Part shown: positions 1-64,000 of the stretch, one piece after another
Layout: each line of letters starts with the position of its first letter
How positions within the stretch are numbered: position 1 is the stretch's first letter
NCBI GenBank assembly: GCA_963281255.1
Contig: OY725499.1
Span: 1,744,096-1,808,095, forward strand
Source of the DNA: Aphrocallistes beatrix
Lineage: Eukaryota; Porifera; Hexactinellida; Sceptrulophora; Aphrocallistidae
Reading direction: 5' to 3'
Length of the DNA stretch: 64,000 nucleotides
Position numbers and translations under genes: made by a program
Notes under the pieces: generated by a model
What the model was told of the DNA's origin: nothing
Database searches by the model: none
Seen by the model: the letters and a program-made list of their open reading frames with translations, nothing else

Positions 1-548
1 AAGATAAAAAAAACCCCACAGACGGGATGGATGTGTGCTTCCAAATCTCATAAGTCACCTTAAGTCACCTTTATTATACTTAAATAATCAATTCCAGTCC
101 ATGTCGTTAAAAGTTGTTTATGATCGAATTGATTAATCGTAGCATATAACACACTTTAATTGTTGTTAACAATCAAATTATAGACTCAAAATAGCAGTAT
201 TCAATCATTTATATGAAATAGAATCGTGTGAATGGCATTATAAAAGGCTGATAATTGATTGGTTCACATAAACCAATGAATTTCAATCACAATTAGTTCT
301 TTTGATTGTATGCATAAGTCACTACTATTTTATTCCAATGTATTTGCATTATAAAATAATCGAATTTGATTGGCCAGCACATTTTGTCACCTATCTCAGC
401 GAGGTGTGAACTCGGCGAGGTGCGAATACCGAGGTGCACATCTCCATATCACTTTGCACCTCCTGTAAAAATTTCAAGACGATATCTCTTAAACTCCGGT
501 CAGGACACGAATTTCGGACGGCCGGCCGGCCGGCCGGAACATCCTCAT
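1..548. other. Unassigned AT-rich DNA with a GC-rich patch
   Basis: I see no gene here. A short direct duplication (AAGTCACCTT) lies near position 50. A GC-rich patch at about 395-540 holds repeats of GCGAGGTG and a (GGCC)n run near 518-537. A 72-codon frame through the patch has no recognisable protein features and is probably chance. Confidence 0.4.
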
Positions 549-625
549 TTTAGTACTGTGCATCCTATACTATTAGTAGTATAGTAGCTATGCTACTATA
601 CTAATGCTATAGGAAGCACACTAAA
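549..625. repeat. Imperfect hairpin, about 35-bp arms
   Basis: The stretch folds on itself around TATAGTAGC-TAT-GCTACTATA at 580-600. The outer parts (CTGTGCATCCTATA against TATAGGAAGCACAC) also pair imperfectly. It looks like a tiny foldback repeat. No function is inferred. Confidence 0.6.
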
Positions 626-768
626 AAGAGTATTGTTTTAGAGAGTGAGTATACTAAAATTCTAGAAGTTGCTTCTAATTTAACGATTTGGAGCGTCATG
701 TCATTCTTCTGAAGTCTACATTCGTAATGATGAAATAGAGATAACACTAGGCTAAAAATATATAACTA

Positions 769-955
769 CAGTCAGGGTCGCTTACTATGAACCCGCTTAA
801 TATGAACATTCGTTTACTATGAACTAACCTCCTGGTCCGAATTCCTTTTTTAGATAGGATTTGTATTGAATCAAGTTCGCTTAATTAATATGAAGTATCT
901 CTATTATGAACTTATTCTTGGCCCCCTGGTGGTTCACAATAAGCGGTCCTGACTG
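769..955. mobile_element. Short Tigger/pogo-like MITE, TA target site
   Basis: The 187-bp element has near-perfect inverted ends, CAGTCAGGGTCGCTTA on the left and the complement of CAGTCAGGACCGCTTA on the right. TA lies on both sides (767-768 and 956-957). It has no coding capacity. TA duplication and CAGT-type ends fit the Tc1/mariner/pogo superfamily; the assignment to pogo/Tigger rests on terminal style only. Confidence 0.7.
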
Positions 956-980
956 TATTTTTTTCTATGTTCTTTTGTTT

Positions 981-1085
<105 letters not shown>

Positions 1086-1320
1086 TGAAGAATCTAGTCT
1101 AGTTCTAAATGAATTGTCACACTTTATCTTTTATTTATTTAATTATTTATTTATATTTAGCAGTGTATTGATTGTGATTTTACTATTAAAGTGTATAATA
1201 ATATGTTAATTTTAAGTGGGTTGGGTGGTCCGAAATCATTAAAATCAATCAAATGTTACATTAGAGTACTTTTGAATAGTAATGAAAGGCAGTATAACAA
1301 TACATGATATTTTGAAAGCC

Positions 1321-1389
1321 GATGGTAATTGCCATCCATGGTCCAGATTTTGAATAGAGTGCCATTGCCTTAGTATATAGAATGCTATG
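1321..1389 (-). mobile_element. Family H end fragment
   Basis: Read on the minus strand it begins CATAGCATTCTATA and continues through GGCAATGGCA. This matches the ends of the larger H elements at 10258-15210 and 24902-26935. Only one end is present. Confidence 0.55.
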
Positions 1390-1548
1390 GTTGACACTAT
1401 ATTTATATATGCTGATAATACATTCCTAAGCTCTATTGTGCTTTGTAAATGATTTAAGGCAGCTCATGTATTAGTTCAACGGTCTTCCTCCGCATCCCTA
1501 GTCCCAAATCCGCAAGTTACTGTGAGGCCTTATATACAGTAGGCTATG
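1390..1548 (-). mobile_element. Family B foldback fragment (one arm end)
   Basis: It matches the terminal part of the foldback at 2915-3993, including TATATATGCTGATAATACAT and the end TAGGCTATG. It directly follows the H fragment, so the two related ends are joined back to back. The rest of the element is missing. Confidence 0.65.
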
Positions 1549-2089
1549 ACATTGTATTTATTTTGTCAGGCTTTTCGCTAATTTTCTTAGAGTTTTTATC
1601 AATTTCCTTTTGATCCCGGCAACTGGGTTTAACAAATCTACCAATTTTTACCCAGAAGCGCAGTTGGTATTTAGGATATTAGCAAGATGAATGAATCATG
1701 TCTAATATGATAAAGGATCAATATATATTTGTATATAACTTAAATTTTTAATCTAATTCACATCATACCAACATGATAACTTATTTCGACGATTATTTCA
1801 CAGTAAAGCTTTAGCCTGATTGGTCATAACTATTTGTATGTCAATGGCCGAACCGATACTTTCGGCCAGTTTGGACAAATATATAGTTCAGCAATGAGTT
1901 CAGCAATGCCGGCTCTATTGTCAAAGAGTAAAATATGAAAAATATGATGTTTGCGCTATTGCCTAAACTGATTCGAATAATGCTCACTCTCACCAAAATT
2001 TGTATATTCTGTCATTATGTATGTTGAACGCCGATTTTTCGGGGGTTTTTCGAAATTTCCAACATAATTTACACTAATTAGCGAAACAA
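1549..2089. other. Unassigned intergenic DNA
   Basis: About 540 bp of AT-rich sequence with no supported gene or repeat boundary. A short region near 1850 contains GGCCGAACCGATACTTTCGGCC, which can form a small hairpin. Confidence 0.4.
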
Positions 2090-2200
2090 AACTTGACCCA
2101 AATAAATTTATCTTTCCAATTTCGTTGCTACAGTATTTAACAATAAAAATGTTTGCCGTTTTTTTTTTGCTTCAAGAAAAGTTTTTCGAGGTCGGTATCC
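2090..2200 (-). mobile_element. Family D end fragment
   Basis: It ends TTTTTCGAGGTCGGTATCC followed by TTAA (2201-2204). This is one base different from the terminal repeat of the D element at 43277-46122. Upstream sequence also resembles that element's subterminal region (ATTTAACAATAAAAA). Confidence 0.6.
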
Positions 2201-2204
2201 TTAA

Positions 2205-2296
2205 TACAGTTTTCCTGATAAATCTGCGATTCAAATCTGCACTGAAAAAATAAATGAATCGGTTGAAAAAGTTAGTTATTATAGGAAAGGCCAACC
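2205..2296 (-). mobile_element. Family C end fragment, head-to-head with C1
   Basis: It carries the family C subterminal sequence (CAAATCTGCACTGAAAAAA, GAATCGGTTGAAAAAG) and ends GGAAAGGCCAACC. It is followed by one TTAA and then the inverted start of the next C copy. Two C ends therefore share a single TTAA at 2297-2300. Confidence 0.75.
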
Positions 2297-2300
2297 TTAA

Positions 2301-4580
2301 GGTTGGCCTTTCCTATAATAGCTAACTTTTGACTTTTTCAACCGATTCATTTAATTTTTTCAGTGCAGATTTGAATCGCAGAGTTATCTGCAAAACTGCA
2401 TTAATAATTGAAATAATTAAAGAGATAAAAATTTTTTTAAAAAATTGGTCATTTTACAAGTAAGAAATCGGAAACAATATGCTTACAATCCATTATAAAC
2501 TTTTCAAATTCATTCATAAATCGTTGATCTAACTAATGAACAGACAGATTTTTGAAATTTTGAAAATTGTCAAAAATTCACACCAAAACACCCGAGGAAT
2601 TTTATTTTTAGTAATTTTGACACTATTTTTTTCTTAATTCTCTTTTTATTTGTATTATCAAAATTATGTCTATTCATTATGTTCTACTCTTCGAGATTTA
2701 TCAGAAACCGTTAAGTTTTCGTCCATATGTTGAATTTACAAAAAGTTATCACCTTTATAATAGCTGAAAAAAAGTCTCAGAAAATAGAATTTAGAAAATA
2801 TTTATATATGTCCCTCAATTTCCATTAATTTTAACTGTTTTGGAATATTAAATAACATGCAAATATCCTTATTCGACAACTTAGAGCACTACTTAACTTC
2901 AAAATATGGTATATCATAGCCTACTATACATAAGGCCTCACAACTGATTGTGGATTTTGGATCAGGGATGCGGAGGAAGACAGTTGAACTAATGCATGAG
3001 CTGCCTTGAATCATTTACAAAGCACAATAGAGCTTAGGAATGTATTACCAGCATATATAAATATGGTGTCAAAGTACCCATATCCATTGTTAAAAATTTG
3101 ATTAGTCACCATATGGTTGCGCAATAGGTTATATTTGTGACAAATTTGGTGATTTTCAGAGGCCGTTTAGGGGCACTTCTAAGTGTTTTACTGTAAATTT
3201 TTCGCATAGAACTGAGATATGAATGGGTTAATACGAAAATTTCGGAATTTTTTCATGGAATGTTGGTACATTCCAGTGTTGCTATGGAAACGTGTTTTGG
3301 TCAGTTGGCGTTATATCTTGAAAACTGCAATGGCTACACATTCAAATGTAATTCCATTTGATAGCGAATATACTACTTCCTATTAAGTGATAATATAATT
3401 TCGACCTCTAAATTCAATAGTTTATGAGATATTCGACAATGTACCATATTGGTCACATTTGATAATTTGTCGATTATCTCATAAACCTTTGAATTTAGAG
3501 GTTGAAATTATATTATCATTTAATAGGAAGTAGTATATTTCCAATCAAATGGAATTACATTGAAATGTCTAGCTCTTGTGGTTTTCAAGATATGACCCAA
3601 ACTGACCAAAACACGTTTCCATAGCAACACTGGAATGTACCAACATTCCATGAATAAATTCCAAAATTTTTTGTATTAACCCATTCAAATCTCAGTTCTA
3701 TGCGAAAAATTTTATAGTAAAACACTTTGAAGTGCCCCTAAACGGCCTCTGAAAATCACCAAATTTGTCACAAATATAACCTATTGCGCAACCATATGGT
3801 GACTAATCAAATTTTTAACAATGGATATGGGTACTTTGACACCATATTTATATATGCTGATAATATATTCCTAAGCTCTATTGTGCTTTGTAAATGATTT
3901 AAGGCAGCTCATGCATTAGTTCAACGGTCTTCCTCCGCATCCCTGGTCCAAAATCCACAATCAGTTGTGAGGCCTTATGTATACTAGGCTATGGGTATAT
4001 CAAATTTTTCTCAATCAAAAGTGGGAAAAAATGGTCATTGCTGACTGGCCACTCAAAAATAACCACATTCGATAGTGTCCACCGAAATTCGAGATCAATA
4101 ACTTCTTCGAACCATGTCAGATCATCATTTTAATAGTAAATTCGTGCTCAGCACTAAATTTCCAGCAATTTGATATATACATATATTGACCATATTTGGA
4201 GAAGTTTTTGGATGTCTGTGCATAGCAACGGCCAGAAATTTTTTCACATTCCTGGCCGTTGTTAGGAACCCGCAGCCAAAGAATTTCTCCAAATATGTCC
4301 AATATATATATCAAATTGCTGGAAATTTAGTGCTGAGCACGAATTTAGCATTAAAATGATGATCTGACATGGTTCAAAGAAGTTATGGATATGAGACAAA
4401 ATGTGTCCTTTTTTAGGTGACACCAGGTGGTACAAGTGGCTCTAAGTGGCGAAATATTAGCATTGAAATTCTAAAAATCAAAATTATTGTTTAGAACCCC
4501 TTTAGTTATCCTAAAATGGTTAAAAAGGACTTTTGGCAAATTTTTGATAAAAAACAAAATGCCCATCGGAAAGGCCAACC
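2301..4580 (+). mobile_element. Family C element C1 (TTAA-flanked MITE) with nested foldback B1
   Basis: The ends are GGTTGGCCTTTCCTATAATA and GGAAAGGCCAACC, flanked by TTAA at 2297-2300 and 4581-4584. Without the nested B1 it is about 1.19 kb, the same size as the copies at 39248 and 41969. The interior includes an imperfect palindrome near 4155-4330 built around TTGATATATA and TTCTCCAAATATG. It has no transposase gene. TTAA duplication is typical of piggyBac and Kolobok elements; I cannot choose between them. Confidence 0.85.
2915..3993. mobile_element. Family B foldback element B1, 7-8 bp target duplication
   Basis: A 1,079-bp near-complete palindrome: each half (about 530 bp) is the reverse complement of the other, from CATAGCCTACTATACATAAG to CTTATGTATACTAGGCTATG. 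GGTATAT flanks both ends (2908-2914 and 3994-4000). The other C copies (near 39852 and 42560) show the unoccupied site with a single GGTATAT, so the insertion and duplication are directly demonstrated. It has no coding sequence. Superfamily unresolved; the duplication length would fit hAT or P. Confidence 0.9.
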
Positions 4581-4584
4581 TTAA

Positions 4585-6347
4585 CACCCTTAAGTTTAGC
4601 GTTACTAAAAATTGATAAATTATTGGAAGTTTTTGACGCATTCATCAATTAGTTTCTTACTTATTTGATATTTTTTTAATGATATGGACCTCAAAGGTGT
4701 TTTGGTCCCATTGGAGATTATAAAACACAAAGATTTAGAGGAAAGGCCAAATACAATACAATAAAAATAGCTCTATAAGGGAGTTCATTTATATAATGCT
4801 CGGGAAATCGCCTGTTTATATTCTCATCGGATCAGAAATAAAATTCTGATCGTTTCAAAAACAAATTTGTTCGAATCTGACCATTTGTTCGTGAGATATC
4901 GCTTATTATATGCAAAGTTCAGGCGTAATATCTCTCCATAGTGCTAAAAGATGCCGATGTGTCATATCTTAAAAACTATTGAAGATAAATAATATATTAT
5001 AGTATTTAATGAAAGAATATATGCGAAAATATATAGGTTCCTCAAACATTCATTTTTCAAAAAATAAATATTTCTCGACTTATCATTGACTTGATTGTAA
5101 TACAAATTCTATGGAGAACTTTGAATATATTAGAAAATGCCGAATTTAATCATGAAAATGTATCCAAATGTTGCTATCATGCTAAATAATGAATACAATT
5201 GTCGTTAATAATGTATACAGAAAAAATGGAGAAATTTTGATAATTATTTTGAAAGTTTTGCCCTTGGAGCTCCCATATTCGGTCAAAAGCCCCCGTTTAG
5301 AGTCTAAAAAGTGATATCTCTATCTCTGTAAATGTAAGCTCAAATTCTTAGTTCTCACTTCCTAATATATTTTTTATGAGGGTATATATATATATTATTC
5401 TTTGAAAATAATTGCACTACATCCTATGGAATGTCAAGTTTTAGATTTTTGATGATGACGTAGCATTTTTGGAAACTATAGGTCGTAGACCTTCGTTCTA
5501 ACTTCCTAATACACTTTTTGGAAGCTCTATTCATTCTAAACTGATGGATTATACTTCGTAGTGCTAGGAATATGAATTATTATTCACAATTATCTCAAAA
5601 TATTCAGGGTTAGCGGCCTCAAGGAAATATGTGGATTTTTAGTGTTCTTTTGGTATTTTACGTAAATATTTAGTTCGAATATACCTAAATCAGCAGTATA
5701 AATGCGAATAAATGTCTGTGAATGCTTTTGTTCATTTTTAATAACTCATTTTACATTCTTCTTAAGATCTAAACTTAAAATCTCTATATCTCGGGACTTT
5801 ATATGTTCAAAATTGACCGTCTTTACAGAATTTTAAGTCAAAATTGGTTTGAGGTAGAGATTTGAAAATTTCAAGAGTTGTTCCATGTCATTAGGCGATG
5901 AACGTAGGACCACTTTATTTTCGATATCTTATAACTTGTTGATTTTATTCCTGATTCCCCAAAAAAGACATTTTTCGACGTTTTTTGGCCCTTTTTTTTC
6001 GGACACCGATAAAATTTGAAATTTTTGTTATTTTAACTTTCTTTTGGTCCATAAGGTGGCAAATATGGTAGACTATCTATGATTCGTATTTGGAAGCATT
6101 CGTTTCCTTGGTATGTCCCAAACAATTCCTTGAGTGGCCGGATTTCTACCATTATGATGTGCTAGCGATAAACGAAAAAAACAGACTTTGAGACACTATC
6201 TCAAAAACTAGAGACGAGAATCAAAAACGGTTTGGAAAGTGTAGGTATTTCTTGACGGAGATACCTTCCCACGCTTAACATCTCTTATAGCTCTACTTTC
6301 ATCGTATGCTGTAAGCCAATTCATATGATTTTTCGAGGGCGGTATCC
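4585..6347 (+). mobile_element. Family D element D1 (TTAA-associated, non-coding, left end missing)
   Basis: It shares long stretches with 41247-41964, 43277-43968 and 44878-46122. The right end is TTTTTCGAGGGCGGTATCC followed by TTAA (6348-6351). The left terminal repeat seen in the 46.1-kb copy is missing here, and the element abuts the TTAA of C1. No frame longer than about 60 codons is conserved, so it is a large non-autonomous element. TTAA suggests piggyBac or Kolobok mobilisation by inference. Confidence 0.7.
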
Positions 6348-6450
6348 TTAATTAATTTCAAATATTTCAAAACCAATTGATAAAATACCCAAAACCCTCC
6401 TATTATCTCCAGTTTTTTGTTGCTCTAATTCAACTAATTTTCAGCGTATA

Positions 6451-7440
6451 ATGCCGAAGCAACGTAGAGAAGATGTGGCTAAGCTCATTGAAACTTCAAA
6501 ACTTATATTGAAGGACACCGCTTCTATGTGCGGTGTCACCCTGAAGACGGCTTATAATGTTTAGCAATGGATTTCAGCGGGCGAAAGCATTGAGTACAGG
6601 AGTGGAACTGGGCCTAAAAGGCGCCTCAACAGAGGAAACAGGATCTCACTCTCTCTAAATTTTAAAAACAATCCCCGAATTTCATTGCGGACTATGCAGA
6701 GTAGTCTAAATGTTTCACGAGGAGTTGATGTGTCGTATTCAACCGTGAGGTGATGCATCAAAGAGATGTCCTATTCCAAGAAAGCTGCCATCAAAGGACC
6801 AAATATTACTCCCTCCCATGAAGCATTGAGAGTTTTATGGGCTAGGAAACACAAGTTCATCATTTGGAACAAGGTCTATACGGATGAGTGTTCCATTTGA
6901 CTTTGTGGCGGGAAAGTACAGATGTGCACCAAGGGTACTCAAAAGCCTGTTATCAACATTCCGAGACATTCACTTAAGATCCATATTTGGGGAGGGATAT
7001 CTACTCGAGGAACTACTCCTGTGCATATTTTTAGAGAGAATTTCAATTTTATCGCATATTGTAACGTGATAAATGAATGTTTTACAGAGACAGCCGACCT
7101 ACTCTATCCAGACGGTTGAAAACTCCAGGAGGATAATTCAAGTATTCATAAATCCAAGCTCTCTGTCTCATAAAAAGAGGAACGCGCCATTAGATGCATA
7201 GATTGGCCATCCTGCAGCCCTAATTTGAATCCTATAGTGAATTTATTGGCTGTTCTAAAGAAATGGATTCTAAACATGGCCCCTAAGACGATCGAAGATG
7301 TCCAAAACTATGTGGATTTAGAGTGGGGAACCTTTGATCCTGAATTCAATGGCAACTTCACAAAATCAATGCGTAAGCAGTGCGACCTTGTGATTACTGC
7401 TCAAGGCAAAAGATTAACTATTAAACCATATCCTATTTAA
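6451..7440 (+). pseudogene. Tc1-like transposase, full length with five in-frame stops
   Basis: From the ATG at 6451 one reading frame runs the full length (about 329 codons) without a frameshift. Stops follow the residues AYNV, STVR, DECSI, YPDG and KLSVS. Protein features are Tc1-like: an N-terminal helix-turn-helix, a first catalytic Asp in TDECS, WGGIS, and a second Asp in QEDNS. The position of the catalytic Glu in the NPIENL motif reads NPIVNL, so it is Val. It resembles the intact transposase at 52171-53145 in length and motifs. It is dead through stops and a lost active-site residue. No clear terminal repeats were found. It ends about 210 bp before UVSSA. Confidence 0.85.
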
Positions 7441-7652
7441 TCGTTGCTAAGGGGCCATAGAACCAAAATAAAACTTGAATGAGTATATATCAACTCGAAT
7501 TATCGAGTTGCATTAGGTATAATAATTGTAAATAATTATGAAACAGACTGTAAATTAATGAGAAAGGGGAGATTAATTTTGGGAAACTTTTTATCTTTTT
7601 TATTTTGTCTTAATATAAGTAATATATACTAAAATGCTTTGCTTTAGATAAT
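7441..7652 (+). promoter_or_regulatory. Short 5' flank of UVSSA, possible 5'-UTR splice acceptor
   Basis: Only about 210 bp separate the Tc1 relic from the UVSSA start, so the promoter lies here or inside transposon-derived DNA. A pyrimidine-rich stretch ending TGCTTTGCTTTAG (AG at 7646-7647) five bases before the ATG could be a 3' splice site for a non-coding first exon. No confident TATA box is visible. Confidence 0.3.
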
Positions 7653-9689
7653 ATGGCACCAAAGGCAAGTATCAAACCTAAAGTTCAATTACTTCGGCAT
7701 TTGAAGACTATTATCTCAACAGCTCAACCTTTTATTCCTATATCTAAGTTAAAAAGTCTCAAAACTTTTTTCAGGGATGATAAAGGTGTTGTGAAATTTG
7801 TTTATGATTTTTTGCTTTCCCAACTTCATCAAGATAATTCTAGGATTCGTTTTACAACTTTCACAATAATTGAATACTTATTTTCTCGCTGTAAATATTT
7901 TCGTGATTTATTAATTGAAGACTTAAATGAAATCATTCAATTAACGACTGGAATTCAGTCTAATACAATTTCTCCTTTAATATATGCAAGGAAGTTACGT
8001 TTAAGGACAATACGGGTTTTGAATAATTGGAATCAATTGTATGGTACACACTATCCCAGTCTTTCAGTCTCTGCTAAATTTTTGAAACGAAAACATAAAG
8101 ATAGTGACTCGATTAGGCAACTTGCTCTTTCAGAATTACCTATGAATAGTGAAGATATTCTAAATTGTTTAGTTCCTGATAAAGCAATCCAAATTATTCA
8201 GAGAGATTTAGATGATACTACTAATGATATAGAAGAGTTAATTTCGAAGTGTAATTCTTGTTTTGAACTCTTAATTCCCAAAATTAAAGATTTCTATTTT
8301 CGAAAAGTATGTGAATCTGAAAATTCGAACTTTTCATCTACCTCTGACTATTCTACAATTGATTCTAGTTATGAAGAACATTTAGAACATTCAATAATAA
8401 ATCAATCAACTATATTTGTCAAAAGGTCAAATGAATTAAGCACTCAATCGCTGAATAATAAGGCTATATTTGATATTCCACATAGATATTCTGAAGAACA
8501 ATCCACGTTAGATAATTATCCTTTAAATATCACATCTCCCATCAGCAAAAATTCAGATGATGGATGTGAAATATTCAACAACGATTATAATGCCATACAA
8601 CTTTATCACGATAAAGTTTATAATGGATTTGAGATGGAGTTTAAATTAGATAAATCTATTGTTCAAATACAATTGTCTCCTGACAATCAATGCATTATTG
8701 CTAATTTATTTTGTTTTCTTAAACTATTGACTATTCGTTACCTACCTAGAATGTTAGAATGGCTACAAACTATTGGAAGGACAAAAAAAACTGATCTTTT
8801 GGTTTCGTTAATTATTTGTAAAAATAAGATTTGTGGTATAATTTCAAAAGCTCAACACATAGAAATTTATGACTCTAAACTCAAGTCTATTAGTCCTTTG
8901 TTAAATTATTTCTCAGAAAAAGATAAAGAAATAGTAAATACAGAATTTCAGCACTCTAAAAATGCGGAATTTACAGATCCAACTAGCTTCTTTGCACAAA
9001 TTTCATCAAAATCTGTTTCCAAACTAGATAGAAGAATTACAATTCAAGATCGTGACGTTAATTTGCCTATTCTATATCATGATGCAGACTTTTCTCAAAG
9101 GAATTCAAGTGAAAGTTTCCATAGCCTTCCTGTTTATGAAGGTTTGCACACATTTTGGGTATCGGAATCAGAAAAAGGAAAGCCTAGTGATGCAGCAATT
9201 GCTTTATTGGATAATCGTTTGATAAAATGCTCCAAAATGTTTAGACCCATTGAAAATGAATGTGGATTCCCACTTGCTAATGGAAAATTGTGTGCACGTA
9301 GAGACAAATACATATGTCCTTTCCATGGGCGAATTATTTCTAGAAATCTGGAAGGTACCCTAATTAGTCCTGGTGCGGAGGTTTCGCAAAATCCTATGGA
9401 AATTGAGAAAACGTGTAATGAAATGGGGTTGCTATCAGAAAATATCCCCGGCTTGAAGGATATGTTTGAAAGTGTGAAAATGAAAAATAAAAATAAAAAC
9501 TATCCAAAGGAAAAAAAAGTGTCGAAATATGTTCGACCCAAATTTAAGAACACTGCACGCAGTATATTAGAAAAGAAATTATTGGATGCATCAACTAGTA
9601 TCAAAGTTTCCCACCTGTTAAATTCAATGATGCACGAAAAAAACAAATCTAAGTTTATATATAACTTCAATTATGCTCTTCATAGTTAA
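7653..9689 (+). CDS. UVSSA: UV-stimulated scaffold protein A homologue
   Basis: The product is 678 aa, close to the roughly 700 aa of vertebrate UVSSA. UVSSA acts in transcription-coupled nucleotide excision repair: it associates with stalled RNA polymerase II and CSA/CSB, recruits USP7 and delivers TFIIH. The N-terminal 150 or so residues are helical and VHS-like (LLRHLKTIIS, FTIIEYLFSRCKYFRDLL). The middle is Ser-rich and poorly conserved. The C-terminal DUF2043 region holds a zinc-binding pattern C537-x9-C547-x7-C555-x2-H558 (CGFPLANGKLC then ICPFHGRII), preceded by the conserved HTFWVSESE segment. The protein ends in the family's characteristic FNYAL tail. The ATG is the first in the frame and begins at the expected N-terminus. 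The whole gene is intron-free in the coding region, which is unusual for this family. A possible ATTAAA poly(A) signal lies at 9842-9847. Confidence 0.93.
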   Translation: MAPKASIKPKVQLLRHLKTIISTAQPFIPISKLKSLKTFFRDDKGVVKFVYDFLLSQLHQDNSRIRFTTFTIIEYLFSRCKYFRDLLIEDLNEIIQLTTGIQSNTISPLIYARKLRLRTIRVLNNWNQLYGTHYPSLSVSAKFLKRKHKDSDSIRQLALSELPMNSEDILNCLVPDKAIQIIQRDLDDTTNDIEELISKCNSCFELLIPKIKDFYFRKVCESENSNFSSTSDYSTIDSSYEEHLEHSIINQSTIFVKRSNELSTQSLNNKAIFDIPHRYSEEQSTLDNYPLNITSPISKNSDDGCEIFNNDYNAIQLYHDKVYNGFEMEFKLDKSIVQIQLSPDNQCIIANLFCFLKLLTIRYLPRMLEWLQTIGRTKKTDLLVSLIICKNKICGIISKAQHIEIYDSKLKSISPLLNYFSEKDKEIVNTEFQHSKNAEFTDPTSFFAQISSKSVSKLDRRITIQDRDVNLPILYHDADFSQRNSSESFHSLPVYEGLHTFWVSESEKGKPSDAAIALLDNRLIKCSKMFRPIENECGFPLANGKLCARRDKYICPFHGRIISRNLEGTLISPGAEVSQNPMEIEKTCNEMGLLSENIPGLKDMFESVKMKNKNKNYPKEKKVSKYVRPKFKNTARSILEKKLLDASTSIKVSHLLNSMMHEKNKSKFIYNFNYALHS

Positions 9690-10257
9690 GTTAATATTCG
9701 AATATTTATCATTCTCTGTTTTAATTGTTCTTTAGTCTGTTCATTCCATAAACCTGAGTATGCCCTACAACCTGCATCATGACTGTAGTGGCTCTTGAAT
9801 AGTGAAACATTATTGACAAACTAAATATTAACCTTCTGTTCATTAAATTTATTTCCGCAATTCTTAAGTTATAATTATTTCCTGGGAATGTTGCTAACCC
9901 AATCCTGTTAAGTCATTTGGGGAAGTGGAAAAATATGCGGTCATAGTCGCTAACCTCTCCTCCCGGTGACCATAACTGGGTGAGCACACTCCATTATTTG
10001 AATCTGCACCGCTTCAGCTGCTATTCTTGAAATTCGTTATGAATTCAAAGGACATAAACAAAGGTAAGGAAGTAGTATTAACATAAATATACTCAGTACA
10101 CACTCTATAAAGGAAATTTATTATACGTACTTGTACTCTTTTAGCAATAATTATTGAATCACTTTTTAAAACTTTCTAGTAGGAAATGGAGTATATTTCA
10201 AAATTAAAGGTAAGGACAAATGGAGCAAAGTTGCACAATATTAAAATTACCCTTTAG
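9690..10257. other. UVSSA 3' flank, otherwise unassigned
   Basis: About 570 bp containing the likely UVSSA 3' UTR (ATTAAA at 9842-9847) and no further gene. A slightly GC-richer stretch near 9950-10020 has no recognisable identity. Confidence 0.4.
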
Positions 10258-10492
10258 CATAGCATTCTATACATAAGGCAATTGCAGTCACCAAAAAATA
10301 GTACCATGGATTGCTTAGTATACTCACCTAAAACCGCTAAATTAATACTGTTATTATTAACTATATAATTATTACATATTTTGTGTTCAAGGTTGATTAA
10401 ATATTCATTTTGAAAATATTATGTAACCACAATATTTATATTTACTTCACATACAACACTAGTGTATTACACTTACATATTGTTTTATTGTA

Positions 10493-11796
10493 CAGGGTGC
10501 GATTTAAGCTCTGTCCCCAATTAAGACTACCACCAATCCAAGCCTAACCAGTATATTAGTTGTACATGCTATTTTTAAGTTATAATGACACTTTCCTGTA
10601 AAGATCTAACTTAATTACACAAATAACCAGATTCTGAAATTTTGTTCCCAATGGGGCAAAAGAGGTGTGGAATTATTGAATTATTCAAACCCGGTGGGAC
10701 CCATGCAGAAATAATGAAATTGTTGAAGTTTCCTGAATCGAGGCGAAAGTTTGTCTATCGCACTATTAGGATATACAAGGATATCGGAGGAGCTGCGGAC
10801 AAGGCAATAAGTGGTCGTTGGCCGTCAATAAGGGTTCTTCAACTCTAGAAGGCTGTGTGGGAGCGGATTTGTTGAAATCCCCGGCGTTCGCTGAGAAAAA
10901 TGGCTCTAGAACTCAAAATTTGCGAGTTTTCAATTCGCAAAGTTGTGAAAATCTGTTTAGGGATGCGAGGTTACAAAAGAAAGAAGATTCATTTCCTTAG
11001 TGAGCAGGTTAAAGAAAAGAGATTACTGAGAAGTGAAGGAGAACTTGGTCGGCACGCTACTAGTGGACTGTAAATATTCTGCTATAGGATGAGAAAATTT
11101 TCACAATCCACGAGGTTTCTAATAGTCAAAATGACAATAATATCACTCACGACATGTAGCAATAAAGAAATGCTCAGATATGTCCCTAGGTTGCAAAAGC
11201 CTCCCTCAGTGATGATTTGACCTGGAATATCCGCTAGTGGACGGACACATCGGGTCTTCGTCCCCAGTGAGGTTAAAATCAACGCTCCTACCTACGGTTC
11301 GTTGATTTTAGACCCGGTTGTGAAGAACCTATGGCAAACAATATTTAATGGGAGGTCCTTCGTCTTTCAACAAGATAGAGCTCATGCCCATACCGAAAAT
11401 TCCACTCAAGATTGGCTTCGCAGGAATATTCCGGGGTCTATCAGTGATGACCAATATACTCCGTACAGCCCAGACCTAAACCCAATGGGTGATTCGATTA
11501 GCTCATCCTCGAAACAAATGCCTGTAGTAAATCTCAATAAAATATTGAGTCTTTAAAGAGATCTTTAGTACCAGAATGGGAGAAAGTTCCCCAAGAGGTC
11601 CTACGTGCCGCCGTAGGGGCTTTTCCAGGCAGAATAAAAGCTATAAATAAAATCAAAGGCGGATACAATGAATAGCAATTCATAATTCGTATTGTAACAT
11701 GGTCTCTAATCTATACGCGAATTTTCAATGATACAAAGTGAGGATTCACAAAGTTATGGATAATTATGAATGGGACAGAACTTAAATCGCACCCTG
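10493..11796 (+). mobile_element. Mariner-like (maT/DD37D-type) element with decayed transposase
   Basis: The 1,304-bp element has near-identical ends: CAGGGTGCGATTTAAGCTCT, and a right end whose complement differs by one base. TA flanks it at 10491-10492 and 11797-11798. Confidence 0.88.
10642..11670 (+). pseudogene. Mariner/maT-like transposase, frameshifted
   Basis: It starts MFPMGQKRCGIIELFKPGG and continues in pieces in different frames. There is a helix-turn-helix segment (RRSLRKMALELKICEFSIRK), a DEKIFT-like first Asp region, FQQDRAHAH with the second Asp, and YSPDLNPMGD, where the third acidic position is disturbed. There are many stops and at least two frameshifts. The order and spacing of blocks and the SPDLNP motif support a Tc1/mariner transposase; spacing suggests the DD37D (maT) group. 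It sits inside its own terminal repeats (10493-11796). Confidence 0.8.
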
Positions 11797-12413
11797 TATA
11801 TCATTTCTATTACTTATTTGACAACACTAATTGCATTAATTAATATTTGGAGAGATGTCTCGTGTCGCGCCTGGCTTTACTTCCAATTACAGAGGAGTAG
11901 AACACTTCATGAAGTTTTTTTAATTTACCAAAAGATGGTTCTCTTCGTGAAAATAGTATCGAGCCATTCCAAGACCTGTGATGACTACTAAAACAACAAT
12001 ATTCCAATGGTGAGTGGTTAGTTAAGAATTAAGTAATGTAATTATTCTAGAATCATGCATCTACTCAAGTTTGTTAGAAACAATTGACAAAATTTAAAAG
12101 ATTACAAAAAAGTGTTTACCTTTCCCCAATTTAGTGAATGCAATCCTCGTTACTCTAAAAACATGTGCATAAGAACATTTATTTAAAAGTGCCCCGAATT
12201 AACATCGAAAACCTGCTGGCTATCAGCTTGGAAAGGCAAAATATAAATTTCACCCTTAAGGTTTCCAATGAGTCAACTTCTGTCGAACAGTTAGCTTATA
12301 ACATGGAAAAAACATTGTGAGGACCAAACCGTTGTGTTCTTGAAATTCATCAATGATGTTTGGAAAATGTTCAATGTGAATTGGGTAGAGAAGAATAGTC
12401 ATTTTAACGACGA
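11797..12413. other. Unassigned DNA inside family H
   Basis: About 617 bp with no recognised gene or repeat. Short frames here have no family features. Confidence 0.35.
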
Positions 12414-12885
12414 CAAGCGCGCTTCGCTTGCTTGCGCTGCAGGCTGGCGGAAACTGTGTCCGCCGGAGGCTCCCTTCGGTCGCCTGGGGTCATATTGGTT
12501 AATTATAAGGGAGATAGCATTCTAAATACGTCTGTCCTACTGTTATAATCGATATCGCACGAAAAATCACTAAATTTATCAATTTTTTTAATTTTTGTAT
12601 GTGGAGTAATGATGACGTCATAACAAAGTGATGAGTCATCATTTTTTGATGATAGTTGTGCCATATGTGAAATATATTAATATACATAATCTAATAAAGT
12701 TTCAGCCTTCTATCTCCTATAATGGCTGAGTTATGGTCGAATAACTGTATTGCTTTACTTTTAAAAATGTGACAATGACGTCATAATTCCATGATGCGTC
12801 GACATTTTCGTTTGAGCTCAGAACTTAGTGGAGCCATAGCCAAAAAGCTTTCTGCGCCCGGCAGTTTCTTCAATCAATTCGTTAC

Positions 12886-12916
<31 letters not shown>

Positions 12917-12944
12917 TATATGAATCGAGTTTTAATAGTAAGGA
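12414..12944 (-). mobile_element. Family A (Helitron-like) element, near full length
   Basis: On the minus strand it runs from TCCTTACTATTAAAACTCG (end at 12944) through a TA tract (12887-12920) and core to a GC-rich 3' end. The 3' end has two hairpins: GGCGGACAC-type arms, then CAAGCG-AAGCG-CGCTTG at the very terminus. On the plus strand it is preceded by A (12413) and followed by T (12945), with no duplicated target. Length 531 bp, non-coding. Confidence 0.85.
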
Positions 12945-13299
12945 TGTATCTGCACCCTTGGCATGTGCTACGTACTATGGAATTAGAACATTGTATACTT
13001 TGAGGCATTTTGCACATGCAGTACGTCACGGTTTGACATTCTACCTAAGCTTTTTTCACTGTATTTAACTGTTCATTATCTAATAAAGTTAAGACCTCTA
13101 TATAATGCACTACCGTAGTATTGAAACATGATAATAGTGAAGTAAACTTGCTGAATTCAAGAACTAATTTATTAATAATTTTTATTTATTTAGTCAACTT
13201 CAGCATGCTGTAGAGGTCCGAAATGTGTGACTATATCCTATTGGAAGTCCAGAGTGTGTGATTGCCTCATTACTCTTATAAGTATATTGTTCCCTTATG
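12945..13299. other. Unassigned DNA
   Basis: About 350 bp between the family A copy and the minisatellite. No supported feature. Confidence 0.35.
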
Positions 13300-13338
13300 A
13301 CGTCTCAGGTCAAGTCTGTTTCTCAAGCTAAGTCAAGC

Positions 13339-14391
13339 CATAGCCTACTCTAATAATGCCTCACAGTAGATTGAAAATTATGGACTAGGGATGAAGTAGT
13401 AGCCGAATGGATTAATACACGATTAGCCTAAAATCGTTAACAATGCAGAATAGGCATTAAGAATGTATTATCAGCATATATAAACATGGTATCAAAGTAC
13501 ATATATCCTTGGAAAAATTTCGAATAGTCATCACATCTTGGCGCAACAAGTCATTCTAAGGACAATTTTAGACATTTTCTAAGCTGTATTAACCCTATTT
13601 CTAAATTGTATTAAGGAGTGATTTTTGTGTAGAACCAAGATTAGTACGAGTTGATTTGAGAAATTTAGACTTTTTCAACGGAATGTTGTTACATTCCTGG
13701 ATTGCTATGGTAAACATTTTGATCAGTTTGGGCCATCTTGTGCAAACTGTAGTAACTATATCTTCAAATTTGATCGTTTTTGATAGGCAATTGACTACTT
13801 CCTATTAAGTGATATTACAACTTGAACTAAATTCAATGAGTTTTGAGTTATTGGTTGATTTTAAGAATGTGACCAAAACACTAAATTGTCGCATAACTCT
13901 ATAGTCTGTGATTTTAGAAGTTTAAATTGTATTATTACCTAATAGGAAGTAGCCAATTGCTTATCAAATACGATCAAATTTGAAGACCTAGCTCTTACAG
14001 TTTGCAGGAAATGGCTCAAACTGATCAAAATGCTTTACCATAGCAACGTAGGAATGTAACAACATTCCATTGAAAAATTTTTAAACAACTCGTACTAATC
14101 TTAGTTCTACACAAAAAATATACCTTAATAACATTTAGAAGTAGGCTTAAAACAGCTTAGAAAATTGCCAAAATCGTGCATAAAATAACCTATTGCGCAA
14201 TGATATGATGACTAATCGAAATTTTGACAATGGATATATGTACTCTGATGTCATGTTTATATATGCTGGTAATACATTCTTAATGCCTATCCTACATGTT
14301 TAACGATTTTAGGCTAATCGTGTATTAATCTACTCGGCTATTACCGCATCCTTGGTTATTTTACTGTGAGGCATTATTAGAGTAGGCTATG
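13339..14391. mobile_element. Family B foldback element B2
   Basis: A 1,053-bp palindromic element with arms of about 520 bp. It begins CATAGCCTACTCTAATAATG and ends with the complement, TTATTAGAGTAGGCTATG. GTCAAGC is duplicated exactly at 13332-13338 and 14392-14398. It shares the terminal design and central layout of B1 but is clearly diverged from it, so these are two subfamilies. No coding sequence. Confidence 0.88.
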
Positions 14392-14470
14392 GTCAAGCCT
14401 ATCTCAAGCTAAGCCAAGTCTGTCTCATGCTAAGTCAATTCTGTCTCTCAAGCTAAGCGAAGTAAAAGTA

Positions 14471-14863
14471 CAATGGAACCTATATATATCGGCTACCCAA
14501 GGGACTGGACAAAATTGGCCGTTATACACAGGTGACCGTTATATACAGGTGGTTGTCTTAATCCCTAAAAGGTATCAACATAGTGCAATAAAAGTTTTTA
14601 GAAATCCATTACATGAAGTAATTACATTAAACTTGTTTACTGTTCGTAATAGGTCCTGTAATAAACATAAAAAGGTGATGGCCGTTATAGACAGGTAATG
14701 GCTGCTATACACAGTTTTAGGGTCAGTAAGGGACTATAAACTGGTGGCCGCTGGCCGCGTTGAGCAGGTGACCGCTATACACAAGTTCAATATTATGGAA
14801 TTTCGGACGGGACTGTTCATTGGTGATCGTTATATAGAGTGGCCGTTATAGCAGGTTCGACTG
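14471..14863. mobile_element. Tigger/pogo-like MITE
   Basis: 393 bp flanked by TA (14469-14470, 14864-14865). The right end is CAGTCGAACCTGCTATAACG when complemented. The left end (CAATGGAACCTATATATATC) matches more weakly. The interior repeats GGCCGTTATA/CAGGTGACCG motifs typical of this MITE style. A partial copy is at 50396-50657. Confidence 0.65.
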
Positions 14864-14915
14864 TAAATCTCTCAAGCTAAATCGAGCCTATCTCTCAAAC
14901 TAAGTCAAGCCATAG

Positions 14916-15333
14916 TTTGCCATTAAAAAGTAGAAGTCCGTCTCATTAGTATTTCTCGAAATCCAATGTTTATTTTGTACTAATGAGCCTAATATTTAGA
15001 TTATGTCATCTTTGTTTTCTCCGAAATAGAAATAATTACAAAGATCAAATATGTCTTGACAATTAATGGTCATATTTGTGAGTGGGGTCACTTAAATTGA
15101 TTAATTAATCATAATAACGTAAATAGGATGAATGCATCTTTTAATATACTAAGCAATCCCTGGTCAAAAAAAAATAGTGACTACCATTGCCTTATGTATA
15201 GAATGCTTTGCCTTTATATGGTATAAATCAACGAAAAATTCTAATCTCAGGAATTTTGAGTGTGTAGTCATCTTTTCAATGGCTGTCGTGTTTATAATAA
15301 ATTGATCTTATGGAGAGACCGATTTTGGTATTA
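14916..15333. other. Unassigned DNA between minisatellite and mariner
   Basis: Contains the right arm of family H (about 15140-15210). Otherwise no recognised feature. Confidence 0.35.
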
Positions 15334-16670
15334 CTACAGGCGTTCAATAAGTTCTCGGCCCTACCCTATAATTTTGAAACTATTCAGAATATCAAGCTAT
15401 AATTTTCACATTTTCTAGAAATAATCACCCTTACAATCTACTACACGTTTTTGACGAGTCGACCATTCGAAAAATACATTTTTATAGTCTTCGGGTGGAA
15501 TGGCTTTTAGGGATCTCTAAACAGCATTTTCTAGGTCGATCCTGCTCTGAAAATGTTTCCCTGCAAGGTCTTTCTTTAACCTTGCGAAGAGCCAGAAGTC
15601 ACAGGGAGCTAGATCAGGTGAGTAGGCTGGATTATCTAGCTTAATGACTCTCATTCTATCCAATTCTTCCTTGACCAGCTTTGTCTTATATGGCCGTGCA
15701 TTATCGTGCAATAATCTCAGGCCCCGTGTACCTGACTTTGGTCTCCGCTCCCAATAATGTTTTTCAACATCTGATAAGCAACTATTGACGTAAAAGTCCC
15801 TTGTGATTGTGCTTCCTTTGGGAATAATTATCTGGGCAACTGGACCATGTGCATCAAAGAAAATTTAGTATAGGACCTTCTGATCTCTGAAATCTGGCCT
15901 CGGGTTAACTGGAGGCCGCTCTCCCTTTAACACCCAAACTTTCTTTCTTTCTTTGGATTGCGGTTCATTATATCGTATCCATGTTTCATCACCGGTAAGG
16001 ATTTCAGATAACCTTCGTGGATCAGCATCCTGGTACTCGGATAGTAACTTTCGTGCACACATAACCCGACGATCTTTTTGGGCCTTTGTGAATGAATGCA
16101 GGATCCACCTGGAACATACCTTCGTAACATTCAGTTCATCGATAAGGATGGCATGAGCAGCTCCCGTTGAAATCTCCACATGCATAGCTAACTCGTCAAC
16201 AGTGATATGGGGGTCTTCTTCCACCATCCATCCAATTTCTAGGGTATTCCCACTGGTGACGGCGGATTTGGGGCGCCCGCTCCGATAGTCATCGTCTATC
16301 GACACCTGTCCCTCACGAAAGCGTTTGGTCCACGCCTTCACAGTGCTATATGAAAGGCTAGCATCTACATAAACTATTTCCATTCTATTAGAATGTCTTT
16401 TGGACCAATACCAAGAAGCGTGCGAATTTTGATATAAGCTCGTTGCTCGAGTTTCAAATTTGATGCCATTTTTCGTTGGAAAAACAAAGATGTTCAAAAT
16501 AGGATAAATATAATAGGATATAATCTGGAAACTAGATATAGTAGGTGATGAAATGAAGTAGATCTGAATTGAGAATCGTCTAAGGTTCATTATTAATACA
16601 AATACTTTGTTTCAATTGCACTACAGACATAATAAGAGGGTAGGGCCGTGAACTTATTGAACGCCCGTAG
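15334..16670 (-). mobile_element. Mariner element with complete ends
   Basis: The 1,337-bp element has ends CTACAGGCGTTCAATAAGTT and, complemented on the right, CTACGGGCGTTCAATAAGTT. TA lies on both sides (15332-15333, 16671-16672). Length and ends are typical for mariner, and the transposase relic is inside. Confidence 0.9.
15415..16469 (-). pseudogene. Mariner transposase, one frameshift and two in-frame stops
   Basis: The likely original start is the ATG at 16469 (MASNLKLEQRAYIKIRTLLG). A frameshift follows about 32 codons later near EWK. The main frame then runs through the paired helix-turn-helix region (SRTT-like STVKAWTKRFREG, GRPKSA). All three acidic catalytic positions are present: LTGDETWI, LHDNARPYK and SPDLAPCDFW, so the DD34D signature is intact. 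A TAA follows QKVLY and a TAG follows LENAV. The C-terminus continues in frame to VDCKGDYF and a TAG at 15415-15417. Few lesions suggest relatively recent inactivation. Confidence 0.88.
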
Positions 16671-16787
16671 TATTTATAATGCAAAGCAATATGGTGTTCG
16701 AATACTTTTAACCAGGTAGTTTAGTTAAAAACTAATAGTTAAGCACTAAAATAATAAAAAGGAATTTTTCACGAATCCCTTAGTTTG

Positions 16788-17530
16788 CATGCGCTGCGCG
16801 GCTGGCGGACACTTTAAGTCCACCAGAGGCGTCCTTCGAACGCCTAGGCTCAATTTGATTAATTATAAGGAAGATAACATTTCTAAATACATCGGTCTTA
16901 CTGTTATGATCGATATCACTCGAAAAATCACCAAATTTGTCAATTTTTCAATTTTTGCTGCGTAATGACGATCAATACACAGTGATGAGTCATCATTTTT
17001 AATCAGAGTTGTGTCATATTTCTGAAAAAGAGTTGAATCATATTTGTGAAATATTAGTATGCACATTCTGTTAAAGTATCATCCTTCCTATCACCTAAAA
17101 TGGCTGAGTTATGGTCGTAAAACTGAAATTTCTATTTCTAAAATGGTGACAATGACGTCATAATTCCATGAGGTCAGAGATTAGTGGAGCCATAGCCAAA
17201 AGGACTCCCTAATGCCTAAAGTCAGCTTCTGTGCCTTGTTTCTTAAATCATATACACAACGCATAGAATGCTGATTTTTTGGCATGTGGGAGTCTGCACA
17301 ATTCTATACGCACACATTTCTATTAAAATTTCAGCCTTCTATCACCTAAAATGAGTTCTAGTCCAAAAACTGAAATTTATGAATACAAAAAAAGGTGACA
17401 ATGAAATCATAATTTTATAATGAGTCAACTTTTTCGTCTGAAGTCAGAACTTGGAACCATACCAAAAAGACTCACATAGCAAAAATCATCTTTCTGTCCC
17501 AGGCAGTTTCTTCAATTTTAACAGTAAGGA
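16788..17530 (-). mobile_element. Family A copies, truncated and partly duplicated
   Basis: It carries the GC-rich 3' region (GCTGCGCGGCTGGCGGACAC) but lacks the terminal CAAGCG hairpin end. Core motifs appear twice: TATCACCTAAAATG at about 17090 and 17342, and the GTGGGAGTC motif at 17284. The right end is a degraded 5' terminus (AACAGTAAGGA, ending 17530). It is probably two rearranged copies. Confidence 0.7.
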
Positions 17531-17829
17531 TATAATATTATTGCTCTACATACTATGGGATGTTAAGTTTTAAATATGATTACATAACTTGGAAACTAAG
17601 AGTCGCAAGCTGTTGTTCTAACTTCCTAATATACCTTTTAGGATAACTTTATTCATTATAAAGCGCTAAAACGATTAACTCTATAGTAGTAGCAATATGA
17701 ATTATTTTGCACAATTAGCAACGTACTTTCGATATTTTTTCCCAAATTTAGTTCGAATATATTGTAATCCTTGGTATAAATGCTATATATGCCTGCGAAT
17801 GCTTTTATTTATCGTTAATGATTCATTTA
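17531..17829 (+). mobile_element. Family D internal fragment
   Basis: It resembles 5395-5760 of D1 (TACTATGGGATGTTAAGTTTTAAAT, then TTCTAACTTCCTAATATA, each matching with substitutions). Both ends are truncated. Confidence 0.6.
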
Positions 17830-17830
17830 T

Positions 17831-18769
17831 GGTTGGCCTTTCCTAGGGACATTTTGTTTTTTATCAAAAATTTACCAAAAGTCATTTTTAATCATTTTTA
17901 GACCCCTAAAGGGGCACTAAACATTAATTTCTATTTTTAGAATTTCAATACCAAAATTTCTCCACTTAGAGCCACTTGTACCACCTGGTGTCATCCAAAA
18001 AAGGACACATTTTTGAAGCAAAATGCCTCCTAGCTATACTTTTAACCATGCCAGATCATCATTTTGAAGCTGAATTCGTGCTCAGCACTAAATTTCCTGC
18101 AATTTGATATATATACCGACCACATTTGTAGAATTCTTTGGCCGTGGGTTCCTAGCAATGGGCAGGAATGCAAAAAAATTCCTGGCCGTTGCTAGGCACG
18201 GACAACCAAAAATTCTCCAAATATGGTCAATATATATATCAAATTGCTGGAAATACAGTGCTGGATACGAATTCAGAATTCAAACGAAAATCTGGCATGT
18301 TTGAAAGAAGTTATAGATCTGGGATTCCGGCATACTATCGGATGGGTCACCAAGGATGAATGACCAGTTTTTCACACTTTTGAAGGTGAAAATCTTTCAA
18401 ATACCATATTTTGAAGTTAAGTACTGCTATAAGTTGTTGAAGAAAGATAACGTAAACTGGGGCGACTTTGGCCCTAAGAGGTGGCTTTCTCCCACAATAG
18501 CATTTTAATAAAATATACTCAAACTTAGGAATCAATGTAATCGCATTGATAATATGTTGAATGAAACTCTCAATATATCCAAAGGTATTTAAACCGCAAT
18601 ATTTCTAAGTTTGAGTATATTTTAATAAAATCGCTATTGTGGGACAGAGACCTTTTTTTCCAGCACTTATTAGTGTGATTACTTTTTGCAAATTCAACAT
18701 AGAAGCAAAAACTCGGCTTTTAATAGATATCGAAGAGTAGAAACAAAATGAACAGACAGATTTTTGATA
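17831..18769 (-). mobile_element. Family C fragment C4 with an internal hairpin insertion
   Basis: It starts GGTTGGCCTTTCCTAGGGAC after TTAT (a decayed TTAA) and follows the C layout on the minus strand to about 18440. It is interrupted by a hairpin-forming insert (about 18450-18660). It resumes at AAATTCAACATAGAAGCAAA and is cut at 18769 by a family A end. Confidence 0.7.
18450..18660. repeat. Foldback insert with about 40-bp arms
   Basis: CCCACAATAGCATTTTAATA (18491 onward) pairs with TATTTTAATAAAATCGCTATTGTGGG-type sequence ending near 18643. It lies inside C4. Probably a small MITE. No clear target duplication was seen. Confidence 0.5.
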
Positions 18770-18860
18770 TCCTTACTATTAAAACTCGATTATTCTATAT
18801 ATATAAATATATACTATATATATATATGTATACAAGCGCGCTTCGCTTGCTTGCGCTACG
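18770..18860. mobile_element. Two family A ends nested: 5' end (+) then 3' end (-)
   Basis: TCCTTACTATTAAAACTCG begins at 18770 after an A. After its TA tract, the 3' end of an oppositely oriented copy (CAAGCGCGCTTCGCTTGCTT) begins at 18833, again after an A. The inner copy breaks off at about 18860, where LINE sequence starts. Confidence 0.75.
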
Positions 18861-21800
18861 CTTCCCAAAAATATTTCTATCTCCTCACTCAGCTCGCACT
18901 ATCCTAGTATAAATACTAGTATCGAGTCAGCTGAACTTCCACTTGCGAATCCCAATTCTCCTCTTCTACCTACTCCACCACAACCACCAACCATTCCTCA
19001 ATATAGGCTTACACCCCTCCTCCCCCTCGCTCGCTGCCCTCACTCGGGGGGAGACAGGTGCTCTGCACTCTTCCTATTCTCCTATTCCTTCTTCCTATTC
19101 CTTCTCTACTTCCTCCTCATTCTTATTCTCATCTTTATCCTTCCATCTTGCCTAACACCATGCGTATTTCTTCGGGTCGAAATCCATCCAATCTTATTAC
19201 TATCAAGCCGATTAAATCTTCCCCGCGTGGTCATCCTCATCTTGTATCCTTCCATCTTCTCAACGCTCGGAATCTTAGGACTAAATCCTCTCGTTTTCTT
19301 GATTATGTATCTGACCACCATCCTGACGTTGTTGCCGTTACAGAGACCTGGTTCACGTCATGAGATGCGACGGTGAGAGTTGAATGCACTCCATCCGGCT
19401 ACCAACTCTTTGATCGTGCTAGGTCAGCACATCGTCAGGGTGGAGGCACTGCACTTCTCTGTCGTGATTCCTTCACACTGAAGTGCAATGCATCTGGTGA
19501 GGTATCATCTTTTGAGTTCTCGGATTGGACTCTTCTTCTGAAATCTCCCTTCGTTTATCCTAATTTATCGGCCTCCCTACTCAAGGAATCATCCTATTTC
19601 TATTTCTACCTTCCTTGATCAGTTTTCTTCCCTTCTCGACCCCATCCTCTTATGCAAGGAGCCCCTAATAATAACTGGTGAATTCAATATCCATGTTGAC
19701 ATCCCGTCTGAGTCTTTACAGTTCTCCGAGCTCCTTCGTTCTCTATCTTTGATCCAGCATGTGAATCAGCCAACTCATGATAAGGGTCACATTCTCGATC
19801 TGATAATATCCCGATCTGCTGACAACATCATCCTCTCTGATCCCTCTCCTGTCCATCTATTCTCTGACCATTTCTCCATCTCTTGTAGTCTCTCGCTTTC
19901 CAAACCTTCTCTTTCCTCTCAGGAGGTTACCTATCGTTCCAAATCCATCAACCTCCCAATCTTTCTTGTTGATCTCGCTTCCTCTGATCTCTGTGATAGC
20001 CCACCTGAGCATCTTGAGGAACTTATTGTATCATATAACAGCACCCTAGCCTCTATCTATGATCAGCACGCTCCTCGGCGGTCCAAAACCATAGTCATCC
20101 GTCCCCGTGTCCCTTGGTTCACCAGTAGCATCAAGCAGGTCAAGCGTGCGAGAAGGAAAGCTGAACGGAGGTGGCGCCAGTCTAATGACCCTGACCATTT
20201 GGCTGAATTCAAGCATCAGAGGAATCTTGACTGACCTGATGAACAGAAAACTTCGCAGTTTCTATTCTGATTGGATCAGTCAGTCCTGTCATGACCAGTG
20301 CTCACTCTTCCGTAAGGCTAACTCACTTCTCGGCTTACGCCAGCAACAGGTCCTACCACCTCATGCTGATAAGGCTGCTCTTTCTCAGGTACTCGCCAAC
20401 TTCTTTGTTCTTAAGGTAGATAACATGTGTTCCACCATTGATTCAAATACATCGTCGTCTTCCGTTACCCCCTCAGATTATTCAAACCTCGAATCCCAAC
20501 ATACTTTCCACCAATTCAAAAATTATCTGAGGAAGAAATTGTTTCCCTTGTTTCCTCTGCTCCTAATAAATCTTGCATCCTCGATCCTATGCCAACATCC
20601 TTGGTCAAATCATCTCTTCCCATCCTTACGAAAATCGTAAATGGTTCCTTCTCCCTGGAAGCGCGCCATCATCTTGCCCAAACTTAAAAAAACAAATCTT
20701 GATCCCATCTTCTTCAACTATCGTACACTTAGCAATCTTTCTTTCATTTCTAAGATCACTGAGAAGGCCGTTTTCATCCAGGTCGTGAATCATCTTACAT
20801 TACATCATCTCTTCCCCGGGACGCAGTCTGCCTATCGTAAACACCACAGTATGGACACTGCGCTCCTGAAGGTCACAAACGACATTCTACTCAGAATGAA
20901 TCGCCAACCGTATCTCTTCTGGTTCTTCTTGATCTTAGCTCAGCCTTCGACACCGTCGACCATACCATCTTACTCAACCGTCTCCAGTCTCATTTCGGCA
21001 TTTGCGGCTCTCCTCTGTCTTGGTTTGAATCTTACCTCTCTGATAGGACTCAATTCGTCTTGATAAAGGGTTCTGATTCCTCCAATATCCCGGTCCAACA
21101 CGGAGTTCCTCTGGGTTCTTGTCTTGGTCCGCTTCTCTTTAGCCTCTATACTAGTAGTCCTCTATTCGACCTTATTAGGCCCCACCTCCCCGACATGCAC
21201 TGCTATGCCGACGATACTCAGGTCTATCTTTCTTTTATACCCGGTTCCATCTCTTCTGAAGATTCTGCTTTTTCCGCCATCCAATCTTGCATCTCCGCGA
21301 TCCGTTCCTAGCTCTTCACCGACAAGTTGCTTATCAATGACACCAAGACTGAGTTCCTTATAATAGGGACTCGTCAAAAACTATCTAAGATTCAAACTGA
21401 TAGCATCTCTGTTGGTGAGTCGAGAATCTCTTCCTCCAAAGAAATACGGAATCTCGGAACTTGGCTCGACAATACCCTCTCAATGTCTACTCAGGTCAGC
21501 AAAGTTTCCTCCTCCTGCTTCTACTATATCTATAACATCCGGCGTATTAGAAAGTATCTCTCTAGGGAAGTCTGTGAAACTCTTGTTAATTCTCTTATCA
21601 CATCTCGTCTTGATTACTGTAACAGCCGCTTGTATGGTTGCCCCTCATCCCTCTTAGCTCGACTACAGCGAGTCCAGAACAGTGCAGCCAGGCTTATCTA
21701 CAATGTCTCTCGTACCTTTTCGTCATCTCCTCTTCTTATTAACCTCCACTGGCTGCCTGTTAAACATCGCATCCTCTTCAAAATTCTCCTCATAACTTAC

Positions 21801-22090
21801 AAAGCCATCCATTCTCTTGCTCCGGACTATATCATCCAGCTCATACAGGTCAAGTCATCCAATCGTACTCTACGATCATCCAACGCCATCCTCCTTGAAC
21901 AGCCTACTATCAAATCTTCCAAAACTCTGGGTGATCGTGCATTCACTTTTGCAGCGCCTGTTGAGTGGAATCTTCTCCCTCCGAGCATTCGGAATGCCCC
22001 CTCACTTCTTCTCTTCAAAAAGTCCTGAAAACTCTTTATTTTTTCTGTATCGCGCACGATACATCCACTTAAATAAATACTCAGTAAATT
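18861..22090 (+). mobile_element. L2/CR1-type LINE (non-LTR retrotransposon), degenerate
   Basis: It is a GC-richer block than its surroundings. It has a C/T-rich 5' region, endonuclease and reverse transcriptase remnants in order, and an A-rich 3' end (AAATAAATACTCAGTAAAT). It starts inside the 3' hairpin region of a family A copy. Exact boundaries are approximate. Confidence 0.85.
19140..22070 (+). pseudogene. LINE polyprotein: AP endonuclease plus reverse transcriptase, many frameshifts
   Basis: Blocks in order: endonuclease start (FHLLNARNLRTKSS, VVAVTETWF) at about 19250-19360. ITGEFNIH follows near 19670, where the usual GDFN Asp is Glu, then SDHFSISCS near 19870. Reverse transcriptase blocks are FRTLSNLSFISKITEK-like near 20720, [17 protein letters not shown] near 20820, a [12 protein letters not shown]-like block near 20940 and [12 protein letters not shown] near 21110. 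The catalytic box CYADDTQVY is at 21201-21227 (YADD codons 21204-21215). The conserved C-terminal segment (LHWLPVKHRILFKILLITYK, GDRAFTFAAP) is near 21750-21960. Block order and the C-terminal signature fit the CR1/L2 group. At least five frame changes and a stop (SVPS*) make it non-functional. Confidence 0.88.
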
Positions 22091-22119
22091 AATTTCAGTG
22101 CAAATACATACCTTACAAG

Positions 22120-22331
22120 CAGGGTTTCATCCAGCTTTCCAAAGTCATATGCCTAAATGGACGCCACCATTTTCTACGCGCCTAGACTCTGCATTTTTAA
22201 ATATGTTTTATGCCACTCGCCAAAGTTGGCGTATGTCGCGCGCCTAGCCCCAAAAATCATACGCTTAATTATGATCCATGGGATCAAATACGCGCATCTA
22301 GTCGCGCCCACTACGCCTGGATGAAAGCCTG
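22120..22331. mobile_element. hAT-like MITE with perfect 8-bp target duplication
   Basis: 212 bp with ends CAGGGTTTCATCCAG and CTGGATGAAAGCCTG. CTTACAAG is exactly duplicated at 22112-22119 and 22332-22339. The 8-bp duplication and CAGGG start are classic hAT features. GC-rich interior; no coding sequence. Confidence 0.9.
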
Positions 22332-22347
22332 CTTACAAGCATACATA

Positions 22348-22828
22348 CACTAAGCGGACAAAAGTATTTCAACACCTGATTCTTTCCCATACAAATAATA
22401 CTAATCGGATTTTTCTATGAAGGGCAATACGTTCAAATTCAAAGAGATACTAAAAATCTGATTTCAGATTCGAAATCTACACATTCGAATTAGTCATAGT
22501 TGAACATAACTAATAAATTACTCAACTCAATGAACAATCTTATCAGCCTGAGCCACCATAGGTATGTATTTCATTGTCATCATGTGTAGTGGTCAAAATG
22601 GGTGTATGTGGCATAAGGTGGCACTGATTGATAATTACAAAAAGTTAGAACGAATGATCAGTTAGAAAAATTAACCTGTAACTAATTCGAATGCATATTA
22701 TTCGAATCTGGAATCCGATTAGCTGTATCCCATACCGTTTAGAAGTAACCCTCTTCATGAATAGACCCATTTTAGTATTATTTGTATGGGAAAGAATCAA
22801 GTGTTGAAATACTTTTGTCCGCTTAGTG
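22348..22828. mobile_element. Family K Tc1-like foldback MITE
   Basis: 481 bp, ends CACTAAGCGGACAAAAGTAT in inverted orientation, TA on both sides (22346-22347, 22829-22830). The arms are long inverted repeats containing CAACACTTGATTCTTTCCCA-type sequence. The CGGACAAAAGTATTT motif is a typical Tc1 end. Related copies are at 54434, 55138 and 57425. Confidence 0.85.
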
Positions 22829-22945
22829 TACATACATATGCATAGATACACACAAATACGTACATGCATAACAGACACTAACTTTTATTGAATTGTACAA
22901 CGCACTTGAACATATTAATATGGAATCTGCGCTATATAAATGTAT

Positions 22946-22970
22946 ATTATTATTATTATTATTATTTATA
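22946..22970. repeat. (ATT)n microsatellite
   Basis: Eight to nine perfect ATT units. Confidence 0.9.
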
Positions 22971-22984
22971 TGGTATGTTCCAAG

Positions 22985-23220
22985 ATTTATTTTGAGTGGA
23001 GTGGGGTATACCATTAGATGTGCTAGCTAAAAACGAAAATATCTGATATTGAGGCGCTGTATCTCAAAAACTAGACATGAGAATCAATAACAGTCTGGAA
23101 TCCACAAGTATTTCTAAAATGAGACACGTTCCACGCTTAACATAATATATAGCTCTCTTTTTATCATATCCTGTACGCCAAGTCGACAGATTCTTCCGGA
23201 CGGTATCCTTTGAATATTTA
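22985..23220 (+). mobile_element. Family D right-end fragment
   Basis: It resembles 6125-6347 of D1: GATGTGCTAGCTAAAAACGA, TCTCAAAAACTAGACATGAGA, CACGCTTAACAT, and a decayed end CCGGACGGTATCC. Confidence 0.6.
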
Positions 23221-23278
23221 GGCAATTTTTCAGAGCTCAAATGCCCTTACTTTGCCTATATTTCAAATTTATTTTTAA

Positions 23279-23383
23279 CCTAAGACTACCGAAATGTACC
23301 ACAGTGGTACAGCCTTATGGCTTCCTTCCCATTGAAAATGGCTAGAGACATCCGCGATATCGCGAGTTTTCGATAATCTAGGG
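23279..23383. mobile_element. Short piggyBac-like MITE candidate
   Basis: It is bounded by TTAA (23275-23278 and 23384-23387) with ends CCTAAGAC and CTAGGG. The interior includes ACCACAGTGGT and GATATCGCGAG palindromes. It shares CCCATTGAAAATGGCT with 28327-28444, which supports a common family. Confidence 0.4.
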
Positions 23384-23387
23384 TTAA

Positions 23388-24660
23388 AGCCACTTTAACG
23401 CAGATTAACTATTTATAAATTGATGAATTTGTACACAAATAACTGAAGTTTATGCCAAAGCATTTTAATTCAAAATTATCATTTAGTAAGATAATTAAAA
23501 CATTACTTCTAATATTTCAATCAAGTAGAGTAGGGTTAGCCTACAGGGTGATCAAAAGTTCTCCAACAATAGATTTACTTCATTGATTTGAATAAGATAA
23601 TTTTTTAAAATTTAGATCGGGTTAAGTGTCAAGTTCGAAAATAACTATTTTCTCCTGATTATATTATAATATTTATATCTTCCAATATTCAGTTACTAAT
23701 TCATAATACTGAAATTTGACGATTTTTTGTTTTATTTTCCGGTAATTATTAATAAGAACAACAATTGTTGAGATATAGTAAAATACAGACAATTGTGTTG
23801 CAAAATTTGAAAAATAATCCTTATAATTTTCAAGAAAAACGAAATGTCGGGTGTTAGATCCACTTGTGTAACAATAATACATCAGCAAAAATTTTGCAGG
23901 ATCACTTTGTAATATCGAGTCGTATTTGCTCCCAATTTGCTTGGTAATAGGCGAACTTGCAATATGGGAACGAAATTAACATTATAAGCATAGCTGGAAC
24001 TTGTTGGTATGTTGTTAATAGACAATTCTCACTATTAGAGCGATTGCTAATATGCAAATTCCTGCATTATAACCAAAACTATAGAATAATGCTAGTTATT
24101 TGGTTTATTATAAGCATTATGTTTCAGCGATTATTCATTTTAAAATTCGAAATCACCATAGAATATTTGAGTATTTTAAGAATACCATTACTTCCTTCAA
24201 GTTTCAATTCCATATTCTTTTTTTTGTTTGAGTTTTTATTGTGTTTAATTTTGTTATAAATGTATGTAGTATATAGTTATCCCCTTAGAATATTACTCTG
24301 TGAACAGGCATCCTCAAAATACAGTTATCTATCTATATATTTGCGACTGAGCGTCACCCCATAACTACTTTGTAAATTTGAGTTATGATAAAAGCGGTGC
24401 ATGGCATTGTTTCACGAGACATGTAGAAACAGTATTCAAACATATATTTAATCCATAAAAGTAGATATTTTGGAAATTTTAAATAATATTGATTTGCTTC
24501 ACATATATATTATAATTTACTACCCATTGGGGCCAATTCCCTTTAACCACAACAGCTACTGAAAAATGCATCAAAGTCGAAATCTACACACTCGAATTAC
24601 TCACTTTAGAAACTTTATTAATCATTGTTTTAAGGAGTGGCTTGATTTGGCTCGAATGTT
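23388..24660. other. Unassigned AT-rich DNA, 1.27 kb
   Basis: Short frames at 23673-23888 and 23957-24259 encode Phe/Ile/Leu-rich peptides with no family features. I see no exon signals or repeats that I can support. Confidence 0.35.
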
Positions 24661-24901
24661 AGTTCGGAATTTGATCGAAAACTGTTCCGACGTCGGAAAA
24701 TGATCGAAAATGCTTTTAGACTAAATTTTACTGTAAAATGAAGAAATAGGAATTTGATCGAAATGTTTTACGATGTCGGAAAATGATCGAAAGCTATTCT
24801 TATGCATGTCAAACTTAAAATTCTTGATATATACGACTGTGCTTCATTCCATTGAAAAATGCCTGATATCCTTGATTTTTGAAGCAATTTCATGGTCTTC
24901 C

Positions 24902-26935
24902 CATAGCATTCTAATACACTTAGGCACTGGCACTGCATGTACCATGGATGGGTTAATGCCGTTCAATGTAGATTTTGGAAAATTTTGTTTGCATCAATTA
25001 TATCATTCTAATATGAAACAATAGTAGGATCGGAATATGTTATTGACTATGTTAACGCAGTATTACCCAATCTAATCGCCTAGACTAAATTTTGAGCATA
25101 TAATAGATGTTTATTGACAATTCTAAGGTAAATTACAATCAAATCAGCAGTTCAACAATCAGAATAACAACATTAAAACACCAACAAAAGCAGTACACAT
25201 CTAGTATCTTCAATTGTAATGAGTAATGAGGTCAAGTACAGAATGACATCTAGTGTCGTTAATGATGTAATGAGGTTACAATACATCGTACATCTAGTAT
25301 GTTGAATGAGGCGAGTACACATCTACGTCGTATCTTTAGTGAAGATATGTACACATGAGGATATAGTACACGTAGGCACATCTAGCATAAAATCTTGATT
25401 GCACTGAGGTAAATTGTGTATGAATTAAGTGAGGGTCTTTTGAATATCATCAGGTCAGCTATAAGAGATAAGTACGAATTAGATACTAATTTTTTTAAGC
25501 TATGTATTATCAGACTTCGCGACTAATGCATTAAAATTGTTAACTCTCCTTGATAGAATACAATTTGAAACAGTCATTACTAATTTATGTAAAATATTCA
25601 ATCGCCATACTTTACAATCACATAATTCTCTCAATTTTCCAATATGTTCCTCTTCAATTATTGACATACTTATTCGCACTAACAAACTGCGGGATGGGCC
25701 AGCATAAAAGTTTTACATAGAATTTCTGAGGTATCTTCATAAAAGTCTCGTAAATAATACTCACACAATCAATAACGGTAAGTGATGGAACATAAGTGAA
25801 CTTCTATCTAATAAATCAACAAGTATATATTGAGAACCAACATCATTTAAATTTTCCATTTGTTTATCAGTTGTTAAGAAATTGTAACAATTGGTGCATT
25901 TATTAGTTTTTATCATGTACGAAAACACGGCATACCCAGCAGCATAAGTAAGGGGAATGCCTAATTTACGGGACGGGATGCCGTCCCGTCCCGTAAATTA
26001 GGCATGCCCATAAGTAAGGCATTCAAGTTGTGAAGGACTTATCAGAATATCGGGAATAAACTGTAATGTTACCAAGAAAAATTGTAGTTGATCAGAATTT
26101 GAGTCTTGATCACTAACATTTTCGACAAACGTAACGTATAAGAATATCATAGCGTAATGAAATGATGTAATCAAGCCAGTAAATTTGTAATTTATTTTAG
26201 ATCAGTGCTGTCTATTTCGGGTGTGTGGTATTTAGAATTCTTACAATTCAATTCAATCTAGGATATATACCGTATTTCCCTGAATAAGCGCCGGGGCTCG
26301 AATAAGCGTCGGACGCCGGGGCATTTTGGTTCTCTGAACATCATATCAAACTAGTATTCTCAGTAGTGGCATAGATACAAGTGCTTTTTGAAACATTACA
26401 TTATCTTTTTTTAATAGAACAAACATTCTCAGTTGTGGCAAAAATAAAAGTGCCAGTCAATGTAGTAAACAAAAAAAAGAGCGCCCGGGTCAAAATAGCG
26501 AATGAAAAAAATAAGAAATTGAATGAATTAACTAACCAGTAGTTTGGCATTTCTCTCATAATCCTCTTTCGCTCTAGGTTTAGTCCTAAACCACCTCTCA
26601 CACATCTCTTTATCATTGGGGAATGAAAAGGTTGGCGAACGATGCTCTTGGCTCTTGTAATTAGAATCACATCCTGGCAACACACAAGTAATCTTCTTTT
26701 CAGTAATAAATGAGTATTCAAGTAATAAGTCAACAATTATAATTGATTGAATAAAAGAAAAAAGTTAGTAAACAAATATGCATAGTGTAATGTATTTATA
26801 CCATACAGTATCCTAGTGCAAAATTTGGCGCCTAAATCTAGCCAATCAAATTAGAGTATTCAGTACGGCATTAACATATCCATGGTAACCCAAATTCAAG
26901 GCAGTGCCAGTGCCTTAGTGTATTAGAATGCTATG
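24902..26935. mobile_element. Family H element H2, 2.0 kb
   Basis: The ends are CATAGCATTCTAATACACTT and its inverted counterpart ending TAGAATGCTATG. Arms are about 60-70 bp and share GGCACTGGCACTGC and CCATGGAT. The flanks GTCTTCCC and GTCTTTCT match at 6 of 8 positions, a possible eroded duplication. The interior holds a hairpin (25957-26005) and, at 26276-26330, an AATAAGCGCCGGGGC motif common in animal DNA repeats. A 111-codon minus frame (26401-26736) contains a basic RKRIMREMPNYW stretch that I cannot assign. No transposase recognised. Confidence 0.65.
25957..26005. repeat. Perfect 22-bp-arm hairpin flanked by 11-bp direct repeats
   Basis: The arms GCCTAATTTACGGGACGGGA and its complement, plus two further pairs outside, surround a 5-nt loop. 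CATAAGTAAGG occurs directly before (25943-25953) and after (26009-26019) in the same orientation. Confidence 0.9.
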
Positions 26936-27010
26936 GTCTTTCTATTTCTTCATTTATCATTTTCGATCATTTTCCGATATCTGAGAACTTTTCAACCAAA
27001 TTCTGTTCCC

Positions 27011-27715
27011 CCAAAAGGTAATTATCATTGCTTATGCCACCTTGATACACTTGTTTCCATTATATATAATGGTCGTGGCAAATGGCTAAAGTGACAGAGG
27101 TGCTATTAATTATAATTTGGAAAAGATTAATAATTTGGAAGCTTGTAAAGTCAGTAGTTTTGGTCATAAACAAGGGATTATCTTAGAGCGAGAGACGCTC
27201 CTTTAGGCATATTACTTTAAACCCGAACGTGCCTTGGAGCGTGAAAATTTAGAATATTACCCCATTTACCATATATTATTATGATATTTATATTGTTTTG
27301 AAGCCATAATTTTGATTAACCAATTTAGGTTAACCTTACCCACGACCTTTACCAAATCTCCATCCTGAACCCCAATAGTTTGGTTTGAATTGGATTAAAT
27401 GTATAGTTTATTATATAATCTAAAGTTTTCTGAAAGTTTGATTGAGATTAAACAGTGTTTGCCCCGGTTTTTGTCCGACACAATGCCTGTCATAACCATT
27501 AACAAGATGGAGGGAAATTTCTTTCAAATTTTCAAAAAGTGAGGTTAGTTTGAAAATTGTAGTAGAATTAATCCTGACCAGAAGTTGAGAACTACTAGTT
27601 TTCATGTTAGTAATGATCCTTGTTTGTTACGATCCTTACGTTAGTTACGATCCTATATGGATTCAGCATTCAAGTCACTTTTGTGGAAAAAAAATGGTGA
27701 CATTGAATTAAGTCG
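27011..27715. other. Unassigned DNA, 0.7 kb
   Basis: No supported gene. A 61-codon minus frame (27420-27605) has no recognisable features. Confidence 0.35.
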
Positions 27716-27838
27716 AATTTTGATGTTGTCGATATATTGAAAATAGCATGTCGATAGATAGAAATTGCATGTCGATAAATCGAATTTCATTTTAGATATT
27801 ATATAGTCGATAGATCGAATTTATCGTTGCATACATTC
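27716..27838. repeat. TCGATA-rich short repeat cluster
   Basis: Several near-repeats of GCATGTCGATARAT and TCGATAGATCGAATTT lie within about 120 bp. The first and last share TCGAATTT in the same orientation. Probably a degraded small repeat. Confidence 0.45.
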
Positions 27839-27844
27839 CTAGTA

Positions 27845-28203
27845 CAAGCGCGATCCCTTGCTGGCGGCCAATTTGTGCCGACCAGAGTCGCGTTTTGAGC
27901 GCTAGGAACACATTGATTAAATAAATGGTAGATAACATCTCAAAATACGTCTGTCTTACTGTTTTAATCGATATCACTCGAAAATCGGCAAATTTTCCAA
28001 TTTTTCAACTTTTCAATTTCAAGTTATTGTGGAAAATCTGAATTATCTAATTATAAAAAGGTGACAATGACGTCATAATTCCATGATGAGTCGACATTTT
28101 CTTCTGAGGTCAGGAGTTATTGGAGCCATAGCCAAAAGATTCTCACATGCCAAAAATCAGCTTCCTGTGTCTGGCAGTTTCTTCATTTTATTCGATATAT
28201 TTC
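27845..28203 (-). mobile_element. Family A copy, 5' truncated
   Basis: The 3' end CAAGCGCG begins after an A (27844). GC-rich region, core (AATCGATATCACTCGAAAAT, CAATGACGTCATAATTCCAT) and CAGTTTCTTCA are present. The TA tract and 5' terminus are lost. Confidence 0.75.
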
Positions 28204-28326
28204 TATATATTTGTCCGGGTTTGGCTTATTTTTGTAAAATCCTTGCTTCTGATATTAAAATAAAGTTAATAAACTTATTTTTTTGAAATTAGGACTGGTA
28301 TTATCTCAGCTATTGATACATTTTAA

Positions 28327-28444
28327 CCCTTGAAAGCACTTGGGATTTTTCTATTTATAGTAGTAACCCCAAACTTGTATGGCTTCCCCATTGAAAATGG
28401 CTTAAACCGGAAATGACGCAACACATTCCTGTGGCAAGCGTGGG
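28327..28444. mobile_element. Short piggyBac-like MITE
   Basis: It is bounded by TTAA (28323-28326, 28445-28448) with ends CCCTTGAAAGCACTTGGG and, complemented, CCCACGCTTGCCACAGG. CCC-start and TTAA duplication fit piggyBac. Similar internal sequence occurs at 23279 and about 34660-34770. Confidence 0.5.
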
Positions 28445-28448
28445 TTAA

Positions 28449-28984
28449 TTAAAGACCTAAAATCTTCCAAGATATTTGTGAAAACAATTGGGACTGGCCT
28501 TCATAGTTAAAATTATTAATGCTCCCAATGTTTTCACCAATATCTCGCAACCGGTAGATTTTAGGACTATAAAATGTATTATTAGCTGATTTAAAACCAC
28601 CTCCAAATATCACAAAAATAAATTTACTAGTTTATTTTGTTTCAGAAGTACGGCTTTTTCACCTTTTATACTCAACCTGGAAATATCCCATTATAAAGCA
28701 GCACGAGTGGAAGGCTACTTTGCGCGCGACCACTAAACCATCTCCAAATTGCTTGAAAATTTTATGGTGAATACTTGTGATCAAGGTAAACTATTTGAAG
28801 AGTGTGCATTAAGTCAGTTGTACCCCTTGTCAATATGAGGTTTCACGTACCACTCTCAATGGTGTTGAACATAGTCATTGATAATAATGCTACGATTATC
28901 CTAAAAAATAAACAAACAATAACTACTAATTTCATTTAGGTCCTAGTAAACATTTATGACAAGTTTGACTTCTCTATATTTCGT
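28449..28984. other. Unassigned DNA, 0.5 kb
   Basis: Contains a slightly GC-rich patch near 28690-28740 and no supported gene. Confidence 0.35.
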
Positions 28985-29640
28985 GAGAAGACTGCTGCTG
29001 CTTGATAGTGATAAATAATTCGATTCGAAGTGAAGTCATTGATAGTGTCACTCGCATGTCATGCTCAACATTTAACTTGTTCCTCTCATTAGCCTTCATT
29101 GTTATAAGCACAGAAAATCCCGACTCAGCGAGGTAGTTTGTGACGAAAGGAACTTGATCTTGATATGGCCGCTTTGTTAAAGCAGGAAATAACTCTCCAA
29201 TCTTGCACCATAATTGTTTAGTTGCATTGAGTCAAATCGGCACTGAGTTTCTTATTATTGTGCAAATCAAGATGTTCGTCATTTGCAAGGTCTTATCACT
29301 AAATTGTTCGAGTGAGACTGTGAAGGGACACCTTACCCAGGTTTCCAGCCGTGAATGACATGTCACAAAATAGCCGTCAATTTAACTCTCAGAATTTCCA
29401 GATGTATAATAATATCCGGCGAACTTCAGAAATAATTTCATCAGAGCAGAAAATTGGCAAAGATACCAGAATTTACTCTGCGTCCCAAAGAATCTCTTTT
29501 CTTCAGCCTCCAAGATTGTCACTCCTCTTCCTTAGAGTTAGATGTTCAATTAATTCAGTATTCCAAACAGATCTGCAAAAGATATGCCAGAGATACCACG
29601 AAGTTTGAGTCCTCAAAATGCTGAAGGAAATTTGAATCTT
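28985..29640 (-). pseudogene. hAT-family (ZBED5/SCAND3-like) transposase C-terminal relic
   Basis: Translated on the minus strand, the last segment reads FVTNYLAESGFSVLITMKAN, then ERNKLNVEHDMRVTLSM, and ends with a QQQSSH motif. This is the hAT dimerisation-domain signature as found in ZBED5-like proteins (typical pattern YLCE-x-GFSA, RNRLD-E-DLRVALS). Upstream sequence continues the protein in broken pieces (LTLRKRSDNLGG, ISEVRRILLYIW) with many stops. It lies between MITEs, and no terminal repeats were identified. Confidence 0.65.
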
Positions 29641-29743
29641 TTTCACGCAAGAATGTCTTAATTAAATCTCGAATTTCGAAAACCCTAGACAGAACCTTAC
29701 CTCTGGATTTAATACTATTAACGAATTCCAAACCATTTTGGAT

Positions 29744-30410
29744 TATAATGTCTTGATTTTTTTATATAGAGTTTCAAAGTCTGATTTACCGTTTTTCGCT
29801 GACTTTATAATTAAGTCCCCCGCCCTCCTTATAGTAAAGTATTGAACAAACCGTAGAATCAAATCGTTCAGAAATTGAAATATAGATGGTATACCATATT
29901 AGGTACTATAAAATACCACAAAAAAATAGACAAAAATTTATATGGATTTGAAAAAGAAGACCAAAATCTCAAAAAAACGCCCATTTTTTCTCTGCCTCAG
30001 CAATAAAATTTCTGATTAATATAAATACATTAATGTTCTGGTCTTTCCTATATGCAGAATGAGAAGGAACAACTGTAGAAAATTTAAGTGTTCAATCTCA
30101 AAGACAATTTTGCCATGTTTATCTTAAAAAAGGTCAATTTTGAAAATTAAAGTCCCGATATGGGGATTTTAAAGTCAAATATTTAAAAAACGTAGAATGA
30201 GCCATTAAAGGGTTAATAAAAGCATTTACAAAAACATATTTGCATTTAGACTAATGGATTCAAAATTTTCGAACCAATTTTGGAAAAAAATATCAAAGTA
30301 CGCTGAAAATCCACAAATTTCCTTGAGGTTACCTAATCCCGAATATTTTCAGGTAGTTGTGAATAAAATAACTCATTACTACAACTACAAAGTAAAATGT
30401 ATCAAATTAT
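29744..30410 (-). mobile_element. Family D fragment, inverted
   Basis: It matches the complement of about 5550-6200 of D1: AAAAGCATTTACAAAAACAT, AAAATCCACAAATTTCCTTG, CCCGAATATTTTCAGGTAGTTGTG. Both ends are truncated, and the right side abuts a family A copy. Confidence 0.65.
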
Positions 30411-30416
30411 AACAAA

Positions 30417-30822
30417 CAAGTGCGCTCCACGTGCTTGCGCTGTGCAGCTAGCTGACACTTTGTGTCCGCATGAGGAGCCCTTTGTGCACCTAGGCTTACA
30501 TTGATTAATTATAAGGTAGATAACATCTCTAAACAAGTCAGTCTTAATGTTATAATCAATATCACTAAAAAATCATAAAATTTGTCAATTTTTGATGCGT
30601 AATGATGACGTCATAACAGTGTGATGAATCATCATTTTTTGATGATAGTTGTATCATATATGTGATAAATTTCAGCCTACTATCACTTAAAATGAATGAG
30701 AGAGCTATAGTCGAAAAACTGGACTTTCTAATTATAAAAAAGGTGACAATGACGTAATATTCCATGATGAGTCGAGATTTTGTCTGAGGTCAGAACTTAG
30801 TGCTGCCATAGCCAAAATGCTG
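30417..30822 (-). mobile_element. Family A copy, 5' truncated
   Basis: The 3' end CAAGTGCGC follows an A (30416). Decayed GC hairpins are followed by the core with TGATGACGTCATAACAG. It ends near CCATAGCCAAAATG. Confidence 0.75.
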
Positions 30823-30855
30823 GCGTTTTTACGCTAAATGCTGACGTTTTTTAAC

Positions 30856-31309
30856 TGTAACATCTCGTCTTGACTATTGCAACATATTTTGTTCTCTCTC
30901 GTTGAACGGTCTCGATTCCAGCCTTTCATAAAAGTGCAGCCATGCTTATTCACAACATATCAAGAAGCACTCCATCCTCTCCTCTTCTTATATATACACT
31001 GGCTACCAGTGAAACATCACATCACTTTCAAAATTATCCTCATCACTTATAAAGCTGTCTATCCCCTTGCTCCTCTATACATCATCCAGGTTATCAATGT
31101 AAATGCCCAGCCATAACTTAATTATGAATGCCATCTTCCTCGAACATATTCGCCCATTAAATCTTCAAAAACTCTCGTTGGTCGCTCTTTTTCTTTTGCT
31201 GCTCTTGCTGAATGGGATGATCTGTTTGTCTACAGCCGGAAATCTCAATTCATCAATTACTATCTTTGAAAGTCTCTTGGAAACTCATCTTTTTCGATTG
31301 GCGTTGTAA
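30856..31309 (+). pseudogene. LINE 3'-end fragment (reverse transcriptase C-terminus)
   Basis: It is homologous to 21590-22030 of the main LINE: TSRLDYCN, then IHWLPVKHHITFKIILITYK and a decayed GRSFSFAALAEWD-like segment. It is 5' truncated, as is usual for LINE copies, and frameshifted. Subfamily identity with the 18.9-kb copy is likely. Confidence 0.8.
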
Positions 31310-31733
31310 ACAAAATTATACAAATAATTTATCACATAGATTCCTTAACCGATTTGATGTTTTAACCGTATTGGCAAGCCGTAGATATGCAAATTAGCAT
31401 GTAGGTGTTAAATGATGTGTCTACGATTGAGTTCGAAGATCTAACCAAAATTTTGACGCCTCTGCAAAAATGGAAAATAATTTTATACCTATTTTCAATA
31501 CAATATATATGACCGCTCTCACAATAGAAATCATTGTACGACACTACAATAGACTGTCATTGTTATTAATACTTCAATGCCATAAACATTGGCGCCGAAC
31601 CCGGGGGGGCTCGAGCCCCGCTTGGATTTGAAGATGGCCCATAGACAAAACAAAGGGCTGAACCCCCCTAGAACCACAAATGGCCAATAGATATCGAACA
31701 GTTCGGCGCCCCTGTCCATAATTTATATCTTAA
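31310..31733. other. Unassigned DNA
   Basis: It contains a GC-rich palindromic patch near 31595-31625 (CCCGGGGGGGCTCGAGCCCC) and no supported gene. Confidence 0.4.
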
Positions 31734-32295
31734 CAAGCGCGCTTCGCTTGCTTGTGCTGCGCGGCTGGCGGACACTTTGTGTCCGCCGGAGGCTCCCTTC
31801 GGTCGCCTGAGGTCACATTGGTTAATTATAATGGAGATAGCATCTATAAATATGTCCATCTTAGGGTTAAAATCGATATCACTGAAAAAATCACCAAATT
31901 TGTCAATTTTAAAATTTTTGATGTGTAATGATGACGTCATAACAGAGTGATGAGTCATCATTTTTTGATGATAGTTGCATCATATTTGAGATATGTTAGT
32001 ATACAAATTCTATTTAAATTTCAGCCTTCTATCTCCTATAATCGCTGAGTTATACTCGGATAACTGTGTTGCTTAACTTTTAAAAATGTGACAATGACGT
32101 CATAATTCCATGATGAGTCGACATTTCACTCTGAGCTCAGAACTTACTGGAGCCATATCCAAAAGACTCCCACATGCCAAAAATTAGCTTTCTATGACCG
32201 GCAGTTTCTTCAATCAATTCGTTACAGAGATATATATATATATATATATAGTAGATAGATATATATACACATTAATCGAGTTTTAATAGTAAGGA
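31734..32295 (-). mobile_element. Family A element, full length
   Basis: 562 bp with both ends: 3' CAAGCGCGCTTCGCTTGCTT after A (31733), and 5' terminus AATCGAGTTTTAATAGTAAGGA-type ending at 32295 before T. The TA tract is at 32231-32280. A good reference copy. Confidence 0.9.
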
Positions 32296-32393
32296 TTTTA
32301 GTATAGTATATAACAATAAAAAACGTTATGTGCATATTTCCACACCTTTATATACATATTTACACACCACTTGAAAAATTTTTGGAATATGTT

Positions 32394-33525
32394 CGAGACT
32401 AGCTTCCAACGGTTGAGTTTTTAAAGGTTTAGAGTTGGAATATCATATTTTCGAATCTACCAGGTAGGATAATAAGTTTTGAGACTCATATATATGCATA
32501 CAACCTTTAATACTTCTTATATTGATAGAACTATTAGTATATTAGTTCCCTTCAAAATATCTAGTTGTTTGCTTCGGAATTGTGTCACTTGTGAGTATTT
32601 ATTTACTGGATATTTGATACTTATCGGGCAGTAATCAAATTCTTAACGATGGAAGGGAACTCTCCCACGAAGATTCATGAAAGGATGGAATTCGTTTATA
32701 AAGACAAATCTAAAGCAATTGTTGCAAGATGGTCTGCAGAATTTAAGCATGGGAGGATCATTTGAATACGTTCCGAGGACCGGGGCCCCATGTTTCTCTG
32801 TTAATGCACAAACGATACAATTAATGGAGGACATCGTGATGGATAAGCGAACAATCTCTCAGCGTGAGATTGCCGATATATTAGGTATTTCAAAGGGAGT
32901 AATAAAGAATTCTCCATCAGCATCTCAACATGAGCAGGGTTTTAACCAAATGGGTTCCAATAATTTTGACTCTTCAAATGACATGAAATCGTCTCGATTG
33001 CTCAAAGGAGCCCTTACATTTGTCCTCAGAAATTTCCAACTTTTTTGACTAAATTGTCATTGGCGATGAATCATTTTGATCCTTTATGATCCAAGATCTA
33101 ATTTAGAAACCAAACAGTGGAAACATGCGGAGTTTCCAACGCCAAAGCGACCCCGTGCAAGGTCAGCAAAAGACATCTGCGGGAAGAATTTTTAGAGACG
33201 ATTTAGAGAGGCAGTTGAAGAATGGTTTGAGTGCAAAGCTTCAACTTTTGGTAAAATGGAATTTTGAGTCTCTGTGATCGATGGTCTGGTGTGATTCATG
33301 TTTAGGGAAAATATATTGAATAACACGAATTATATTGTTTATAATAATAATTATGTTGTCAGGTCTTAAAATTTATTGTCCAAGCTGATATCTGATGAAC
33401 TATTGTTTACAATAGTTAGAATAAAGTAAACAGATATTCCAAATATAGGCTCGAGATTAGCTTCCAACGGTTGATATTGGCTTTGGGGGTGTAGTTTCAA
33501 ATATCGTATTTTCGATTATATATTG
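32394..33525 (+). repeat. Direct repeats of about 75 bp flanking a mariner relic
   Basis: CTTCCAACGGTTGA with downstream ATCATATTTTCGA occurs at 32394-32460 and, diverged, at 33451-33510 in the same orientation. The mariner relic lies between. Confidence 0.5.
32649..33276 (+). pseudogene. Mariner transposase relic with internal deletion
   Basis: It begins MEGNSPTKIHERMEFVYKDK and continues in pieces: KAIVARWSAEFKHGR, VPRTGAP, VEDIVM-like MEDIVMDKRTISQREIADIL, GISKGVI. A first-Asp block (VIGDES) and LETKQWKHAE-like sequence near 33110 follow. The segment with the second and third Asp is missing and the sequence jumps to the C-terminus (AVEEWFECKASTFGKMEF). Several frameshifts and stops. This is a different mariner lineage from the 15.3-kb copy. 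Confidence 0.8.
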
Positions 33526-34020
33526 ATTATTTTGTGTTTACAATAAATTCATAAAGTGAATAAATTTAAAATGGAATAATTAAAATGAAAAATATTTAGC
33601 ACCCATAGAAGATTCTGAATTTGATTGCATTCTCAAGAGCCTGCAGGGCGACTCTGTGAACACTAAGTACTCGCTAGCTGCGCTATTCAAGTGCCGATAT
33701 TAAATTTTAAAATTAAATACAAATACAAATACGTGTTTAAAACCCAAGCCTGGCTAACTGATCTGTAGATTTCAAAAGAGGATTGATTTTACCTTAAATT
33801 AATTAACAACTGATGTAATATAAAAAATGAAAAATATACGTAGGTACATAAAATCGATAGTTGCATCACAATAATCATTTCATTATGACGAACTTGTTAC
33901 TGATCAAAATTCGAAAAACTAATAGAAAATACATACTACATTTTTCCAAATAAATGTTGAAGTTTTTAGTTGGCATTAACATGTTCTACGCCCAATGTAG
34001 TAAAATATAGTAATGAGCAA
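33526..34020. other. Unassigned DNA, 0.5 kb
   Basis: AT-rich, no supported feature. A small GC patch near 33640 resembles part of family A's GC-rich end (GCAGGGCGACTCTGTG). Confidence 0.35.
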
Positions 34021-34616
34021 AGATTTTTTGATGATAGTTGTATTCTATGCGAAGAATATTATATAGACATTCCATTACAATTTTAGTCTTCTATCATCTA
34101 AATTGTTGAGTTATAGCAGAAAAACGAAATTTCTAATTATAAAAAAGGTTACAATGACAACATAATTCAATGATGAGACGAGATTTTCATCTGAGGGCAG
34201 AAATTAGTAGAGCCATAGCCAAAAGACTCCCACATGCCAAAAATCAGCTTTCAATGCCTGGCAGTTTAATCAATCAATTCAATACAGATACATATGTATA
34301 TAGTATATACAAGCGCTTCGCTTGCTTGTGCTGCAGGGCTGGCGGACATTTTGTGGGCACCTGGGATCACATTGATTAATTATAAGGGAGATAACATCTC
34401 TAAATACGTCTGTCCTAATGTTATAATGGACATCGCACGAAAAATCACCAAATTTGTCAATTTTTACAATTAAGGTTATAATTAAGCAATGTAAGCCCAG
34501 GTGCCCAAAGGGCGAGTCCGGACGACTCAGTGTCTACCTGCCGCGCAGCGCTAGCAAGCGAAATGCGCTTGTATTTATTTAAATTCACCACATTAATCGC
34601 GTTTTAATAGAAAGGA
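34021..34616 (-). mobile_element. Family A copy with another family A foldback inside its TA tract
   Basis: The core (34021-34285) lacks the 3' GC end. The 5' terminus (ATTAATCGCGTTTTAATAG, ending AAGGA at 34616) is present. Between them, inside the TA tract, lies an A-derived foldback at 34310-34571. Confidence 0.75.
34310..34571. mobile_element. Family A foldback: two 3' ends facing outward
   Basis: It begins with a minus-strand 3' end (CAAGCGCTTCGCTTGCTTG after A at 34309) and ends with a plus-strand 3' end (GCAAGCGAAATGCGCTTG before T at 34572). The middle contains the inverted pair TTGATTAATTATAAGG / GGTTATAATTAAGCAA. It is a deletion or inversion derivative. Confidence 0.7.
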
Positions 34617-34800
34617 TGATATTTACTTTTTTTGAAAAATTGTATTTAATTACCCCGCCAATGACACGGGGTCCATTCTATTTATAGCTTGGACCCCGAA
34701 TTTCTAAAGTATCCCCGCCCAAAATGACTTAAACGGAAATGAGTTAGCAAAATCCATAGTACATTGATGGGCTAAATAAAATTTCAAAATATCCAGCTTA
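34617..34800. other. Unassigned, partly piggyBac-like MITE sequence
   Basis: GGGGTCCATTCTATTTATAG and CCAAAATGACTTAAACGGAA resemble the interior of 28327-28444. Boundaries are unclear. Confidence 0.35.
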
Positions 34801-35325
34801 TCCTTACTATTAAAACTCGATTATTGTATATTTATATATATATATATCTGTAACGAATTGATTGAAGAAACTGTAGGACGCAGAAGGCTGATTTTTGGCA
34901 TGTGGGAGTCTTTTGGCTATGGCTCCAGTAAGTTCTGAGCTCAGACCAAAATGTCGACTCATCATGGAATTATGACGTCATTGTCACATTTTTAAAAGTT
35001 AAGCAACACAGTTATTCGGGCATAACTCAGCCATTATAGGAGATAGAAGGCTGAAATTTTAATAGAATCTGTATCCTAACACGTCTCACATATGATGCAA
35101 CTATCATCAAAAAATGATGACTCATCACTTTGCTATGACGTCATCGTTACTCATCAAAATTTTACAAATTGACAAATTTGGTGTTTTTTCGAGTGATATC
35201 GATTTTAAAACTAAGATGGACATATTTAGAGATGATATATCCCGTTTAATTAACCAATGTCACCTCCAGGCGACCGAAGGGAGCCTCCGGTGGACACGAA
35301 GTGTTCGCCAGCCGCGCAGCGCTTG
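34801..35325 (+). mobile_element. Family A element, full length
   Basis: 525 bp from TCCTTACTATTAAAACTCG (after A 34800), through a TA tract, ACGAATTGATTGAAGAAACT, GATGACTCATCA and TTCGAGTGATATCG, to the end GCAGCGCTTG before T (35326). The terminal CAAGCG arm is partly lost. Confidence 0.88.
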
Positions 35326-35663
35326 TTTCTCTTAAATTCGGATTTCTGCCTCCTATTCCTAAATTTAACATGTGCAATCTAATCATCCACAGTTTTGCTC
35401 GAAATGCAGTATCATCAAGACTTATGAAAACGCTGTTTCCACATTTTTTAAAATTCAATTTAAAACTTCATTTCTTTTCGATGGTACAATAGTGGGATGA
35501 ATTATCATCGGTGTCTGTGATCATTACTCACATCTTTTGAACGGATTATCTAATTGGAAATATTTTTATCTGTGGACTTGAGTCCTACTCGACATGTAAT
35601 AGCATCAATATTAAAGTAAGAATATTTGAATCATTAGATTAAACATTTTTGCTATTACATATA
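35326..35663. other. Unassigned DNA
   Basis: No supported feature in about 340 bp. Confidence 0.35.
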
Positions 35664-36194
35664 CAGGTGGTCAACAGATAATCTATTGATTTAAAAATGT
35701 TATACGCGTATTTCAGGAACTTCATCTCAGATTTTTAAGAATGACCACTCGTTTTATTGCCCAAACTTATACATTTTGATATTTACTAGCAAAATACCGT
35801 TAGATTGTCTTTGCGTTTAGAGACTGAATTGAAATCAACATTGTGAAATGGTACTATGCAAATGTTAAGAGTCTAGTCAGAACACAGAACACTTTCAAGA
35901 GAATTTACAAGTGTAAAACAGCTTGCCAATAAACCAGCACCAGGTACAGTTTTCAATGCTAGAACCATCCTTTGTGTTCTGACTATACTCTTAACATTTT
36001 TATAGTACCATTTCACAATGTTGGCTTTCATTTCAGTCTCTAAACGCAATGACATATTCTAACGGGATTTTTGCTAGTAAACATCAAAATGTATTAGTTT
36101 AGGCAATAAAACGAGTGGTCATTCTTAAAAATCTGAGATGAAGTTCCTGAAATATAACATTTTAAATTCAGTAGATTATCCGTGGACCACCCTG
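35664..36194. mobile_element. Tc1/mariner-derived foldback MITE with transposase N-terminal remnant
   Basis: 531 bp, ends CAGGTGGTCAACAGATAATC and an inverted GATTATCCGTGGACCACCCTG-type end, TA on both sides (35662-35663, 36195-36196). Arms are about 250 bp. A minus-strand frame (35873-36055) reads ETEMKANIVKWYYKNVKSIV, like the helix-turn-helix start of mariner-type transposases. The element probably arose by inverted duplication of a transposon 5' end. Confidence 0.75.
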
Positions 36195-36317
36195 TAAATT
36201 GACTAATATGTTTTCGAAGAAAATTGGACTAACTTTACTGAAATACGAAGTACAGATATTATCTTTCATAACAAAGCCTCACAAAACTGTTAGGATAAAT
36301 ACTAATGCTTACATTAT

Positions 36318-36323
36318 TTTAAT
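36318..36323 (-). terminator. Possible poly(A) signal ATTAAA for PNUTS
   Basis: On the minus strand ATTAAA lies about 95 bp past the PNUTS stop codon. It is the closest plausible signal, and unproven. Confidence 0.35.
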
Positions 36324-36416
36324 GTTATTTGAATAGTTAAATATTGATTTGTTTTAGTTAGATGGAAAATTATTTGTACAAAGATGTTATAAATTTAAAG
36401 CGAAATAATTTTTAAA

Positions 36417-38474
36417 TCAATGAATAAAATTGCAATTTTGAGCATTTTTGCAAAATCCACGTAGAAAGTGCTGACAATATCTGGTATTCCTCCCCCTACC
36501 TCTAGCAGATTTTGTTTTTTTGAGTATTGGGTTGCGGTGAGAAGAAAAAAGTTGTAAATCATGTTTAAATACATTATCTTGAATAGCTTGTTTAGGAGAC
36601 ATTATATTCATGCGAGTATTTCTTTTTGAAGGATCGATCTGGTTGATATTAAATATAGGAGTATTCGAAATGCAATTAGAGCCTAAATTTGGTATTAGTG
36701 ATGTGGTTGGTAAAGGAGTAAAAGGGAGTAACATTGAAGGTGAATTATGTTCAAGCAATTTATTATGTTGAAAATTAGAGAGGTTCTTATTCAGAGAATC
36801 GATATTCATATCTTTACCTAATTGAGGTTGAGAAATTATTGAGTTTTCTTGTGATATTTCCTTTCCAGGTTCGTAATGGGGAATGATTTTTGGTTCTCTA
36901 AAAGTTTGGACATCCTCTATATCAGGTTCTAATGGATCATCAGGAGCGCATTCTTTATTTAGAAATAATAATGCTAAAACTGATCGTTCACGGGTCAACT
37001 GAACTTCCTTCTCCTCACTTTTGGAACCATATACAACCAAGGGATCTGGAATATCTATCTTTCTTGGGTGTATCCATTCGACTAATGCTAACATCCGATC
37101 ATTTGCAAATATTCTAGCTAGAGCAGTTCTTTCTGCCAGCTTCTCCTGTTGAATTGCATCGTAAAAACTACCATGTGAGTGGAAGTTTGCCTTTTCTGAG
37201 TCATCTAATTCAATATAACGCACTTCAGCTAATTTTTCATCCGATGCCCAAGTTACTTTTTTTTTAATTGATGACACCTTTAAATTATCGTCAAAAATAT
37301 TCTTTTTAGAGCATGATTTCCCTTCATCTTCAAACTCAATACACTTCTCTTGAGTAGGAGATATTATAGGACGGTGGAAGTTATCTGAGGAATTAGTATC
37401 TGGTGTTTGTCCAAACGATCTAATTTTTTGCTGTACTGTGTTGTATGAAGAATTCCTTTTAACATTAAGTTTTTTTAAGGATGTCGATTCCAAAAAAGCT
37501 TCAGAAAATTTTTTACTTTGTACTAAGCAGGTATTTGGAGAAAATATTGATGCCTCACTTGAATTTGATTCACTTCGCTTTATTAATGGCTTATTGACTG
37601 AGTTACGTGAGTTTATACCTCCATAGAATCGTAAAATTGGTTCCTTTGTATCGCATGATTGAATTGAGAAATTATCAGAAGAAAGGTTATCTTTAACAGT
37701 GATAAAAGCCTTATTTCTCTCTGAATTATACACATCAGAATTTCCCCTATCAATTTTACTTTGGAGAGAAACCTTATACAACTTTGTTGGTACAACTGTA
37801 TTATATTTATCATGATGCTCTTGTCCCTTTATCCGAGTATTTGAAATGATTGTATCAGTGAATAAATCTGACGTTGATATATGATTCATGGAAGATGTAG
37901 AATCTGTTGATTGTGATTCAGTAGTACTGGTAGCTGAAAGTACAAGTTTATTCTTCTGAGATTCGAGAACTATGTTTTTAATGTTTGGAACATTTTGATA
38001 TCCTTTTAGATAAGTTTTCCATTTTAATAGCACACGTTTAGCCACAGTCTGGAGTTCTTGATGATCTGATTTACTAAATTGTTTCACAATTTTTCCAACA
38101 TTTCCTTCTTTCAGATTATCAATATTTACTGGAAATTTTAGTAATAAATGAACAATTTCCACAATTATTGAATAATCTCTACGTTCTTTAGCTATCTTGA
38201 GCCACTCAATCAGAATAACCCAACCTCGAGAATTGACGAAACATTCTAAAGTGCTTGGAGCTTTAGTTTGCTTTAGAATATTTAAAACAATACATTGGGT
38301 AACTAGCATATAACTTGCCTCCATAACTTTGACCAATAAATTCACATCATTAGAACTTCTCAAACAACCAGTATTGCCCATGATTGGTTCTAACCTATAT
38401 AAAAGTTCCCGAGGATTATCCATCCAAACATGTTTATCTGTAAGAGAAGACCATTTATTTGGAATCTGAACCAT
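36417..38474 (-). CDS. PPP1R10: PNUTS / PP1 nuclear targeting subunit (PPP1R10) homologue
   Basis: The product is 685 aa from the chosen ATG. PNUTS targets protein phosphatase 1 to chromatin and RNA polymerase II in a complex with WDR82 and TOX4. Visible features: an N-terminal TFIIS-like helical domain (about residues 20-155; VMEASYMLVTQCIVLNILKQ, NVGKIVKQFSKS); a Ser-rich linker; a PP1-docking RVxF-type motif K406-V407-T408-W409 followed by the conserved YIELDDSEKANFHSHGSF; the family block EWIHPRKIDIPDPLV to ALLFLNKE (about 465-525); and a C-terminal CCCH zinc finger C667-x7-C675-x5-C681-x3-H685, after which the protein stops at once. The frame is open 21 codons upstream to 38537, but those residues are hydrophobic and unlike the family, so they are probably 5' UTR. 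Vertebrate PNUTS is longer (about 940 aa), mainly because of a Gly/His-rich tail missing here. No intron interrupts the coding region. Confidence 0.92.
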   Translation of the reverse strand: MVQIPNKWSSLTDKHVWMDNPRELLYRLEPIMGNTGCLRSSNDVNLLVKVMEASYMLVTQCIVLNILKQTKAPSTLECFVNSRGWVILIEWLKIAKERRDYSIIVEIVHLLLKFPVNIDNLKEGNVGKIVKQFSKSDHQELQTVAKRVLLKWKTYLKGYQNVPNIKNIVLESQKNKLVLSATSTTESQSTDSTSSMNHISTSDLFTDTIISNTRIKGQEHHDKYNTVVPTKLYKVSLQSKIDRGNSDVYNSERNKAFITVKDNLSSDNFSIQSCDTKEPILRFYGGINSRNSVNKPLIKRSESNSSEASIFSPNTCLVQSKKFSEAFLESTSLKKLNVKRNSSYNTVQQKIRSFGQTPDTNSSDNFHRPIISPTQEKCIEFEDEGKSCSKKNIFDDNLKVSSIKKKVTWASDEKLAEVRYIELDDSEKANFHSHGSFYDAIQQEKLAERTALARIFANDRMLALVEWIHPRKIDIPDPLVVYGSKSEEKEVQLTRERSVLALLFLNKECAPDDPLEPDIEDVQTFREPKIIPHYEPGKEISQENSIISQPQLGKDMNIDSLNKNLSNFQHNKLLEHNSPSMLLPFTPLPTTSLIPNLGSNCISNTPIFNINQIDPSKRNTRMNIMSPKQAIQDNVFKHDLQLFSSHRNPILKKTKSARGRGRNTRYCQHFLRGFCKNAQNCNFIH

Positions 38475-38755
38475 ACTAATTGTTACGATAACATTTAAAA
38501 AATATAATACTGTGTAGAACAAAAAAATATTTATCACAATAGTATACTACATAATTATTAAGTTCCGTAAATTTGTAAACTAGATTAAAAGAGATGGTCC
38601 CAATTTTGGTTCATTCATGAAGGTCCAGCCTGACGGTCTAGCCAGGATTTCATTTGTTGTAATGCACTGGTGATGGAGAATCACATTGTGGTGCACGTAC
38701 ACAGCAAAATGATTGACAGTAACCTCCCGAATATATCATCGTATTACCCAATTTG
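38475..38755. promoter_or_regulatory. 5' flank of PNUTS, unassigned
   Basis: About 280 bp between the PNUTS start and foldback G must hold the core promoter if the gene is active. No clear TATA or initiator element can be named. Confidence 0.3.
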
Positions 38756-39060
38756 GTACAATTGCAGTATCTTACACCCCCCAACTTTTTGTACGATGGT
38801 CAAATCGCTATATGCACCGTTATAGAACTCGTTGAAAGAAGCTTATAGAGCAAAATATGTCAAAAATCGGTCCACAAACAAAAAAGTTACGACAAATTTC
38901 CTATCTAAGCCAAATCCTATAGGGAAAATTGTATTAGTCACTCCAGTCAAATTGCATTGGTTTATGCATTGCAAACTACCATAGTAATGCGCATACTAGA
39001 TGTTGAGGTTAATCACACTTCTTCAATTACGTATTCCTCTATATTGTTTATACTAGATGC

Positions 39061-40461
39061 GTTTTGTTACGCAATTTATGATGTCATACTTAACTTAAAA
39101 TATTACGTAACTTTCTGAAAAGTTTAACAAATGAGTCAAAATTTGTCAAGCATTTCAATTGTACCACTTAAAATTAATAGAGTATGCAATCTATTTGAAT
39201 TCTTTAAAAATCTCTTCTAATTTTGAAGATTCAAAAGCAAATCTTAAGGTTGGCCTTTCCTATGATAGCTAACTTTTGACTTATTCAGCCGATTCATTTA
39301 ATTTTTTCAGTGCAGATTTGAATCGCAGAGTTATCTGCAAAACTGCATTAATAATTGAAATTACTCAAACGACAAAAAATTTTTTAAAAAATTTGGGCAA
39401 TTTACAGGGAAAAAATCGGAAACAATATTCTTACAATCTTTTAGAAACTTTTCAAATTCATTCATAAATCGATAAGCTAACTAATGAACAGACATATTTT
39501 TGAAATTTTGAAAATTGTTAAAAATTCACACCAAAACACCCGAGGTATTTTATTTTAAGTAATTTTGACACTATTTTTTTGATAATTCTCTTATTATTCC
39601 TAATATCAAAATTCTGTCTGTTCATTATGTTCTACTCTTCGAGATCTATCAGAAACCGTTATGTTTTCGCCCCTAGGTTGAATTTTCAAAAAGTTATCAA
39701 CTTTATAATTGCTGAAAAAAAGTCCCAGAAAATAGGTTTTAAAAAATATTTATATATGCCCCTCAATATCCATCCGTATATAACTGCTTTAGAATATAAA
39801 ATAGCATACAAATATCCATATTCGACAACTTATAGCAGTACTAAACTTCAAAATATGGTATATGAAAAATTTTGACCGTCAAAAGTGTGAATAAGTGGTC
39901 ATTGATGGCTGGACCCCAAAAATAGCCACATTCAATAGTGTCTGCCGGAATCCCAGATCAATAACTTTTTTTAACCGTGTCAAATCATTATTTGAATCCT
40001 CAATTCGTGTCCCTCATTGAATTTCCAGCAATTTGATATATATATTGACCATAGTTAGAGAATCTTTTGGATGTCCATGCATAGCAACGGCCAGGAATTT
40101 TTTCACATTCCTGATCGTTGCTAGGGACCCGCAGTCAAAAAATTTCTCCGAATGTGTCCAATATATATATCAAATTGTTGGAAATTTAATGCTGACCATG
40201 AATTTAGCATCAAAACTATGATCTGACATGGTTTAAAGAAGTTATTGACATGAGACAAAAATGTGTCCTTCTTTGGGCGACACCAGGTGGTTCAAGTGGC
40301 TCTAAGTGGCAAAATATTGGCTTTGAAATTCTGAAAATCGAAATTTTAGAACCCCTTTAGGTATCTAAAAATGGTTAAAAGGTCTTTTGGTTGATTTTTG
40401 ATAAAAAACAAAATTCCCATAGGAAAGGCCAACCTTAAGTTATCTTGGAGAATAAGGCCCC
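39061..40461 (-). mobile_element. J2 MITE, interrupted by C2
   Basis: It is the complement of the J1 MITE at 53864: GCAAATCTTAAG is split at TTAA by C2. The end AGAATAAGGCCCC follows at 40449-40461. The other end is truncated near 39061. Confidence 0.7.
39248..40434 (+). mobile_element. Family C element C2, intact ends
   Basis: 1,187 bp with ends GGTTGGCCTTTCCTATGATA and TAGGAAAGGCCAACC, TTAA at 39244-39247 and 40435-40438. It carries the unoccupied form of the site used by foldback B1 (near 39852). No coding sequence. Confidence 0.9.
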
Positions 40462-41000
40462 AGATCCCTTATTATAGTGATTACCAAGTGTTCCTGGACC
40501 TCTTTTTCGTCTAGATCAGGGGTTCTTAACCGAAACAATCATGTTACCCCATGCGGAATTTCACGACATCCTCCCCCCCTGACTTATTAACATTAAATTG
40601 TAGTACAATATTCTTTAACCAACGGTCTGAATATTATAGTATACCGTGTATTTATCTAATATTCTAGATTCACAAAGAATCTGACTGGAAATAAAATAGT
40701 GTAGTATAAACAATATAGAGGAATACGTAATTGAAGAAGTGTGATTAACCTCAACATCTAGTATGCGTATTACTATGGTAGTTTGCAATGCATAAACCAA
40801 TGCAATTTGACTGGAGTGACTAATACAATTTTCCCTATAGGATTTGGCTTAGATAGGAAATTTGTCGTAACTTTTTTGTTGTGGACCGATTTTTGACATA
40901 TTTTGCTCTATAAGCTTCTTTCAACGAGTTCTATAACGGTGCATATAGCGATTTTGACCATCGTACAAAAAGTTGGGGGTGTAAGATACTGCAATTGTAC

Positions 41001-41246
41001 CCACAATTTAAAACAGATTGTTACGATCTTAACATTCAACCGCATGATTTTATTGCAATGCATTTTAAAGTTTTAGTTTATACTACAAGTTAGCAGTGGT
41101 GCGAATCAACTATGATAGTATACAACAGATATAAATCCGCATCAACTCATTTACAAATTTTTTATTTCATCGTATATTGTTCACATCTAAGTAGACTGAT
41201 TCAACAATCCAATGAATCACTCAAAACTTGAAACGAAAATAATAAT
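41001..41246. other. Unassigned DNA
   Basis: About 245 bp, with faint similarity to the family I MITE (ATGAATCACTCAAAACTTGAA near 41211). No firm feature. Confidence 0.3.
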
Positions 41247-43276
41247 ATTTGATGTTTTTTTAATGATATGGACCTCAATATTTTGGCCCCTTTAGATATT
41301 ATAAGACACTAAGATTTAGGAAAAAGGCATATAAAAACCGATAAAAATAGCTTTATAAGGGAGTTTATTTGTAAAATGTTCTGGACATGGCCAGTGTGAT
41401 ATCAGCTATTTAGCGACATTTGTATCTAAAAAAAAATTCTGATTATTTTAAAAAAGATTGTTCAGATCCGACCATTTGTTCGTAAAATATTGATTATTAT
41501 GGGTAAAGTTCGGGCATCATACCTCTCTATGGTCCCAAAAGAGGCCGATGTCATATCTTAAAAACTATTGAGGATATATAATATATTATAAACTTAATAG
41601 CTACTTTGAACACATATCCCATTATTAGATTTGCCATTTTATAATATATTCAAAGTTCTCCATAGAATTGGTATTACAATTCAATCAATGATAAGTCGAG
41701 AAATATTTAATTTTTGACAAAGTGATGTTTGAGGAACCTATATATTATCATATATATCCTTTCATTTAAGCTAAACAATCAATGCAATTGTCGCAAATAA
41801 TGTGTACAGAAAAATTGGAGCACATTTCATAATTATTTTGGAAGTTCTGGACTTTTCCCTACAAGATTCGGTCAAAGCCCCCCCCCATTTAAGGTCCAAA
41901 AACAGATACCTCCCTTCTCTGAAATATATGGCCAAATTCTTAGCTCTCAATTCCTGATGTAATTTTAAGGTTGGCCTTTCCTATGGGCATTTTGGGGTTT
42001 ATTCAAAAATATGCAAAAAGACCATTTTAAACAATTTTAGATCCCTAAAGGGGTTTAAACATTAATTTCGATTTTTAGAATTTCATTGCTAAATTTCGCC
42101 ACTTGGAGCCACTTGTATCACCTGGTGTCGCCCAAAAAAGGACACATTTTTGAAGCGAAATGTCTCATTTCCATAACTTCTTTGAACCATGTCAGATCAT
42201 CATTTTAATGCCAAATTCGTGCTCAGCACTAAATTTCCAGCAATTTGATATATATGTATATTGGACACATTTGGAGAAATCTTTTGGCTGCGGGTTCATA
42301 GCAACGGCCAGGAATGTGAAAAAGTTCCTGGCCGTTGCTATGCACGGACTTCCAAAGAATTCTCCAAATATGGTCAATATATATATCAAATTGCTGGAAA
42401 TTCAATGGGGGACCCGAATTCAGAATTCAAATGGTGATCTGACATGGTTCAAAGAAGTTATTGATCTGGGATTCCGGCGGATACTATCGAATGTGTTTAT
42501 TTTTGCGTGGCCAGTCATCAATGACCAGTTTTTGACTCTTTTAATGGTGAAAATTTTTGATATACCATATTTTGTTGAGTACTGCTGTAAGTAGTCGAAT
42601 ATGGATATTCGCTTGTTATTTAATATTCCAAAGCTGTTAAAACTAATGAAAATTGAGAAACATATATAAATATTTCCTAAATCCTATTTTCTGAGACTTT
42701 TTTTTCAGCGATTATAGAGGTGATAACTTCTTGTAAATTCAACATAGGGGCGAAAACTCAACGGTTTTTAATAGATCTTGAAGAGTAGAACATAATGAAT
42801 AGACATAATTTTGATATTAGGAATAAAAAGATAATTATGAAAAAAATAGTGTCAAAATTACTAAAAATAAAGTTCCTCGGATGTTTTGCAGTGAATTTTT
42901 AACAATTTTCAATATTTCAAAAATCTGTCTGTTCATTAGATAGATCATCCATTTATGAAAGAATTTGAAAAGTTTCTAAAGGGTTGGAAACATATTGTGT
43001 CCGAATTCTTCCTTGTAAATTGACCAATTTTTTTAAAAATTCTATTATATGTTGAATTATTTCGATTATTAATGCAGTTTTGCAGATAACTCTGCGATTC
43101 AAATCTGCACTGAAAAAATTAATTGAATCGGTTGAAAAAGTCAAAAGTTAACTATTATAGGAAAGGCCAACCTTAATAACAGTATATATATGCTTCTTTG
43201 ATATTATTGTACAACGTCCTATGGAATGCTAAGTTTTAAATTTTATCTTGTGATGACGCAGCATTTTTCGAAAGTC
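41247..43276 (+). mobile_element. Family D fragment D4 with nested C3
   Basis: 41247-41964 and 43177-43270 follow D1 (4667-5460) in the same orientation. The C3 element splits them at TTAA. Both outer ends are truncated, and the right side joins the inverted D2. Confidence 0.75.
41969..43172 (-). mobile_element. Family C element C3, intact ends
   Basis: 1,204 bp, inverted relative to C1 and C2, TTAA at 41965-41968 and 43173-43176. It also shows the uninterrupted B1 target (near 42555-42570). Frames inside it are not conserved between copies. Confidence 0.9.
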
Positions 43277-43968
43277 CTAACTTGGAAATGAAGCATACCG
43301 CCTTCGAAAAACTATGTGATTTGGCTTACAGCACACGATGAAAGTAGAGCTATAAGAGATGTTAAGCGTGGGCAGGTATCTCCGTCTAGAAATACTTGCA
43401 CATTCCAAACCGTTTTTGATTCTCATTTCTAGTTTTTGAGATATAGTATCCCAAAGTCTGTTTTTTTCGTTTTTGCAAACGCATCTTAATAATGGTAGAA
43501 ATCCGACACTAAAAAATTGTTTAGGACATACAAGGAAACAAATGCTTCCAAAATCGAATCAAAGATAGTCTATCATATTTGCCACTTCATAGGAACAAAA
43601 TAAAGTTAAAAAGTCAAAAACTGTAGATTTTATCGGTGTCTGAAAAAAAGGGCCAAAAAACGGCGAAAATGTCTATTATTTGGGAAATCAGGAATAAAAT
43701 AATCAAGTTACAAGATTTCGAAAACAAAGTGGTCATCTGTTCATCGCCTAATGATATGGAACAACTCTTGAAATTTTCAAACCTCTATCTAAAAGTAATT
43801 TAGACTTAAAAATTTTTAAAGACAGTCAATTTTGAAACTTTAAAGTTCAGAGATATATAGATATTAATTTTAGATGTTAAGAATGTAAAATGAGTTATCA
43901 AAAATGAACAAAAGCATTTACAGGCATTTATTCGCATTTATGCTGATGATTTAGGTCCGAACCAAATA

Positions 43969-44877
43969 TCCTTACTATTAAAACTCGATTAATGTTATTT
44001 ATTCAATTATTTATATATTTATATATACAAGCGGGCTTCGCTTGCTTGCGCTGCGCGGCTGGCGGACACTTTATGTCCGCCGGAGGCTCCCTTCGGTCGC
44101 CTGAGGTCACATTGGTTAATTATAAGGGAGATAGCATCTATAAATATGTCCATCGTAGTGTTAAAATCGATATCACTCAAAAAATCACCAATTTTGTTAA
44201 TTTTAAAATTTTTGATGTGTAATGATGACGTCATAACAGAGTGATGAGTCGTCATTTTTTGATGATAGTTGCACTATATGTGAGGTATGTTAGTATACAG
44301 ATTATATTAAAATTTCAGCTTTCTATCTCCTATAATGGCTGAGTTATGCTCGAATGTGTTGCTTGTGTTGCTTAGCTTTTAAAAATGTGACAAACGTCAT
44401 AATTCCATGATTTTCGTTTGAGCTCAGAATTTACTGGAGCCATAGCCAAAAGACTCCCACATGCCAAAAATTAGCTTTCTATGACCAGCAGTTTCTTCAA
44501 TCAATTCGCTACAGATATATATACACATTAATCGAGTTTTAATAGTAAGGATATATATATATATATATATATATATGTAACGAATTGATTGAAGAAACTG
44601 CCAGTCACAGAAAGCTGATTTTTGGCATGTGGGAGTTTTTTGGCTATGGCTTTGGAAGTTTTGAGCTCAGACGAAAATATCGAATCATCATGAAATTATG
44701 ACGTCATTGTCACATTTTTAATAGTTAAACAATACAGTTATTCGAGCATAACTCAGCCATTATAGGAGATAGAAGACTGAAATTTCAAGAGAATCTGTAT
44801 ATTAATATACCACACATATGATGCGATTATCAACAAAAAATGATGACTCATCACTCTGTGCAAGCGAAGCGCGCTTG
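43969..44877 (+). mobile_element. Family A copy inserted in D2 (outer copy, internally deleted)
   Basis: It starts TCCTTACTATTAAAACTCG after A (43968) and ends CAAGCGAAGCGCGCTTG before T (44878). Without the nested copy it is 385 bp, having lost most of the GC-rich interior. Joining the two flanks gives AACCAAATA-TTTACGTAAA, which matches uninterrupted D1 (complement of 5657-5680, one substitution). The insertion therefore added no target duplication. Confidence 0.9.
44028..44551 (-). mobile_element. Family A copy nested in the TA tract of another A copy
   Basis: 524 bp, complete: 3' end CAAGCGGGCTTCGCTTGCTT at 44028 after A, 5' end at 44551 before T. The TA tract of the outer copy continues directly on both sides. 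Confidence 0.9.
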
Positions 44878-46165
44878 TTTACGTAAAATAGCAAAAGTAC
44901 ACTAAAAATCCACAAATTTCATTGAGGCCCCAAACCCTGAATATTTTGAGATAATTGTGTATAATAATTCATATTCCTAGCACTACGAAGTATAATCCAT
45001 TAGTTTAGAATGAATAAAGTGCTTCCAAAAAGTAGATTAGGAAGTTAGAACGAAGGTCTACGACCTTTAGTTTCCATGTTTTGGATTTTCGAAAAATGCT
45101 ACGTCATCATATGTTAAAATCTAAACTTAATATTCCATAGGATGTAGTGCAATTATTATCAAAGAATAATATATGTACCCTCATAAAAAGTATATTAGGA
45201 AGTGAGAACTAAGAATTTGGGGTTATATTTCCTGAGATAGAGAGATTTCTCTTTTTGGACCCTAAACGAGGGGTTTTCACCGAATATGGGAGGTCCAAGG
45301 CCAGAACTTTCAAAATATTTATCAAAAGTTCTCCAATTTTTATGTATACATTAGTAACGACAATTATATTCATTATTTTTCATAATAGCCACATTTGGAT
45401 ACATTTTTCATGATTAGCTTCGGCATTTTCTAATATATTCAAAGTTCTCCATAGTATTTGTATTCCAATCAAGTCAATGATTAGTCGAGAAATATTTATT
45501 TTTGACAAAGGAATGTTTGAGGAATATATATTTTCGCATATATCTTTTTTCATTAAAGATTATAATAGATTATATATCTTCAATAGTATTTACTAAGATA
45601 TGATATCGACATCTTTCGGGACTATAGAGAGATATTATGCCCGAACTTTACCCATAATAAGCGATATCTCACGAACAAATGGTCGGATCCGAACAAACTT
45701 TTTTTGAAACGATCAGAATTTCATTTCTGATCCAATGATCGCTAATTATCTGATATCAAACAGGCGATTTCCCGAGCATTATCTAAATGAACTCCCTTAT
45801 AGAGCTATTTTAATAGGATTTTATTTGGCCTTTCTTATAGTTCTTTGTGTTATATAATATCCAATGAGGCCAAAACACTTTTGAGGTCCATATCATTAAA
45901 AAAATACAAATATGTAAGAAACTAATTGATGAATGCGTCAAAAACCTCCAATAATTTTTCAGTTTTAGTAATGCTAAACTTTAGGTGGTTAACTCTTAAA
46001 ATCATAATAAATACCGAACTAGTACTATCAGATGGTAGACCGCTCAGTAATACAATGGAATTAACAATAAAAAATTTTGACGTTATTTTTACGTCAGGCA
46101 AAGTTTTTCGAGGGCGGTATCCTTAAGGAAAAAATTTCCCAAATAGGTTAGATTGAATAACTCAG

Positions 46166-46237
46166 GTACCCGCAGGGCGACTCTGTGGATACGCAGTGTC
46201 AGCAAGCCGCGGAGCGCAAATAAGCGAAGCGCGTTTG
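46166..46237 (+). mobile_element. Family A 3'-end fragment in the TA tract of the next copy
   Basis: It contains GCAGGGCGACTCTGTG, a decayed GCCGCGGAGCGC region and the end TAAGCGAAGCGCGTTTG at 46237, followed by T and a TA tract. Confidence 0.7.
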
Positions 46238-46673
46238 TATATATATATATATATATCTGTAACGAATTGATTGAAGAAACTGCCAGGCAAAGAAAGCTGA
46301 TTAGTCGAAAATGTAGACTGGAATTATGACGTCATTGTCACCTTTTTATAATTTGAACATCAGTTTTTCGACTATAACTCAGCAATTTTAGGTGATATAA
46401 GCCTGAAATTTTAATAGAATGTGTACACTAATATATCTCACATATGATACAACTATTATCAAAATGATGACTTAACACTCTGTTATGACGTCATCATGAC
46501 GCAACAAAGTTTTAATACTTTTGGTGATTTTTCGTGCGATATCGATTGTAGCTCTAGGACAGACATAGTTAGAAATGTTATCTCCCTTATAATTAATCGA
46601 TCTGACCCCAGGCGCCTCTGGCGGACACAAAGGGCCCGGCAGCCGTACAGCGCAAGCAAGCGAAGCGCGCTTG
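46238..46673 (+). mobile_element. Family A copy, 5' terminus missing
   Basis: TA tract, TAACGAATTGATTGAAGAAA, core with ATTATGACGTCATTGTCACC, and the 3' end GCAAGCGAAGCGCGCTTG at 46673 before T. The 5' TCCTT end was lost where the upstream fragment sits. Confidence 0.8.
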
Positions 46674-47455
46674 TTTGAATTATTCATAGAGATAATATTT
46701 TTATCAATTTATCTCACTGCTAATATTTTTACGATATGAAACATATATTTATCCAAAATTAGAGCTAAACAAGGAAAGTATAGTTGTTTAAACCGTGGCG
46801 GATCTTTCTGAAGTTATTAGCATGACAAGTTTTATATAGTTTACCTGGCTTTGAATTTTCCAATGCTCCATAATATCAGTGTCGCTTATTGCAAATCATA
46901 GAACAGACAGCTAGAAATATATACATAATTGAGAAACTTCATGTTAAGAGGAATAGTTTTCAGATATGAACAGCAAAATTGCGACCAGATTATTAACCAG
47001 AATAAACCAATGTTTATGTTAAGCGAGTTTTTACTTGCGCTCCTGACAGCAGTCCACCTTACAAACTCAAAATAATTTATTCATTTTAAAAATTTTCAGG
47101 ATTTCGGAGTGTTTTTCTTAGGAAGGGTGTTTGAACGAACAATAGAAACTTTCTTGCAGGGGTGATCCCCCCGAAGAAAATTTTAGAAACTTTAGATATT
47201 AAAACATAGTTGTACATCAGGAATAAAATCGGCAAATCCCGAATACTAGGATAGAATTAAAGTGACATAATCCAATATAACGAGAGATAACAATTACCCA
47301 GGATAATTCGTAAAATTCCCACTTGTATCATCATTTGGTTTACCGTGTTTAATTAGAAAGTCACCACCAAATTTACATTCTATTGGGGGAACATTTCCTG
47401 CCCCGGGAGTTCTTCCACTCAGTTAAGATGCAATACATAAATAAACAAGAATGTA
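46674..47455. other. Unassigned DNA, 0.8 kb
   Basis: No supported gene or repeat. Confidence 0.35.
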
Positions 47456-47740
47456 CAGTGGGATGCAAATATTTATAGTATGAAACCATTGTAATTTTTA
47501 TGAATTCAATTCTTTTTCATCATCTCTTAAAGTACCAGTACTAATTTTGCCTATTGTTGCGAGTTGAAACTTTGATATTTTATTGTTGAGTAGTCGATCT
47601 CGAATAAATAAAATGATTTCCAGCCCTACCGGAGTTTTCCCTAATAACCATTTAAATGTTTTTTCCAATCGACCGCCGTTAAATCCTTCAAAAATAGGTT
47701 GAAAATTTTCCAAATTTTCTTTTATGGTTGATTAGCAATT
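47456..47740 (-). mobile_element. Possible Tc1-like end fragment
   Basis: TA then CAGTGGGATGCAAATATTTA at 47454 resembles a Tc1 terminal repeat. A 71-codon minus frame (47498-47713) lies next to it, but I cannot match it to a transposase block. No second end was found. Confidence 0.35.
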
Positions 47741-49220
47741 GGAAATTATAAGACTAGCACACACACCAGACATAATCTCAAGATTCAATAATGGATTAGC
47801 GTTAGAACGATTATCGGAAGAAGGTCTTAAAGTGAGTAGTAAGTTATTCCGTCGATATAGAGAAATTTTATCTCACAAGTACATCCTTGAAGATTACATT
47901 AAGGATGTTTTACCCGATTGGTGTGTCAGAATGACCCACTCCTCTTATTTAATTAAGGATAAAAAATCAATCCCAGACGCTAGCGTGTTTAATTGAAGAC
48001 ATTAGTGATTTGTAAATTCAATTATCTTGCCAGATGATTAAACATCTCATTATCTTGGATATATTGTAATTTACAAATATTTTGTAGATTGTAGCATAAA
48101 TACGATGACGTCATACTTTGCGAATCTGAAGCCTTACAAAATTTCTGAACATCTCAATCGAATTAATAGGTTCGATAACCTATAGGTCAATAATACTTTT
48201 TTATACCCTATCATCAACAAAAAGTGTCAATGCCACCAAAATGAGGTTTCGTGCCACTGTGTCCTTGTCGGGATTTTTTATCGTTTAGCCGATTGGTGAA
48301 GGCAAAACTCGAGTATGCTTGAGGATCCGGGGGCATGTTCCTCTCCAAAATCTTTGCGACCTGATGCCCTGAAACACCATTTTCAGGACTCAGATGAATA
48401 TTTGTCAAAAATATTTGGTAAATTGATTGTCTTTTCACGCTTTTTTTCATTAAAAACATAATCGTAATATTATTTTCGTTATTCATCAGATTGATTTACT
48501 CAGAGAGATTCACTAACATATAAATTCAGATAAAGTTAGTACTTATTATTGAATTAATTGAATTCACTAGTCATAGTTGACAAGTTTACCAACATTTACA
48601 GACTATTTATTATTAAATCGACTATACTATGCAAAATCGGGATGGTTTGACACTCTGCATAAAGGTAGATTGTTTTAAAGAGAGCTCAAAATAGAACATA
48701 GTTGAGAGCCCATAATCATGCCTTGACTCAATTTTCGTTGAATAAGAATTTGAATTCAAAACTCAGCTTTTGAACACAAAGAATTTCTAATTTTATCTAT
48801 TGTGGTTACCTGACTTTGGAATGCCAAAATTAAAGAACAAGACTGTCTAAAGCAAATAGTTTTGATGAATTTCTGGGTTCTCATATTATTAGAATATGGT
48901 AAACAGCTTTTTAGACAAATTGAAGAGTATGAAATTTCATGCTAAAGCAACCCATCGTGCCATTGTGAAGGAACTATCCAAAAGTTGGACACTTCTGAAA
49001 AGTGGGGGTGGCGGATGGCCCTTTTTTGCAGGAGTGGCGGGATGGGGTTTCCCTAACTTTTACGTTTATGTATCCAACCAATTTCTATTTTATTTGATTT
49101 CCTTGATGTGAAACATATGAATCATCATTTCAAAAAACTTTGGCATTAAATGGCTGACATGTCGTTACTTCACAAATTGAAATTTATAGTTTTTATATAA
49201 GCAAAAACAAACGGTGTAAA
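47741..49220. other. Unassigned DNA, 1.5 kb
   Basis: Frames at 47739-47996 (+, 85 aa) and 48214-48486 (-, 90 aa) look fairly polar and protein-like but carry no motif I recognise. They could be exons or decayed transposon. A G-rich patch is near 49000-49050. Confidence 0.35.
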
Positions 49221-49400
49221 GACGAGAAAAACAAGGGGTCACTCAATATGGTTCCGGCCAAGTTTGGAGATAGAAATGTCGTCACATTCTTATCGTTGTT
49301 AGGGAATTGCAATATATTTCTCCGAATATGGTCAATATGGCCATAAAAAGAATGGAAATTGGAAGTTGAATACGAATATAGCAATACAAAGTTGATTTGA
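49221..49400. mobile_element. Family C central fragment
   Basis: It resembles the central palindrome of family C (TTGGAGATAGAAATG, CGTTGTTAGGGAATTGCAAT, TTCTCCGAATATGGTCAATAT). Boundaries are eroded. Confidence 0.45.
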
Positions 49401-49930
49401 AAGTTATTTATGGGTCTGTTGACTTTGCCCAATACCTGGAAATGGATTCAGGAAGGCAGATTGCTCAACAAATTCAGTATCGGATCTTACTTTCACCTCC
49501 GGGCCACGTCAGATGCAGCAGACAACAAAAGGCCCCGATTGAGATTGCCTGAGACTAGTGATGAGGACAGCAGAGTTAATATACTAGCTCCAACTTTAGA
49601 TTATCCATTAACAAAATACCTTTTTTGATAAATATAATTTAACCACTGAAAATCCGGGGCACTCTCTCAAACCGAGCCACTGGGCTCAGGTCCCGAAGTA
49701 CTCCGGTTTTTGGACGTGGACTGTATCATAATGGAATTATTGATGTTAAGGACTCAGATATCAGACAAGTGAGTGTAGTCCATCAAGTATCTAAATAGAA
49801 ACATTATTAAAAACATACTTGATTTAAATTTTTTGATCTTCCAGGTCTTCCACAGACGGGCTGAGAGTATGCTTCAAATAAAGGAGTTTATGCTTTGCGC
49901 TATGATGGCGTAATGCATAAACTTTAAATC
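49401..49930 (+). other. Unassigned, GC-richer exon-like patch
   Basis: 49440-49580 is GC-richer than its surroundings. A plus frame (49410-49628) contains SDAADNKRPRLRLPETSDED, and a second frame over the same bases reads IAQQIQYRILLSPPGH. I do not recognise either. Confidence 0.3.
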
Positions 49931-50075
49931 AGTGGTTTTCAAAACTGTGCCGAAGTACATTAGTTTCCTTCAAATCAATATTAAGTTTGTCTCAGAATCT
50001 TCACAGTCTTTTGATGGAAATTTTGAATCTAATTACAATTTTAATATCAGAATTCTTCATCGGAGAACAAATATA
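49931..50075 (+). mobile_element. hAT-like end fragment
   Basis: CAGTGGTTTTCAAAACTGTG is typical of hAT (Charlie-type) terminal repeats. The opposite end was not found. Confidence 0.35.
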
Positions 50076-50395
50076 TCCTTATTATTAAAACTCAATTAAT
50101 GTTTATATAGATTCGCTTGCTTGCGCTGCGCGACTGGCGGACTTTGTCCACCGGAAGCGTTAATATTGATTGATTTTAAGGTAGATAACATCTCTAAATA
50201 CGTCTGTCTTAGAGTTATAATCGATATCACTCGAAAAATAACAAAATTCGCCAATTTTTCTGCGTAATGATGGTATCATAAGTGATTCATCAGTTTTCTA
50301 TGGGAGTCGTATATTTGAGATATAATACTAATATACACATTTTATTAAAATTTCAACCTTCTATCACTTAAAATGACTGAGTTATGGACGCTTGA
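50076..50395. mobile_element. Family A 5' end (+) with a nested, truncated minus copy
   Basis: TCCTTATTATTAAAACTCAA begins after A (50075). The GC end of a minus-strand copy (TTCGCTTGCTTGCGCTGCGC) follows at about 50111 and its core runs to 50395, where a Tigger-like fragment starts. Confidence 0.7.
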
Positions 50396-50657
50396 AACTT
50401 GTTTATCATTCGTAACAGGTCCTGTAATAAACACATTAAATGGTGAAAAAGGTGATAGCCGTTATAGACAGGTGATGGCTGTTATACACAGTTTTCTCGT
50501 CAGTAAGGGACTACAAACGGGTGGCCGCTGGCCGCGTTGAGCAGGTGACCGATATAAACAGGTTCAATATTATGGAATTTCCGACGCGGAAGTTCATTGT
50601 TGACCGCTATAGACAGGTAACCGTTATATAGAGTGGCTGTTATAGCAGGTTCGACTG
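50396..50657. mobile_element. Tigger/pogo-like MITE fragment
   Basis: It matches 14620-14863 (GTAATAAACA, GTTATAGACAGGTGATGGC, ending GGTTCGACTG before TA at 50658). The left end is missing. Confidence 0.65.
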
Positions 50658-50668
50658 TATAAATAAAT

Positions 50669-50888
50669 CTTAGTTGACTAATTCATTGAAAGATGATGAA
50701 GAATTATGAATTATTTAATCACGAATTATTCAAAATCTCAAACATTAGTCCAGATTCTATGCCCAAAAGTGGTTAAAAGATTGTTCATATTAGATACCTC
50801 TAAAATTGTCAAATATAAAATATTTTTTTCATTATTTAAGTTTCAAATTTGGAGTGAATCATTGATAATTCATGAATTAGTCAACTTA
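50669..50888. mobile_element. Family I hAT-like MITE, second copy
   Basis: The ends are TTAGTTGACTAATTCATTG and ATGAATTAGTCAACTTA, as in the 53515 copy. The interior shares ACTTTTGGGC-type and TTCAAAATCTCAAACAT sequence. No clear target duplication remains. Confidence 0.7.
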
Positions 50889-51011
50889 CGTACTAACCGA
50901 GTTGATATTACATAGGAATCTATATAATAAATGAATTTTGGTTCAGAGAAATGAGTACGTACTAAGCCGAAGAACGTCTTATCCCGAGTAGGTACTAACC
51001 GAGTTCTACTG
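50889..51011. mobile_element. Tigger-like end fragment
   Basis: CGTACTAACCGAGTTGA recurs as AGGTACTAACCGAGTTCTAC near the end, finishing CTACTG before TA. Terminal style only. Confidence 0.35.
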
Positions 51012-51024
51012 TATATACTATATA

Positions 51025-51250
51025 CAAGCGCGCTTCGCTTGCTTGTGCTGCACGACTGGCGGACATTTTGTGTCTGCCGGAGGCGGCCTTTGGGCGCCTG
51101 GGCTCACATTAATTAATTTTAAGGGAGATAACATCTATAAATATCTTACGGCTATACGTAATGATGACGTCATAATAGTGATGTCATCATTTTTTGATGA
51201 TAGTAGTATCACATGTGAATAATATTAATATACACATTCTCTTTAAATTT
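51025..51250 (-). mobile_element. Family A copy, 5' truncated
   Basis: CAAGCGCGCTTCGCTTGCTT follows A (51024). The core is shortened (AATGATGACGTCATAATAG) and stops at ACATTCTCTTTAAATT. Confidence 0.75.
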
Positions 51251-51275
51251 ACATATATACTATGTATATATATAT

Positions 51276-51838
51276 CAGGGTTGAAACCGAATAGTTGATT
51301 ATTCGGTTTAACCAAATATTATTTGCAAATAATTGATATTTGGTTTGTAACCAAATATCATTATTTGGTATTCGGTTGAGAACCAAATAATTTGGTCAAC
51401 CGAATAATTTGGTCAACCGAATAATTTGGTCAACCGAATATTTGGTCAACCAAATAATTTGGTCAACCGAATAATTTGGTCAACCAAATATTTGGTCAAC
51501 CGAATAATTTGGTCAAACAAATAATTTGCATGCTTTCCCAATACAATCACACGTTCTTACATGAGGTGGTCCGAACACAAATAAATCTAATAGGCTTACT
51601 TATACTTGATTATATTTTTGTATAAATATTTATATAATATATAAAAATTTATGCAAAAAGTATTATTTGGTTGACCAAATTATTCGGTTTAACCATTATT
51701 CGGTTAACCAAATTATTTGGTCTGACCATTATTCGGTTAACCAAATTATTCGGTTTGACCATTATTCGGTTAACCAAATTATTTGGTCTGACCATTATTC
51801 GGTTAAAATGGTATTTGGTCGAAGCGGTTTCAACCTTG
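51276..51838. mobile_element. hAT-like foldback MITE made of tandem repeats
   Basis: The ends are CAGGGTTGAAACCG and CGGTTTCAACCTTG in a TA tract. The left arm is an array of about nine 17-bp units (GGTCAACCGAATAATTT) at 51375-51520. The right arm is an array of about four 34-bp units (CCAAATTATTCGGT and GACCATTATTCGGTTAA). Frames reading through it encode only the repeat. ATATATAT on both sides would fit an 8-bp duplication but is uninformative in a TA tract. Confidence 0.75.
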
Positions 51839-52034
51839 ATATATATATATATTCAGAGTCTAAGACCTGGAACTGTGTTTTGTATGGTGATTTTTATGGG
51901 GGAAAAATGTGTTTTGGCACGCAGCGAAAATCGAGAATCAAGGTCACTGCTTCGGTAAATAATGTCTTCATAATCGATGTTTTATGCGATTTAGCACCAG
52001 ATACCTTTCATTCACCATGGAAATATTTCATATA

Positions 52035-53395
52035 CAGTGTGTTCGGAAATTATTGAGACTAAATATAATTATCTTAAACTATTCGTTGGTGAAGTATGGC
52101 TCTTAGCTACGCTTAAATTAAGTTAATATACATGTCCTTAAACGAAATTCAAAATTGAATCCTGACTACTTTAATAATTAATCTTTTTTCCCTTATTTTT
52201 CAAACAAAGCTGAATTCTTTTTGGCATTGAACTGCAAAAAGGCCGGAGAAATTCTGGATCAAAGGACTCCCAAATCTCCCGTATAGACTCTTTTAGTTGG
52301 TCTATGGTTTTAGGATGTCGTACAAGTAGCCTTCTCTTCAAAACCGCCCAAAGATTTTCGATTGGGGCAAGGTCTGGACTATTTGGTGGCCAATCGATTC
52401 GAAGGGGGACAAACTCTGCTTTCCACCCCTTGGCTGCCTTGCCAGTGTGTACAGGACTGTTGTCTTCCTGTAAAACCCAACTTTCTCCGTATTTCCCTTT
52501 AGCCTCCTCAATAAGACACTCGCTAAGAGTGGAAATGTACACAGCTTGATTAAAGTTTTCGGTAAAAATTTTAAGATGTGTGGTCCCCATAAGCGAAATC
52601 CCACCCCATAGATGAACTTTAGAAGGATGTTTGAAAGTCGGCAGAATAATTGGCTGCCCATTCTTCGTCCACACATTAACCCTTCCGGAATCAAGCAAAA
52701 CTGAGCACTCGTCAGTAAAGAATGTTTTGCTCCAGTCAAAGCCTTTCATTTCCTTACACCATGCGATTCTTTTGGAGACATGGAGGTCAGTGAGAGCTGG
52801 GACTCGGACAGCACGTGTGTTCAGGAAGTTATGCCTCATTACCTGGGCATGGAGGGTGCTGATGGATACATTCACTCCTAACTTTGGTAGAATGGAACGT
52901 AATGAAGTCCTCGGATTGCAATTTAGAATGGAGGCAATTCTTTTTTTGTCATTTCCCTGGATTTTAGTTGGGCGTCCAGCTCCTTTCTTATGCTGGAGGG
53001 GTTTTTTCTCTCTGATAAGGGATAAGACACGAAAAACAGTCGGCTTGGGAATGTTCGTCCGCCTAGAGATTTCCATTCCTCTGGTAATTCCAGCGTTATA
53101 CAAGGTTTCTATTTGATTTCTGCGTTGTTGTTGTGTAGAAAACATCGATGCAGTACCGAATAATTCAAATTGAAAATGAAAATCGGGTAGTAAAATATTT
53201 GTTAAAAAAAAGATTTTGTTTGTTTTGTCAATGAAATTTTTTTGATAGTGGATATCTTAAATCTGTGATGAATTATCTAGTCTAGCCAAGTCTAGCTATT
53301 CAATAACACTGATGGTTATATAATATGTGCTTGTACTAGGAATATATTGCTAATTGAAGGCAATTCGAAGAAGTCTCAATAATTTCCGAACACTG
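52035..53395 (-). mobile_element. Complete Tc1 element, apparently intact
   Basis: 1,361 bp. Ends are CAGTGTGTTCGGAAATTATT and, complemented on the right, CAGTGTTCGGAAATTATTGA, with TA at 52033-52034 and 53396-53397. The ends differ by a 2-bp indel. It contains an uninterrupted transposase gene. Confidence 0.92.
52171..53145 (-). CDS. Tc1-family transposase, intact (DD34E)
   Basis: 324 aa, uninterrupted. It cuts and pastes its own element at TA sites. The N-terminal paired helix-turn-helix DNA-binding region covers about residues 1-110, with a GRPR-like GAGRPT linker at 55-60 and a basic KKGAGR stretch that could serve as nuclear signal. The DDE domain has Asp145 (TDECS), WGGIS at 180-184, Asp228 (QEDNS) and Glu263 (PIENLW). 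Exactly 34 residues lie between the last two, the Tc1 signature. The start is the first ATG and fits the usual Tc1 N-terminus. Frames on the opposite strand are shadows. The copy could be functional or recently active; this is inferred from the open frame and near-intact ends only. Confidence 0.93.
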   Translation of the reverse strand: MFSTQQQRRNQIETLYNAGITRGMEISRRTNIPKPTVFRVLSLIREKKPLQHKKGAGRPTKIQGNDKKRIASILNCNPRTSLRSILPKLGVNVSISTLHAQVMRHNFLNTRAVRVPALTDLHVSKRIAWCKEMKGFDWSKTFFTDECSVLLDSGRVNVWTKNGQPIILPTFKHPSKVHLWGGISLMGTTHLKIFTENFNQAVYISTLSECLIEEAKGKYGESWVLQEDNSPVHTGKAAKGWKAEFVPLRIDWPPNSPDLAPIENLWAVLKRRLLVRHPKTIDQLKESIREIWESFDPEFLRPFCSSMPKRIQLCLKNKGKKINY

Positions 53396-53514
53396 TAGAT
53401 CCATTGAATTCATTATCAGAAACGAGTTTTTATTTCACGAGATCAAATTATGTACATTTTGCAAAATCACCTAAAATCCGATCCAATTGGTTCTCAATAT
53501 GTACTGATATAAAC

Positions 53515-53736
53515 CTAAGTTGACTAATTCATGAATTACTCAAAATTTGAAATTAAAATAATGAAAAAAAATTTGATATTTCGTTAGGGACTGAGCAATG
53601 TTAGAGGTATATAACATGAGCAACCTTATAACCACTTTTGGGCATAAAATCTGCACTGATGTTTGAGATTTTGAATAATTCATTAATTGAATAATTCAGA
53701 ATTCTTCATCATCTTTCAATGAATTAGTCAACTTAG
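53515..53736. mobile_element. Family I hAT-like MITE, 8-bp target duplication
   Basis: 222 bp, ends CTAAGTTGACTAATTCATGA and ATGAATTAGTCAACTTAG. ATATAAAC is exactly duplicated at 53507-53514 and 53737-53744. The unoccupied counterpart in F2 (near 63757-63770) has a single ATCTAAAC. Non-coding. Confidence 0.9.
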
Positions 53737-53863
53737 ATATAAACATCTTATACATTTGAAGACTCTAGAATGATCATTTGAAAAGCAGTGGGCCCTGATT
53801 GTCGCTTCGTGCCAGGACACATTTTTTCCTCATAAAAATCACCATACAAAACACAGTTCCAGG

Positions 53864-54240
53864 GGCCTTATTCACTAAGAAAACTTAAGATTTGCTTAAC
53901 TTTTGAATCTTAAAAATTAGAAGAGATTTTTAAAGAATTCAAATAGATTGCATACTCTATTAATTTTAAGTGGTACAATTGAAATGCTTGACAAATTTTG
54001 ACTCATTTGTTAAACTTTTCAGAAAGTTACGTAATATTTTAAGTTAAGTATGACGTCATAATACTTAAGTATGACACAACGAATATTTCGAGAGTGACTT
54101 GGAATATTTCCAGTCTTTAGGTAGTTTATATTTCTATTGGTATCATTGAACATATAGTATTTACCCAAATCGTAATGCAACTCTTCAAAATTTCCACTAT
54201 ATAAAGTTAAGCAAATCTAAATTTTCTTAGTGAACAAGGC
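53864..54240. mobile_element. J1 MITE, Harbinger-like ends, TCCAGG on both sides
   Basis: 377 bp. Ends are GGCCTTATTCACTAAGAAAA and, complemented on the right, GCCTTGTTCACTAAGAAAAT. TCCAGG flanks it at 53858-53863 and 54241-54246; F2 has a single TTCCTGG at this site (near 63930). The ends resemble the HARBI1-containing element at 60826, hence the tentative family. A 5-6 bp duplication is longer than Harbinger's usual 3 bp. Confidence 0.8.
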
Positions 54241-54433
54241 TCCAGGTCTTAGACTCTAAAGATCTTTTAAAATCATTGAAAATATTCGAATTACAATCTC
54301 TAGGCCATAATAACTAAGATTATTTGAGTATAAGAAATTTTATACCTAATGAAGCTTGTCACAGAATTCATTAGTCACACTGTATAATAGAGCTTGGCTT
54401 ACCAGCAGTTGTCAGTTATTTTTCTATATTATT

Positions 54434-54600
54434 CACCATCCGGACAAAATAATATGAACACTTCATTCTTTTTTATTCAAATAGTACTAAATTGAATCTT
54501 TTCATGAAGGGGGAATACGTTCAAATTCTAAGAAATACTAAAAATCGATTTCAGGTTCGAAATTTACGCATTGGAATTAATCATTGTTGAACAGCAGCCT
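54434..54600 (+). mobile_element. Family K end fragment
   Basis: CACCATCCGGACAAAATAAT, then TCATGAAGGGGGAATACGTT and GAAATACTAAAAATCGATTT. This matches one arm of family K (22348, 57425). Confidence 0.65.
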
Positions 54601-54869
54601 GCTTCACAATTATTGAGAATATTAGAAAATTGGTAGCAGCTCCTCATTTGTAGATTTGAAATTAATATTGATACGTATATTGAATCTAGCAAGTGATTAT
54701 ATTTCTATTCGATTTTATCAAATTAATTTCTAATTTGGCAAAAATTCATGTATTTCTTTTGAGAAAAAATGTGAATTACTGACTTTTGTATTTTATTTTT
54801 TGAAATTCTATAACCTATATATCTTGATCTTTTTCACCATATTTTGTTAAAACATTAGTGAATTCAATC

Positions 54870-55090
54870 CGAACATCCACAATAAGTCAAGAAGAGACTA
54901 GAAAACGGATTAAAACTTTGTTTAATGCTGGTGTGCAGAATGCAGCTGAGATTATTCGAGAAACCAAACTACCTTATTAAGCGGAGTCGACTGTATTCCA
55001 AAATTATACTGGTTTTAGACTGAGCCAGCAATTCTCCATATCTAGTTTGTCCCATAAAAAAACTGGAATCAATAAAGTCTATGGCATTCA
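54870..55090 (+). pseudogene. Tc1-like transposase N-terminal fragment
   Basis: The frame reads ETRKRIKTLFNAGVQNAAEI, then IRETKLPY and a stop, then ESTVFQN. This parallels the start of the intact transposase (RRNQIETLYNAGITRGMEIS, RRTNIPKPTVFRV). Only the first helix-turn-helix is left. Broken by a stop, and by a frameshift after it. Confidence 0.6.
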
Positions 55091-55101
55091 AAGGTTAGTT
55101 A

Positions 55102-55633
55102 TCCTTACTATTAAAACTCGATTAATGTGTATATATACAGTACCCGGACAAAGGTATTTGCACACTTCATTATCTCACGTTGATTTAATACTAAAATGGG
55201 TCTATTTATGAAGATTAAAACTCCGAAACGCTAAGTGATACAACTAATTGGGATTCAGATTCGAAATCTTCACATTCGAATTAGTTATTGTAGGATATTT
55301 ATAATCAATTAATAATTCCCAATGTTTTCAAATTATCAATCACTGCCACTTTGGGCCACATATGTCCCTTTTTATCACTATACATGATGGTGATGTACTA
55401 CCCTCTGTGCCACAGGTTGATAATTCTACTCATTGGGTTGAACAATTTATTAGAAATCTTCAAATATTACTAATTCGAATGTGAAGATTTCGAATCTGAA
55501 TCCCAATTAGTTGTATCACTTAGCGTTTCGGAGTTTTAATCTTCATAAATAGACCCATTTTAGTAATAAATCAACGTGAGATAATGAAGTGTGCAAATAA
55601 TTTTGTCCGGGTACTGTATATATATATGTGTGC

Positions 55634-55675
<42 letters not shown>

Positions 55676-56161
55676 GTAACGAATTGATTGAAGAAACTGC
55701 CAGGCGTAGAAAGCTGATTTTTGGCATGTGGGAGTCTTTTGGCTATGGCTCCAGTAAGTTCTGAGTTCAGAGCAAAATGTCGAACCATCATGGAATTATG
55801 ACGTCATTGTCACATTATTAAAAGTTAAGCAACACAGTTATTCGGGCATAACTCAGCCATTATAGATAGCAGGCTGAAATTTTAATAGAATCAGTATACT
55901 AGCACGCCTCACATATGATGCAACTATCAACAAAAAATGATGATAACTTTGTAATGACGTCATCATTACTCATCAAAATTTTAAAAATTGACAAATTTGG
56001 TGTTTTTTCGAGTGATATCGATTTTAAAACTAAGATGGACATATTTAGAGGTGATATCTCCCTTATAATTAACCAATCTCACCTCTACGCGATCAAAGGG
56101 AGCCTCAGGCGGACACGAAGTGTCGGCCTGCCGCGCAGCGCAAGCAAGCGAAGCGCGCTTG
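55102..56161 (+). mobile_element. Family A element with family K MITE in its TA tract
   Basis: The 5' end TCCTTACTATTAAAACTCG follows A (55101). The 3' end CAAGCGAAGCGCGCTTG stops at 56161 before T. Removing the nested MITE leaves 579 bp plus one TA. The core contains AATTATGACGTCATTGTCAC and TTCGAGTGATATCGATTTT. Confidence 0.88.
55138..55616. mobile_element. Family K Tc1-like foldback MITE K3
   Basis: 479 bp, ends CAGTACCCGGACAAAGGTAT and, complemented, CAGTACCCGGACAAAATTAT. TA at 55136-55137 and 55617-55618. Long palindromic arms (TTATCTCACGTTGATTTA). Inserted into the TA tract of a family A copy. Confidence 0.9.
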
Positions 56162-56329
56162 TTATTAAGAAAGTTGGCTACGAAACAAGTGTAGTAAACC
56201 ATTCATTATCAATATTTTTTTTATAACCAGTTTTCGAATACTAGATTACACCTTTTGGGCATTGAGTTCCAATAGGAATGTAAGAAAAATCCATCTATCC
56301 CGGCCCAGACATTGGTCAATTCAACTTTT
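56162..56329. other. Unassigned spacer
   Basis: No supported feature. Confidence 0.3.
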
Positions 56330-56933
56330 TAGTTTTGGTTTAACTTGATCCAGGAGAATAAGCTATCAATAGGGTTAAGTCCAAACCTAAACCCTGCCCA
56401 AATATTGATCTTCTGGGTGTGCTTGACCGTTGTAGTGTTTCTGACTGAATCAAACCCTTTGGTCCACGCCCTAATTATACCCCGCGATACCCAGATTGGG
56501 GCTTCATCGGCAAATAATGTATGATGCCAATCTTTGTCGATACGTTCCCGAGCCCAATGGATTCGTTTCTGATAACAATGGCACGCTGATGAGGTATGGT
56601 TTCGTATATTCCAATTTCTTCAGGCATCGTGCTCCAGTATTTTTCGAGGTTTTAACTGGACACTTCTGAGCAATAGCGGCGCGGAGGTAAATCCAAGGTT
56701 TCCTTCTAATTTGCTGTGCGACGCTATTTCCAATTAATGGGAGTGTTTTAGGTGGTCTTCCACTTCCTATTTTATTATAGGAACAATTGTGTTTCAACTT
56801 TGAAATGAGAGTACATATACCAGTGGATACAGAAACACCGACAATGCGAGATACTTCTTTAGGTGAATGTTTCTTCCCCTCCAAAAGTAACATTGCATGC
56901 CTTCTCTTCTCGATCTGAGACATGCTGAAGCAA
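56330..56933 (-). pseudogene. Tc1-like transposase relic with internal deletion
   Basis: It starts MSQIEKRRHAMLLLEGKKHS, with a helix-turn-helix (SPKEVSRIVGVSVSTGICTL) and a GSGRPP linker. After a frameshift near 56580 it continues RIHWARERIDKDWHHTLFAD, giving the first Asp region (FADEAPIW). It then jumps from KINIWAGF to LNPIDSLFSWIK, so the central segment with the second Asp is deleted and the final Glu position reads Asp. This is a different lineage from the intact copy at 52171. Confidence 0.75.
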
Positions 56934-57424
56934 TTCGAGCTAGGATTAATGAATAAATCGAATATAACAAAGAATGATTGCGTCATCATTATTTCTAAGT
57001 ATTATCCTTCACTTAGAATTAAGATTTAGCAAATTCACTAAGGCTTATAACATCAATAGTAAATTTATTGTACATAATCACTAGACTTTCTTTTAACTGA
57101 AAAAATTGGATTGGTTGATTTTTAATAGAATTCCAGTTTTTTTTGGTAAATCCCATTGAAAACTTATGGGCAGGTCTGAAGATTAGATTGTTGAGAAATA
57201 GCAAGGAAGAACTTCGCGGAAAAATAATACGAGAGTGGGAGCCTTTCACTGCAGACTTTCTACGAAATTTTATTTTCTCGATGGATAATGAACTTAGATG
57301 TGCATGAAAGTGAAAAGCGAGTATATTAATTACTGACTATATTTAATTACTATGGTTGAAGAATAATCAGCTCCAATATAAAAATCACATATTACAACAC
57401 AGATAAAATAAGTAACAAAGTATA
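56934..57424. other. Unassigned DNA, 0.5 kb
   Basis: A 76-codon minus frame (57019-57249) has no recognised features. No repeat assigned. Confidence 0.35.
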
Positions 57425-57855
57425 CACCAACCGGACAAAAGTATTTCAACACTTTATTCATTCCCAAACAAATAAAATTAAAATGGGTCTATTCATGAAG
57501 AGGGTTACTTCTAAACGGTATGAGATACAGCTAATTGGATTCCAGATTCGAATAATACGCATTCAAATTAGCCACAAGTTAATTTTTCTAATTAATTACA
57601 AACCTTTTGTAATTATCAGTGCCAATTTGTGTCACATACACCCATTTTGACCACAATACATGAGATGGCAATGAAATTAAATCGTGACTCGGGCTGATAA
57701 GATTGTTCATATGACTAATTCGAAAGTGTTGATTTCGAATCTGAAATCAGATTTTTAGTATCTCTTTGAATTTGAATGTATTGCCCTTCATGAAAAAATC
57801 CGCATTATTTGTATGGGAAAGAATCATGTGTTGAAATACTTTTATCCGGATGGTG
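57425..57855. mobile_element. Family K Tc1-like foldback MITE
   Basis: 431 bp, ends CACCAACCGGACAAAAGTAT and, complemented, CACCATCCGGATAAAAGTAT. TA on the left (57423-57424) and CA on the right, a decayed TA. Closely related to 22348-22828. Confidence 0.8.
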
Positions 57856-58230
57856 CATTATGCTGTGATGTTGTCGAAGATAGAGAATGATATTGGCTTA
57901 GACGTTCACTGGAAAGATGAAGCAAATTCCATGACTCAGGCACTGTCAATACAAAGATGAGGATCTTAAACCTACGTATGTCATCAAAAAGTTTTTCAAA
58001 ATTAGAAATGTTTCAAAATACAAATTCATAATCGTAGTCTTACATTAGGATCATCACAAGATCTTTTTTAGCCGCAAATATTTTTGTTGATTTGTATTGG
58101 TTTTTCCCCATCATCATTAATTATTTTATTTTCTACCCATTTTATTCTTATTCGAGCACTAAAGGATATATAATATGTGTGATAATTGAGTTTATACGTA
58201 GGATTTGGTTATGAGCTTATATTATAGACA
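57856..58230. other. Unassigned DNA
   Basis: No supported feature in about 375 bp. Confidence 0.35.
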
Positions 58231-58700
58231 GCAGCGTTTCTCAAACTGAGATACGAAAGCAGCTTCTAGTGGTACGTGGAAGTATTAAAATAAATCAAAA
58301 TTTAAATCTTATAAAATGTCAGTAATAGTTTATTTAACGAAATTTTGCTTTGTATATTTTAGGTGTTATTCAAACTTTAACTTTAACTTTTACATGCTTG
58401 TGAATACCCCTTCCTCCGATTACATTTTCGTGTAAGATTGCAGCATGTACCCATTTGTTAACTCGGCTTCGCCAATGCTGGGGCGATACGTCTGGTAATA
58501 ATTTTAATAGGATTTCTAGTTTTTTACACTGCACTAAGCGCTGCTTCAAAGGACCGCAGTCTCGATCCTTACCTTTAATTGGAGTAGGCTCATTTAATGC
58601 TCTGCGCTCATCAGAATTTAAACCAATATTTTTAAAAATATTGCATTACTTTCAAAATTTTAGATCCGAGCATATTTTGGAATAAATATAGAAGTGGTAT
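58231..58700 (+). mobile_element. Possible hAT remnant
   Basis: GCAGCGTTTCTCAAACTGAG is a typical hAT terminal motif. A 76-codon frame (58455-58685) follows, with a stretch SEFKPIFLKILHYFQNF that I cannot place. Second end not found. Confidence 0.3.
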
Positions 58701-59221
58701 GAGTGTAAAATAACCACTGATATACGTATACTATATATAAAAAACATTTTGAAAAATAATCTGAATCAGGATATAATACCCTTGTCTTTAATTAAGGAAT
58801 TGCCCAACACAGTGAATAAGGAGTCCCTGTAGGACTATTTGAGAATTATTAGGAAAGAATATTAATATAAAAGTAAATAGTACAACGTTATAAATAATTA
58901 TACAAGTAGGAATTTTACGAATATCATGGGTAATGGTAATCTCTTGTTATAATATTATACAAATACTATATCCCTTGAATTCTATTCTAATACTCTGGAT
59001 TTGCAGATATTACTACTCTAGTACACTTGATACAGTGATCAATAAAAAATAGGTCCTTACAAAAGAAAAATCCGTTCCGAAATCCTAAAATGGCCTATAA
59101 ATTTGTGTATAATATGAGTATACGACATGCGATAACGAATGATATAAATGTTAGTAGTATAATTAATATCTGAAATTGTATATAAAACAAAAAATTAAAA
59201 TTATAATATAATTTAAAAAAA
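58701..59221. other. Unassigned AT-rich DNA
   Basis: Very AT-rich, no supported feature. It could be 3' UTR if the next entry is a real exon. Confidence 0.3.
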
Positions 59222-59335
59222 TTATATTGAAGAAATTGATATATCAACATCATCATCATCAATAGAGCTGTAGTTTAGTACTTCATTTTCTGAAATCATC
59301 GTATTACTGTTCGTGATTTCTGATCCTGAAAAATA
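59222..59335 (-). CDS. Possible terminal exon of an unknown gene (minus strand)
   Basis: On the minus strand a pyrimidine-rich AATCTTATTTTTCAG (a plausible 3' splice site) is followed by an open frame reading GSEITNSNTMISENEVLNYS, then an acidic SIDDDDVDISISSI and a stop TAA. The acidic C-terminus and acceptor-like sequence are suggestive only. No upstream exon can be identified and the short length makes chance likely. Confidence 0.2.
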   Translation of the reverse strand, partial: YFSGSEITNSNTMISENEVLNYSSIDDDDVDISISSI

Positions 59336-59667
59336 AGATTATTTTCAATATTCAAATAAAATAGTACTTGTATAATAGATATCTACAATTTAGCATATTC
59401 ATAAAGATGTGGTTATTAGAGATCACAAGAGGGCTCACATATTCTATGTTTCTAAGTTGCTACTTCGAGTTTTCTTCCAGCAATAGGAGACTACTACGCA
59501 TTCTGATAGCTAAGTTAGATAGGTATTTCGAATTTAATTCAAAAAAAGTCATGTGTAAAGTACTAAAAGGATTGGAAAATGACGAAATCGTGATATATTT
59601 CGAAATTTTGATCTTGATCGGGATCTTCTTTTTCACGATCGATTAATGGCTATATATTATGATAAGG
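59336..59667. other. Unassigned DNA
   Basis: A 92-codon plus frame (59368-59646) is hydrophobic and has no family features. Nothing else is supported. Confidence 0.3.
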
Positions 59668-59855
59668 CATAGCTTACTACATATAAGCCTCACAGTAACT
59701 TGGGGATTTGGACTAGGGATGCAGTAGAAGATAGTTGAACTAGTACATGAGCTGCCTTAAATCATTAACGGCGCAGAATAGAGCTTAGGAATGTATTACC
59801 AGCATATATAAATATGGTATCAAAGTACCCATAATAGGTTATATTTGTTACGAAG
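59668..59855 (+). mobile_element. Family B one-arm fragment
   Basis: It begins CATAGCTTACTACATATAAG and follows the B1 left arm (GAACTAGTACATGAGCTGCC, GCTTAGGAATGTATTACCAG) to GGTTATATTTGTTACGA. The second arm is absent. Confidence 0.7.
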
Positions 59856-60180
59856 TTGTCCGAAGTTGAAAAGTTCGAGAGTGGTACTTTAAAACATATA
59901 AGTCTTTTTTTAAAGTTTTTATCACAATTCCAACCCAGTCATCTTGAAGATAGAAAATTCGAAATGCTCATGAATACCCTTGGAGTTAAGATGGGATGCA
60001 AGGATATGTTGGGGGGTTTAGCGCGAAACTACAAATATCAACATTATTTTCGTACAAAGGTTGGCTATACTTAAAAATAGTTTGACCCCTGCAGGGTGAT
60101 TTTAACTTAACAAGGGTCGATTCAGCAAACAGATAAACAGGGGAAACCGCTAGCAATGTCGATTTACAGTAATTGTGAGT
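59856..60180. other. Unassigned DNA
   Basis: No supported feature. The 72-codon frame at 59856-60074 starts inside the B fragment's edge. Confidence 0.3.
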
Positions 60181-60825
60181 CATAGCCTACTCTAATAATG
60201 CCTCACAGTAAACTGAAAATTATGGACTAGGGATGAAGTAGTAGCCGAATGGATTAATACACGATTAGCCAAAAATCGTTAACCATGCAGAATAGGCATT
60301 AAGAATGTATTACCATATATAAACATGGTATCAAATTACATATATCCGTTGGAAAAATTTAGATTAGTCATCTCATCTCATTGCGCAACAGGTCATTCTA
60401 AGGACAATTTTAGCGATTTTCTAAGCAGTTTTAACCCTATTTCTAAATGGTACTAAGGTGTGATTTTTGTGTAGGACCAAGATTAGTACGAGTTGATTTG
60501 AAAAATTTAGAATTTTTCAATGGAATGTTGTTCCATTCCTGCGTTGCTATGGTAAAGCATTTTGGTCAGTTTGGGGCATTTCATGCAAACTGTAGTAACT
60601 AGCTCTTTGAATTTGATCGTGTTTGATAGGCAAAGGACTACTTCCTATTTGGTGAAAATACAATTTCTAAATTCAACAAGTTTCGAGTTATGGGTTGATT
60701 TAAAGAATGTGATCAAAACACTAAATTGTCACATAACTCTATAGTGAATTTAGAAGTTTAAATGGTATTATTACCTAATAGGAAGTAGCCAATTGCCTAT
60801 CAAATACGATCAAATTTGAAGACCT

Positions 60826-62030
60826 GGGCCCTTATTCACTAAACTTAACTTAAGTTTTGCTTAACTTAAAACTTAAGTATAACTTAAGCAAAAACTAAGT
60901 ATTTGCTTAACTTTAGGCAAAAACTAAGTATTTGCTTAAACTTTAAGCAAAAACTAAGTATTTGCTTAACTTTAAGCAAAATCTAAGTATTTGCTTAACT
61001 TTAAGCAAAATCTAAGTATTTGCTTAACTTGAGAAATAGCCAAGAATTTGCTTGCTTTACAAAAATGTCAAGAATTGAATACTTTTGAATTATCCAAATA
61101 CTGTAATCACTATCAAGTTCCATGGTTAAATTATATGAACAATAGTCCTATTAAATAGTTATAAATTTCTGAAGAAATATCTAGTTTAGTTAGATTTCAT
61201 GGCTTCTGCACTAAGTTTACTTGAGATTGAAATTGAAATTATTGAAAACAGTTTACGTCGCCAAAGAGTTTTTAGGGATCGACTTAACCCAATGGAGGCA
61301 TATTTTGACTTCGATTTTATCGCTGGATACAGAATAACGAAGTATATGTTTGTAAACCTCTTGAACAAAATTTCCATCAAACTTCATCGATCTACTGCTC
61401 GTTCCCACTCAATTGCTCCAACAACACAACTAGCTGTAGCTCTGCAGTTCTTAGCTACTGGAACTTTTCAGACAGTTATCGCATCCGCACATGGAATCTC
61501 GCAAACGTCTGTATCGAGATGCATAACTGCTGTGACTAAAGCATTAACCAGCATAGCTCCAGCATATATCAAATTTCCGAATACAACTCGACAAAGAGTC
61601 TTTACGCAACTCAATCACTCTTCGAAAACGTTTGTATACAAATAATATTCTAGCAGTTATTCGCCAGCTTCCAATTAGATCATTTTAATACAACAGAAAT
61701 AAAAACTGCCTACAAGCTTTTATATTAATTTATAGACCGACGAAACACGATTTACAAAATAATTTAAGAGTTAAGTCAACCCCAGACATGACTTAAGTTT
61801 AAAACTAAATATTTGCTTAAGTTTAAGCAAATACTTAGTTTTTGCTTAAGTTTAGCTTAGTGAATACCAACTTAAGCAAAACTTAAGTTTAACTTAAGTT
61901 TTGCTTAAGTTTAAGCAAATACTTAAGTTTTGCTTAAGTTTTGCTTAAGTTTAAGCAAATAATTAGTTTTTGCTTAAGTTTAGCCTAGTGAATACCAACT
62001 TAAGCAAAACTTAAGTTTAAGCAAATACTT
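60826..62030 (+). mobile_element. PIF/Harbinger-like element J0 with repetitive subterminal regions
   Basis: It begins GGGCCCTTATTCACTAAACT. The left subterminal region (60885-61030) is an array of about five 31-bp units built on AACTAAGTATTTGCTTAACT. The right region (61790-62030) holds inverted versions (AAGCAAATACTTAGTTTTTG) and TAGTGAATACC, the likely right terminus, present twice. In between is a HARBI1-like gene fragment. About 90 bp of B sequence seen in B2 (near 13990-14085) is missing at the junction. Confidence 0.75.
61199..61645 (+). pseudogene. HARBI1-like nuclease/transposase, N-terminal fragment
   Basis: 148 aa, open. PIF/Harbinger transposases (vertebrate relative HARBI1) have an N-terminal helical region and a C-terminal DDE nuclease of 350 aa or more in total. 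Seen here: DFDFIAGYRITKYMFVNLL, then the strongly family-like SIAPTTQLAVALQFLATGTF, QTVIASAHGISQTSVSRCIT and ALTSIAPAYIKFPNT. The sequence then ends KTFVYK and a stop before any catalytic Asp, so the nuclease domain is missing. The remaining frame is intact, which could mean recent deletion or retention as a DNA-binding peptide. Deletion derivative is the simpler reading. Confidence 0.8.
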
Positions 62031-62320
62031 CACAACTTGTACTAATCTTAGTTCTACACAAAAATTCTACCTTAATAACATTTAGAAGTAGGCTTAAAAC
62101 AGCTTAGACTGTTGCGTTGCGCAATGATATGATGACTAATCGAAATTTTGACAACGGATATATGTACTTTGATGCCATGTTTATATATGCTGGTAATACA
62201 TTCTTAATGCCTATCCTACATGGTTAACGATTTTAGGCTAATCGTGCATTAATCCATTCGGCTATTACCGCATCCTTGGTTATTTTACTGTGAGGTATTA
62301 TTAGAGTAGGCTGTGTGAGC

Positions 62321-63318
62321 CTTATAAATTGGCAATTGCTTAAAATGGTAAATTACACTAAATGAGCCTATTTCAAATAATTTTACTCATCCAGAAGGCC
62401 TCCCTTATATGTAAAATTCACACAAAGCTTTGCAGTGAGGTTCAAAATATGAATATGTATATATTCGTAGAAACTGGCAGGGATTCCAGAACTGGCAAAA
62501 AAAGTTGTACGGATTTTTTTGCCAACGCAAAAAAAATCCGTACAATTTTAACGTTTACTTGCTAATTTATTTTTTCCTCCATTTTAGATTTAGTTTTACT
62601 CACTCACTACTTTTTTTTTACTTGCTACTTATTTTCTGACCGGCATTTAGTTGGCGCGAGGGGAAGAAATTATTGATCGTGTAGTATAAGACCGAAATGA
62701 GTGTGCATCGAACGATTTGCAGAAATATTTGAGCATTTCAGAATCAGAACTTTCTTAATTTAACCATGTCCATTTCAACAAGGTGTCCGGAAAATTTACT
62801 TGCTACTTTTTTTTGCTCGCCATCCAGAATATTTACTTACTACCTTTTATTTTACTCAAAATAAAAAGGTAGTAAGTAGCAAGTAAATACCTGGTAACTG
62901 GAGGGATAATATTTTTGAAAAAGTCGATTGCAGATATTTGTTTATCTAGATCCGAATTCGAAGAAGCTGATTGAAAAGAAACTACCTAGCTCCAAAAACG
63001 CGTGAAAATATCTCGAACCTTTGCTATATGCCTTAAATAACTCGAAGTCATCTCATTATACACCATATTCATAAGTTCTAAAATTACATTGATTCCAAAT
63101 TAGATATTGTCTCCAGAATCGATCGACCTAAGTTGCAAAATTAAATTTGCTAAAAGGAAAATTTCTTCTCTGCAGAGTGACCAATAAGTCTGATGCTAGC
63201 TTTATTTGGTATAAAATTTCTTCGACTAAAAAATCCTAATTATTAAGATCTTTTGACAATGTAATGGAAATGGTCTAGTCACTTTAGATGGGTTAATAAA
63301 AGGAAAAATATACATATA
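62321..63318. other. Unassigned DNA with two hairpins
   Basis: A hairpin at 62505-62545 has 16-bp arms (TTGTACGGATTTTTTT). A second at about 62839-62882 has arms TTACTTACTACCTTTTATTT. The motif TTTACTTGCTA recurs at 62554, 62619 and 62797, so this may be a decayed foldback repeat. No gene supported. Confidence 0.45.
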
Positions 63319-64000
63319 CAGGGTGGTCCATAAGTTCTGTCCCAAGCTTCATTAGGTACAAAATTTTTTATACTCAAACAGTCTTAGTTATTATGGTCTT
63401 TAGAGATTGTAATTCAAATATTCTAAATGATTTTATAAGATTTTTCGAGTCTAAGAACTGGAACTGTGTTTTGTATGGTGAGTTTTGTGGATAAAATATG
63501 TGTCCTGGCTCGCAGCGAAATTCGAGAATCAGGGTCACTGCTTCTGTAAAAAATGTCTCTATAATCGATGTTCCATGACGATTTAGCACCAGATACCTTT
63601 CACTCATCATGGAAATATTTCACAAATCCATTGAATGCAGAAACGAGAAGTTATTATTTAACGAGTTCAAATTAGGTACATTTTGCAAAATCACCCAAAA
63701 TGGCACTTTTTTTCACATCACTAAAAATCTGATCCAAATGGTTCTCAATATACACTGATCTAAACGTCCTATATTTCTACAAATTTAGAGTGTTCGGGGA
63801 AAATGTGAGAGCTAATTTGTCCTAGAATTTAGAGACTCTAGAAATAATTTGAAAAGCAGTGGGCCTTGATTCTCGTTTTTCACTGCGTGTCAGGACACAT
63901 TTTTTCTCTACAAAACTCACAATACAAAACACAGTTCCTGGTCTTAGACTCGAAAAATCTTTTGAAGTCATTGAGAATATTCGAATTACAATCTCTAAAG
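63319..64000. mobile_element. Foldback F2 (Tc1/mariner-type MITE), cut by the window end
   Basis: It begins CAGGGTGGTCCATAAGTTCT after TA (63317-63318). The first half (TCGAGTCTAAGAACTGGAAC, AGATACCTTTCACTCATCAT) returns as its complement from about 63880. The palindrome continues past 64000. It supplies the uninterrupted reference for F1. Confidence 0.8.

Follow-up and report, generated by a model that had tools for sequence, protein, structure and literature searches.

Helitrons, transposons thought to copy themselves by rolling-circle replication, start with TC, insert between A and T without target duplication, carry a 3′ hairpin and usually end in CTRR. A 64,000-nucleotide stretch of Aphrocallistes beatrix DNA (the window) contains many copies of a short repeat, here called family A, with a TC start and a CTTG end. 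This raises the question of what kind of element family A is and which enzyme moves it.

A scan of the window with the 5′ motif, allowing up to three mismatches, gave nine matches compared with a chance mean of 0.04; the 3′ motif matched ten times (chance mean 0.01). BLAST with one complete copy as query (31734..32295) returned 21 segments, in agreement with the at least 17 full, partial or nested copies claimed in an earlier note on this DNA. An Rfam search of the window gave no match. Complete non-autonomous copies lie on the minus strand at 12414..12944 (531 bp, A before the 5′ end and T after the 3′ end) and 31734..32295 (562 bp, the family query, found by both motifs and BLAST). On the plus strand, the 525-bp copy at 34801..35325 (5′ motif, BLAST) has a shortened 3′ end (...CAGCGCTTG, then T), which was missed by the 3′ motif and likewise has CTTG before T, and the complete copy at 55102..56161 harbours a MITE-like insert (approximately 55130-55624, with 181-nt inverted repeats). 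The boundaries of these four copies, as well as the ends at 44877 and 46673, agree with the coordinates given earlier. The copy ending at 44877 can be refined: it is an outer element (43969..44877, plus strand) split into 43969-44027 and 44552-44877 by a complete inverted copy (44028..44551, minus strand) inserted in its (TA)n stretch. At 46170..46673 (plus strand), a 3′ end remnant ending at 46237 is followed by a copy without 5′ end (46238-46673).

The remaining segments are incomplete. On the minus strand these are two partial copies at 16779..17516 (16779-17250 and 17318-17516, 72-75% identity to the query copy), partial copies at 27860..28210 (BLAST), one including the 3′ part at 30417..30817 (BLAST) and one with a complete 3′ end at 51025..51250 (3′ motif, BLAST). 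Both strands are involved at 18770..18849, where a 5′ end fragment (+, 18770-18832) carries an inverted 3′ end (−, 18833-18849) in its AT-rich stretch, at 34009..34616, where rearranged partial copies show a 3′ end at 34555-34571 (+) and a 5′ end at 34598-34616 (−), and at 50076..50385, where a 5′ end (+, 50076-50094) stands beside an inverted partial copy (−, 50112-50385).

All nine 5′ motifs of the window are preceded by A and all ten 3′ motifs are followed by T, as had been noted for individual copies. The same holds for the genome, in which up to two mismatches gave 6,413 5′ motifs and 9,031 3′ motifs in 100.5 Mb. Exact 5′ motifs had an A before them in 3,908 of 4,095 cases (not A in 187), and exact 3′ motifs a T after them in 4,439 of 4,519 (not T in 80); in a 316-kb sequence sample (28 stretches) the counts were 31/33 and 44/48. 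Empty sites demonstrated insertion between A and T without duplication; some are related to the copy at 43969..44877, one of them within the window (5567-5773). At 25 joined sites, two of which are one copy (L001) with alternative 5′ ends, the longest flank match was 0 nt in 14, 1-4 nt in 10 and 8 nt in one. Together with the genome-wide flanks, the empty sites bear out the proposed A^T insertion without target duplication. A near-exclusive plus-strand placement of the family below 4.8 Mb on contig C1 was rejected, as a rarer pattern and exact-motif matches show mixed strands.

For an assessment of the 3′ end that did not use its last letters as bait, we took 57 upstream anchors in the 316-kb sample. 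CTTG stood in register at 38 of them (36 of the 38 before T) and up to 3 nt off register at three more, whereas CTRR, the 3′ end of canonical Helitrons (Helitron1), occurred at none of the 57. The CTTG end assigned in the earlier note is thus confirmed, and searches based on CTRR would miss family A. Such ends are already published: HELPO2 of Pleurotus ostreatus, by its description in the available text of PMC4289320, shares the CTTG-3′ end and AT insertion and differs in being fungal and in its subterminal hairpin, a comparison by description, not by sequence. CTTG ends are also described, in the sources as available, for some Helraiser insertions and for maize Helitrons.

A Rep/helicase protein bounded by the family A ends, the test proposed in the earlier note, was indeed found. 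A 9.5-kb element (C2:3994039-4003543) has the same two ends as family A (5′ TCCTTACTATTAAAACTCG, 3′ CAAGCGAAGCGCGCTTG; with flanks, aca/TCCTT...CTTG/tga) and an open Rep-helicase frame of 1,959 codons. This single frame contains STPR repeats, an HUH/Y2 Rep nuclease, a PIF1-type helicase and an OTU-like domain. For the protein of this lineage (A), Pfam gave E-values of 4.4e-18 (STPRs), 3.4e-60 (Helitron_like_N) and 2.1e-74 (PIF1), while OTU remained below the cut-off (20.6 bits compared with 23.3). In a sister lineage (B), whose 5′ end is related and whose 3′ end is similar to those of family A, OTU was above it (29.8), and the N-terminal piece had no Pfam STPR match. No relatives of the Rep-helicase were found in viral contigs, and no publication joining STPR and Helitron was found within one literature collection.

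The bat Helitron Helraiser (Helibat; PDB 7LCC) was the best PDB match for both lineage A pieces (315 bits N-terminal, 697 bits C-terminal) and for the larger lineage B piece (910 bits). Residues 175-1646 of the 1,959 in lineage A align with nearly all of Helraiser, and the alignments contain the HUH motif (GLPHAHIL), both tyrosines, the Walker lysine and the arginine finger, located by the residue numbers in the available text of PMC4778049. In that text Helraiser also shares with family A the 5′ TC, A^T insertion without duplication and precise head-to-tail junctions. It differs in its CTAG end and in a 19-bp palindrome 11 nt before this end, whereas the GC-rich hairpins of family A may come as close as 0-5 nt to theirs; the N-terminal STPR repeats and the C-terminal OTU-like domain are further differences from Helraiser as that text presents it.

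We conclude, with a probability of about 0.93, that family A consists of non-autonomous descendants of a Helraiser-like Helitron and that the 9.5-kb relative is the likely source of the enzyme. The presence of a Rep-helicase element with the same ends in the same genome upholds the assignment to non-autonomous, Helitron-related repeats. A divergent or undescribed group, as the earlier note had considered, is not supported, in view of the nearly full-length Helraiser alignment and the published CTTG ends; the kind of Helitron is known, and what is unusual are the last four letters and the signs of replaced stop signals. This gives a likely mover to family A, whose 5′ ends exceed 6,000 in a genome of 100 Mb. 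Probably, the lineage A Rep-helicase moves the short copies. Since the 10 Rep loci read, out of 106 Rep matches genome-wide, included only one lineage A partner with both exact ends, lineage B could also be the mover. Because the partner itself begins with 511 bp that make up almost an entire short copy, the short copies did not necessarily arise from it by simple deletion. By analogy with Helraiser, the enzyme would nick at the 5′ TC end, unwind the DNA and peel off one strand; peeling would halt at the GC-rich 3′ hairpin region, and after a nick behind CTTG the strand would be joined between the A and the T of a new site.

A cut-and-paste DNA transposon (MITE) starting with TC by chance would also be short and present in high copy number, and a Tc1-type DDE gene indeed lies inside the window (52171-53145). 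We checked two frames of the window that showed transposase features, and the Tc1 gene is flanked by inverted repeats of its own (52039-52081/53351-53393). Family A shows neither duplication nor terminal inverted repeats and has a Rep-helicase between its ends, which makes this origin extremely improbable. Membership in the Helitron2/Helentron branch, characterized by asymmetric terminal inverted repeats, hairpins at both ends, a TT target and often an AP-endonuclease, was weighed on the same features. Helentron-type elements have OTU domains in the published text available, and, according to PMC4067079 as available, DINE-1/HINE elements and Helentrons resemble family A in their very abundant short non-autonomous Rep-helicase relatives and 3′ stem-loop; Helitron2/FoHeli (PMC3627910 and PMC5148889, in part) share the non-CTRR 3′ end and the Rep-helicase. 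However, the subterminal inverted repeats, T-rich or TT targets and AP-endonuclease partner of the former, and the asymmetric terminal inverted repeats and frequent 5′ hairpins of the latter, were not found in family A. Comparison of the first 30 nt with the last 60 nt yielded no inverted repeat (best matches of 3-5 nt, which 75 to 200 of 200 shuffles equalled), 36 of 200 shuffles reached an imperfect 13-nt match located 126 nt from the end of A, and 5′ folds of 40 nt gave −0.5 kcal/mol at best, hence no stable 5′ hairpin. With A^T instead of TT as target, no Pfam AP-endonuclease in the partner frame and Helraiser as nearest solved relative, this placement is highly improbable.

The earlier note had placed a hairpin at the extreme terminus, while in canonical Helitrons it lies about 10-12 nt before the 3′ end. 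Folding of the final ~80 nt predicted three hairpins rich in GC, the last of which stops 2-5 nt before the end. CAAGCG and CGCTTG at the extreme terminus are able to pair, as claimed, but the energy fold favours another hairpin just before the end. The covariation sample comprised 41 distinct 3′ ends; 43 of 48 had at least 60% identity to the column consensus, and the other five were dropped. Among these 41, neither the extreme-terminal nor the H3 hairpin showed double changes, and 1000 of 1000 shuffles reached the observed value; for the two upstream hairpins 79 and 81 of 1000 did so, a covariation weakly above shuffles. The terminal hairpin was therefore dropped as a proven structure, being kept no better than shuffles. 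Ends that break the textbook CTRR rule and a hairpin nearest the end without covariation count against the main explanation.

The dense copy set permits orientation-controlled counts of head-to-tail pairs. Exact head-to-tail junctions occur 90 times genome-wide (162 with up to two mismatches), and approximately 0.9 are expected by chance, as calculated from the genome-wide flank counts and the 316-kb sample. Such pairs might arise only from random re-insertion at A^T, between a host A and the first T of a resident, with no polar or rolling-circle step, a model proposed, in the text available, for a maize pair. In line with it, the one family A pair examined had 87.2% identity, ranking 51st among 105 pairs whose median was 86.3%, which makes the neighbours no more alike than random pairs, and in a lineage B pair a 9.5-kb element adjoins one of 0.6 kb. 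Yet AT is palindromic, and random re-insertion therefore predicts equal numbers of head-to-head and head-to-tail junctions; exact head-to-head junctions numbered 0 (0 forward and 3 reverse matches, whereas a true palindromic junction would match both strands). A preference for TCC does not account for the excess, since CTTG followed by TCC was counted 103 times among 4,439 3′ ends; by hand count, 34 of 100 listed places lay outside the listed head-to-tail places, less than 1% of 3′ ends, compared with 3.6% of AT dinucleotides having CC after them in the 316-kb sample. Random re-insertion as the sole origin is thus very unlikely.

The same copy set permits a test of the fate of terminators in autonomous copies. 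Of the 106 Rep matches, 10 loci were read; the 3′ end was readable in seven Rep-bearing copies, and all seven have, just upstream, a second terminator that lacks CTTG. The active ends join at three different points, suggesting that terminators were replaced repeatedly. An element that had lost CTTG would survive by using the 3′ end of a short relative as its own terminator, and the active 3′ ends of large copies would be second-hand. We tentatively propose, while regarding it as rather doubtful, that stop signals are disposable, autonomous lineages repeatedly losing their CTTG and adopting the 3′ ends of the abundant short copies that they move, and that resident 5′ ends serve as polar landing sites. 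If so, parasites of the parasite would keep their host element mobile, and polar landing would yield head-to-tail pairs of unlike elements. In bats, de novo 3′ ends are reported, in the text available, for HelibatN subfamilies, and Helraiser likewise forms them by bypass (PMC4778049, in part).

Both terminal motifs of family A, the short non-autonomous Helitron-like repeats in the window, occurred far above chance, the 5′ motif at nine places (0.04 expected) and the 3′ motif at ten (0.01 expected), and BLAST with the complete copy 31734–32295 (minus strand) as query recovered 21 window segments. The abundant repeat family described in the earlier note is thus real. The genome comprises 100.5 Mb on 28 contigs, of which C13 carries the window. 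Allowing up to two mismatches, 6,413 5′ motifs and 9,031 3′ motifs were found genome-wide, compared with two places for each of two backward control patterns; 3′ motifs thereby outnumber 5′ motifs, and by eye some 3′ ends are just ~17–45 nt long and lie on dissimilar sequence. At C1:1718064–1718303, eight exact family-A 5′ ends follow one another at alternating 28/32 nt spacing with a final step of 40, forming a small satellite built from the transposon 5′ end. Another sequence stretch, L001, carries two 5′ ends 38 nt apart.

The same note had proposed insertion between A and T without target duplication. In the window, A precedes 9/9 5′ motifs and T follows 10/10 3′ motifs; the corresponding figures are 31/33 and 44/48 in 316 kb of sampled sequence and 3,908/4,095 and 4,439/4,519 for exact motifs genome-wide, against a background of ~31% for A or T. 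Both 5′ exceptions in the sampled sequence are preceded by C, one of them where a 3′ end abuts a 5′ end. For an empty-site search, the flanks of 25 paired ends (two of which represent a single L001 copy with alternative 5′ ends) were joined and compared with the 316 kb, and related empty sites cover several of these joins. The clearest empty sites were obtained for a 9.9-kb element on C11 (versus window 5608–5800, C1 and C4), for window copy 43969–44877 (versus window 5567–5773, C4 and C1) and for the element at Rep locus C2b (versus locus C2a). In these cases A is joined directly to T with nothing lost or duplicated, which bears out the proposal. Two of the C11 comparisons show point differences exactly where A meets T, and the C2b element shows three additional letters there in comparison with C1. 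Among 21 alignments, those designated 31706, J_C3 17233, J_C4, J_C2d and 51057 are poor or one-sidedly gapped and those within (TA)n are ambiguous, and these constitute weaker proof.

At 57 3′ ends anchored by their upstream sequence, dead terminators (without CTTG) included, CTTG was in register at 38 and within 3 nt at three more, and CTRR at none (0/57); the family ends in CTTG instead of CTRR. By itself a CTTG 3′ end is not new: HELPO2 of the oyster mushroom ends in this way (PMC4289320), and CTTG is also described as terminating some Helraiser insertions and maize Helitrons. The last ~80 nt fold into three GC-rich hairpins, and an equally good fold arose in 2/300 and 0/300 mononucleotide shuffles. 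The extreme-terminal hairpin proposed in the earlier note competes with an alternative one ending 2–5 nt before the element end; in the sister lineage B, one pair is broken in the former and none in the latter, and covariation was found for neither.

PF14214 (Helitron_like_N) gave 106 genome matches, and ~20 kb around each of ten of these loci was examined. At C2:3994039–4003543 (locus C2a), an exact family-A 5′ end and an exact 3′ end, with A before and T after, enclose a single frame of 1,959 codons (counted stop to stop). A Rep/helicase gene is thus present between family-A ends, as the earlier note had anticipated for a Helitron-related family. The first 511 bp of this partner (3994039–3994549) amount to almost a whole short copy, lacking its last ~14 letters; a small relative is thus embedded in the large element. 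A second copy of this lineage A, on C3, has a damaged 5′ end. Lineage B comprises five loci (C2b, C7, C11, C4 and C2c), with 5′ ends resembling TCTTATATATTAAAACTC and the 3′ end CAAGCGAAGCGCACTTG in four of the five, C2c being two letters off. Its frame is open in C2b (1,970 codons) and C7 (1,947 codons), and its protein is 57% identical to that of lineage A. At three further loci (C2d, C20 and C1), no 3′ end oriented like the Rep frame was seen within the ~20-kb stretches, that of C1 including 3,785 letters of N.

Pfam identified STPRs, Helitron_like_N, and PIF1 with its 2B domain in the lineage A protein; an OTU-like domain scored below the cut-off in A and above it in B, and such domains are already reported from Helitron-type elements. 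The 23-residue STPR repeats precede the Rep domain at the N-terminus of the C2 partner (L033:7724–9880; Pfam 4.4e-18), and this part also matches the FMBP-1 domain (PDB 5d23, 6.8e-6); a limited literature search found no publication on STPR together with Helitrons. For three searched pieces of A and B, Helraiser was the best PDB match (bit scores of 315 and 697 for the N-terminal and the remaining piece of A, and of 910 for B's larger piece). The HUH motif, two tyrosines, Walker lysine and arginine finger, which Helraiser is reported to require (PMC4778049), all lie within these alignments. The Helitron nature of family A is as good as settled. The suggestion of a divergent or undescribed group did not hold, since the protein is closest to Helraiser among PDB entries and CTTG ends have been published previously. 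Because its 3′ end departs from the CTRR of the strict textbook list, family A is filed under the Helitron superfamily as Helraiser-like with a non-canonical 3′ end.

CTTG followed immediately by TCCTTACTATTAAAACTCG occurs at 162 places genome-wide with up to two mismatches; the best 100 of these, ranked by mismatches, include 90 exact head-to-tail junctions, compared with ~0.9 expected arithmetically under random insertion between A and T (AT frequency 0.0997). As AT is palindromic, copies entering at resident 5′ ends in either orientation would produce head-to-head joins just as often, yet no exact one was found genome-wide or in the 316 kb. With 90 against zero, the insertion or junction step looks polar. 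A maize paper sets out the same two models for such pairs, concatemers and insertion at a resident 5′ end. The sole family-A pair in the sampled sequence lacks 3 nt at its join, and its partners are 87.2% identical (rank 51/105), no closer than random pairs; the lineage B head-to-tail pair unites a large and a small element. On these two pairs, polar insertion at the resident 5′ end is tentatively favoured over concatemers.

The seven large copies with a readable 3′ end were scanned with a terminator profile built from 36 3′ ends, none of them from large copies. All seven contain a second terminator besides the active one (with CTTG), at a gap of 23–66 nt (C3 23, C2a 66, B 48–51), and both A copies have a third match behind the 5′ block. 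All nine extra matches end at profile position 66–76 of 80, before CTTG. Similarity between the dead 3′ terminators of C2a and C3 is 88%, their active ends resemble short copies (97% and 93% to 31734–32295), and the length of short-copy 3′ end at the junction differs (C2a 151 nt, C3 96 nt, B 120 nt). Over their final 120 nt, A and B reach 85% identity, versus ~71% in the coding parts. Judging from these similarities and attachment points, lost terminators were probably replaced separately, three times, by the 3′ end of a short relative, which might proceed through read-through and deletion or through a template switch. Counting against this reading, the C2a dead end matches the active end of the same copy at 86%, little below its 88% to the C3 dead end, and a single replacement followed by deletions could give differing join points too. 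Stronger constraint on the ends could likewise account for part of the similarity between A and B there. De novo 3′ ends, including some from insertion beside 5′-truncated Helitrons, are described for bats in the Helraiser paper (PMC4778049).

Beside a family-A 3′ end, a GC-richer, C-skewed segment begins (18833–24000); its frame 21327–22028 resembles by eye the terminal part of a LINE reverse transcriptase and gave no Pfam match. The host looks animal: two window frames presumably resemble UVSSA and PNUTS. A family-A copy carries a MITE-like insert at 55130–55624 (181-nt inverted repeats, 94%). A Tc1-type transposon lies at 52039–53393, with 43-nt inverted repeats and a DDE_3 transposase frame (52171–53145), and at 51381–51806 two tandem arrays of ~33-nt, AACCGAATAATTTGGTC-like units in opposite sense flank ~130 nt.
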